From contig CM055899.1 of the NCBI GenBank assembly GCA_029582155.1, positions 81,127,556 to 81,191,555 of the forward strand: 64,000 nt of DNA, in the 5' to 3' direction. The DNA is from Panopea generosa (taxonomy: Eukaryota > Mollusca > Bivalvia > Adapedonta > Hiatellidae). The position numbers and the translations under genes were made by a program. The notes beneath the pieces are model-generated. The model saw only the letters and a list, made by a program, of their open reading frames with translations. It ran no database searches and had not been told where the DNA came from. Shown in pieces: positions 1 through 64,000 of the stretch (position 1 is its first letter; each line of letters begins with the position of its first letter).

Positions 1-429
1 CCTGTTTTCTATATAAAAGAAATGAAGGCTACTAGGTTATACACCTTGTTTTTGCTAAAATCAAAAATCGCGCTCAAACCCAATTTTCATGAATCGTGTA
101 TAAACACAAATCAAAGCGCATAATTTTGACTCAACCTGGAAATTGGAAGTATTAATGCAGATCTTAGTTGGACAGTTACACGTATTTACATATTTTCGTC
201 AATCTGTTTTTGAGTTGAGCATTGAATCTAAAGTAGAGCACAAAATAAAAAAGTGTTTAGCCTTGAACCCAATGGGTTGTTTGGAGTAACAATATAACAA
301 TTACATTAAACGTCCGTGCTCAGATTTAGAAATGTGTGTTCATATGGGTTGTACACCGTCCCTTTTCTTTACTTCGAAGTAAAGTTTTTGCTTTTGAAAA
401 TTGACACTGAACAAATCCATTGATCTTCA

Positions 430-775
430 TGTAATTATTGGCAGTTACATGTGAGGCATTGTCAGTTGCTAAATGCTAATTGCAAAATGTTATTTACAAA
501 ATGCAAATCAGTATATATTGCTTGGTTGCGTTTGAGTATAACGCATAAAGTACAAGCAACATAAAATAACCCAGTCAATACTACCGGTCATAGCCATTAG
601 CATAACGCAAATATTAAATTGCATTTACAATTTGGATGTTAACATTACGACACGCGCATGTAAATGAAACGTTAATCGCATTTTAAATTTGTTATTACAT
701 CGGCAGAAATAATGTCGCAATTAGCATAATGCAATTAATATACAGCAATTTGCATCAAGCACTGTCGCACCGGCC
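430..775. other. Intronic block rich in TGCAAAT / ATTGCAT-like motifs
   Basis: This lies in the last intron of the left gene, between parts that match copy B, and has no counterpart there. Short related words recur on both strands (GCTAATTGC, ATGCAAAT, TTAGCATAA, AATTTGCAT). It could be a decayed transposon or simple low-complexity drift. No open frame is seen. Confidence 0.3.
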
Positions 776-919
776 TTCCGTACTGGTACTTTACCCATAT
801 TTTCGTTGAATATATATTCTTGATTAATAAGACCATTTTTATTTAATCGTATGGGTTAAACAAAAATATATCAACGTGATTTGCTACTATCTGTTAATTA
901 TGACCCTTTATCATCACAG

Positions 920-1296
920 GAGCATATGGGTATGTTTCGAAAAATACCGTCACGTGCGAAGCAGGAAGGTACGTAAATCAACCCGATCCGGATAACTGCG
1001 CGTACTATTACACGTGTGACACAGTGCAGGCAAAACCAAAACACCAACAATGCAGTCCTGGAACAGTGTACGATCCCTTAATTTATAACTGTAATCATAT
1101 ACAAAGTACGCATTGCTTAAGTGGCCATAGCTGCCATGGTATCGAAGTTCCTAAACTCATCCCGTATCCAGGAAACTGCGCTAAATATATCCAGTGTGAC
1201 AGTTTCCGAGTACCTTCTGAGAAGGACTGCGCAGTGGGAACCTTCTTCAATTTCAAATGGCAAAGCTGTAATTCGACCGAATGCATGCAAAACTGA
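920..1296 (+). CDS. Terminal exon of a VWA/ChtBD2 secreted matrix protein paralogue (gene A, partial)
   Basis: This is the last exon of a gene whose upstream exons lie left of the window. It begins after a CAG acceptor (917-919) in phase 1, exactly like the terminal exon of the complete paralogue, and ends at TGA 1294-1296. It encodes two peritrophin-A type chitin-binding domains. The first has the spacing CX13CX5CX11CX12CX7C and contains PDPDNCAYYYTC. The second has CX14CX5CX10CX12CX4C and contains PYPGNCAKYIQC. This family binds chitin through a disulfide-knotted fold and is extracellular. Compared with the complete paralogue, the tail after the tenth cysteine is shorter and ends in a CMQN C-terminus. 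The first in-exon methionine would not be a real start, because the open frame continues upstream to the splice site. The frame is clean, so the gene may be active. The N-terminal VWA part is inferred from the paralogue, not seen. Confidence 0.85.
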
Positions 1297-1635
1297 AACA
1301 TTTTATCAAGTAATAGGTACATTATGTATATATTCTATCTTATTGCGCCTTTCCCTTTGCTAATAGAAAAGTCTTAAGCATGACATGATATTGCAAGCTA
1401 CACTTTGTACTGGAACCGTTTTGTGCTAACCGATTACATTTGTCAAATGAAAATGTAAATTCTCAAAAGTTCTGTATAGTAAATGAAATAAGCAATCGCT
1501 TTGTCATTGTAGTTTAGATTTTACATCCAGAAAATTTTATAAACTATGCATGTAGTTGAGCAAACCACCATCTTGTCAGAAATTATTCAAAGTAGTATTT
1601 TCCCATATTTATTCATTCAGACATGTTATACGTTA

Positions 1636-1641
1636 AATAAA
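1636..1641 (+). promoter_or_regulatory. Candidate poly(A) signal AATAAA of gene A
   Basis: An AATAAA lies 340 bases after the stop. The same hexamer is kept at the matching place behind the paralogue (25288-25293), which argues that it is used. No cleavage site can be proven from the sequence. Confidence 0.4.
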
Positions 1642-1721
1642 CGACGGAAGTAAATGGATCGAAAATCATTTCAAAAGACACCATATCAAGACGAAGATGC
1701 TAGATTTATGTGACAGTCATA

Positions 1722-1925
1722 CAGTAGAATCTCGATGGCTCGAACCCAACGGGAGTGGACAAAATAGTTCGAGTAAGGGGTTGTCAAGCCCTGTATCACT
1801 CAACATCATACCAAACATGAACATGCATATACATCGATATAGATAGTTCGGCAGATACCAGAGAAGGGGTTCGAGTTATATATGGTGTTCGAGTCATCAG
1901 TGTTGGAACCAACGAAGTTCTACTG
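1722..1925. mobile_element. pogo/Tigger-like MITE, 204 bp
   Basis: The inverted ends begin CAGTAGAA and end TTCTACTG, flanked by TA on both sides (1720-1721 and 1926-1927). The interior has repeated TTCGAGT / CTCGAAC words, as in elements with CAGTAGAACCTCGA-type ends. It has no coding capacity. Copy B has no such insert at the matching place near 25370, only about 10 unmatched bases. Confidence 0.75.
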
Positions 1926-2291
1926 TATGTCACAATGTATTTAATTTACTCTCGAAAATGTGTAATAAATAGCTATCACTGATATATCATACATTGTACT
2001 CGTATATACTTTTTCTTTGAAACTCCGAAAACACCATTTGTGAGATTGAACTTAATGAAACTTGAGAAAAAAAATCAAAACTTATTTTAATATGTCGTTG
2101 TGAAAAGCTTAAATAAGTAACTATACAGTTATTGATTTATTTATTTTGTTATGAATAACTCTGTGAATAAACGTGTTGTTTCAAGCTTATTAAGTATTGT
2201 GTTTCTTACGCATGTTATATGTATCAGCGTACTTGTTTACCAAGTTATATGACGTCATAATATGGTAACTATGCAAGCCGACGTAGGCGTT

Positions 2292-2378
2292 CTTTTATAG
2301 AGCCTACTTTTATAGAGCCTACTTTTATAGAGCTTACTTTTGTAGAGCCTACTTTTATAGAGCCTACTTTTATAGAGC
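2292..2378 (+). repeat. 15-bp tandem repeat, about 6 units
   Basis: The unit is CTTTTATAGAGCCTA, with one or two variant units. Copy B has only a single imperfect unit at the matching site near 26280, so the array grew in copy A after the duplication or shrank in copy B. Confidence 0.9.
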
Positions 2379-2379
2379 G

Positions 2380-3340
2380 GGCAGTTAGCACGATCTATTT
2401 GATTATGACCATGATAAAGATTGCGACTTAAAAAGTATATTTGTACTGGATTTACTGACTTTTTATGAAAACAGTTTGATTTTTAAATAGTGTCTATGAG
2501 TCCAGGCATTTGAACACAGAATCAAACAGAACATTTTTTATTTCGTTATATAGCACACTGTTCGACATAATCTGAAATAGGGCTTTATGACCCGTTCTCA
2601 AATATTTCAGAATAATATCAATACAAATGTATACTGAACGGAAATAATAACCCGCCACTTTTGTATTCGTATTGATTTAAAATAGCAGTGTTCAAGAAAA
2701 TTATCTTGATATTTTTGAGAAAATACATTTAATGTCAGGTATATGAAATGTTAGCTGGTGGGTTAGCTGCTCCGTACAGTATACATTTGATTTGATTTAC
2801 AATTAATTTTTATCGATGCTCATAGACTTATTTTTCAGTTTAAACGCTTCGTTTATATAAACAGACTGGTTTATTATAATTTGTTCGCAGTCAGTTTGTA
2901 ATATTTCGTATTTATATAAGAAATTAACATGTTTAATAGTTAATAATCATAGGCCAGAACGGCCTGAGGAAAAGCTCGTTTATTCAACGTTTTGCCAATC
3001 ATGTCGTCTTTCTTTAATTTTTTTGTCAGAATATGAAAAACAGATTTACCAATGAGCTCATGAAAACAGACCGAAAGACAGATAGAACAAAAAATTGTTA
3101 TAATAATTATAATAGCATGATTACCTATGGATAATTTATAGGTGATGTCATAATTGTATTTTTTTTATTGTTTGCCTTTGTTATATCATAAACCAACACA
3201 TTGATGACCCACCAAATGCATGATCATAGTTGCTTTGTTAGTTGCAACAGAAGCCTTCCATATGATGTAGTTACGACTATGAAATTATAATAAACACAAT
3301 ATTTGAAAGACAGATGAAATTTATTTTATAATAAACCAAA
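2380..3340. other. Gene-free AT-rich stretch
   Basis: There is no open frame with coding character. Parts are still alignable to copy B near 26300-26600. I see no promoter, RNA gene or repeat array. Confidence 0.5.
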
Positions 3341-3344
3341 CCAA

Positions 3345-3625
3345 GCCAGATAAGCTCAGTCGTTATCGCGTTTGACTGTCAATCCATTGGTCGTGGGTAC
3401 GCTTCCCCGTTTGGCAACTTTTCCGTGATGTTTTATATACGACATTGCGTCTCATTACCATTCGACTCTCACCGCTGATTTACGTCGGAAAGTTATCAGT
3501 TACTTGCGGAGATTGGGTGTGCTCAAGTACTGGTTCACCTTCCCAGATCCTAGGTTAGGTTAACTGATCGTCTGTTAGCCCTCGATGGTATAAAATGACG
3601 CAAAGATATTCAATCAATAATAAAC
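3345..3625 (+). mobile_element. tRNA-derived SINE (family 1)
   Basis: The tRNA-like head has an A box similar to AAGCTCAGTCGTTA and a decayed B box near 3396 (GTGGGTACGCTTCCC). It is followed by a body with AGTTATCAGTTACTTGCGGA and a tail with CCCTCGATGGTATAAAAT. The same body and tail recur at 17338-17570, and the CTTGCGGA core recurs at 53600. The head resembles a tRNA with anticodon GTC, but the degraded arms rule out a working tRNA. Confidence 0.75.
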
Positions 3626-3822
3626 TAAACAGCCTGCTATTGATGGATAGAAAGAAAGAACAACACACTATAACACGGGTTGCCTCACTTGTACTTTTGA
3701 GACGACCCCCATATACAAGCGGAAGAAAACCTACGCCAGGCGCAACGCTAAATACAATACCGGAACGTTGTTGCAAAAGCTGGTGAATATTCGTTTCGAT
3801 TTTTTGGTACATGTGCATATTG

Positions 3823-4038
3823 TATAGTTCCCACAGGCCATCTGGGTATAAGAGGAATCTATTCCACCAATTTATAGATTAGAACGATCTACACAATTGC
3901 AGATTACCTCAAAACAGTTGCGTTCATTCTAAATATAAACGTTACCGGACATGACACTTGACTTTTTAGGAGGTCGCACTGAATTGTTTATAAGTTAAAT
4001 AGATTTCTCTCATACCCGGACGGTCGGTAGGAACTATA
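3823..4038. mobile_element. MITE with about 40-bp imperfect inverted ends
   Basis: The left end (3823-3863, starting TATAGTTCC) and the reverse complement of the right end (3998-4038) match over about 40 bases, including GGGTAT and GAATCTATT-like words. The element is 216 bp with no coding capacity. The superfamily cannot be assigned from the ends. Confidence 0.65.
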
Positions 4039-4102
4039 AAATCTACCAATGTACCAAATTTGACACGAAAAATATCTATAAGTAGATTTTGAAACAACAT
4101 TC

Positions 4103-4178
4103 CAGTACCGTATTTAGCAGTGCGCGTGATGTAGGTTCCCCGGTACCGTATTTAGCGGCGCGCGTGACGTAGGTTTCC
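4103..4178 (+). repeat. 38-bp direct duplication
   Basis: Two adjacent copies share GTACCGTATTTAGC followed by GCGCGTGA and GTAGGTT. The unit is more GC-rich than its surroundings. Confidence 0.75.
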
Positions 4179-4179
4179 A

Positions 4180-5870
4180 TCCTTGATATAATGTATTTCT
4201 GATCAAATCGCGTGTACACCGCAAAGAACCGACAAGGGGTGTTAACAAATTTATGTTAAGAATGTTTTTATGTATTTTGACGTTCAACTTCTATATAATA
4301 CTTTAAATGTGACAGACATACTAGAAGTTCTGATTTTGAAGTATTCCAGCCGTTATGTTATTAATATAAATAAGTTTAGAATTGAACGTCAATCTGAAAT
4401 TATGGTATTGAGCCCACAGTTTCAATTTTTATCTGCATTTTAACAAAACAAGTGGTGTCCATATTAATCGTCGCTTGGGGTGCTGAAGTGGGCTATTTTT
4501 CTAATACGAAGTAGTCGTCTGCATTGTATGTGAATTTAATGGAAATTGTATTCCTTGAGTACCACATGTTTTGCTCTGTGTTTGCTAGAACAAAATTCGT
4601 AATAAAATTTGGATCTCGTCGTCCTTTGCTATGGAATTGCTTTTTGAAACTATTTTATCGGTCGGAGGAAATGCAGTTGCTGTCAACAGTATACCAAAGT
4701 TTATAGAACAAAATCATAAATGATCAATATGATGCCTTAAGAAGGCATCGCCTCCCCCCCCCCCCCCACCACCAAAACAAAAGGGGGTTTCAAATATAAA
4801 AAAATAAATATTTTCTGACATAAATCATTGAGGATAAAGTCTGTCATTTTCTATCTTGTTCACCATGTTGATTTCTTTGTATCAACAATTTCCTGCAGCC
4901 CAGTTTCTAGGATAAGTCTTCATCATGCTTCTGCGCAGTATTGTCATTGATGACTCACCATTTAATCTTCCTATTCCTATCTGTTTCAGGTAGTTGTCTG
5001 ATACCTGCTGTGTTGTCTAATGAAAATATGCGTCTTATATGATTTATGATAGTATACCCAATAAAACTTTACGATATCATCGTAACATTACTATAAGAAA
5101 CTGACAATCCAACATACCTAAATCTAATATATTTCGGGTTGATTGGAGTAAAAAATATTAAGCGATAAATGGTACACTTTTGAAAACCAGAAATATTGAA
5201 AAATGTTGAACACAATATAAAGTGTAAACACTTTTAGCAATTATTAGTTAAAAATAGATTGTTGGTCTCTACTTAAAATGATAAACTAGCACAAAACATC
5301 TTTTAAACTGGAACAAAAATGTTATTTTCTTAAATAGTTTTAAAATTTCTGACCTGAACACTTGTATTTACAAAAATAAAGGTATTCCGACTTTTGTTTG
5401 CATTCATTTTTACACCAGAGTAAAAGTTTGTATTTGAAACCGTTGCTTTGATACTTTCAGGCATTTCGTTTTGAAAAATGTCCTCAATTTTGATAATTCT
5501 TAGACATTTCAGCCTAAATGTTGCATGTTCGTTATTTCAAAGTTGCAGTTTCGCTATCTTAACATTTTGCAAATGTTAACATGGTCACAATAACCTGTTC
5601 GGATTGAATATCAGATTCGTTGTTTTGCACGTAAATGCAGTATAAAGAATTTAACATAAAATTAATGGAATCAAACGAGTTTAGGTAAAACACTCATGTT
5701 TATCCATATACATCTTTTTGCGTTTCATTTGCATTTTTATCATTTTCTGATATTAAATTTTCGTATTTTTGCATGTTTCCTCTCTTAGAAATACAGTTAT
5801 AAAGTTACATACTTTGCAAGTTTTGTAGTTAAACTGTCGTTAAAACAGTCCAAGTTACAATGCATACAGT
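4180..5870. other. Gene-free stretch with a poly-C tract
   Basis: A run of Cs near 4754-4768 is the only simple repeat. Positions 4980-5170 match copy B at 27810-27985. I see no open frame with recognisable family features. Confidence 0.5.
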
Positions 5871-5879
5871 TGGTACACA

Positions 5880-6000
5880 TAAAGTGTATTATTACAGGTG
5901 AAATTGATTGTGAAACAAGGTATTACAGCATAGACAAATCGCTTTCAAAGTCTTCCTGGTTAAGACATGTACTAATAATATGTGTACAAAATGTATTGCC
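5880..6000 (-). mobile_element. SINE fragment (family 2), minus strand
   Basis: This shares the block around TAGACAAATCGC and GTCTTCCTGG with copies at 16675-16840, 28490-28660 and 49057-49175. It is paired with the copy at 28490 in the duplicated segment, so it was inserted before the duplication. Confidence 0.55.
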
Positions 6001-6590
6001 AGACCATGCGAATATCATTAAATGCATCCTCTTTCCCCAAACATATGGACGATTTGTGTAAACACATACAGGTGTTTATATACCATAACCATTTGTATAA
6101 ACGTATTACGTTGTTCAAGAACGAATTTATTTTACATGTTTCAGTCTCAACACATGATCATTTCAACTTCATTGTGATGCTGTACTGTATTAGGACGTCA
6201 AACTAAACGTGTTCGGAGAGTACAGTAACATTGCTCTATTTCACCATTTAATCAACATAAGACACGAACTATATAGCTGTTGTTAGCGTCCTACCACTTT
6301 GTTTGAACAAGTGACATTGATTGCGACTGCCAAATATAAAACTTATATTTAATTTAATTATTTTATAATATTTTATTGCAAACTTTTACATCTTCAAAAC
6401 ATCAACTTTTAGCATCAATAACGAATAAAATACAAAAGGGTCGGGTTACAAGTTTTAACAACCTTAGTTACGGCCCTTCCTGATACGTCAAAATGCACAT
6501 ATAAAATAAAGTGACGATATTTTTGATATACAAACAAACACATATACTTTCGAACAAACATATCACTCCATTCTACACGCATACAGAGAG

Positions 6591-6591
<1 letters not shown>

Positions 6592-6632
<41 letters not shown>
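6592..6632. repeat. (CA)n microsatellite
   Basis: About 20 uninterrupted CA dinucleotides. This run creates an apparent minus-strand frame with a string of Cys-Val, which is not a gene. Confidence 0.95.
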
Positions 6633-6633
<1 letters not shown>

Positions 6634-6699
6634 GAAAAAGCAGTTAATAGTTTGCATGAATTTTAGTGAGTATAATAATGTTTTAAAGAAAAACAAAGT

Positions 6700-9600
6700 A
6701 TATAAACATATTAATAAACTATAGAGAAAAAGAAATGAAAAGAAAATTCAGTTTATATATAAAAAAACAAAAACCTATCATACCTATAGCGTTTATGTTG
6801 GTATGTGTCTGTTACTGTGGCTATGTCATTGCAATACTACGTATCAAGTTAAAAATACCATTTTCCATATTTTCCATTTTATTGGTGCAGATGACATTAA
6901 CAAAAAGGTTTATTATAGTCGCCAACATCATCGACATATGTCAATTTTAACACAACATCTTGGAATGATGCTACTAATGTTTTTATTGGAATGGGGTTTA
7001 GCGACATAGTCAACACATTAAAAGTGATAATGGCTTCCAGTTGTATTGGTGAAGGACCGAGTCGGGCTCACACCCAATATAGCGATGAGAGATAAGTGAT
7101 ATGTGTGCTTTGTTGGCGATATACGTATTGTCTTAATTCCGAGTCATTGCATTGGTCTATAGATCATGGAATACAATATTTGTTATATAAATTGTATATA
7201 AGCCATGTTATTAGAAAGCAATCGAACTATTTCATACAAAGCATGCGCTTCAGTACATAATAAACAGTTAGAAGGGGTTTATGTATTTGTTTATCGATAT
7301 TACTATGTTATTATTTAAGGATAACGGTAAGTTCTATGTTGAATATCAATACACGAATATGAAACAAGCTTCTGTTGGCCACATTAATAATGTTTACATT
7401 AAATATGTATATGTTGAAATTAATTCATAATATCATTGTTAAGATGCATCGCCGTATCATTGCTTTGATCAACAAAGTTGCAGTCATAACATTCGTCATA
7501 TGATTGATGACTTGACAGTTAATTTGCATATCAACAGACATATTAGGTTTTTATTAAATCCATTATTTAAAGGGACACATTGGACGTCTAAATTCATTTT
7601 TTGTTAACCCGTTTAAAACGGTCAATAGCGAAAACTGAAGATCTTAAATCTCGTCCGGTCATTCTCGCCCTTCCCTCTTCCTCTCATCAAAAACCACACA
7701 AGTGTTTATGATTAAAGTATATTTATTTGCAAATGTGGGATTTATATTCATGAATCAAACTGTGGCGTATACCTGTATGAAGAATATTGCCATAACAGTA
7801 ATGTCTGAAACTTCATTTTCAATGGTCTTCACGTTAATTGTTGAAATTTATTTTACTCATTTACTCATGTATACACATCCTCGAAACGTTTAACAATATG
7901 AATATATTAATCACTAGAGTTGCGAACCCAGCACTGTTAAATGGAAGAAAAAATAACCGTTTAATGTCTGGTTCCCTAAATTTGTTGCGTACTGTGTGCT
8001 TGTTTGAGGCTGAGCCATATCCAGGAAAAATATCAGTTAACGTTAGCATAAACATTTAACAGAACTTAAGCGCAGGTATAACTATCTGAAACAGGGAACC
8101 AGCATATCAGAAAGTAGTAAAATTTCTTACAAAAAAAGTCATTCCAGTGAAATGTGAAACCACGACTGTGATTTATGATTCATTTCCTACAATTACAAGA
8201 GTTGCACCCCTTTTCAAGATGGAAACACAATTAGGGATCTGCACACAAATTTGGGTAGTTTAATTTCATATTTACACCATGTACACAAATATTTTTTTAA
8301 AATGAAATAAAATGGAATGTGTCAAAATGATAAATAGTGGTGATGATTATATAAAACTATGATTTTTTTTAATATCGTTGGAATATAAATTGATATTTCC
8401 CTTCGATTGATTTCCTGCTGAACCGATTAAAATCTAAAGCAATTAAAATGTAACTTACCTGGGTGTTTCGATTATAAAAACAATTTACGAAAAAGAATCT
8501 GTTTTACTATTAGATTTAGGAATTTTGTGTTGAATTTGAAATAATATAATATGAATTGTATCAATGTTTTAAGACTGCAGTTAAAATGTATTTAACCTCA
8601 GAAGTAAGATGAGATGAGATGACAACATAGTTAACAGTAGGTGTTCCTGTCATATAGAAATGACGGGTTGTTTTGTGGGATCAGGTATGGGTGTGTTTAT
8701 GGCAAAACAATATGTAAGAAGTTGAACAATGAGACGATACGGCCCACAGTAGCAGTGAGGTTGACCAGGGAGTTGATCAATGAGACAATAGAGCTCGAAG
8801 AATGTTGTGCAATGTAGAGTACATTTCGGGAGTAATTTAGTCTTAGAAAATTTAGCGGGCAAGTTAACGTATGTTTGTGAATTATAACTAATGTAAAGAT
8901 AGAGACAATGGTTAAATTGAAAATGAAATATGGGAATTAAACATGAGTAAATAAAAATCACCCTATTTCTAGTTAAACTTTCCAAAACACAAATGGAATT
9001 AAATGTCTGTCTGCATGCAGGGGTATTTTAGTATTATATTTATGAAATGCAAGCTTTAAGAAATAGAATATTATAGATCAAGAATATTTATCAACTCTAT
9101 CTACTGTCCCTATAAATATCTAGCAATATCATGGCCGTCTAGTGATTGCATTTTCAACAGCATTTTAAAACATACCGGCGTGTTAGATAAAACGATTTAT
9201 TACTTGCAGTTATTTCGACATGCTTACGCCCAATAAAAACACTAGATTCATAATTATATTGTTTTATACTTTGATTGATCGCAGCAACTTTACTCTTTGT
9301 TTAATGTTAAACCAAACGTGACTACTATATTCATGAGTTATGTTTAGTTAGAGCTTGCGAAGTATAAAACTGATTCATTAATTCATTACTTCCATATTAC
9401 ATTTGCTAGCGTGCTTTAAAGAGACAAGCGACAATAACACAAAAATAATTTTATTTAACAATATTTGGAAAATAGTGTAGCTACATGATTAAAATGTCAA
9501 GTTGAAATGATACAGTAATGAATGTATACATTTAGTTAATATTTGGAAGGTAGGTGTGACTCTGTTAAACGGTTGAAAAACATCCTTTAATATAGCACAT

Positions 9601-9780
9601 TTGTTATCATCTAAGGCAAAATAGTAAAATATACTTAGAAAAAATAATCGGGAAATGTCCAATCGTATTTTATTTATTTTTAACTAATATTCTAAATATA
9701 AGCACGATACAACTCGTTTGATAACTTCTTCAATATGAAGTAATAGATAGTCACACTTCGATGTGGGTAAAATCTCTCAA
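6700..9780. other. Gene-free AT-rich stretch
   Basis: This holds only short chance frames. It is partly alignable to copy B (7140-7280 with 28660-28780, and 9280-9480 with 28850-29030). I see no RNA gene or array beyond short runs. Confidence 0.5.
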
Positions 9781-9798
9781 GTAGTTAACGTTCATAGG

Positions 9799-10240
9799 CA
9801 TAGTGCCACCATTGCAAAAAGGAAGTGCTTCCGTGGGGTAGTCGCATAATGGCGGTTGTAAATAATCCTCAATTCTTCTTCTTTAAAAATGCATTTTCCT
9901 ATTGTTAATGCTCATTTTTTTATTTGAATGGCATTATTGATGTATTTTGAACATTTTGATAGCATTGTCATGTTTGAATTGTGAATTTAGAAAAAAAAAA
10001 TGATGCTTGGAAATTGGGGTATGAATTCATGATTTCGGAAGTCTACTTTCACTTTGTCACCAGTGTACACACTGAGCAGAAAAAAAATCTCTTATATGAC
10101 ACATGACCCCTACTTTTTACTTGACAAACAGTAAAATGTAGGTTTCACTTCTTCCATTTGGGACCCTCTATGAATGACAACCTTCAAACTTTTATTATTT
10201 ACTATAGAATAAAGAACAAAAATCAATGGTGGGGTTACAC
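9799..10240. mobile_element. Non-autonomous hAT-like element, 442 bp
   Basis: It is flanked by 8-bp near-identical direct repeats, TTCATAGG (9791-9798) and CTCATAGG (10241-10248). Copy B has a single site there (GTCCATAGGGTTG at about 30187). The ends share CCACCATTG as an inverted repeat about seven bases in. There is no open frame. The 8-bp target duplication suggests hAT, while the terminal bases are too decayed to prove it. Confidence 0.7.
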
Positions 10241-10249
10241 CTCATAGGG

Positions 10250-11440
10250 GTTTATATTGGGGTACTGCGCAAAGAGAAATAAAACTTATTCCCACATTGT
10301 CGTGTGTTCCTTTAAACATTCTCTTGTATTACAAAAATATATAATGACGGTGACGGGTTTCTGTTGACGTTTTTATAACAAAAATGTTGATTGTTTAAGG
10401 TGATTACAATTTATCAATTTGATAACCAGTCGTGACAAACTTGGCGTTAAATGATAATAAATAAACGAAACTTATCGCCCTGAAGAACATCATAACAAAA
10501 CTTTATGTACGTAGATGTACTTTTGTTCATTGTAATGTGAAAGTTGTAAACATGTTCAAGGTTATTACATCGTATCCAATATACGGTAATATAATAAACA
10601 TTATATATAGCTAAGCATTTAATTCATTTTGGTGATTATTTTAATAATTACAAATAATATCCCATTAAAGGAAGCACAGAACGGGTAGAAGAAGAGATAC
10701 TATTGAAGAGATCTGTACATGGCTAATAGGTGTCTTACTTGCAGCTTAATCCATTTACATAATTATGCTGTATCTATATGTATGGCCATGTTAGTCCTGT
10801 ATCATAAGGTAATTAACAATTCATGACTTGTATAGACAAGATGATTAGAATGGATATTATTATACACAGCGTCTCAAGGACAGACGGCAGTCATCACCTG
10901 TGAAAGATAACAACTCATCTGCATGGATGGCACGTACATTTGTGGCATTTATCAGAAATGACAATGCTTCAATTTGTCACAACAATTTAATAGCATAGAC
11001 GACAATGACCGAACGACCATTTGTGTAGCATTTATACAAATTAATTAATTAATAAATAAATGAATGCTATTTTCTGATAGATGTTTTATTACATTTTCCC
11101 ACATAAACTGTGCACTATAATTTTTCACTATACACATTTTAAAATCAAATAAGCTGTATTGGAACTATGCAGAAGATCTAACTTAATAGACAAAAAACCA
11201 CGTGGTTACTCTTTCAAAATGCAGGGAAACAATTAAGGAAAGAAATTCAATACAATTCTTCAATAAGTTAACGCTGACTAAAAATACAACAAACAGCATA
11301 AACGTCGTTTTGGCTTCAACGAATAGTGTACATTTCTGTATTTTGACTAACGAGGGCGATTTTGTTTACTTTTAAATTCCTAATTAAATGATTATATGGC
11401 ATTTAAAACTGATATATTTATCATCCGTGTATTTATATTG
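10250..11440. other. Gene-free stretch matching copy B
   Basis: This is collinear with 30205-31650 apart from a copy-B insert. It contains no coding frame and no RNA gene that I recognise. Confidence 0.5.
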
Positions 11441-11448
11441 ATAAGACC

Positions 11449-11745
11449 GCGGCGTGGTCTAGTGGTAGAGAGTCCACCTCGCATGCATTCAGTACTCCGC
11501 CGGGTCATACCAAAGACTTTAAAAATGGTACTATAAGCTTCCTCGCTTGACGCTCAGCATTTAGAGGAGAGTTCTAGGTCTGGTCGGCCCGGTGTCAGTA
11601 TAATGTGACCTGGGTGGGGTATCATATCATGTGTCTGCGGCACGATACTCCAGTGTGACAGCGCTTAGAATACCGTCTCAAGTAGACACCGTCGCGATAT
11701 GACTGAAAAATTGTTGTAGGCGACTGCTAAACACCATACAACATT
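11449..11745 (+). mobile_element. tRNA-derived SINE (family 3), near full length
   Basis: The head GCGTGGTCTAGTGGTAGAG is a clear A box, and the B-box region near 11500 is decayed. The body contains the module GTATAATGTGACCTGGGTGG, GTGTCTGCGGCACGATACTC and GACTGAAAAATTGTTG, ending in CTAAACACCATACAACA. I recognise this module as a common bivalve SINE body. Copy B lacks it after the shared flank TGTATTTATATTGATA. Confidence 0.8.
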
Positions 11746-12114
11746 ATATTGAGAAAATGTTATTTAGTTAAAGTATGTCGGTGTATGTATATGTACAAGT
11801 ATACTAATTTCTTAACCTTCAATATATCAGATAATTTTTGTCATAAGAAAATATTTCCTGCGTTTCTTGAGTGTTTTTTTTTGGTTGTTTTATCGTTTCG
11901 TTATAATCCGTCACATTTTTGTTATAATTAAGAATTGAGTATTACAAATTTATCAAAAACAACCGCGATTAATTATATCCTTATTGTTGTTTTTTAAACA
12001 TTTTTTATTAATATATTTATAAAGAGATGACATTTATTATTGAATTCAAACGATTGACTAAATATTTAGTCCCAAAATGTGTTTTTGATAACAATTTCAA
12101 AATAAAATTGTTCA

Positions 12115-12870
12115 GTACGACCGTGACCTTTGAGGCGCAGATATGTATACCGCCTTTTGCATGTCGTCTTCTAATTTTGACATTTTTACCATATTATTTT
12201 AAAATCGTTCCTGGGCATGTAACATTTTTGGAAGCGGACACATTATGAACTTCTTTATACATAAAACAAGAAACTTCAAATCCGAGATGTCCTCGACCTT
12301 TGAGACAAAGACGTTGTGACGTTGTGTTGCGTTCTGAATGTTGCTATGATCTGATGGGCGTGTGCATCAAGTTATAAAATCATTCTATGCCTGTTAAAGT
12401 TATTGACCGGACATGAGAACATTATGATTGTTTAATCTATAAATTCAATATTCAGGTGTGATCTTGCATTTTGAATGTCTTGATATTGTGAACATACATT
12501 GTATATGTAGTTATATACTACTCATTTAAAGCATGTAACATGTAATGGACAAGGACACACAAAACAGGTACTCGTATGTTATTATACAATTAAGCGATGT
12601 TTATACCTTTAACTGCTCAGGTCTGATTTTAACCATTGACATACAGACCGTGTTGTTTTGGTTTGCACGCTATCATGATGTGTACATTCTATTGATCGAT
12701 ACGAAAATGTTATGTTCTTTATATATTTTTACATTTTCAACGATGACATCAGACCGTACATGTAAACATGGAAACATGTTCTTTATATTCGATACTTTTC
12801 TATATAATTTAAGTGTGTTACCCTAACCTTTGGGTACATAACTGATTGATGTGATTTGCGTGTCGCCTTC
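12115..12870 (+). repeat. Degenerate approximately 150-bp repeat units (copy A)
   Basis: Several decayed units share the order ACCTTTGAG, CAGATCTG-like, GCATGTCGTCTT, GTTATTTAAAAT and GTTATGGACCGGACAT-like words. Units start near 12124, 12296, 12600 and 12828. Related units lie in copy B at 31850-32470. Confidence 0.55.
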
Positions 12871-12888
12871 ATGCGGTATATACATATA

Positions 12889-13060
12889 TAGTCAAACCTG
12901 TGTAAGAGGTCACCTTTATTAAGCAACCACCTGTCTTAAGCAACCATATTTTCTATTTCCTATTTCTATGATTTATGAGTAAACTTACCTGCAATAAGCA
13001 ACAACCTGTTTTTTAAAGGCCACTTTTGCTCATTCTCTTGACTCGTTGCTTAAGACATGT
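12889..13060. mobile_element. Palindromic TA-MITE copy with decayed right end
   Basis: It begins GTCAAACCTGTGTAAGAGG and carries two TTAAGCAACCAC-like words, matching the better copy at 51652-51822. The right inverted end is no longer readable. The matching place in copy B (about 32165) has no such element. Confidence 0.65.
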
Positions 13061-15200
13061 ATAATGTATTACTATATTAATGTATTAACTAATATCCGTT
13101 TTGGGATGCGACAATGTGTTCGGTCAGTTTACAGAGTTTATATGTTAATATGATAGGACGGTAGCTTGTTGGATTGCTCAGATGTCCTTTCTTTTATAAA
13201 AGGGTAGGGGCTTCATTTCCTTTGGTCCAGGCCGAAGGTAAAGTACTTGAGTTAAGAGAAGTCATCTAAGGATAATTGGTTTGATGTGGATCAGGACCTA
13301 CAGCTTCTCATTTTTTAGAATTCACAATAGTTTGAGAATGCCTTTAAAGACCCAACCTGGGTATAAAAGGGAGGTAATGGCGGTGGGAGTGTTTCCCTTA
13401 TTTTTCAAAACACATTCAGATCTGGAAGAGTAATTTTCAAATATAAAATAAATTCGTGGATTGAAAAATTTAAAATTTGTCATGCAACATAGTCTTAATA
13501 TTACTCACAGTTCCTGAAAATTTCAGAATAAAATCTGCAATAATTTATTATTTATTGCCTTTAACAGACAATTAGTTACAGAGGAATTTGAATTTTGTGG
13601 GAGGAGCAAACTGGTCAATATTTGTCATGTGACCAATGTTTGTAAACAAACTGGCATGTTGTAGCTCACATGGCTGTATTTAAGATATAATAGTTAAATA
13701 CAAACTACACATCATGCAAGACTTACCAAACTTTCAAATGATTACTTCTTTCATCCTTTTTTTAATCACCAACAGTTGTATATCACCATATTTAATTGAA
13801 CTATACAATTGCTCCTCTTCTTTATTAAACAAAATTATGGTGCCACCTGAATGAATCATTTTACATGACAGAAATGATAGTTTTAGATTAAAACTAAAGA
13901 TAGTGTTTTCACCAGGAATATCATGCATATATATATATATAACGGCTTTTGTCAAATGAAAGCTTTTAAAAGCCGACTTAAAATTACCAAATCAAAAAAC
14001 AGAAATGTTTTTTTTTCTCTTAATTATCAATAAATTCTTAATAACAACTGATTTATTCATCATGATTTCTGCTTTAATGAAGTTGAAGTGTTTATACTCC
14101 CTCCGTGTATTATATTGTTATAACACGAACCCATTTTTAATATTTTTTTTCACTTTTTATTTTGTTTTTTATATGCGCGGCCTTGACATTGTTCATAATC
14201 ATCACAATTTATAATTTACAGTTAATACACATGCATGATAAAACACCAACATTAATTAAAGTTTATTATTATCACAGTTTCTATCACTCAACTTTGTATC
14301 CAAGGTATGATTTGAGGTATTGTGTTGAGAAAGACACCTTTTGCAATTTTAATATCATCAACATTAGTTCAAGTCTAATTCCTAATATATTCAACAAAGT
14401 GTTGATTATTACTTTTTTTATCAATAACATTCCAGTATTAATATAATATCCAAGTATGAATATAAAAGTGACAAAAATATCTGCACATAACATGTAACAT
14501 ATATATGTATTTTAATTTCCTTCCAAATCGTACCAAATGATTCATAATGGGCTATACCAACTTGAATATGGAGATTTTGGGCATATATGTTAGACTGATT
14601 ATAATGCTTGAATTGTGGTTTAAAATTAATAGGATACATATGTTCAACATATATGATATGATATCGATCGACAACATTATCACATGACTTAATAGTGTTG
14701 ATAAAACAGTAATTACCTGTAGTCCCTAATGCTAAAGTGGGATGTGGTATTGACCCCAGCGACAACTATTCAACATTGTTTTTACAAACATTTTACTGTC
14801 TGCTATTATTACTTTTCTATTGTTAGACCATATTATACATTCCCAGTTGATAAAACACGCCCTGTGGAGTAACTAATTTACATCCGATAGACTGATCGGA
14901 TGTTGGGTCTTAAAGATTTATGTAGATGTCGGGTATAGTTGAATATTTACTCTTTAACGGGAATGTCAGATCACATAGCATTGAGACATGACTGTCATTG
15001 TATAGGATTGTGACTACAGGCAAGTTTAAAGGTGTCAACATGTACGAATGTCACATATATATAATCGCCCATGAAGTCATGGAGAATCCGAATTTGAAAA
15101 GTTTAAATCATGCGAGGTCTGTGTATTTACATTGGTGCACGATCATCTGCTTCTGAATTTTAAGTATAATCATTCATTAACGTTGCAGAGAGAGGCCACG
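13061..15200. other. Gene-free AT-rich stretch
   Basis: There are many short chance frames and no domain. A small hairpin at 14880-14902 (ACATCCGA / TCGGATGT) is visible and may be accidental. Confidence 0.5.
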
Positions 15201-15201
15201 T

Positions 15202-15357
15202 CAGTGATATAATAGTAAATAACAGTTTGTGTTGCGATATCAGTGATATATTAGTAAATAGCAGTTTGTGTTGCGATATCAGTGATATATTAGTAAATAG
15301 CAGTTTGTGTTGCGATATCAGTGATATATTAGTAAATAGCAGTTTGTATCGCGACAT
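15202..15357 (+). repeat. 39-bp tandem repeat, 4 units
   Basis: Four units begin CAGTGATAT at 15202, 15241, 15280 and 15319. The inner units are identical and the edge units differ at a few bases. The period is a multiple of three, so a repetitive minus-strand frame arises. It has no start context or neighbours to support a gene. Confidence 0.95.
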
Positions 15358-15359
15358 CT

Positions 15360-16528
15360 ATAAGACAAAAGCTGATTAAAGTGAACAGTGTTAACACGAT
15401 TACATCTTAGAACATTATTAGACCGATATTGTTTCATGTTGAGTAAATCTTGTTGATTTGTATTATTGTATAATTGTATATTCATAATTGTATTTTGTGT
15501 TAAGATAAATTTTGTTTTGCTGACTAGTTATATTCTACCTTAGTGAGTTGTCGGCTCTTGGTCATTTTGCTACACATGCATGGCGTAATAATATAAAGTA
15601 TAGAACCATGACATTGTTGGTCCTGGTTCTGTATAATGTGATTTCGTGTGGAGTCACTATATCATGTGTCAGTAGTATATCCTTCTTGTCACTGAAAACT
15701 AAACTTCTGATTATACACAAAAGCGGAAGCCCAGCTGGATCAGTCTGTCATGCGTCTGATTGTCAATACGTCCGAATCCCTGTCGGTTAGGGACCTTTGT
15801 AATAATTTGTAATGTCCCCAATCACCCACATCTATATTATGTTGGGAAGTAGTCAGTGATTTGCAGGATAAGTCACTGACTTACTTCGCCATATACACAT
15901 TCAGAGATACTGTACTGGTGAATACTAATAGCGCTGATGAGATGAGTTGACTGAAATTAATATATTTATAAAAGGCTCAAAACCCCCATATTACTTACAA
16001 CATACGCGGAGTGTATTACATTAAACAACAGGACAGTACGTATGTGTGTGCGTATGTAAGTACGTGTGTAAGTGAGTGCAAAAGTACGTAAATGAGTTAT
16101 TTAGAAGCGTCGATTTTAATAATATTAAATCTCATAATATGTTAACATAACAACGTCTAGACAAGCCAGTTATCTCTATCAGTCTTAAAAAAATTCAATG
16201 ATGGAGGTTTGTGAACACCATAAATTATGACACCAAAACTTCATAAATAACTGAGTAAACTACCAATTAACTTCATTTAAAATACGTATATCGCCCCCTC
16301 ACGCCCGCTTTGAATTTTACCGCAATCAATTTTTTTATTAACCATATTATGCAAATTTTGGATATATCATCTTGTTTATATCGACACGCTGGGCATTATA
16401 TCATTTTGTTTTTAAAAGTTGAATGACGCGGTATGCATAATAAACGAAATATTTAAATCACCACCGTCACCATAGTATTGTCATTATACAACTAACAAGC
16501 AAGAAAGTGAGAGGTGGATACAATAATT
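15360..16528. promoter_or_regulatory. Upstream region of gene B, no clear core promoter
   Basis: This is the 1.1 kb upstream of the start codon of the complete VWA/ChtBD2 gene. No convincing TATA box or initiator can be assigned. A short GT/TA-rich run lies at 16037-16085. A possible decayed SINE module (TGTATAATGTGATTTC, CATGTGTC) lies near 15638-15680. Confidence 0.25.
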
Positions 16529-19500
16529 ATGAAACCGTTTTTGTGTATTTTGTTATTGGTCGGGTGTTTAACGGCGTATGTTAACGGTAAGTTCTTTTAT
16601 TTATTACAGGGTTAAGCCAAAATCTTTTCTTTTCGTTTAAATCTATTCATTTTACTTTGATTGTGACATTAGTTATAACAACTTAGACAAATCACGCTCG
16701 AAGTCTCCCTGGGTAGAACTAATACTTCACATACGCAGATAAAGTGTCTTGCTCAAGGACACTATGCGTAGATGTGGCAAGGGATCGAGGCCACGCCTCT
16801 CCGACCCTGGGTCCGGAGCTCTATTACAGAGAAATGTATCGTGATTGGTTGTAATAGCTTGTTTCACATTCGAGGTAAAATAAGAAAATATGTAAATAGC
16901 AATATATTCACTAATACTATGCCCGATTCTCTTCATGCAATAGCAAGTGCACACTAATCTTAAAGTATTGCCATCATAATAATTGTAACTTTTTAATATT
17001 TTTTTAAAGAAGAATATAACCTGTATCAGACATATCCATACACAGTTCGACGACAATCGGCTTTCTCATTGTCAGACCGCTAGCCCGACGTTAACGGTTA
17101 TGTAAACGCCCACATGTCCATAAATGATTGAAAATGTCATTTTAACTTAGTTTTAAATCTGCCAAATCAGCCTTAAAAGTTTAAGTGTGTACTACGAATG
17201 CTGACATTATTGATGGTTTATGTATTGCACTGTTTAGGATGTTATAATGCTGTGAGAATGATAACACCATTGACGTACTATGTACCTGCAATATGTCCGT
17301 AAATATTTTTAATGGCAATACTCAGCCTGTAGTACGTCGAAACTATCAACCTAGGGATCGTGAGTTAAAATCCCCGACCGATCTCTGTGATGGTTGATAT
17401 ACGACATTTTCATTCGTCTATTACCGCTGATTCAAGTGGGTAGGGAAGTTATCAGTTACTTGCGGAGACGGGTGTGCTCGAGTACTAGTTTACCTTCCAG
17501 GATCACATGAAAGATGGTATGTAAGCCCTCGATGGTATTAAAATATGATGCTAAATATTCGAATATTGCACATTCAGATGTTTGATACCAAGACGTCTCT
17601 GCCGGTTACATGTGTAATAGTATTAAGTAATGGTATTTCAATATATTTTAATAAGCATTATTTAGATAATCACGTAGTTAAATGACATGCATTTGAAACA
17701 ATCAATGATCATCACGTCGATTCCATTATACCCCATGTTCATTTTGTATTTTAAAAAGGAAATCATTGACTTAAACAATTACAATGTAAAATATACTATA
17801 AATTTAGATGAAACTTGTATGCATTTCACGTCATTTTAATATATTAAATCATAGTCCATTTAGCAATACTCACGCCCGAATATCCTGTCAGATTAGAATA
17901 TTAAATTGCATTATAAAAAACACGTAGTGTTTAAATTAATGTTGAATGGAAATATTCAGAAAGTAATTAAAAGCACAACTACAACCCGAAGTGACACAAT
18001 CAAAACGTGTTTCTTTGTACAACTGTCTTAACTTCAAAACAGTTTAAATGTTCCCTTACAGACTTGTCTTATGATCTCTGTACTGTACTGATTTTGCAAG
18101 TTGTTTACAAAATTTACCGAATTTATTTGCAATTATTTGACGGATGCATTATTTTAATGATTAACAAAACAACAAACCGTTCTGATATGCAAGTGTCATG
18201 ACTGATGATTAAATGTTTGTGGTAACCTATACGTGGGCGATTTATCATCGTCTATTTTGTAACTATATGCATCGTTCTACAACGATACGATACAAAACGT
18301 AAATTGATTTTGTAATATAAAATGTGAAGTTTGAAATTGCTTCAATATATTTTTTAATAACAGTGCGCCATATCAAGATCGTTTTTATGTCAATAGTTAT
18401 ATACATATAAATAAGTATCGTCATCAGTGGTATAGCTTCCTACAGGCCCTGTAGGCACATGCCTACACTTTTTTATGTCAATAGTTATATACATATAAAT
18501 AAGTATCGTCATCAGTGGTATAGCTTCCTACAGGCCCTGTAGGCTAGTTCGTTTTTATGTCAATAGTTATATACATATAAATAAGTATCGTCATCAGTGG
18601 TATAGCTTCCTACAGGCCCTGTAGGCACATGCCTACACTTTGTTATGTCGATAGTTATATACAGATAAATAAGTATCGTCATCAGTGGTATAGCTTCTAC
18701 AGGCCCTGCAGGCACGTGCCTACACTTTTTTCTGAGAAAAGTCAATCCCGAGTTTTAAGTTTCAACCTAGCGAAAAGAATGATTTTATAAATGTTATATA
18801 AATACACAGGTGTTCTATAATATATCTCGTATCAATTATAATATACGCTATACGCTTTTTGCAGATATAAAAATAGTGTTCAAACTTTCAACTATTCAGA
18901 AATATGAGAACTAAACCTTACAAGATGTAATGACATTTTAGTTTTTGTTGATTATTCTGATTTCAAATAGATTAGGACAATATGCATAAATATATTTGCC
19001 AATAACAAATATTTCATTTCTGTAAATAATTTCCTATATAACACATATGAACACCATCAATTTACTGGTGTATTTCCAAATCAATTAAAACAATACATTG
19101 AAGAAATTAGTATATATTAAATTTCAATACATACATCAACACTCTCTCGAAATATAACAGCTCACAATCGTTTTTAATAAGACTTATTCAATCAACTAAG
19201 CATACAAATGCAACATATATGAAAATACTTCAATATATACATAATCACTTTTTTGAAATATAATAGTTTCACATTCATTCGTAATACGACGAATTCAATC
19301 AACTGAAGCGAGGAACTAGAACAAATCGGGGATTTCCGTGAGTCATCATATGACGTAACGTCTCTTAATAACGTCATCTAAATATGATAAATCGACGTCA
19401 TTGATATTTTCAGGCACGTCATAAAGTACTTTGGCAACTTATGTACGAGAGCCGAGTTATACAGAAAACTTCGAGTAATGGATCGAACGTGGTATTACAT

Positions 19501-22500
19501 AAGGTTAATTAAAAATATGGAATGGGTTTATTACACTCCTGCATCGTAAAGTATGTGATGAACACATAAACTGAGCATACCAAGTGTATAGGGCTTCGAA
19601 AAACGAAATAGTTTAGCTGGTATAATAATATGTAAAACATTTTATTTTCATGAACACTATTATACATGTACTTAACATTAAAAGTGTTGGTCATTCTTGT
19701 GTATATTCTTATTGTTTATTTGTATGACGGTTCGGATGCATTTATGTACGTGAATTACTTTATTACTTACTTACTTACTTAATATATAGACGAAACAACA
19801 ACCTGATATTTACAAAAAAAGAAGAAAAAGTCCAAAGAATTGCTGCCAGTTGTGCTAGCAGACACTGGCGTAATCAAAGCCATGTTGGAAAAATGCTTGA
19901 AGAATGGTCAACCCTAGAACCTCGTAGGACCAAAGCTAGTCCCAGCCTCTTTTATAAAATACACTTAGGTCAGGTCTCCATAAACAAGTAAATGTATCTT
20001 TCCAAATATTTATGACAAGCACGGTCATCCAGTCAAGACCAATACAGCAGACCCAATGTAATCATGATGCCTTTCAATTCTTAATTTTCCGAGAACTATT
20101 TCTATTACTACTGTACGTTGTTGTGCTGAAACAAGTTTAACACAGTGAAAACAGTGTAACATCATCATTATCTAGATGCTTGCCTTAGGTTAAGAATTTA
20201 AATATTTTAATTTATACTTGGAAATGATAGTGGTGCAGTAGCTAGATTGTTTAAATGTAAAATAAACAATCGAACATTTTCTACAATATTCAAGAAGAAT
20301 TAAATTACGCTTTGTACATTATATACTAATCAATTAGTGCCAAATGTGTAACTGATATAAAAGCGTGTGGCATGATATTTTACTTGCATATACATAGATT
20401 TATGTTTAAATGAAATATATTTGTTATTTCAGGACAGTGCAGCGGAACACCAACAGATATTGTGGTAGCGGTTCCGGGATATTGGAAAATACCAAATGTT
20501 GAATTTGAAGCCTTTGAAGAAAACCTGATTAACCTCTTTGATCATTTTGATATTTCTCGTAATCAAATTAACATTGGTCTTATACTGTATGGAAATAAGC
20601 CGGTGAGAATTATCCATCCGCAGCCCTACAAAACCAGGAAACAGGTCAATACCAGGGTCACGTTAATGAGTCAGCGATATATGAATGCAAGAAAAATGAC
20701 TCGCCAAGACGTAGCTGGTGCCATTAAAGAAATGCGTGCAATGTTAAACTCACCCTTTCGACCGGGAGCAAGAAAGATTGGAGTTATATTTACATACGGA
20801 GCTGCCCCGAAATATGAAATGCAAAATATTATAGGTAATTTCTAATTTTCTTTTATTTTCGGCACTGTGATGAATGAATTGTAAAATTGTAATGATATCA
20901 ATAGTTGTCAAGATAGTCCAGTTGTTGTTCTTTTCAATGGAACATAGACACTACAAAGCTATGGTAGATTTACTTTGTTATTATTATATTAACTAACGAA
21001 AGTCTTTGTCATCTACCTATTTACCATAATCGTTATGTTTGTTTCCAACAACTAGAAACGAATTGATCAGGCTGCATTAATAGTGTGTGTGTTGCTGCGT
21101 TCGAAGGTTGTTGCGTTGGTGAATAATAATTATTTAAATGCGTTAGATGAAGATTCATCATCATAGGCTCAGATCCTGTTAACGTTTCCATATATCAGAA
21201 TATAATACTATTATAGACTGACAGCTGATAGATGTAAATAACTTGTTCGATATACTAACAGCAGTAAATTGTAATGCCGTGCATCCATTTTATTAATTAA
21301 TTTCATGACACGGTCAATTGTAACAAAAGTTATGGACACAGAGCATCTTACTATGCTCATAACTACAAAATTGCATAAACATGTAAAGGATGCAAGATCC
21401 TCAGCTCATTACCCCTCATCATCTTCAAGAAATGTGTCAAGGGTATCACTAGACGGCAGTAAGAATTTGTAACTGGTTCATAGTGATTCTTAGATCACAT
21501 ATCTCTCAATTGAGGTCCTGAGTTCGAGTGCCGCTTCACTGAAATTCTTTATGTAAGAAAGTGTCTGTTGCTTGCGTAAAGACGATGGATCTACTTAAAT
21601 CAATGTATAAGTATAAATATGAATTATTCTACCATCAATACAACTGGTGGATATATTGTCTTACCGTAAATATACGAAAAATATCGTTAGAATGTATTCA
21701 GTCATGTTATCTATTTGCTTAATAACTATACTGATTGTATATGGATCAGCAACACGTCGATGATGATAATTGCATAGTTAACTTTTATAAATAAAAATCA
21801 GCCTATGGAGTGACAATTGTATATTAAACGTTTATCAATCATTAAAATGCTATGAGGAATTCTGCATTTTAAAAGTTGATGAACAATAGATAAGGCGGTA
21901 AGGCGATATTTTTTATAAATGATAAACAACCGATGAGTTGATGATTGAACATGTTTAACAATCTATACAGCATTAACGACTTATAATGAACCAGTTTATG
22001 ATTGCATATAACGTGTTTATAAATATATATAAATTATTAACAACTTATAATGAACGATTTGAAGATTGCATAAAGTATGTTTATAAATCTACAAATTATT
22101 AACAAGTGATAATGAACCAGTTTAGGATTGAATATAACATATTTATAAATCTATAAATCCTTAACAACTTATGAGGCGAGTAGTATTAATAATAAACCTA
22201 ACAAAATGTATATGTTTGCAAGGACATTGCTCACATGGTCTATTCAAATGTAACTGTTTGTTGGTGGACGTTTTTGACTTAATTTTTAGCAGAATAAGAT
22301 AGCGTTTAAACTATACTTAAACTAAACGTATCATGTAGATATTATAAGGTCAGCGTATGAGGCTAGTTTCGAGTGTTTGCAATGATATATTACACGCGGG
22401 TGCTTTGGAGGCACAGAGCCCAATTCAGAAAAAGAAAAATCAGAGACCCAAGTTTGATTTAGTCTGTTCATAATTGTTAGGTTTAGAGTTGCACATGCAC

Positions 22501-25094
22501 GCCTTCTAGGACAGGTTAAAACAGTAGTATTTTGTTTTAATTTCATGGACTGAGCGCCGAATTCTAAAAGGAGGAATAGAAATAACAATATATTCTGTAC
22601 AGTCCGATATCATTGGCATATATCTGTCATTATTTGGCTAATAAATATAATCTGTCTGGTAAAATGACTAGTAATATTTTGGTTACATAAATATTCTGAT
22701 AAACAACAAAGTATTATCCGAGTAGCATATACTTAATACTGGTTCTAGCCAGGAATATACATACAATTGTCTATGTTGTAAGAAGTGTTTACCAATAAAT
22801 GTAAAATAAATAGGATTAAATTAATCAAACTTTGAATTCCATTGTAGATCAAGCAGCTAAAGCGAAGCAAGATGGAATTGTTCTGTATGCACTCAGTACT
22901 AATGGAACAGGTCAAGAGTTTCATCGCATAGGTTATGATTATTGCCGGCTATTCTCAATGGGCAACTTTTCACATAGTCTTCCATCCGCAACCTCGGATC
23001 TTGCGAAGGGAATTTGCTCTGGTAAGACATATTTGTATACTATTACATGAAAAAGGTGGTGATTCTTTTGTATGTATCACAGTTTCCTTTAATATATGTC
23101 ATACATCGGGTTAGATTTGCCTTAATTCATTTCTAAATAAAGAGGCGATCTTCACTTCAAACCTCCTCGAGGAGCTTTACAGGATGGCGGGAATGCCTCA
23201 GGGAATTCTTGAGGAGGACAAGCAGTCCGGCTGGAAGTCTTTTATAAGTCAACTTACACATGCCAACAATGTCACCATTCATGGTAGTACTGGCTATTCC
23301 CCTACTATTTAATGTTTGAACGACACCCTAAGTGAGCTGCGAATGCTCTCATTGGACTTTTGCACTGATGACATTTACTGCAAAGTACAAACACGAGTAT
23401 TTAAAAAACTGAAAGAAAGACTTTCAGTCGCATGCACAATGACTAGATACACCGCTTTACAAATAGCAAAACAGAATAAGAAGAAATATGATGTTTGGGC
23501 GAGAGCAGCAAACTTCAAATCTTTATTAATATGGTCACCCACCGCTTCCCCTAGACATATCGGCGACATTAATACCCCAAATAAAGTTCATATATCCCTA
23601 GAAAAGTAATGGTATCCTTTACAGTTTTGGTGGTCCGGACATATTGGGTAGGTTTCTCAAACAATTTAACCAAATGTGTCAATTGAGAAAAAACATGGCA
23701 TGGTTTACATACGTTACAGAAGATCCAATGTTTTCAACATTATATATTATTTCCAGTATTTACAGATAGCAAAGTATAATGATCAAAATATAAAGGATGA
23801 GAACGAAAGAATACAAATATAATAAGGTTATTCTCCGAAGAAGCATAATATGAACAATGTAACGTGACGGTACATATAGATATACGATTTATTGTAAATG
23901 AACAAACAAACAAATATGTATATGAAAGAAAGGAACATTAAATCAAATTAAGATAATGAGAATCGTGTACTATCGATGAAATTGATATTTAACTATTTGA
24001 CTTTTTAAAGAGAGAATCTAAAGAATGAAGATTAGAGATTTCTGGCGAGGGGATCGGTAATAGACTGGGTCCATGGTGTATATGCATACCTGCTTAAGCT
24101 GTATGTGATTTTTTTAGAAAATATTACTTATATTACGATCAAGGGTCGTAGCAAATTTGTATTTGATACTATCTTATATTGATTCTTTTTTGTATGTTTT
24201 TTTTTTTCAGAAATAGATACTTCTGTTCAAGTGGTATCAGGAAATTGTTTCCCACGTGAGTACTCTTAAAAAAATTATTGACATTGTTTTTTAAACGGAA
24301 ATCATTGAAGTATTATTTTGAATCTTGATAGATGAACGTGATTCTTTATTTGATTAAATAATTTGTCTGGTGTTTTATAGTCGTAAACCATTAAGTTTAT
24401 GCTAATTTTAGCTCGATTGCTTGATTGCATCCTACTCAACTCAAAATTCATGCTCAAACACAATTTGAAGCGCATTATGTGGATTCAACTTCGAAATTGA
24501 AAGTATTAACCACACGGTATTGTTTTGAGTAACTCTTATGTACTGGTACTTTACCCATACTTTCGGTGAATATATATGGAATAATTGGACCATTATTGTT
24601 TAGTTTTATCGGTAAAATAAAAATATGTCAACGTTATTTGCTTAATAAGCGTTTTAAATTATAATTATGCAGCTGTTATAAGTGCATGATTACCATTTAT
24701 ATTAACAGGAGCGTATGGATATGTTTTGAAAACAACAGTCACGTGCAATACAAAACAATTCGTGAGTGTACCCGATCCGGATAACTGCGCTTACTATTAC
24801 ACGTGTGAGACAAAGCGGGCGAAACCAAGCCACTTAAGATGCAGTGCTGGAACAGTGTACGATCCAAAAGTTAATGGCTGCAACCACCTGGAAAACACAC
24901 AATGCTTTTATGACTTTCCCTGCCCACCTGAAGTTTCTCAACTCTTACCGTATCCTGGGGATTGCACTAAATATATCCAATGTGATTCTTCCGGACTACA
25001 TTTCCTCAAGGACTGCGCATTGGGAACCGTCTTCGATTTTGAATGGCAAAGCTGTAATTCGACCACAAAAACCACGAACTGCTATAGATACTAA
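16529..25094 (+). CDS. Secreted VWA + two chitin-binding domain protein (Pif/BMSP-like shell matrix type), gene B, five exons
   Basis: Exons are 16529-16586, 20433-20834, 22848-23021, 24211-24255 and 24709-25094. All introns are GT-AG and phase 1. The product is 354 aa. Exon 1 encodes a signal peptide (residues 1-20, core LCILLLVGCLTAYV). Residues about 26-210 form a VWA domain starting TDIVVAV, with a GLILYG strand and a GVIFTYG strand. Residues 239-292 and 298-351 are two peritrophin-A domains with cysteines at 239, 253, 259, 271, 284, 292 and 298, 312, 318, 329, 342, 351. Secreted VWA plus chitin-binding proteins such as Pif and BMSP sit in the organic shell matrix and bind chitin, and that role is inferred here by architecture. 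The metal site (DxSxS) reads PGYWK at residues 34-38, and the later Asp is Tyr141, so metal-dependent ligand binding is unlikely. The start codon is the only one giving a signal peptide in phase with exon 2. Another secreted cuticle or mucus role is possible. Confidence 0.88.
16675..16840 (-). mobile_element. SINE (family 2), minus strand, in intron 1 of gene B
   Basis: Read on the minus strand, a B-box-like GTGGCCTCGATCCC lies near 16790, followed by GTGTCCTTGAGCAAGACAC and the block ending TTGTTATAAC. The same body recurs at 5880, 28490 and 49057. Confidence 0.65.
17338..17570 (+). mobile_element. SINE (family 1) in intron 1 of gene B
   Basis: The B-box-like GATCGTGAGTTAAAATCCCC is followed by the family body (AGTTATCAGTTACTTGCGGA, GGTGTGCTCGAGTACT) and tail (CCCTCGATGGTATTAAAAT). 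The A-box part is eroded. Confidence 0.7.
18381..18732 (+). repeat. 88-bp tandem repeat, 4 units, with internal palindromes
   Basis: Units start near 18381, 18469, 18551 and 18639 and share TATGTCAATAGTTATATAC and ATCGTCATCAGTGG. Each ends in CTACAGGCCCTGTAGG. Three of the four also carry the following palindrome GTAGGCACATGCCTAC. The second unit lacks it and is 6 bp shorter in spacing. The array lies in intron 1 of gene B. Confidence 0.9.
19120..19310 (+). repeat. Old approximately 108-bp direct duplication in intron 1 of gene B
   Basis: Two diverged halves share TTCAATA-ATACAT, GAAATATAA, AATACGAC/AATAAGAC and TTCAATCAACT at a spacing of about 108 bases. Confidence 0.45.
19756..19782. repeat. 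(TTAC)n microsatellite
   Basis: A short run of TTAC tetranucleotides in intron 1 of gene B. Confidence 0.85.
19806..19991 (+). mobile_element. 3' end fragment of a non-LTR retrotransposon (LINE) reverse transcriptase
   Basis: The 55 codons from 19827 to the stop at 19989-19991 encode the typical C-terminal tail of jockey/CR1-type reverse transcriptases: VQRIAASCA, then a VGKMLEEW-LEPRR stretch, then SLFYKIHLGQV. Only this tail is present, as expected for a 5'-truncated insertion. It lies in intron 1 of gene B, same strand, and is dead. Confidence 0.75.
21470..21610 (+). mobile_element. Decayed tRNA-derived SINE fragment in intron 2 of gene B
   Basis: The B-box-like GAGTTCGAGTGCC is followed by TTTATGTAAGAAAGTG and TTGCTTGCGTAAAGACG. 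This parallels the TTTATGTGAAAATG and CTACTTGCGGAAGGACG body at 53590-53630. Confidence 0.55.
21970..22170 (+). repeat. 63-bp imperfect tandem repeat, about 3 units
   Basis: TTAAC anchors fall at 21973, 22037, 22099 and 22161, each followed by ACTTATAATGAAC-like and GTTTATAAAT words. The array lies in intron 2 of gene B. Confidence 0.75.
23140..23608 (+). mobile_element. Fossil fragment of a Ty3/Gypsy-type LTR retrotransposon (integrase region)
   Basis: Short stretches resemble the integrase core and its C-terminal side in Ty3/Gypsy pol, including the characteristic STGYSP-like word near 23285 and a downstream lysine-rich segment. No LTRs, gag, protease or reverse transcriptase are seen nearby. 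It is a broken, internally shortened remnant in intron 3 of gene B, on the same strand. Age cannot be set without LTRs, but the decay suggests it is old. Confidence 0.6.
23610..24210. other. Rest of intron 3 of gene B
   Basis: AT-rich sequence ending in a long polypyrimidine tract (24183-24208) and a CAG acceptor for the 45-base exon 4. No other structure is seen. Confidence 0.6.
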
Positions 25095-25287
25095 ACCTAT
25101 ATCAGAAACGTTTTAGTTTGTAGTATACCTTATTCCTCCATTCCATTTGCCATTAGAGAAGTCTTAAGTATCATATGATTTAACATGCTAAACTATGGAA
25201 CGTGACTCTTATTGCGAAAAAAAAAATAACACATTTGAAATAAAAAATGTCTGCATAGTTAATGAAATACAGACTTGTTACACGTTT

Positions 25288-25293
25288 AATAAA
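25288..25293 (+). promoter_or_regulatory. Candidate poly(A) signal AATAAA of gene B
   Basis: This lies 194 bases after the stop, in the sequence block shared with gene A (1636-1641). Another A-rich AATAAA lies nearer, at about 25241, and could be used instead. Confidence 0.4.
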
Positions 25294-25800
25294 TGACGAA
25301 AATAAATGACCCGAAAATCAATTAAAAAGACACCACATCAAGACGACGAAAATGCCATATTTGTGTGACAGTCATACGTCTCAATTGACACAAATGTTTA
25401 TAATTTACTCTCGAAAATTTGTTATAAATAGCTATCACTTATAAAGCCATATTGGATATACTTCTTCTTTCGAACTCTGAAAACACCGAAAAGAACATTC
25501 GTGTGATTGGACAAATGTTAAACTTTAAGAAAAATCAAAACTTATTTAAACAAGGCATTGTGAAGAGCTTAATAAGTAACTATACAGTTAATGGTTTATT
25601 TGTTTTGTTATAAATAACTCTGTGAATAAACGTGTTGTTTAAAGCTTATAAAATATTTAGTTTCCTACGCATGCCATATGTATCAGCGTTTATCCAGTTA
25701 TATGACGTCATAATATGGTACTTATACAACGATGTAACATAACCTAACCTGATTACATCCAACTTACACAATTTCATATATAAGCGATATCCTCACCTAG

Positions 25801-25822
25801 AACCCCCCCCCCCCCCCCCCCA
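25801..25822. repeat. Poly-C tract
   Basis: A run of about 20 Cs with a following CCACCAACCCC. A similar tract in copy A (about 4754) is not at the matching position. Confidence 0.9.
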
Positions 25823-26814
25823 CCAACCCCTTAGCCTCTCTCCAGATTTAGTTGTTTTTCATTCTTTATATAGCAACACCTGACAGTACTGACTCTTTGT
25901 TTACTAGCGAGTCATGACTAGCGTGACTTGTCAGTCCGGCATCCTTATCAATTACAAATACGAGCGTTTTACTTTATTAAGCTCACAAGGTAACCCAGAT
26001 CAACATTTATTGTATGGGCGATCTACGGCTCACGTTACATTTACATATATCGTCTTGATCGAATGCGGCCTTGTTTTTTTAAAAATTGTCATTTCCTGCA
26101 GCATGCAAGTCTTTCATGCTAAGAACTGTTGTATGTTGTTTTAAGGACTACTACGAAACTCCCGATTTCATATTATGATTATTCTTATCTAACCAATTTT
26201 ATTCCATTAAATATCGTCTCTAATTAGATTGTGTTACAATTGGTCTGAAATACTAGGGCACTCAGAAGCCGACATAGGCGTTTTATTTTAGAGCTAACTA
26301 TTAAATAGCGGGTAGTAAGAAAGCACGATCTATTTGAATATGAACTTGCCAAAGGTTGCCTTTTAAATACTTTACAATCCGTCGACTTAAAATCTTAATA
26401 TGTTGAATACGTAAACATATATTTCTGAATGTTATATGCATCTGGTTCATAAACTTTAACATACACAAACTTTATATAAATATCTCAGTTGTTTTACTTT
26501 CGGAAGTAGAACTGGACAAAGCAAATATTATATCTACAAAAGAGAGGGCAGTAAATACCGATTACGAGAAGAATAAATATATCTGTACAGGACTTGCTAT
26601 GGAAACTTTTAGATAGTCCCTATAAGTTCATGCTTTAGGACACGTAATATGTAGGCCGCAGCTAGTGACAAATATAATGAACAAATATTTAGTATTTCCG
26701 GTCATTACTATCCATGGTATCTAGAAGTAAGATGTAAACCATTGTGGTCATTTATTTCATCTATATATGAAGCATAAATGTATTAGTTATTACACTATGG
26801 CACTGTGGCATTAC

Positions 26815-26895
26815 GTTTGGTGCGCCAAAACTGAGAATCGAACCGATGACATCTTATTCTCAGCCAAATGTATTAACCAATATACTACCGCAAAT
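26815..26895 (-). mobile_element. tRNA-like SINE head, minus strand
   Basis: On the minus strand an A-box-like AGTATATTGGTTAA and a B-box-like TCGGTTCGATTCTC are spaced as in a tRNA. The arms do not fold cleanly and no SINE body is recognisable, so it is a decayed SINE or tRNA pseudogene. Confidence 0.5.
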
Positions 26896-27114
26896 ATCAA
26901 GTCTTTAAGGCACTAACATCGACGATGCAATGCAACAGAATGCCATAAACATATGTTCACTAAATAGAATCACTTATATATGTCGTTAATAATTACTCAT
27001 GCAGCAATGCTCTTTTTAAAACAGTTAAAACGAAATTTAGGAAAATGTGAAGCTATAAAAATCCTTTTTAAAATTAATGTGACAATAGGTTCGAAATATA
27101 TATCGAGCTCTTGT

Positions 27115-27190
27115 TTGCAGAGTTATGTAAGATGCTGATATATGAAAAGCTGATGTTGTTGGTTCAATCTCATATTTATGTAATGAAGAG
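27115..27190 (+). mobile_element. Possible tRNA-like SINE fragment
   Basis: A B-box-like TTGGTTCAATCTCA is followed by TTTATGTAA, as in the other SINE copies. The A box is weak and the identity uncertain. Confidence 0.35.
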
Positions 27191-28489
27191 AAGTACTTTA
27201 AAGATATTAGTTATTTCATACAAACAACTATCACCGAACTTATGTATATGTGCCATAGCTGTAGTATACCTTATAATATACAATTAAAATAAGTAGCACT
27301 GTCTGATAGAAGGATCCCTCGGAATCAAAGAATGCGTTAAAGAAAAGAAAAATAGCTAACTCATTACTAGGTATATTCATGAAATTTTCAACAACTCTAA
27401 CTTCCCCTGATGCCAGTTAAAGTAGTATTCTATTTTTAAACAGTTCTTAATTGTCTCCATGATTCCAAGGCAATAAACGACTTCCACACAGCACGTACAA
27501 ATGATCTGTAACACCAAGCACAAACGCATCCAATAATATGAAAAGCAGACTCGGTTTTATTGAATCTGTTCATAAGTGTATGGGATATGAACAAACAAAT
27601 TATACCTATTGAGTATTACAAAACAAAAAGCATCAACGTATCTGATCTTCTGCTTTTAACTGGTTTGGATCTGGTATGGATTTGTTCCCTTACTGCTATG
27701 TTACTTCTCGGACCCAAATTATATGTCCTTTCTATTTTCCTGCATACCAGTTTCGATGATAGGATCCAAGTCTTAATCAAGTTTCTGCGAAGTCTTGTTA
27801 TTTATGACTATATGTGGCAGGTGGTTGTTAGATATCTGCTGTATGATGTGATGAAAATGTGCGTTTCCGATATACTTAATGATAGTTTATCCAATAAAAC
27901 TTTATGATATCATCGTAACACTACTATGACAATCCAACATACCTAAATCTGATATATTTCGGATTGATTGGAGTGAAAAATATTAAGCGAATAATCAAGC
28001 ATTTTGAAACCAGAAATTATTATTCAAAATGACAAACTAGCAACATTTCCACATGTTTGATATTACTTAGGCATTTCAGCCTAAACTGTTTTTTTTTTGG
28101 CATTTTAATATAATTGCAGTTTTGTTATGTTTACATTTTGCACACGTTCACATGGTCAAAATGACCTGCTCTGATTGGTTATCATCAGGTTCGTTGTTTT
28201 GCACGTTGATGCAATATGAACTTCCATACACTTTAAAATAAAACACCAAAAATACCCAAAGTGGCAAGTTCGGCATTTTGAATAGAGACCAACGAGTTTA
28301 GATAAAACTTTCATGAGTATTCTAATACATTTTTTCCCGTTTCATTTGAATTTTGATCAACTGCTTAGATTTAAGTCCTATTCCTTTGTTAGTTTTTAGT
28401 TACACAGTTTGTCAAGTTATATAGTAAAAATGTCGTTAAAAAATACAAATATCGGAACACATAAATTATATCTATACAGGTGACATTGC

Positions 28490-28660
28490 AATAATTAAAA
28501 CTTATTCATTTCAAATTGATAATGAAACAATGTCTTACAACTTATACAACTCACTTTCGCAGCCTTCCTGGGTAGAATCAGTCCTGTGCTGTAGATATGT
28601 GGATAAAATGTCTTACCCAAGCACACCATACATGGTCGTGGGGAACAATCGACCATAGAT
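28490..28660 (-). mobile_element. SINE (family 2), minus strand, copy-B partner of 5880-6000
   Basis: This shares TTACAACTTATACAACTC, CAGCCTTCCTGGGTAGAA and GATAAAATGTCTTACCCAAG with the other family-2 copies. Its position matches 5880 in the duplicated segment. Confidence 0.6.
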
Positions 28661-28914
28661 TATGGAATACAATATTGGTTATATAAAACTTATATAAGCC
28701 ATAGACATTCTGTCAATCGAACTATTTCATACAATGCATGCGCTTTAGTACGTTAATAAACAGTTAGAAGGGTTATTTCTTATTTGTTTGTCGATATTAA
28801 ATAAATAAATATTAAATATTAAATAAAGTGATATTCAAATTTTGACGACTTTATTCGTGAGTTAGATCATGCGAAGTATAAAGCTGATTTCATTCATTCA
28901 TTTACTCCCACAAT

Positions 28915-28985
28915 GCCTTAACGTGCGTGCGTGTGTTAATGTGTGCGTGTTTTTACGTGCGTGCGTGCGTGCGTTCGAATGTACA
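28915..28985. repeat. (TGCG)n-like microsatellite
   Basis: Imperfect GTGCGTGCGTG repeats. The matching place in copy A (about 9400) lacks them. Confidence 0.85.
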
Positions 28986-29035
28986 TTACAGAAAAACACG
29001 AATATAACTCAAAATAATTTTACTTAAGGACAATT

Positions 29036-29865
29036 GCTACTGTTTTTCATGCGCACCAGTTCCGCGCACAAGGGGAAGCAACTTTGTCGAGACCAGCCAG
29101 TGTCACTACATACTTTTATACAACAACTGACCCTTTTTCAGATAAAACACTCATTACGGATACGCCTGAAATTGGTCGCTTATTTCACGTTCAATATATG
29201 AAATATGCATACCGGTTTGAAATATTTTTTATAGCAATTTAACCTAAATATAACCTAAAATATATAAGATATCTTAATATTTATACAAATATGCTCATTT
29301 AGTATAAAAGCTTTAATTTTGCAGCCGCAGTTTATTTAACGATGGCATATTTTGGGAGTTTTTTTTTTCTTCAAATTATGCGGTAACATGTACTTTTTAT
29401 ATTGACTGTCATTAGAATAGGTATCATTGAGAATTTTTGTGAGGTTTTAAGGACATTTTATCCACACACTATATCAAGTTTTTATTTTTATTGCAAAATT
29501 GAAAAACACTCTGCCGAAATGATTTTGTTTTTAAAAACCCTAAACAATTAATTTCAAGCTTATAATTATCATTTCCATGGCAATCATTATTATATGCATG
29601 CATCTATGTATTAGTTTTAATTTAATACTAGATGTAAACAATTTTTAATGTTGCTTTTGCATTGCTTGTTAAATCTACATTTGTTCGCAGAATGTTTAGG
29701 ACGGGTATGTTTATGAAGAGGTAAAGCAAAAAAGTCTGTACGGTAACGTGTGGCTTTTGTTTCTGATATTACATGAACATTCTTTATATGTTAATACTTG
29801 AAAGTTTATTAAAATTCTATCCATACGAAAAATATAACAAAAAACTATAGAGATCGTCTGTAACA
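29036..29865. mobile_element. Copy-B-specific insert, about 0.83 kb, unidentified
   Basis: Copy A reads TTTTATTTAACAATATTTGG across the junction, whereas copy B breaks after TTACTTAA and resumes at CAATATCTTGG. The insert has no open frame and no clear inverted ends. It could be a transposon or DNA lost from copy A. Confidence 0.4.
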
Positions 29866-30372
29866 ATATCTTGGAAAATTGTGGAGCAACGTTATCAAAA
29901 TATAAAGTTTAAAAAATGCGGTATGAATGCAAACATTTTAGTTCGCTTCTGTTTGGAAAGGACGTGGAACTAAATGGTTGAAAAATATCTTTTTAATCTT
30001 ATGTGTTATCATCTAAGGTTTAATTGTAAAATATACATGGAAAGAAATATCAGGAAATATGTAATCATATACATTTTTGATAATTCTTTATCTATTAGCA
30101 CGACACAACTCGTTTAATAACTTCTTCAATATGAAGTAATCGATAGTAACACTTCGATGTGGGTAATATCTCCAAAGTAGTTAACGTCCATAGGGTTGAA
30201 GTTTGGGGTACTGCGTGAAAAGAAGGAAAACTTATTCCAATATTGTAGTTTGTCCAGTTATTCCAAGTGACGGAAGTTTCTATCTGAACCGAAATTCGAA
30301 AAGCCATGAATAATTCTTTTACTTGCATTCTTAACACATTCAATGATTATTTTAACTTATTTTCGGTTTGTA

Positions 30373-30467
30373 TAGAAAATTCCGTCCCATTGCATAACTG
30401 TTTTCGTGGGAACTAGGCAGAGCTTCGTCCCCGCCAAAACAGTTATCCCTTTGGACGGAATTTTCTA
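30373..30467. mobile_element. Near-perfect hairpin MITE, 95 bp
   Basis: TAGAAAATTCCGTCC followed by AACTGTTTT on the left mirrors AAAACAGTT and GGACGGAATTTTCTA on the right, with a loop of about 30 bases. It lies in a part of copy B (30250-30780) with no match in copy A. Confidence 0.7.
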
Positions 30468-30594
30468 TTAGAACCTCAAACCCATGTAAGAGTATTTCTT
30501 GCAAACCAAACAAATTGAATATATATTTTAACTTAATACAATGGTTGCTTTTAAAACATTATATTATATAATTTACGTCATATATTTTTACGTT

Positions 30595-30765
30595 ACGTCA
30601 TCTGGATGGTTTTAACGTCACAGCGCCATAATCTTATTTCCGACCAAGGGTGAGATAAGAATAACTAACGCCGATAAAATACAGATATCCTTATCCGGAA
30701 GGCAAGAAAAAATATCTAATCCTGGTAAAAATGCAGATATCCTTATCCGGTATGCAAGTTAACAT
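30595..30765 (+). repeat. Short direct repeat within the copy-B-specific segment
   Basis: GCAGATATCCTTATCCGG-like words occur twice (about 30681 and 30736), each after AAAAT-ACAGATATCC or AAATGCAGATATCC. Both lie in the segment absent from copy A. Confidence 0.5.
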
Positions 30766-31849
30766 ATTCTGTTATTGGGGTTTGCCCATTTAAATATTAT
30801 CTTGCATTACTAATTGATATAAACGACGGTGACGGAATTCTGTTGACGTATTTAACAATAATGTGCTTGTTTAAGATGTTTATGATTTATCAGTTTGATA
30901 ACCATAAGTGACAGGATTATAAAACCAACTTGGCGTTAAATGATAATTTATAGACAAAAACATCGCCTTGTTGAATATCATTGACAACTTTATATACGCC
31001 GACGTACTTTTGTTCACTGTCAGATGTAAACATGTTCAAGGTTATTATCGTGTAATATAATCTACATGATAAATAGCTAAGAATTAACAATAATTCATAA
31101 AAATATTTTGTTAATTAATTTAATAAGCGCAAATAATGTCCCATTAAAGGAAGCAGAAACGGATCGACGAAGAGAAACTATTAAAGGGAACGGAACATAG
31201 CTTAATATGATGATTTACTTGTACTTCAATACACCTACATAATTATGTTGTATTTGTGTGTATAACCATGTATGTAAGTCCTGTATCATAAGGTAGTTAA
31301 CAATGCATGGCTGGCAGAGACAAAATGATTAGAATGATTTCACACTATACACATTTTACAAATCAAACTACATACAGGAACCATGCAGAATATCTGACTT
31401 TGTAGACCTAAACCACGTGTTGCCCTTACGCTATACGGGAAAACAGTTCATGAAGCAATATAATTACCATTTTCTCCAATAAGTCAATGCTGACCAAACA
31501 AACCAAATTGTGAGTATTTTTGAATTTTGACTACGAGGGCGATTAGTTTTGAGTGGAATATATGTATATTTTTTACTTTTAGATTTTATGTTTATATGGC
31601 ATTGGAAACTAAAAGATTTATCATCATGTATTTATATTGATAAAATTTATTTATTATAAAAACTACTCCATTTTATAAAATATTTTTTCTATAAATTCAA
31701 TATTCAGGTGTGATCTTGCATTTCGAATGTCTTGATATCGTGGATATACATTATGTATGTAGTCATACAATAATCCTGTATTGCATAAAAGTTATGGACA
31801 GGACAACAAATAGTACTCGTATTTTAATATATAAAAGGCGATGCTTATA

Positions 31850-32470
31850 CCTTTAACACTCAGGTGTGATTTTGACCTTTGACATTTGACGTTTGACATT
31901 TGACATACAGGCAACGTTGTCTTGATGTGTACGTGTAATTAATCGGATAGTTGCGAAAATGTTTTTTTTATAACATATATGTTTACATTTTCAATGTTCA
32001 TATAGTTGAGATATAGACCATACATGTAACAGTTGTGTACCGGACATAGAAACATTATGTTCTATATATGCGAGGAATATATATATAATTCAGTGCGTTA
32101 CCTTAACCTTTGAGGTACATATCTGACTATTGTGATTTGCATGTCGTCTTGATGCGGTTAATACATTTATCTAGTTAATATATAAAAGTCGTTCCATGCA
32201 AATGAATGCTATAACACAGACACGAAAATAGTGTTATTGACATACAAAGGTTCAGATCTGACACTTTGTGTTTTGTTTCTAATATTAGAATTATTTGTAT
32301 ACCTTCAACGTTGAGTTGTTACCTTGATCGTTTAAGTATGTATCTGGTAGTTTAGGACCACACCTGCCTATTGTGTTCTTTGCCTTGTATCTGTGTGGTG
32401 ACAATATATACCAAGTTATATTAATATAAACCCTTATATGCAACAAGAGATATGGACCGGCCATTAAAAT
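31850..32470 (+). repeat. Degenerate approximately 150-bp repeat units (copy B)
   Basis: Decayed units carry ACCTTTGAG/GACATTTGAC, CATGTCGTCTT, AAGTTAT and ATGGACCGGCCAT words, related to 12115-12870. The direct triplet GACATTTGAC at 31880-31910 is part of it. Confidence 0.5.
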
Positions 32471-33150
32471 GGGACGGGCGGTCGAAAACCCTTAATATAT
32501 TCCCCTTCCGCTACGAGTTGGTGTATATAAATACATATAGTTTTAATTCTTAAATACTCATTAGAAATAGTTGAAATTATAATATACTAACATGCTGTAT
32601 GTATTACTGAGGAAAGGGGGTTGTGTGGAATAAAAAAACTTAATTGTTGATTTGTGGATGGCCTACTTAATTTTCTTTACCTCCTTTATTTTAAAGTGGT
32701 TCATTTATCTTTACAAACTGTAAACAGTTATATTTTAATCAGTCATTCAATTCAATACACTAAACATTTTCATCGTTACGATATTTTAATGACGTCACTG
32801 TGATGTCACTCTGATATTATCATTGTGTCAAGCATACTAATTTAATACGCTGTACTGCACTTGGGACCAGTTGAAAATATAACTTTAATTGTAAATCCGT
32901 AATGTACAGGTAAAGAACCTGATTGTGTCTGTTTTTCTTTCTGAACACGTAGTCCAACAGGTTTTGTGTTGAACTATCAACACTGTTCAACTGTAAACTC
33001 AGGAATGCTGAAATGAAACGAAGCTGGGATTATAATAGATTTGATATTTTAGTTAGACATGTATACGTTTTAATGTGAAAAAGAAGATTTCGTGAATGAA
33101 ATGTTATTGATAGTGAGACTGTGCTAAAGTCGTCGATCGAGTTTGGTTTA
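32471..33150. other. Gene-free stretch before the satellite
   Basis: No open frame, no clear repeat and no match to copy A. Confidence 0.5.
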
Positions 33151-36100
33151 CTAGAGCATGATCATATACTGTTTTAACCATAAAATGTTTCAGCTCCAAT
33201 CTTCGGTAACATGTTCATATACATGTATTATGTGTTAACCATGAAACGTTTTGGCTCCGATCTCCTGTATCATGATCATATACATGTATTATGTGTTAAC
33301 CATGAAACGTTTTGGCTCCGATCTCCTGTAGCATGATCATATACATGTATTATGTGTTAACCATGAAACGTTTGGGCTCCGATCTCCTGTATCATGATCA
33401 TATACATGTATTATGTGTTAACCATGAAACGTTTGGGCTCCGATCTCCTGTATCTTGATCATATACATGTATTATGTGTTAACCATGAAACGTTTGGGCT
33501 CCGATCTCCTATATCATGATCATATACATGTATTATGTGTTAACCATGAAACGTTTGGGCTCCGATCTCCTATATCATGATCATATACATGTATTATGTG
33601 TTAACCATGAAACGTTTGGGCTCCGATATCCTGTATCATGATCATATACATGTATTATGTGTTAAACATGAAACGTTTGGGATCCGATCTCCGGTAACAT
33701 GATTATATACAGGTAGTTTGTGTTAACCATAAAACGTTTGGGATCCGATCTCCGGTAACATGATTATATACATGTAGTATGTGTTAACCATCAATCGTGT
33801 GGGCTCCGATCTCCTGTAACATGATCGTATACATGTATTATTTGTTAACCATAAAATGTTTGGGATCCGATCTCAGGTAATATGATCATAATCATGTATT
33901 ATTTGTTAACCATAAAACGTTTGGGTTCCGATCTCCTGTAACATTATCATATACATGTATTTTTTTTAACAATAAAAAGTTTGGGCTCCGATCTCCGGTA
34001 ACATGATCATATACATGTATTATGTGTTAACCATAAAACATTTGGGCTCCGATCTCCGGTAACATGATCATATACATGTATTATGTGTTAACCATGAAAC
34101 GTTTGGGCTCCGATCTCCTGTATCTTGATCATATACATGTATTATTTGTTAACCATGAAACGTTTGGGCTCCGATCTCCGGTAGCATGATCATATACATG
34201 TATTATGTGTTAACCATGAAACGTTTGGGCTCCGATCTCCTGTATCTTGATCATATACATGTATTATGTGTTAACCATGAAACGTTTTGGCTCCGATCTC
34301 CTGTAGCATGATCATATTCATGTATTATGTGTTAACCATGAAACGTTTTGGCTCCGATCTCCTGTAGCATGATCATATACATGTATTATGTGTTAACCAT
34401 GAAACGTTTTGGCTCCGATCTCCTGTATCATGATCATATACATGTATTATGTGTTAACCATGAAACGTTTTGGCTCCGATCTCCTGTAGCATGATCACAT
34501 ACATGTATTATGTGTTAACCATGAAACGTTTGGGCTCCGATCTCCTGTATCTTGATCATATACATGTATTATGTGTTAACCATGAAACGTTTGGGCTCCG
34601 ATCTCCTGTATCATGATCATATACATGTATTATGTGTTAACCATGAAACGTTTTGGCTCCGATCTCCTGTAGCATGATCATATACATGTATTATGTGTTA
34701 ACCATGAAACGTTTTGGCTCCGATCTCCTGTAGCATGATCATATACATGTATTATGTGTTAACCATGAAACGTTTGGGCTCCGATCTCCTGTATCTTGAT
34801 CATATACATGTATTATGTGTTAACCATGAAACGTTTGGGCTCCGATCTCCTGTATCATGATTATTTACATGTATTATGTGTTAACCATGAAACGTTTTGG
34901 CTCCGATCTCCTGTAGCATGATCATATACATGTATTATGTGTTAACCATGAAACGTTTGGGCTCCGATCTCCTGTATCATGATCATATACATGTATTATG
35001 TGTTAACCATGAAACGTTTGGGCTCCGATCTCCTGTAGCATGATCATATACATGTATTATGTGTTAACCATGAAACGTTTTGGCTCCGATCTCCTGTAGC
35101 ATGATCATATACATGTATTATGTGTTAACCATGAAACGTTTGGGCTCCGATCTCCTGTATCTTGATCATATACATGTATTATGTGTTAACCATGAAACGT
35201 TTGGGCTCCGATCTCCTGTATCATGATCATATACATGTATTATGTGTTAACCATGAAACGTTTTGGCTCCGATCTCCTGTAGCATGATCATATACATGTA
35301 TTATGTGTTAACCATGAAACGTTTGGGCTCCGATCTCCTGTATCTTGATCATATACATGTATTATGTGTTAACCATGAAACGTTTTGGCTCCGATCTCCT
35401 GTATCATGATCATATACATGTATTATGTGTTAACCATGAAACGTTTTGGCTCTGATCTCCTGTAGCATGATCATATACATGTATTATGTGTTAACCATGA
35501 AACGTTTGGGCTCCGATCTCCTGTATCTTGATCATATACATGTATTATGTGTTAACCATGAAACGTTTTGGCTCCGATCTCCGGTAGCATGATCATATAC
35601 ATGTATTATGTGTTAACCATGAAACGTTTGGGCTCCGATCTCCGGTAGCATGATCATATACATGTATTATGTGTTAACCATCAAACGTTCAGGCTCCGAT
35701 CTCCGGTAACATGATCATATACATGTAGTATGTGTTAACCATGAAACGTTTGGGCTCCGATCTCCTGTATCTTGATCATATACATGTATTATGTGTTAAC
35801 CATGAAACGTTTGGGCTCCGATCTCCTGTATCATGATCATATACATGTATTATGTGTTAACCATGAAACGTTTTGGCTCCGATCTCCTGTAGCATGATCA
35901 TATACATGTATTATGTGTTAACCATGAAACGTTTGGGCTCCGATCTCCTGTATCTTGATCATATACATGTATTATGTGTTAACCATGAAACGTTTTGGCT
36001 CCGATCTCCTGTATCATGATCATATACATGTATTATGTGTTAACCATGAAACGTTTTGGCTCCGATCTCCTGTAGCATGATCATATACATGTATTATGTG

Positions 36101-39100
36101 TTAACCATGAAACGTTTGGGCTCCGATCTCCTGTATCTTGATCATATACATGTATTATGTGTTAACCATGAAACGTTTTGGCTCCGATCTCCGGTAGCAT
36201 GATCATATACATGTATTATGTGTTAACCATGAAACGTTTGGGCTCCGATCTCCGGTAGCATGATCATATACATGTATTATGTGTTAACCATCAAACGTTC
36301 AGGCTCCGATCTCCGGTAACATGATCATATACATGTATTATTCGTTAGCAATGAAATGTTTGTGTTCCGACTGCAGTTGATTATTTCATGTATTATTTGT
36401 TAACAATAAACAGTTTTGGCTTTGGTAATAAGATGATATACATGTATGATTTGTTAACCATCAAACGTTTGGGCTCCGATCACCGATAACATAATCATAT
36501 ACATGTATTTTTTTTAACCAAAAAACGTTGGGCTCCGATCTCCGGTAACATGATTATATACATGTAGTATGTGTTAACCATAAATCGTGTTGGCTCCGAT
36601 CTCCGGTAACATGATCATAATCATGTATTATTTGTTAACCATCAAACGTTTGGGTTCCGATCTCCTGTAACATGATAATATACATATATTATGTGTTCAC
36701 CATGGAACATTTGGGCTCCGATCTCCGGTAACATGATCATATACATATATTATGTGTTCACCATGGAACATTTGGGCTCCGATCTCCGGTAACATGATAA
36801 TATAGATGTACTAGTGTTAACCATAAAACGTTTGGGCTCCGATTTCCGGTAACATGATCATATACATATATTATGTGTTCACCATGGAACATTTGGGCTC
36901 CGATCTCCGGTAACATGATAATATAGATGTACTAGTGTTAACCATAAAACGTTTGGGCTCCGATTTCCGGTAACATGATCATATACATGTATTATTTGTT
37001 AACCATGAAACGTTTGGGTTCCGATCTCCGGTAGCATGATCATATACATGTATTATGTGTTAACCATAAAACGTTCAGGCTCCGATCTCCGGTAACATGA
37101 TCATATACATGTATTATTCGTTAGCAATGAAATGTTTGTGTTCCGACTTCGGTAATATGATTATTTCATGTATTCTTTGTTAACCATCAAACGTTTGGGA
37201 CCGATCTTCGGTAACATGATAATATACATGTATATATGTGTTAACCATAAAACGTTTGGGCTCCGATCTCCGGTAACATGATCATATACATATATTATGT
37301 GTTCACCATGGAACATTTGGGCTCCGATCTCCGGTAACATGATAATATATATGTACTAGTGTTAACCATAAAACGTTTGGGCTCCGATTTCTGGTAACAT
37401 GATCATATACATGTATTATGTGTTAACCATGAAACGTTTGGGCTCCGATCTCCGGTAGCATGATCATATACATGTATTATGTGTTAACCATCAAACGTTC
37501 AGGCTCCGATCTCCGGTAACATGATCATATACATGTATTATTCGTTAGCAATGAAATGTTTGTGTTCCGACTTCGGTAATATGATTATTTCATGTATTCT
37601 TTGTTAACCATCAAACGTTTGGGACCGATCTTCGGTAACATGATCATATACATGTATTATGTGTTAACCATAAAACGTTTGGGCTCCGATCTCCGGTAGC
37701 ATGATCATATACATGTATTATGTGTTAACCATCAAACGTTCAGGCTCCGATCTCCGGTAACATGATCATATACATGTATTATTCGTTAGCAATGAAATGT
37801 TTGTGTTCCGACTTCGGTAATATGATTATTTCATGTATTCTTTGTTAACCATCAAACGTTTGGGACCGATCTTCGGTAACATGATCATATACATGTATTA
37901 TTTGTTAACCATAAAAAGTTTGGGACCCGATCTCCGGTAACATGATCATATACATGTATTATTTATTAACCATGAAACGTTTGGGCTCCGATCACCTGTA
38001 ACATGATCATATACATGTATTATTTGTTAACCATGAAACGTTTGGGCTCCGATCTCCGGTAACATCATCATATACATGTATTATTTGTTGACCATGAAAC
38101 GTTTGGGCTCCAATCTCCAGTAACATGATTATATACATGTATTATTTGTTAACCATGAATCGTTTGGGCTCCGATCTCCGGTAGCATCATCATATACATG
38201 TATTATTTGTTAACCATAAAACGTTTGGACTCCGATCTCCGGTAACATAATCATATACATGTATTATTCGTTAGCCGTGAAATGTTTGGACTCCGATCTC
38301 CGGTATCATGATCATATACATGTATAATTTGTTAACCATGAAATGCTTGGACTCTGATCTCCTGTAACATAATCATATACATGTAGTATTCGTTAGCCAT
38401 GAAATGTTTGGCTCCAATCTACGGTAACATGATCATATACATGTATTATTTGTTAACCATGAGATGTTTGGGCTACTATCTCCGGTAACATGATCATATA
38501 CATGTATTATTTTTTAACTATGAAACGTTTTGGCTACAATCTCTGGTAACATGATCATATACATGTATTATTTTTAACCATGAAACGTTTGGACTACGAT
38601 CTCCGGTAAAATGATAATATACATGTTTTATTTGTTAACCATGAAACGTTTCGGCTCTGATCTCCGGAAGCAGCATCATATACATGTTATATCTGTTAAC
38701 CATAAAACGTTTGAGCTCCGATATCCGGTAACATGATCATATACATGTGTTATTAGTTAAACACTACATTTAGGGTCTAGTCTCCAGTAACATGATCATA
38801 AACATGTATTATTTTTAACCATTAAACGATTGTGCTCCGATCTCCGGTAACATGATCGTAAACATGTATTATTTGTTAACCATTAAACGTGTGGGTTCCT
38901 ATAACATGATCAAATACATGTATTATTTGTTAAACATAAAACGTTTGGGATCCGATATCCGGTAAAAGGATTATTTATATGTATTTTTTGTTAACCATAA
39001 AGCGTTTGGGCTACGATGTCCATTAACATGATTATTTACATGTATTTTCTGTAAACCATAAAATGTTTGTCTCTGTTCTCCGGTAACATGATCATATACA

Positions 39101-39655
39101 TGTAGTATTTGTTAAGCATCAAACGTTTTGGCTCCGATCTCCAGTAACATGATCATATATATGTATTATTTGTTAACCATCAAACGTTTGGGCTCCGTTC
39201 TCCAGTAAATTGATTAAACATGTATTATTTGTTAACCATAAAATGTGTAGGCTCCGATCTCCAGTAACATGATCATATACATGTAGTATTTGTTAAACAT
39301 CAAACGTTTTGGCTCCGATCTCCGGTATCATGATCATATACATGTATTATTTGTTAAACATCAAACATTTGGGCTCCGATCTCCGATAACATGATTATAT
39401 ACATATATTATTTATTAACCATAAAACGTTTGCGCTCAATCTTCGGTAACATGATTATTTACATGTATTATGTGTTAACCATAAAGCGTTTGGAATCCTA
39501 TCTCCGGTAACATGATCATATATATGTATTATTCGTTAACCATTATACGTGTTGGCTCTGTTCTCTGGTAACATGATCTTATAATATTTATCAAACATAA
39601 AACGTTTTCGCTCCTATCTCCGGTAACATGATCATATAATATTTGTTAACCATAA
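33151..39655 (+). repeat. 61-bp satellite, about 106 monomers, 6.5 kb
   Basis: The monomer is 61 bp. It contains CATGAAACGTTTGGGCTCC, then GATCTCCTGTA, then ATGATCATATACATGTAT and TATGTGTTAAC. It includes three perfect palindromes: ATGATCAT, ATACATGTAT and GTTAAC. Monomers from about 33230 to 35730 are nearly uniform. Those after about 38000 are increasingly diverged, with lost bases. The period is not a multiple of three and each monomer has a stop, so no long frame exists. There is no sign of a transposon end at either border. It lies between the duplicated VWA/ChtBD2 segment and the FMO gene. Confidence 0.97.
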
Positions 39656-39659
39656 GCGC

Positions 39660-42198
<2,539 letters not shown>

Positions 42199-42951
42199 TG
42201 ATGAGTATATACCATTCCATGTAAGACATAATGCAACGTTGTACAAAAAAATAGTACTATTATAACTATATAACTTTAAAACTTAGCACATTACATTGTA
42301 ACTATAAATAGCAAAACAGAAAGATAATGGTAGAACTCCTTGCAGTAACCATGATTTGTTAAATAATAAACTGTAATGTGATATATGTTAAATAAGAATT
42401 AAAATTCAATTCGACCATGAATCAGCAGTTATGAGTTTTGTTCCATGAGTGTTGCCTGTTTAAATCATCTCTTCCGGGAATGTATGAATATTCAACAATT
42501 TTGAACACAGTTATGAACGTTTATATGCATATTAAATGTAAATACAAACTTCAGTCTAAAACTCTAAGTTTTTGAATTAATAAAACTGAAAAGAAAAGGG
42601 ACATGACCGACTGTTTTATTAAGTACAAACTATATTATATTCAAAAACAAATATAATCAGTCAATACCACAATTTATCGCATACAATAACTATTTATTTA
42701 AAGAAAATCTCCAATGGCAACACACTTTTATGTATAACTTGTCTTTCTGTCCTTCTTCTGTATCCTCTTTTCTATCAGAATCAATTTTCTATTTGATCTT
42801 GTCATATGTTTTTGGCTTATCTGTTTTCTTTTTTAATCATCACACGTCGGTGCTTGGAATGGAATCAAACTATGGACACTTGTAGTATTCTGTTTTAAAA
42901 CAATTTGTTTCATGTATGTATTACTATCCAGAGCAAATTTTTGTGAATATA

Positions 42952-43857
42952 CGCGGTATGTCCCAAAAGTAATAGGATGCATTAAGAAATATATCTTTGA
43001 GTGTTTCAATCCAAACAGAAGTTGGCATGGATAATTTCCAATATCTAAACTATAAGCACAAGTCAAAATGTATATGTTACAAAGTACGGGGGAAATTGAC
43101 GTTATTTGTGCGACGTCAAATTGACATTCAAATGAAAGTTATTCTTTTTACGAAGTATGAACCGCTGTGCAAAACACAATTTTTGTGGTACTGCACCAAC
43201 TTCTGGTATATGTCACGATACTATGATGACTCGTAGATCCTAACCACAGAATGTAAACTCCGTCACATGGCCCGGAGGTACTGAAAGCGCTTTTAACAAA
43301 GATCTGACTTGAATCCCAGAAAAAACACACAATATTTCGGTCGTCCAGATCACTAATGGTCAGTTACTTTCGTCTCACCATTGAAAACCCGTTTGTACCA
43401 CCAATAGACTCAAGGATATGCCTTCTATTAAAGAGTTGTGTAAATAAACTTCAGAGTGTCCTGTGGGGTCATATCACACTCAACACAAAATTTCACAACA
43501 CTCCAAATTTCCACTCTAGTCGTGACGTCGTCCAATTTCTTTACCATTCAAATTCGCACTTGTTATTTTAAAAGTGCGCACAATAATCAAATGTTTATTG
43601 ATAACGTCAAATGTTTTAACGACATTCGTACATGATCTGAAATTTTTAAAATGGCGTCTACTTTTAAAGTCCCCCGTACTTCCAAACTCGTGTTACTATG
43701 GTGCCTTTTGCATGAAATTAACAATTACTGAAAGTTGATTTGATGCTTTATGACAATAGAAGATATGTCGATCTATCCATTGATACCACTGATTTGCATG
43801 TGGCACCCTAAATATAAAAATGACAGGGTCGTCCAATTACTTTTGGGACATACCTCA
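42952..43857. mobile_element. Non-autonomous Tc1/mariner-like element, 906 bp
   Basis: It is flanked by TA (42950-42951 and 43858-43859). The inverted ends share GGTATGTCCCAAAAGTAAT and GGA over about 23 bases. No transposase of normal length is present, and the interior frames on both strands are short and unrecognised. It lies in intron 1 of the FMO gene. Confidence 0.8.
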
Positions 43858-44417
43858 TAATACTGTTAATACTCTGTATTTGTTCTGTGAAAAGTTATAA
43901 TACATTAATATATATGTAAAGACTATGAAATAAACCAATTTATTAAGAAAAATATATTTCTTTGAACAGTTAACATATTTCATAACGTTTGAAAGATAAG
44001 TTGTCACGACCATTTGAAATAGCCAACATATTGAGGGAATATGCGTCCCATTCGACACTCTCTCAACAGTATTCATATAATAATTATTACATTAATTCAA
44101 AGTCTTTTAAAGAACACAATATGATTAACATAACAAAACATTACGAAAATATACTATATGTGCATATTTTGTACACAAGAAAAGCAAGATATAACAAATG
44201 TCGCCATCAAATTAACCTGCTAAAGCCAGAAGACTGAAGGTATTGCATTTTCAAATAAACTGCTATTCTTTTCTCAGACAGACTTTTAATGAGTGCTTCC
44301 AACGAGTTATCCTTTTACCAGATGATATTTATTATTTATATACATATCTTACAGTCTAACCAATTAGTAAGAGAGTATTCATGTAACAATGTGTTATGTC
44401 ATAAAACGTTAATTAAG

Positions 44418-44824
44418 GTCTCACTACACAGCTGAGTTATGTTATTTATAAAAATAAGGACTAGGATTTTCATGGTATTAAAACAATTTCACTTAGATTT
44501 TATTTCATAGCAGGAAACTAACATAAAATGCGCAATATCTGGTAGGTTGACTAGCCTGTTCTTTTAAAGAGGGTGCAGTGACACTCTGGAACATTTTGAA
44601 AAAAGAAGTCCTCAAATACGCATAAATATATGCATATGTTAAAATTCTCTAAAAGTCACTTATTTGACAGTATATTCTATGCCAACGATTGCTCTACTTA
44701 TCTGCAGCAAAATATCAAAACCAATATGAAACATTTCGTTAATATTTTAAAACCAAATTACATAGGACTTTTTTAAGCGTAAAAATCATATAACCATAAG
44801 AAAAAAGTAACTGTGTAGTGAGAC
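44418..44824. mobile_element. MITE with 14-bp perfect inverted ends, 407 bp
   Basis: GTCTCACTACACAG (44418-44431) is mirrored by CTGTGTAGTGAGAC (44811-44824). It has no coding capacity and no clean target duplication. It ends 50 bases before FMO exon 2, close to the polypyrimidine/branch region of intron 1. Confidence 0.75.
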
Positions 44825-46222
44825 GTTTATAGCATTACCATACCACATATAAATATTCTATGTTATATGAACAGGGACTGACAAGTATGGAGATCTATGT
44901 CATGGTGGCATGTATCGGCACCTGTGGATAAACGGTCCAAAAGAGCTGTTTGAATTTCACGATTACACATTCGAGGATCACTATGGTAAACCTATACCCT
45001 CTTTCCCACCTCGAGCTGTAATGAGAGATTACTTTGAAGGTAATTTTCATAAAAATTTATACATATTTGTTAAGTATATTTATATATAAATTGTGTTATA
45101 AACTTTACATTTCAGTTTAAGTATGACTTAATACAATACGATAAACAGCTTAAAGGGTTTATGGAAATTCATCGCCACTGACCTATTGCATATCTGCTTT
45201 TGTTCTGTTATTGTTAATTAAACTCAGAGCAGTGAAAGAAAGAAAATAATGAAAAGGAAAACTATAACACAAATGTGATTAAATAAATGAATGTGTAAAT
45301 ATAGATGTCTAAGGGACTCAATAAACTTTTTTACCTCAGGGAACTGCTCGTGCTCGTAGTAATTAAATTCATATCCGGAAAACTAACGGAAACAAATATA
45401 TTTTAGAGATGATAATCAACGGTAACACTTCCCAATAATGCACCAAAATAAATGTTATACATTTTGCAGTCATCGTGTTTTTTCTTTGATGTGTGCGTAT
45501 ATAACGCATGAACATATCATTTTTATATCTAATTTTTAATCGAAACAGGTCGATGGACTAAGAAGAGCGAAGTGGACCTTCCGACAATTCATACAGTTCA
45601 ATTCTGTTGTCAGACATGTATGTTATAATGAAGCGACAGACGACTTTAGAGTCACTGTACAAGATAATGTAACGGACATTTCCAGAGAGGAAACATTCAG
45701 CCATGTGGTGGTCGCAGTTGGAATATTCAACGTGCCGGAGGTTCCAGAGATCCTTGGGGTTGAATATTTCCCAGGGCGAGTGATGCCAATCAGTTTAAGG
45801 GCCAGTGACTAATGGTGGTTGGTTCTCATTACTCTGCCGAAGATATTGCTCTTCAATGTTTGAAATTTGGCGCTAAAAGCATAATAATTACATGGAGGAC
45901 CAAACCAATGGGATATAAATGGCCAACAGGAATAGAAGAGAGACCACTAGTTCAGAAAATGGACGGGAATGTAGCGCACTTCAAAGATGGATCCACAGCT
46001 GAAGTAGACTCTATTATACTAAGCACGGGTTACCGGTACAGTTTTCCCTTCATGGAAGAGAGATTGCGATTGAAATCAAAGCAACTTGACACTGTATCCA
46101 GATGATCTATACAAAGGCACAATATGGACAAAAGGCGGCAACAACAAGCTTTTCTACATTGGCGTGCAAGATCAGTACTACTCTTTCACAATGTTTGACG
46201 CACAAGCCTTGTGGACAGCCAA

Positions 46223-47170
46223 GTAAGTTTATACATATTTCTGACCGTATAAATTTGTAAAATAAATGCATTCTTGGTAAAAAAGCTTATTGCATAATAC
46301 GCCGATAACTACATAATATATATTTTCTACTTTTAATTTATGATATATTTAGAAATAGTGAACATTACGCATTTAAGAAAAAAATGAACAATACTTTCGG
46401 CTCATAGGTAAGAAATAAAACAGGACAATGGAAACAAAATAACAAAAACTCCTAGAATAAACAGAAAATGCAGATATGTAAAATCTTGAAGGACGAAATT
46501 AGTTTTTTTTTGTTTAAACGCAGTGTATATAATAACAATAGACTTAACACAAGCTTAATTCCTTATTTTTAAGAAACTTTAGTATGTATAAGGTAGTCGA
46601 ATTATTACAGTCAGATAAAATATATATATATATAATATTTTATCAAAATTTAGCAATATATACATTTAAAGCTTTTGATACCAGATAAACATTAATTTTT
46701 CGACGATTAGCAACATTGTCCTATTGGTAAAGTAATATAGCTGTGTAACTGTGTTTAAATAAATAAAATAATAATAATGATAATAAAATCGTTTTTATCA
46801 TAAGGTTGAAAGCATAACGTAAATATTCGAAGCAAGTAATGGTGTATAAGATTTATATTTTTACACAGGATTAGTTTTGAATATATAGGTAAATATAAAT
46901 TGCTTAAATGTAATATGTAAACAGAGACTAGCGATAATTCATTTCGCAGATGACGTCCTGATAAAAGAATGCTTTATTTCTCATCTCATTACACTCACCA
47001 GATTCAGAATAAAATAATAGATAAAATTATATATGTTATACATAAGAGTACCCAGGAGACACAACTACATAGCATCACAAATATCAGTAATGCATTGAAT
47101 ATTTAAAAAGATAACACCACAGCGAAAAAAAACAAAAACACTTAACATAATAATTTACTTCATATGAAGG
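46223..47170. other. First part of FMO intron 3
   Basis: Very AT-rich, with short (AT)n runs near 46620 and A-rich stretches. No gene is seen. Confidence 0.5.
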
Positions 47171-47214
47171 GAAGTGCCTATTTTAATATTGGTTTGGACG
47201 ATTTCAAAATCACC

Positions 47215-48150
47215 AGCGACGGAAAACATCAAACAAACAAAAATATTGCAAAGATCGTTGAACATGCGCATCACACAAACACAAAAACAATCAAAATCGG
47301 TGAACCTACGCTTCATACAAACAAAATGGCTACACATATCGGTGAACCAGTACTTTATACAAACAACCAAAATTGCAAAATTGCAAAGATCGTTGAACCT
47401 ACGTTTCATACAAACACAAAAACATTCACGATCGGTGACCCTACGGCACATAGTTTCCAAATATCGATCTTAAAATTAAGACACATATTTAACAGTTTTA
47501 CAAAGAAAGGCATGAGCCCAAACACTATTTAATACTGCAAAGATCTGTAAACCTACGCTCAATACAAAAACAAACACTGCAAAGATCGGTGAGCTTAAGC
47601 CTCATACAAATAAAAACACTGCAAAGATCGGTGAATCTACGCTTCATACAAATAAAACACTGCAAAGATCGGTGAACCTATGCTTCATACAAACAAAAAC
47701 ACTGCAAAGATCGGTGAACATACGCTTCATATAAACACAAAACCAATCAAGATCGGTGAATCTACGCTTTATACAAACATAACGACATCTAGATTGGTGA
47801 ACCTACGCTTCATACAAACAAACAAAATTGCAAAGATCGTTGAACCTGCGCTTCATACAAACAAACAACATTGTAAAGATCGTTGAACCTGCGCTTCATC
47901 ACAACACGAAAACAATCAAGATCGTTGAACTAACGATTCATACAAACAAAACGGCTGCAAATATCGGGGAACCTGCGTTTGCATACAAACATACAAAATA
48001 GCAAAGATCGTTGAACCTTCGTTTCATACAAACACAAAAACAATCAAGATCGGTGACCCCTACAGTTCATAGTTTCCAAATGTCAATCTTAATTTGAGAC
48101 ACATATTTTAGAGTTTTACAAAGAAAGACATGAGCCAAAACACTATAATT
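47215..48150 (+). repeat. Intronic minisatellite of about 42-bp units with a larger approximately 620-bp duplication
   Basis: About 20 imperfect units of the form GCAAAGATCGGTGAACC, TACGCTTCATACAAAC and AAAACACT run through 47215-48065. Two blocks end with the same tail (CATAGTTTCCAAAT, GACACATATTT, TTTTACAAAGAAAG), at 47450-47530 and 48068-48150. This shows a larger tandem duplication over the small units. Units that keep frame create a repetitive KIGEPTLHTNK-like peptide, which is not a gene because the array sits inside FMO intron 3. Confidence 0.9.
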
Positions 48151-48917
48151 TGTTATATTAGTGTAATGATATATCTATGTAATATCTCACATTGGTAATA
48201 CGCTAGATTTATTGTATAATTAATATGTGATACCTGGATCAATTTGAAAAACAGGACACAAACATGTAAAGAAACCAGAAGGCTTGGATTTATTGAGTCC
48301 GATCATTGAATAAACTTATAATACTGTTATAATACCAAGTGATCATGAAAAAAAATTCCAACACAATTAACTAAGCAATGAAAAAACATTTAAACGATAT
48401 GCGGACATCAGACATAGCTACTGAATTCAGTAAAACAAACATTTTTACACACATGTTCATAAAACGTTTATGACTGCTACTGGGAACTTCAAATTACCAT
48501 AGGTAACATTGGGTGAAAGGGCAGTTACCTGTAACATAGCTGTGATATTTCATCTACTTTTTTTTGTTATTTCTAAGATACATACTGGGCAAACTTCCCA
48601 ATGAGCCTCGATCAGAGGCAGCTATGATCGAGGATGTCAGCGATTGGGTAGAACGAAGTAAGCCCCGAACAGAAGATTGTCATGCAGCTATAGACTTCCA
48701 GACTGAATTTTTTGCTGACCTTGCCAGAGAATCCGGGTATGATGAAGGTGCCTTGCGGGCCGATGATATATTGCACACGTGGGAGTATCACAAAGATGAA
48801 GATATTGTTACATATAGAGATCGGAGTTTTACTTCAGTCTTTACTGGCACAAAAGCTCCGCAAACGGTTAAATGGTTTGGAAATTTTGATGACAGCATTG
48901 ACTCGTTCATAAAATAA

Positions 48918-49600
48918 TGTTAACGCAAAACATACATGTATACAAATTGGCCAAGTAACTTTTTCTGGTATTGATTTTTGCATAAACGTTCGTACAATCC
49001 AAGTACTCAATTGAAAAATGTCGTTATGATAATTTGTTCAGCTTGTTTATTTTACGTCGATTGTGGAACAATTTCTTGTTATAACTTAGACAACGCCGCT
49101 CGGTCTTCCTAAGTAGAATTAGTACAAAACATATGCGGATAAAGTGTCATACTCAAAGTCATTACACATGGCGGAGGACGGTCATGATAATTCTTTGTTT
49201 TGTAGAATGTTCATATTAGGACAGCAGATTTATAAATGCCACTTTCGCAGAGATTTATTATAACTACTTAATTAAAGTACAAATGTATTATATGATGTGT
49301 GGTACTTTATTAAAGTCTGTATGTTTCTTATAAGAGAACGGTGAGGTGAAACAACAGTCTGTGTAGCGTTATAAATTAAGCATAGACAAGTGCCAGCTTC
49401 ATGTATGTAATAAACGTGTTTAATGCAGAAACACACGATGTTAGAATAAAGATATATGCAGTGTTATCTAAGTTTATTCAAGGTTTTATAATTTTCTTCT
49501 GGTCACACGACAATTCATTATTCATTAAATCATTATTGTTAATCGAAAGTGTTAATCAGTGAATGATTGTATATCATACATTAATATTTAATAATTTAAC
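48918..49600 (+). other. 3' flank of the FMO gene
   Basis: This is a region after the stop with no near poly(A) signal. The first clear AATAAA hexamers are at 49409-49414 and 49445-49450, nearly 500 bases downstream. A SINE fragment lies between. Confidence 0.35.
49057..49175 (-). mobile_element. SINE fragment (family 2), minus strand
   Basis: TTGTTATAACTTAGACAACG, GTCTTCCTAAGTAGAA and ATGCGGATAAAGTGTC match the family body seen at 16675-16840. Confidence 0.6.
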
Positions 49601-50740
49601 TTGCATGTTGTTATTTTTTTATGCAGATATTTTTTGAAAAAATATGTTCTTAATATCACTATTATTCAATAGCACTTAGACTAAATCAACACCATATCGT
49701 TATGACATTATTATAAAAGTAAAGGTTGCGTTAACTAACTTTTTGTTTGCTTCAGCTTTTAATAAACAATACCTTCTCTCTATTTTACAAAGACATGGTA
49801 GTACGCTTTTCATATTAAATATATCAACTATATGGCCACAAACACAGACGACATAGTATAATACGCATCAGAAAACAAAGTTTATATGAATATTTAACTC
49901 CCATTTGTCTATGCCGATATTCTCTATCCATCACCGGCAGGGTATCCAACAATAGATGAACAGTCGGAAAACCCTATCCTTAGAGTGTGTCAACAAGCAC
50001 CACGTTTGCTACTGCAGAATCTACATGTTGTGTAAATATCACTTCAGTACATCTAATAAACCTTAAATGAACATTTTTTGACCAACTTCGACGTGTATCA
50101 GATGTCAAAAGGCTATCATGTCCTACTGTCCACAGTATCTATTCAATAGGTGTTTAGATAACAACCCCCATCCCGCACTTATTAATATTAAAACTGCTAA
50201 ATCTATTATCATGTAACCCCACAAAATCATATCTTTTAATAATTTTAATAAACATTAACATATATTCATAAAAAGAATATAAAAGCAATGATGGGGTGGT
50301 CTCATGATTTCCTGTGCCTGTGTGGTCAATTGGATAACTTAAACACAGATACAGTCTCTGGAATTCTAACTCATAGGTTGAGTTACATCATTGAATACTT
50401 ATTAAAATACTTAACAATAGCCCAAAATAGTTTTTTTAAAAGATTTAATTCATTGTGTTTCAACCTATATTTAAATTCCACAATAAATGACAAGCTAAGG
50501 ATATCAAAAATATAGCAACAGCTTGTCACATATTGTATGCTCACAATCTTTTAAAAAGATGATATAATACAGCTCATATATATTATAGGAATATATGAGC
50601 CGTGGAAAATAGTAATAGCTGCAGTGGGTCAAAGAATTATGATTGCTGATTTTCGCTTTTATAACTGATTTGTCAAGTTTTTCATGTTGGTGAGATGAAG
50701 ATCTGAAAACATGTCACATTCTGTGCAAAGATTTGACGTT
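49600..50740. other. Gene-free stretch with one hairpin
   Basis: No supported gene. An inverted repeat, GCTCATATAT / ATATATGAGC, lies at about 50572-50602. A 45-codon run at 49890-50030 has no recognisable family. Confidence 0.45.
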
Positions 50741-51060
50741 TAAAGGGGACCAATATGACATATTTATTTGATGAAGTGTTTGTGTTGGTGGTTATGAATA
50801 TGTCGTCTTGCACATTTGCGTTCTGTTGCTGTTCATCTTGCCAACTTGAAAACTCGACAAATAAAAATTTGTTGTGTTTTCATGTCTGTGGGACAAAGCC
50901 AAGACAATTTGACAACATAACAGTACGACAAATAATGAGCACCACCATGACATATTTATACCCGTCAACATGACACATCGACAAATAAATCCATTGTTTC
51001 GTCGCCCTACAAACGTCCTGTTTTCATGTAAAATGTTTCGAGTTGTCATAGATGATGGAT
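50740..51060. mobile_element. Dyad-rich repeat of the CGAAAACACGACA family, diverged copy
   Basis: It carries CGACAAATAAAAATTTGTTG, ACGACAAATAATG, TTTCGTCGCCCTACAAACGT and CCTGTTTTCATGTAAAATG, matching in order the right half of the copy at 57165-57530. Words occur on both strands, as in a foldback element. Confidence 0.6.
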
Positions 51061-51651
51061 TCACATGGATGCCTTTGAACCATTTACAATAGTCATCCAA
51101 ATGAAGTAAATGAAGGGTCTGCATACAAAAGCATACTGGAAAATAAAGGTTTCATACTTGTATATAATTATATATTCTTTTTAAATATTGTTTAGTGAAC
51201 ATTTATCATAGTTCAGGGTTCTCGTTTGCCTATTTTTGGGGCCGTTATTCTGCCCATTCTTAATTGCAAACAGTATCTGTTTTTTTCCAAATCCAAAGTT
51301 ACAACATTCCTAATTTCAAAATGCAAAGAAACTAAAATAAATATTTGGGGGGAGACGTTTGGAGATTGTTTAAAATTATGATTTTAATGATTTTAATGTA
51401 GTCTTCTGCATAAACGTTGCATGTTTTAGACATGTACTATGCATAACAAATATATTGTTACGTATAGATGAGGAACCCTGTGCTATGTTATGTTCACAAT
51501 GTTTACAAAAAAAACCCGCTAATTTCCACAAAGTCAGGGGCTCCGATCCCATTCCCAAAAACGGAATCAAGAGCCCTGTAATTGTCATGTGTCCTTTTAA
51601 AAGGAGTATGTCATTATTTATTTTACAAAATCGAATTATCATGACTATATA

Positions 51652-51822
51652 CAGTCAAACCTGTATAAGTGGTCACCTCTATTAAGCAGCCACCTGTCTT
51701 AAGCAATCTTATTTTTTGTTTTCCTATTTCTATGTTTTCAAAGTAAATTAACCTGTATTAAGCAACAACCTGTCTTAAAAGGTCAATTTTCCCTTGGCTG
51801 GCTTCTTAAACAGGTTTGACTG
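51652..51822. mobile_element. Palindromic TA-MITE, 171 bp
   Basis: CAGTCAAACCTGT at the left is mirrored by ACAGGTTTGACTG at the right, with TA on both flanks (51650-51651 and 51823-51824). The interior has TTAAGCAGCCACCTGTCTT and TTAAGCAACAACCTGTCTT. No transposase is present. A decayed relative lies at 12889-13060. Confidence 0.85.
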
Positions 51823-51824
51823 TA

Positions 51825-53490
51825 TATGTATTGACCCCATATTGCCAAAAGGATATCTATTTGAATGTCAAAATAATATATTGAAAAAGGGTTTCCTATC
51901 TCGGGCTACGCGCCTAGGTTACACTAAAATAGATTTCCCGCTTAAAATTGTAACATATTTTGATCCGAGTATCACTAAACATCTCAGTTTGATATTCTCC
52001 TCAACTTAATTTTTGAAATGCTATAACGTATTTTACATTAGTCATTTTGCATTTTATCCAAATCCAATGAGAAAGCAATTGTAACGACATGACTTATGTT
52101 GGGTCATTTAATGTGCAATAATATTAGATAACCATTTAAACAAACTGAGCTTTTTGAGTTGAGGAAAGTATCAGCTTGAGATGTGAAGTGGAACCGACTC
52201 CCAGATCTCTTTCGATTCAACAGTAGGGGCACACTATATATTAAGTGGTTAACATTTCTACAGGCAACCATCACACCCTTTCCTCTTGTGTGACGATCGG
52301 GGGGACTGGATGGCTTAAACCTTAAATTTGCATTACATAGTTATATATGGTAGAAACAGATAAAGATATATAATTGGATTCAAATGTGTGGAAAAGAACT
52401 TCATCGACAAGGTCGGTGCTTATAGGAACAGTCAACGCGACATTATGATGATGGAACACTTTACATAATTAAAGAATGCCATTCTTGTGTTACAAGACAA
52501 AATGTTTGATCGATTGAAACATGAAAAGCAAAATTAAAATCTTTCCTTTTTGAGGCACATTCATATTGGCTGTAACTGCAATAGTGTCTAACATCAAGGG
52601 AAACGGTGAAATTATGCCCACCATGGATAGAATTGTGTAATACTTTTATGCTATGCATAGAATCAAATGCTTACCATTATACCCATTGAGCTGTTTATGT
52701 TTCCAAAAATACATTCTCATGTTTGTCATGGGAAATAAAAGATGTTGCAATTTAAATCAATTACATCACGAGTTGGGATGGTACTTAGGCAAGACAGCAA
52801 CCCAAGCTGCTTATCTTCTAATGCAAGACTTAGGATGGACTTACTCAAGATATTTCATACGGAAATCGACTCAACAATGATACTGAGCGTTTTGCATGCA
52901 GATAGCATAAGAACAATAATTCAATTCGTGGATACCATTTCCCTTCTATGTGTGTCATCATACTATATAACCTTGTTTTCGCAGTTGTATCTCGTAAAAA
53001 CAAGACTATGGACCACAAACCCAAAAAGTACTGTAAACGTCACCACAAAGAAGCTTGACGTAAGTTTCATGTATAGTATTTATCCAAGAATCAGAAAGTA
53101 ACTTCAAAAGTCACCATATGCTGAACGTTTTACAAGACGATACTGTGGAATAAAGCCAATATGAACTTATCTAATGACGCACATATAATGTGTCATTTTT
53201 CAATCACTGGCTTTTACGCGTCCTTTACTCGAGGGACAAATCTTACAATCTCCTGAAGATTTTCTGCAACGGTTACGATAACAAGATATTCTGCTAACAA
53301 TGAACTAGTTTAACCAACTATATATATTTTGGAACACAGAAGGGTTTGATTAGTGGCTATGTAAAAGAACCGAATCGTTAATGAGATCACAGCTAAATTA
53401 TTCCAATGGTATGGCTATGAACTCGTCTCGATTAACTGTTTATTCGTGTTACTATCCATTCCGGTGACCTCAGTAAAATAAAAATGCTTA
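51825..53490. other. Gene-free stretch
   Basis: Only short chance frames on both strands, with no domain, RNA gene or array recognised. Confidence 0.45.
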
Positions 53491-53496
53491 AATGAT

Positions 53497-53760
53497 TCCT
53501 CCGTGGCCGAGTGGTCTAAGGCGCCGTCTCAAGATCACTTACCTCTCACCACTTAGGTCGCAAGTTCGAGTTCCGGATCGCTCCAAAAATTTATGTGAAA
53601 ATGTTTGCCAGCTACTTGCGGAAGGACGGTGGTTCTTACTCAGTCTGCGGTCTTCCTCTACCAGTAGAACTGGATATATCATATATAACCTGAAATGTGT
53701 TGAAAATGGCGTTAAACTCCATTACAGTTACAATTGCTTGAAAATAAAATAAAACCAGGA
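53497..53760 (+). mobile_element. tRNA-Leu(CAA)-like SINE, near full length
   Basis: The head CCGTGGCCGAGTGGTCTAAG has an intact A box, an anticodon-like CTCAAGA as in tRNA-Leu(CAA), and an intact B box AGTTCGAGTTCC. It is followed by a SINE body (AGCTACTTGCGGAAGGACGG, GGTGGTTCTT) and a tail GGCGTTAAACTCC with A-rich end. The body and the missing aminoacyl stem pairing show a SINE rather than a tRNA gene. Confidence 0.85.
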
Positions 53761-53764
53761 AACT

Positions 53765-56220
53765 AGTGATATCATGTGTGACGAATGTTTAACAACATTA
53801 TACTTTTTTCGTTTTACGTAAAGCACATATATTGAACTTTAAACTTGAAAAGGAAACAATTACCTAATGCGTACTGTGTAGGAGAAAAAATAACTCCCAT
53901 AGTCAAATTGATATTTACGCTTGATTGTTTTCCTGCCCATTCAAACTGTTCATTTACATGTATTAGCAATATATTATTAATATCAAACAGATCATTGATC
54001 AGCCTGCAAGTACATCATATAAGTCTTTTGGAGATATAATTTGGAGAAATAATAATATGCGTAAAGGTAACTGTTAATGCATAGCTTATATATGATCTAA
54101 AAGTATACATTTTTTTGCAAAAAAAAACAAGACATATACATCCAAAATTTTAAATATATTTGCTTCTTACATGTTGGGCAATAGATTTTGTAAAAAGGTT
54201 TGTAAAAAATGTTTTGAAAATTAAAAATCGCCCTTTAGCCCTCACATTTTAAGATCTTCCTTGATATAGATACATGTATATGTATGGATATATTTGTGCA
54301 TGCTATGAATTCGAGAATGTGCCAAGTACAATACAATTAAGATTTCATGTGTAATTTAAAAATCCATTAGATGATTAGTAAACTCACCCTTGTTATATAA
54401 TTGAATGCAGTTTACACTTAAAGTTATTCGTCGTCACTACTGAAGGTAATGCAACAGACATTGGGCATCCAACTTACAGATTATGGAGTCGAGCCTTTTC
54501 TATACTGACGGTGCTGCGTGCATCTATTCCTAGGACAATGACACCTGTCGACTATATAATCAGCATTGACTCAACAACTGTCACTAATTAATCCATGATT
54601 TAAACTGCCGAATATGCAGCAAGCAATACGTTAAATGTGATATTCCATGTACGATTCAGATAAAATATGTCTGATGTGAAAAACAGAATGCATGCAAATG
54701 ACTTGTGAATTTTACACAACACAGACAGCTTTCTATTACATAACTAACGCTGTCACAACATCTTTTTCCAACGCGTTAAACATACAGCTAAAAGGCCGTA
54801 GCAAATACGCAGGCATTTCTCATAAAAATGGCGTGGAAGCAGTACATCAATAAATTAATTTAAACATATTTTTTGTCATACAAAACGCAAATGGTTTGTG
54901 TCACATAAGTTCTGTCGCCATCAGTTACGATCATTCCATTATAACAGTATTACAATTTCATTAGCCTAACAAAATGTATATGCTTGCCACATGCATATTT
55001 TAAACAACAGAAAATTAATTTGAGCATGTGAAGTTAGGGCACAGGAATGATCAATGTTTGATCCTTGAATGACTTACATTACTCTTACCAACTCGGTTTT
55101 TGCACACATCAATATAAGAAGTTGTATCGAAAACTACATCCATGCATACGTCACCCAAGACAAAATCGGTCGTAGCGAATATACAGAAAGTGTCTAATTG
55201 TCTTGAATATAAAAGAAGACTTCCAAGGGGGCTTGGATGTTTTTGATTATGTTCGAATGTAACCGGATATACCCTCGTAACGGTGATGCATGAATTGTTC
55301 CATGCACGTGAATTTAGTGTCTCCCTCTGAGGATTTGACTACATTTCCAAATATTTCTTGTATGATGTATGATTTTCGGATATTACTATGTATATATATA
55401 TATGTATATATATATCAATAATTTAGCGATAATAACGTTAAATGAATGAACGTAAGTGATTTTTTTCAATAATTTAAACTATATCATAGCATGATCAGTT
55501 TCTCACCCATTTTTATTTTTGTAAACTTGTACTGCAATACATCCTCAAACACTGTCTTCAAATATCTCTTGTTGAGCATGTTTATTTTACCTTTTACTCC
55601 ACTCCGACACAAGGGCAATCACTGGGTATTTAATATTCTAAGTAGAGTTGCTCGAAGTGTCTAGCATTTCTATATTTGTGTTGATGAAATAAGTGCTTTG
55701 CCATATTAAGTGAGAGCATATTTATCATTAATTGTGTTTATGAGCTAATCATTTACTTTTGTTTATGCTGTAATGTCAAACATTTTATTGAATATATCGT
55801 ATTTATGTTCTGAACTTGCATCTTAATAAAGTGATGTCATGGTCGTGTGGCTGTGGTTTGTATTGCAGTTATGCGCTCGCCATAGTCTGGTTTGTATATT
55901 TATGTCTGGTTGTTCACATACTAATATCTCCATATCTCATTTTATGAAATAATACAATTACTATTATTTCACTGATTCTTCATCATCCAACGTGTTTCTA
56001 TGTCTGTTTAGGTATACCGTCCAGTTGTGGATATTGTCCTCGCGGTTCGGTCTATCAACTTCAAGACGAATTATGGCCTTTGATAAGTTAAGTATTTGTC
56101 TTGTCAGCAATTCCTCTCTAAAACCCTATTTTTTAACTTGTTAGATAATACAATTTTTAATTAAAGTCCGAATCTTCTCAACTAATTTGAACCAAACTTA
56201 CTAAAGAGTGTAAGTAAGAA
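53765..56220. other. Gene-free AT-rich stretch
   Basis: An (AT)n-rich run with TATGTATATATATA lies at 55388-55420. Otherwise no gene or repeat array is recognised. Confidence 0.45.
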
Positions 56221-56224
56221 ATAC

Positions 56225-56430
56225 GATGGCTATGGTTGCTGATTTCTGTTATGTCGTGATGGCGGGGCGAAAACACCACGACAATACGAAAACACGAAAA
56301 CTCGACAAAGTACATATTTGTCGTGTTTTTGTGTTGTCGTTTTTGCGGGGCGACAATACGAAAACACGATACATTTCATGGGAAAACTCGACGTATAGAG
56401 AGCGCCAAAACAATATATTTATTTAATAAC
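56225..56430. mobile_element. Dyad-rich repeat of the CGAAAACACGACA family
   Basis: GGCGGGGCGAAAACAC, ACGAAAACACGAAAACTCG and the opposite-strand forms TTTGTCGTGTTTTTGTG and GTTGTCGTTTTTGCGGGGCG occur within 200 bases. The unit is CpG-rich in an AT-rich setting. There is no coding capacity, and short plus-strand frames through it are artefacts. Confidence 0.7.
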
Positions 56431-57164
56431 AAATATCATACTGATGATAAGGTTACAAATTTCTGTTTGTAACCATGTTTAAACAGTCGTGTGTGACTGA
56501 CTGCTTTAAAGTGAATGCAATATTACTGCGTCCAAAATGAAAGAATAAACACGTTTCCGCCATTTTTAGAATTTACTTTGTGAGAGAAGAGGGATCTTTA
56601 AAATGTTATTTTTTATTTATTTTCGAAACGAAATGTACAGGTATGCTACATTGATTGTAATAAATATTGAACTTGAATGAGATACATGTATAGTTCATCT
56701 TATAAATATACATCTAAGTGTTTTGTTTTTAAAGTGGTTTATTGTACATCTCCAATATTGTTTCACTTTAAGGGTGTAAAAGTGCTTCTGTAATTCAGCC
56801 GTACAGCAAAAGTGCTTCGTCTACATTTGATGTAATCTGGAGTCATTTTTGTAACGTAATCAAGTTAAAAAGACTTTCCAACTGTAAGACACACCTTTGC
56901 CACATTGCAACCTGCGCAATGCATAATAGGGCACCGTTGGATTCAGAGCTTCAGGGATTTATATCCGCTTTATAATTCACGATTACTGAAAAAGAAATAA
57001 AAAAATCATTCATACTAACCTAAAAATATACATAATACATATATACATATATTAGATACATAACGTAGTACTCTACTTATTTCAACCTCTTCACATTAAA
57101 TAAATATAAAGGCAATACTTAAAATTATTATGGACATTATCTTTATATAATTTTCATTGTAAGA

Positions 57165-57530
57165 TGTATTGTCGTATTCGTCCATGACAGACATCAAGCA
57201 TCCTAGTATGATATTTGTCGTGTTTTCGTGTCGGCGGGGCGAAAACACGAAAACACGACAATTAAAGTATATAACGTGTTTTCATGACGGCGGGGCGAAG
57301 ACACGAATCACGACAGCACGACGAATGAACGTTGCCAACACGACATATTCATATCCGCCAACACGAAAAATATGTCGTTTCGGCGCCCTCTAAACGTCGA
57401 GTTTTCCCGTAGAATGTGTCGGTTTTTCGTATCTTCGCTCAGCAAAAACGACGACACGAAAACTCGACAAATGTGTACTTTGTCGAGTTATTTTAATCGT
57501 AAGATTTGTCAACGCTTCTCTTCCTCATTA
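57165..57530. mobile_element. Dyad-rich repeat of the CGAAAACACGACA family, longest copy
   Basis: It has TTTGTCGTGTTTTCGTG followed by GGCGGGGCGAAAACACG, then ACGACATATTCATATCCGCC, CGGCGCCCTCTAAACGTCG and GACACGAAAACTCGACAAA. Alternating sense and antisense words could fold into several hairpins. Its right half matches 50940-51040. Confidence 0.7.
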
Positions 57531-59620
57531 TCTCAACAGAATATCGGTCGAACTTACTTGTTTTACGATCAGTGGTGCACATCGTCGTCTCGGTTTTATG
57601 TAGTTTTGTCATATTTCAAACTCATTAATCAAATAGCATGTTTGCTATGAATAAAACAACAGATGCAGTTGTTTGTAATCATGCTACGCATATATAATAC
57701 AATGTAACGCCGTTGTTTTGTTATGTTTTCATTTAAAAAGAATAATTTATAACACTTGTTTGTTACTTAAGTGATCTGCCTTTTAATCAAAAGAAAAATA
57801 TTTGACCTATGAGAGGCCATAAGCCAGCAGTAAGATCCGTAAAATATGCTACTGTTACTGAAACAGAAAAAAGGTATGGATTCAAAAGGATGTATCGCTA
57901 AATATATCCTACGTAAATGTACATTTATCACTTTGTGAACGTCAAGGTCGAATCCATTTCATAGGTAAAATGATCATTGTTGATCTAAGTGATAATCTAC
58001 TGAAATACCGTTGGTGTAGTTCCTATTTTACAATTATGGGATAGTTAGTCATGGTCAATGTATTGTTTATCTATAGCATATGTCAAATGAATGTTTGGGG
58101 TTTAATTTCGTTCGTTGTATTCATGGTTAATGTCACCGTTAAATAAATTATACTAAGACAATGTGTTGATTCAATGGCCACAACAAATTCATCATTGAGG
58201 TCTGTTTCTTGTATAAATGCACATTAGCTAATTTTACACGAAGTTAAAATAATAATATCCGTGCAACATATAAAAAAAAGGCTGCACTTTTTTCATATCT
58301 TCTGGTGATTGGACAAAACCGATTGAATTTAGATTGATCTAGAATGGTTTCAACTCAATAATTTAAGCTACCAGTATATCCTAGTATTGTTTACAATATG
58401 TGTGTTTTTAATATGTTTAATTTGTTATAATACAAGAGCAATCTTATATAATTATCTTACCCAGAGTCAACGAAACAACAGTGCATTGGTTATAGCAGCC
58501 CGGGCGTCAACAGTGAACGATGATATTCGCAAAAACTCAGTGATTGTGTGTGGGAGTGCAAAGACATACTATAACCATACAAATATTCATTATAAATGAA
58601 TGTACACTCAGTAGATCAGTAAACGCAACAAAGGAAGAGATATGAAAAATCAACACAGGGTTTAATTTAAAATGTGACAACAATACAAGAGATAACAGGT
58701 ATTCCGTGAGATCTCAAGAAAACAACCAATAACATTTTTAGTAATAGTTAATCAAATAAACAGTATAATTTGAAGATAAAAAAAATTATATCCAACTTGC
58801 CCAGATATATATATATATATATTGGTATACAGCACATTACTGAAACCAATATTAACAGTCTTTGCATAATGTTTTTTGTTGTTTATGAAAAAAGCACGAC
58901 ATTATGAAACTATTCTATCTGAAAAAACTAAAGAACAAAGTATTATGTGTTAAGCGGAATTACCGCCTTCAGTCCGTAACATGTCGATGGCCCGGAATGC
59001 AATGACGTATGTGCGACTAAATGTCATACTTATAATGACTAACAAAAACTAGTGAACATCGGTAGAAACGTTTTGGAGGAGTATAGCTGACAGGAATGTG
59101 TGACGTAGGGCCTGATGGACGTACGTGCGGAACACAGGCGAACCCAGCAGAATGAATTGAGGCTCATATAACCGAAGTGTAATTTCGTGTTTATGTATTT
59201 TAGCTCGATTGCGATAAGCGCTAAAATCTTATTTGAATGGTCTCGAGATCTCTATATCTGGACAGAACCAGTAATGAGTGTTCATTGTTCTTTATTCCCT
59301 TTATACACGTTAATACATAAAGATAAATGTGGAAAAAAAAACACAAATAAAATGTATCGCTTGGTATTTGTCTGATTGTATTTATGTCACCCTTTGTTGA
59401 ATATTTATAGTTCAATTCGGTTACATCAATATAAAGTTCAAGGGAGACAATATAGATTTTACACTGTTACAGTGCCGATTGAGTTTTCTAAAATATGTGC
59501 ATAGATATTTCTATCGGTATGTCCTAACATTAAAGTATTGAATAATTAGTTTTATTACATAATGAACGGTTCAGGAATGTAATAAACCCATGACATATTC
59601 TTTATATTAACCTAAATGAA
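57531..59620. other. Gene-free stretch
   Basis: A short (AT)n run lies at 58806-58821. No open frame with family features and no RNA gene is recognised. Confidence 0.45.
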
Positions 59621-59624
59621 TGAC

Positions 59625-60945
59625 ATTTTAAATTGGGATTTGCCAATATAGTACTCTTTCAGGACCGATTTTGTGCAAAAATGTGGTTTACTGGGCAGAC
59701 AAGGATTAGTAGTCCTTGTCAAATCGAACTTAATATTGATAAAACCCAAAATATGAAACCCTACTCTTGCAGACATGGAGGATTATATATGTATAGCACC
59801 GTCACACGTAAAGTCCCATTAGAACGACTGTTAGTATTCTTATTTTCTAGGCTTTTCCACAGAACAGTTTTATTTTTTGCTCTATAGAATTGATATAGAG
59901 CACGGTCCGTAACTTATCTTTTTCAGTATGATGCATCGCAACCAACTGTTCTCGTATACTGCTCTATATGTGTCAGTGCTATTTAAGCGTTGCTATTTCT
60001 TAATAAATCATTGACATTTAAGGTAAGTAGTAATAAACATAGGATCTGACAATAACAGTCCTGATCGATATATAATGAAAAGCAATTTAACTAAAATGTT
60101 CATTTTTACTCTTAACATTGTGAAAATACGCATTGCGTATAAATTAAAAGAGTAAAATACATAAAATGGAAAACATTTTAAATAGGAATTTGTCAATGAA
60201 AAACTCTTTTCGGGACCGATTTTGTGTAAAAGGAGAGGTTCAGCTGTGCTGTTTATACGGATATATATATAAATCAACTTTAACTACTTAAAGTTGACTC
60301 CTGCAATACACCTACCCCCTCCTCACCCCCGCCTTCAATTAGAAAACAATCACAAGGATTGATCTTCTCTATAACTGTGTTTGAGAAAAAATCCTCTACT
60401 CATTTCAAATATGACACCTGCAAATTAGCAAAATAAAAAAACCCATCTAGCTTCAGTTATCAACATTATCTACAAAATATACTCATTGTATAGACAAACG
60501 CAAGGATTAATCCTCCGCATAACAAAAATGATGAATTGTATGCAAGTTCTGTGAAACATTACTTTTACAGAGACGGATGATTTATGCTTGCCGATGTGGG
60601 ATTATGGAGTCTCCAAACTGATAAGGCACAAAATATGACATCTGCAAAATGGTAAAAAACAACACAACATCAGTCTTCAAATATAATCATTTATTACAAA
60701 CTATACACATTGAATAACCAAACCTATAATTTAAATAAAACCTAAAATATGTAACCCTTATTCTGGCAGAGAAAGATTATTCCTTGGCATCTCGAAGTAT
60801 CTACAAAATATGCAACCATACCTCTGGCAGAGAAGAATTAATCCTTACCGACTTGGAAATATCTAAATTGATAAAACACAAAGTATGCAACCCATTCTCT
60901 ACGATAGAAGAATTTATCCTTGCCAATATCGGACATTGAATTTTT
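59625..60945 (+). repeat. Degenerate direct repeats
   Basis: TTGGGATTTGCCAATATAG with GGACCGATTTTGTGCAAAA (59633-59682) recurs as TAGGAATTTGTCAATG with GGGACCGATTTTGTGTAAAA (60182-60232). A second motif, GATAAAACACAAAATATGCA, then CTCTGGCAGAGAAG, then TTAATCCTTGCCGA, recurs in decayed form at 59737, 60500, 60620, 60735, 60810 and 60870. Confidence 0.6.
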
Positions 60946-63900
60946 TTATTTGGTAAAACGCAAACAATATATATATATATTACTTATGTATTAAAGTGAC
61001 AGGTACAGTACATGTTACAACATTAGCAAAAATGTTAAGAAATTTTTAAAATACCAAGAATAATAAGACTTATCTGTCACTTATTTATTACACATATATA
61101 AATGAATAACATGACATTACTTAACATCGGCGACAGCCAAAACAACAAGAACAAAATAAAATAAGTTATAACATTTATCCAATGCAATGAAAACTAGTGT
61201 TCAAATCTAGCTTGTTTGAAGCGCACTTTCTGTATACATGCCAAGAGATATTATTGCACTTTTGTTTTGTAATAGTATGTCAATTTTACCTATATATGAA
61301 TGAATTGTATCACAAAATTCATAGTTTTTTTGCGTTCAGGATGTTCACGAAAATAAATAACAAATTCAGAAAAGAAAAATATGAAATATATTTCATCTTC
61401 AACAATATTCAAATTTCATTGCTTACATATTCTTTGATCTCTTGGTAAACCGCTATACAGACCCACCTCGATTGCAGTGGATAAGCGTACCGTAACGTAG
61501 TTGTGTCATACACGATTTTCATTTTTTGTTAATATTCATTTAAACATATAACGTGCACACATATTCAAGTTTAAGGAATGAAATGTTTTAAATAAAGGAT
61601 TTAAGAACAATTATTTTGACATTTTATATAATCATATAAAAATAATTGCTTTTGTTAACCTTCTATCATCGGCATTTCAGTACTAACTTCCCGAAAATAT
61701 GCGACAAGGGGTGTAGGTATGATGTGGCCGAACTGAGCCTTAAAAATATTGACAGTGACTTTTGAAATGATACATTTGTGGAAACGATAAATTTGTGGAA
61801 AAGTTAAACCTTCATACTATTTTCCCTAGATAACTCTGGGGAATTTCAATTACTTTACAGGGAAACAGGGGCGGTGTATTGATAGAAATGTCAGGGAATT
61901 GGACGGAGACAGAAAATTATAGATAATTTTACTATAAGTTAAAAAATTGGGATTTTGTACACCAATATTTTAACAAAAGTAACAAACAACTGATTTACAT
62001 CCATGTTTCTATTGTAAAACTCGCTAAAATATAGCATTTTAATGTTTGAATTCGAAAATAATCAGGGGAGACTCCGTATCGTCACCAGCCCAACGAAAAT
62101 CTCCATCACGTTAAGGCTAGGCAATGTATATATATATGTTTATTTTAAGGTGTATTTTCATAAAAACGTTTGAAAGTCACAACCATTTCTCATAAAACTA
62201 AGAAGAATTTAGCATTTGGTTGTACAGATATCAAAAGTTTACAGGGCGGCCTCCCGTACCCCCAACAGCGTTGACGCGATCTTCTTCAGACGTCTTCCTG
62301 TGGAGGTTTGTTTTTGTTCGTTTTAAACATTTATACGTTTTTGTCTAAGCATTTGTGTTTGATGTGTATGTGTATGTGTGACAGTGTGTAAAGAATTTTT
62401 TTAATGAAGTTATGTTTTCAAAGTCAGATGTACGTGACTAATTTTCCAAACAGATAATCGCATAACAGCTTACTCAAATATACAATAGGTAAACAATGTT
62501 AACATATCAGGAGCGAACGTCTATTTCATTATCATAAGTTTCAATCTACATATATCAACATAACAAAAGAAGATTACTTTGGAAAGCTTTGTTTATTTGT
62601 TGTAAGCGGAAGAGGGGGGCGAACTATACACGAATTATTCTCTGTTATATAAACAAAGGGTTCTTATAGGGTTGAAATTAGATTTGTTTGTTTCAATATG
62701 TCGTATTTTTGCAATAATTTAAAAAATAAACAAATCTCCATGCAACCACGTACTATAATTTAATAATTTGGAAGATCACACCCTACCATGACTTTTTATG
62801 CCTAGGTCATGCTCAAACGGCTATAGTACCAGTGCTCGATTTCTAACGAACTCCACATTTGACTGGTTACCAACCCAAAAGTGCGAAGTATCTCTCTGTA
62901 ACAATGAATGTATGTGATAAAAATCTATGTAGTCAACTCTTGTATCAAACTGAACTCCATTTAAAAACTTAAAATCGTCAATATTTAACAAAAAATACCA
63001 CATGATAATGTTTAAATGGCTTAGAAACACTTTATACCTAAATGGCCCATTAGAAGTTTAACAACTCTGTACTAGTGATTACCCTTCGTTGCGAAGTATG
63101 CAGTCATATGTTAAAAATATTATCAGGCGTCACGTGACCTTGTTTAGGTTGTGATATTAAAACTTAGCCAGTTTTCGGTTAACCAGGTCATATTCCGGTT
63201 AAGGGAAATCCAAATTTGACGTGTCTCCATAATGTTGTTTAAAAGCACTGATCGCACTCGTCGGCTATTATCAGTTATAAATAAAGTATTCCAACTATAG
63301 GGACTGTATAAAAAAAAGTATTCTGATTTCAGTGTCTTCACAATCCAACGGGTTTCTATGTATGTCCGTAATAAACCATCTTAAATATTAACGTAAACAA
63401 CAACCAAACTTACTTAAATATATGTATTTTAAATTATTAACATTCCCCTCTTCCACACTCTTCCACCATGTCGTGGCTCCAAGTACTCGAGGTATTGAGG
63501 TACCGGTGTTAAAACCCGTTGAAAGTTTGATTGTTCACTGGGCAATTATGCCTAAGTTTCGAAGCTTCGTAGAATATATGTTCTTTAAATACTTACTTCA
63601 AAAAATCGAAGGACGTCCTGAAATAGTTCCTCAGTTCATGTCCTAATCGCCGATATTTCTAATTTAGGTTAGAGATATAAACCAGCTAGTCAGGAACCTG
63701 TTTTCGGTATTTTCTAATTTTGTTATTGCATGTTAGATTAATTACCTATTATTTTCTAATAAGCATACAGTATATCAGATGTATCCACAAATTGTTTCCA
63801 AGGCTACACGATTTCGTATCCCGCAGGCGGCAAACATTTTTTTCACTGACAAACCAAAGGCTGCTTTTAATGAATGTTAACTTGGGTATTGATTTTTAGA

Positions 63901-64000
63901 TGTAGATCATCTGGGAGATTGTTCAATTGTCTTTGAAAGCTAAAACTTTACTAGGAGATTGAATTTTCCTTGAACTATATGTAAAAATATCTATCATTGT
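60946..64000. other. Gene-free right end
   Basis: AT-rich with short (AT)n runs (60967, 62130). A plus-strand frame at 63422-63646 has no recognisable domain. No RNA gene or clear mobile element end is seen. Confidence 0.45.

Follow-up and report, generated by a model that had tools for sequence, protein, structure and literature searches.

The 64,000-nucleotide window analysed here (C6:81127556-81191555 of Panopea generosa, the Pacific geoduck; all coordinates are window positions unless a sequence is named, with values below 1 denoting bases to its left) raises two questions: whether the similarity between two of its exons reflects duplication of a whole gene with its surroundings, and what kind of protein such a gene would encode. 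A sequence-only reading had proposed that a VWA/chitin-binding matrix gene was tandemly duplicated together with about 11 kb of its 3' flank, in a growing locus of Pif/BMSP-like secreted proteins. That observation is confirmed by our analysis, and its interpretation is partly supported.

Two complete copies of one gene in tandem

Sensitive self-BLAST of positions 1-14000 against 14001-33000 returned 19 rows, ten of which lie on the best chain, while at least three of the 19 (at 3422, 5904 and 12111) were out of order and resemble dispersed repeats. The first block on the chain pairs 780-1407 with 24540-25197, and nine more follow with their order kept, as far as 12436-12889 paired with 31688-32170. 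Reversed copy-B sequence gave no BLAST rows, a control that covers the window part of the comparison. When the left flank was added afterwards, the best chain grew to 18 blocks, all in order and drawn from coding, intronic and flanking sequence, spanning -10467 to 12889 (copy A) and 15577 to 32170 (copy B). As the duplicated unit reaches left to -10467 and 15577, it includes the entire gene, the larger part of gene A lying left of the window. The collinear coding, intronic and flanking homology, on one strand of one chromosome, is that of a tandem segmental duplication; an old event of this kind on C6 gave rise to A and B, each a full copy of the five-exon gene. A similarity confined to the exon is ruled out, since matches extend past it into introns and flanks, and the ends predicted for the collinear region (about 12880 and 32170) were correct to within 10 bases. 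The gene features are as follows:

16529..16586, + strand: gene B exon 1, encoding the signal peptide (selected on hydrophobic core and donor score; A and C1 have matching candidates)
20433..20834, + strand: gene B exon 2, opening part of the VWA domain (Pfam VWA; phase-1 splice sites)
22848..23021, + strand: gene B exon 3, remainder of the VWA domain (Pfam, splice sites)
24211..24255, + strand: gene B exon 4, linker (splice sites)
24709..25094, + strand: gene B terminal exon, with two CBM_14 domains and the stop codon (Pfam, splice sites, frame)
920..1296, + strand: gene A terminal exon, with two CBM_14 domains and the stop codon at 1294-1296 (Pfam CBM_14, splice sites, frame)
-9149..-9092, -3502..-3059, -1448..-1272 and -435..-391, + strand: other exons of gene A, left of the window

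The flanks and the DNA between the copies were delimited thus:

1297..12889, + strand: 3' flank of copy A, patchwise collinear with 25095-32170; its match to the C1 copy is closer
25095..32170, + strand: 3' flank of copy B, patchwise collinear with 1297-12889; includes a dispersed repeat at 29045-29863
12884..13089, no strand: dispersed repeat bordering copy A on the right, with more copies at 51647-51835 and near -70308
12890..15576, no strand: inter-copy stretch separating copy A from copy B, not common to the two

The flank length of about 11 kb holds for copy A (11.6 kb) but not for copy B (7.1 kb), and homology between the two is patchy, with 2.9 kb of aligned columns, hence large parts of the flank have been replaced or lost. 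A/B homology ends at the edge of the dispersed repeat at around 12884-13089. Dispersed repeats also occur among the flank parts (3422-3612 and 29045-29863), and the ordered A/B chain is independent of both. A shared mobile element is rejected as the sole source of the flank similarity: the one 570-base piece of the copy A flank that was searched turned up at four places in the genome, three of them being A, B and C1 and the fourth a rearranged relic (C6:59.42 Mb), with counts that are lower bounds as the search passes over very common words. Between A and B the distance was 0.222 at 1050 exonic sites; at 5455 non-exonic sites it was 0.179, a figure biased downwards, since DNA outside exons aligns only where it is conserved.

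A five-member family with one copy on another chromosome

Searches of the Panopea generosa assembly (1,474,161,289 bases, 39 sequences) identified five intact paralogues, four on C6 (g1, g2, A and B) and one on scaffold C1, the additional three being:

C6 -73938..-90838 (74-91 kb left of the window), - strand: g1, VWA and linker fused in one exon
C6 -41036..-33330 (33-41 kb left of the window), + strand: g2, gene model
C1 18894764-18887787, - strand: C1 paralogue, gene model

The number of matches varied with the query (B terminal exon, six; B VWA exon, five; g1 VWA exon, seven; g2 terminal exon, six), and all four queries returned the same five genes, the only extra matches being weak CBM_14 ones at C12:25443845 (B terminal exon) and C14:6545791 (g2 terminal exon). 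Protein identity was highest between A and C1 (87.7%), followed by B/C1 (65.3%) and A/B (62.3%), with pairs involving g1 or g2 at 37–45%. In the tree, A joins C1 and then B (support 100/99), and g2 and g1 are more distant relatives inside the A/B cluster on C6. Further copies to the left had been anticipated from the window; the fifth copy, on another chromosome, had not been foreseen.

The C1 paralogue lies in a segment (C1:18874934-18919771) that runs collinearly but inverted relative to C6 -31362..13350, a 45-kb duplication of A comprising 27 blocks and 28,191 columns with 8.2% mismatches. Both ends of the segment are sharp, and no target-site duplication was seen by eye at either. Site patterns group A with C1 at 879 sites, A with B at 220 and C1 with B at 172. 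The simplest order of events would be that the tandem duplication on C6 came first and that A, with approximately 20 kb of upstream DNA, was later copied to C1. This copying is the only fairly recent event seen for the family. The description of the locus as growing is therefore a loose fit: A and B have diverged to a dS of 0.42, silent sites are saturated in any pair that includes g1 or g2, and the sole fairly recent copy landed elsewhere. From A, B and C1, two duplications of a single matrix-type gene can be dated in this burrowing clam, g1 and g2 being older.

Encoded proteins and loss of the VWA metal site

All introns of the five gene models are GT-AG and phase 1, and none of the models contains stops or frameshifts. 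The limits of both terminal exons had been placed exactly from the window sequence, and their open frames and common splice phase (phase 1 in both) were likewise upheld, as was the near-complete retention of cysteine spacing (nine of 11 inter-cysteine gaps are equal between A and B). Length differences between A and B in exons 2 and 3 are multiples of three. Gene A encodes 366 residues and gene B 354, within a range of 354–370 for the family. First exons were picked by signal-peptide (hydrophobicity) and donor score; A and C1 each offered a single candidate, g2 two, g1 four and B five. Each model encodes a signal peptide (by hydrophobicity score only) and one VWA domain near the N-terminus, then two CBM_14 domains with a stop soon after the second. 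Three of the five full-length proteins (B, A and g1) were scanned; in these, Pfam VWA (PF00092) scored 52–57 bits against a cut-off of 23.8, and two CBM_14 domains per protein exceeded Pfam cut-offs. The terminal exon carries 12 cysteines in every paralogue, and 15 cysteine columns are kept across all five proteins. A structure model of the g1 VWA exon was poor (mean pLDDT 43.8), hence assignment of the VWA fold rests on Pfam.

VWA domains may carry a metal ion-dependent adhesion site, the MIDAS, which binds a metal ion. In an alignment (MAFFT) of few sequences that included the VWA of a locus on C12, the MIDAS aspartate is replaced by proline in all five paralogues, the second serine, threonine and last aspartate are also gone from all five, and the first serine is kept only in g1 and g2. 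Among the matches listed, at least three other loci (C12, C9 and C18) have VWA and CBM_14 within around 21 kb on one strand, and D-x-S-x-S is kept in all three; these are neighbouring domain matches, picked by eye. Most simply, loss of the MIDAS would be a mark of the five-gene family that predates its duplications. The D-x-S-x-S motif is marked for Pif and its homologues in a figure legend (PMC6907788), and shell-protein VWA domains, including that of Pif177, are said to work via the metal-ion site (PMC4660305). Our literature search, in the portions of the sources available, found no description of VWA-CBM_14 proteins lacking a MIDAS or of the geoduck cluster, which does not in itself establish that they are unpublished; within that scope, the MIDAS-less family would count as an undescribed variant. 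Its occurrence beside MIDAS-keeping VWA/CBM_14 loci in one genome makes the metal-site idea testable.

Proposed role of the family

We hold with moderate confidence an account in which a complete five-exon gene was duplicated in tandem, A was copied to C1, and the proteins are predicted to be chitin-bound, metal-independent docks. The five proteins are most likely chitin-tethered adaptors of an extracellular matrix. Each, a secreted protein of the length given above, would grip chitin through its two CBM_14 domains, with the VWA domain providing a surface where other matrix proteins may dock. As the MIDAS residues are gone from all five, this docking would be expected to proceed without a bound metal ion. 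Precedent for a role of VWA domains comes from the pearl oyster, where RNA interference of six VWA genes is reported to result in disordered nacre (PMC5597905), and from PfuPif97, whose VWA domain pulled down other shell matrix proteins (PMC11291548). By analogy, our guess is that the proteins would reside in a chitin-bearing extracellular layer, such as the shell matrix or periostracum. More tentatively, and with less than even confidence, the family could be a distinct VWA-CBM_14 subfamily, whose ancestor lost the metal-dependent adhesion site so that its VWA became a metal-independent chitin dock, and which spread by tandem duplication and the 45-kb interchromosomal copy.

CBM_14 is a general chitin-binding domain, and this generality would also suit a role outside the shell, in gut lining, mucus or defence, where the proteins might bind the chitin of food or microbes. 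We regard this as a serious rival, albeit a somewhat unlikely one. A variable role at a surface would be in keeping with the rapid change of the proteins (dN/dS near 0.6), and many Pif and LamG3 genes are reported not to be high in mantle (PMC10543319). If these are not shell genes, the case becomes one of ordinary gene-family turnover.

Comparison with Pif and BMSP

The chitin-tethered adaptors proposed here appear, from their domain content, to be Pif97-like in layout and to be neither Pif nor BMSP. A signal peptide, one VWA and two chitin-binding type-2 domains are shared with Pif97 and with Pinctada PfmPif97-like (PMC6907788), however, the latter is reported to have 606 residues and a marked D-x-S-x-S MIDAS, as against 354–370 residues and no MIDAS in geoduck, and no Pif80-like part was seen in the geoduck genes. 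VWA followed by CBM_14 is likewise found in BMSP of Mytilus and other bivalves, but bivalve BMSPs are described as having four tandem VWA domains and an LG sequence (PMC11291548), in contrast to the one VWA per model here. Placement of CBM_14 downstream of VWA, as in all geoduck models, is given for 38 of 50 published Pif/BMSP members (PMC11291548). VWA/CBM genes on one chromosome are also known from the bivalve Pif_LamG3 cluster, which is ascribed to tandem, mostly reverse, duplications (PMC10543319), hence the geoduck event is of a known kind; the ancestor of those genes is reported, however, to have had LG domains (PMC10543319).

The earlier description as Pif/BMSP-like fits the domain order. 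That the geoduck genes are true shell-specific Pif/BMSP members, helping to nucleate or position calcium carbonate, is a rival reading that we consider improbable. The order of signal peptide, VWA and CBM_14 speaks for it, as does the published chromosomal cluster, but the MIDAS is lost throughout, there is one VWA rather than four, and the proteins stop shortly past the second CBM_14. None of 13 genome-wide Laminin_G_3 matches falls in the cluster (a profile that can miss partial LG domains), and no acidic tail was found in the five proteins, which contain 29–39 D+E residues against 31–36 K+R.

Selection and divergence

Ratios of dN/dS were obtained by NG86 counting, and codons were bootstrapped 1000 times. 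For the coding sequence as a whole, A and B gave dN 0.260, dS 0.423 and dN/dS 0.61 (bootstrap 0.45–0.84), the ratio being below 1 in 999 of 1000 bootstraps. The terminal exon, for which this comparison had been suggested from the window alone, gave 0.63 (0.36–1.12), a value below 1 whose range includes neutrality for that exon alone. The corresponding results were dN 0.059, dS 0.135 and dN/dS 0.44 (0.27–0.75) for A/C1, and dN/dS 0.64 (0.47–0.89) for C1/B, whilst silent sites are saturated in pairs with g1 or g2, hence no ratio is given for these. With Biopython YN00, the A/B terminal exon came out at 1.28 and C1/B at 0.99; NG86 was preferred as YN00 is unstable over domains, and positive selection on the terminal exon is rejected on the NG86 value. 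Overall, the A/B pair is old, intact and, on these estimates, weakly constrained.

High dN/dS could also mean that selection on A and B has relaxed and that both are relics heading for loss. An exonic A/B distance exceeding the non-exonic one is consistent with this, although only conserved non-exonic DNA is alignable, as are the private residue changes with B as outgroup (18 in A against six in C1, binomial p 0.023, exploratory). We nevertheless find decay quite improbable, given five models free of stops and frameshifts, the conserved cysteine columns, the near-uniform bootstrap result for the whole coding sequence and the codon changes private to A, in which 13 replacing against 12 silent changes make no excess (exploratory). 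We give next to no credence to the second copy or the C1 copy being an artefact of assembly, for instance a haplotype left unmerged, and reject it: contig N50 is reported as 1.6 Mb (PMC10729735), but divergence of 18–22% for A/B and 8.2% for A/C1 is far above the reported heterozygosity of 1.37% (PMC10729735), the 194 kb of C6 and 70 kb of C1 read contain no N, and a single scaffold carries both A and B.

As replacing changes are not in excess in A, adaptive change is not claimed. Private changes in non-exonic DNA, also exploratory, numbered 196 in C1 and 137 in A.

Structural differences among the paralogues

The VWA and linker of g1, a more distant paralogue left of the window on C6, are held in a single exon (-77322..-77963), where the tandem duplicates A and B, the paralogue on C1 and the other distant C6 paralogue, g2, have two introns. 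This difference may reflect intron loss in g1, or intron gain in the other four. Approximately 5.3 kb at C6 -16037..-10779, left of the window, is missing in the C1 copy; judged by motif, open frames in this segment resemble pieces of a non-LTR reverse transcriptase.

Related sequence elsewhere in the genome
C6:59422984-59423585, rearranged relic similar to positions 10283-10852 in the flank of copy A, at a great distance from the cluster
C12:25443001-25452500, VWA with intact MIDAS (metal site), plus three CBM_14 stretches in one frame

The relic shows 74–80% identity to this part of the A flank across its two longer pieces. The C12 locus is a candidate geoduck gene of Pif/BMSP type.

Sequence right of the cluster

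Features right of copy B
33170-39638, satellite array, 61-base unit, about 107 copies
41839-48917, flavin monooxygenase (FMO)-like gene, in pieces
47229-48146, imperfect 42-base repeat array within the FMO-like gene region

The satellite array starts 1 kb beyond the right-hand limit of copy B and, among the matches listed, more self-matching arrays occur right of the window (approximately 65–70 kb and 73.8–83.7 kb) and to its left (-106.5 to -95 kb). The first exon of the FMO-like gene matches Pfam FMO-like at 21.0 bits, slightly below the cut-off of 22, and the remaining exons are presumably also flavin monooxygenase-like. Near 45.8 kb the reading frame appears interrupted, changing frame and running into a stop, which may indicate a pseudogene, an intron or an assembly error.
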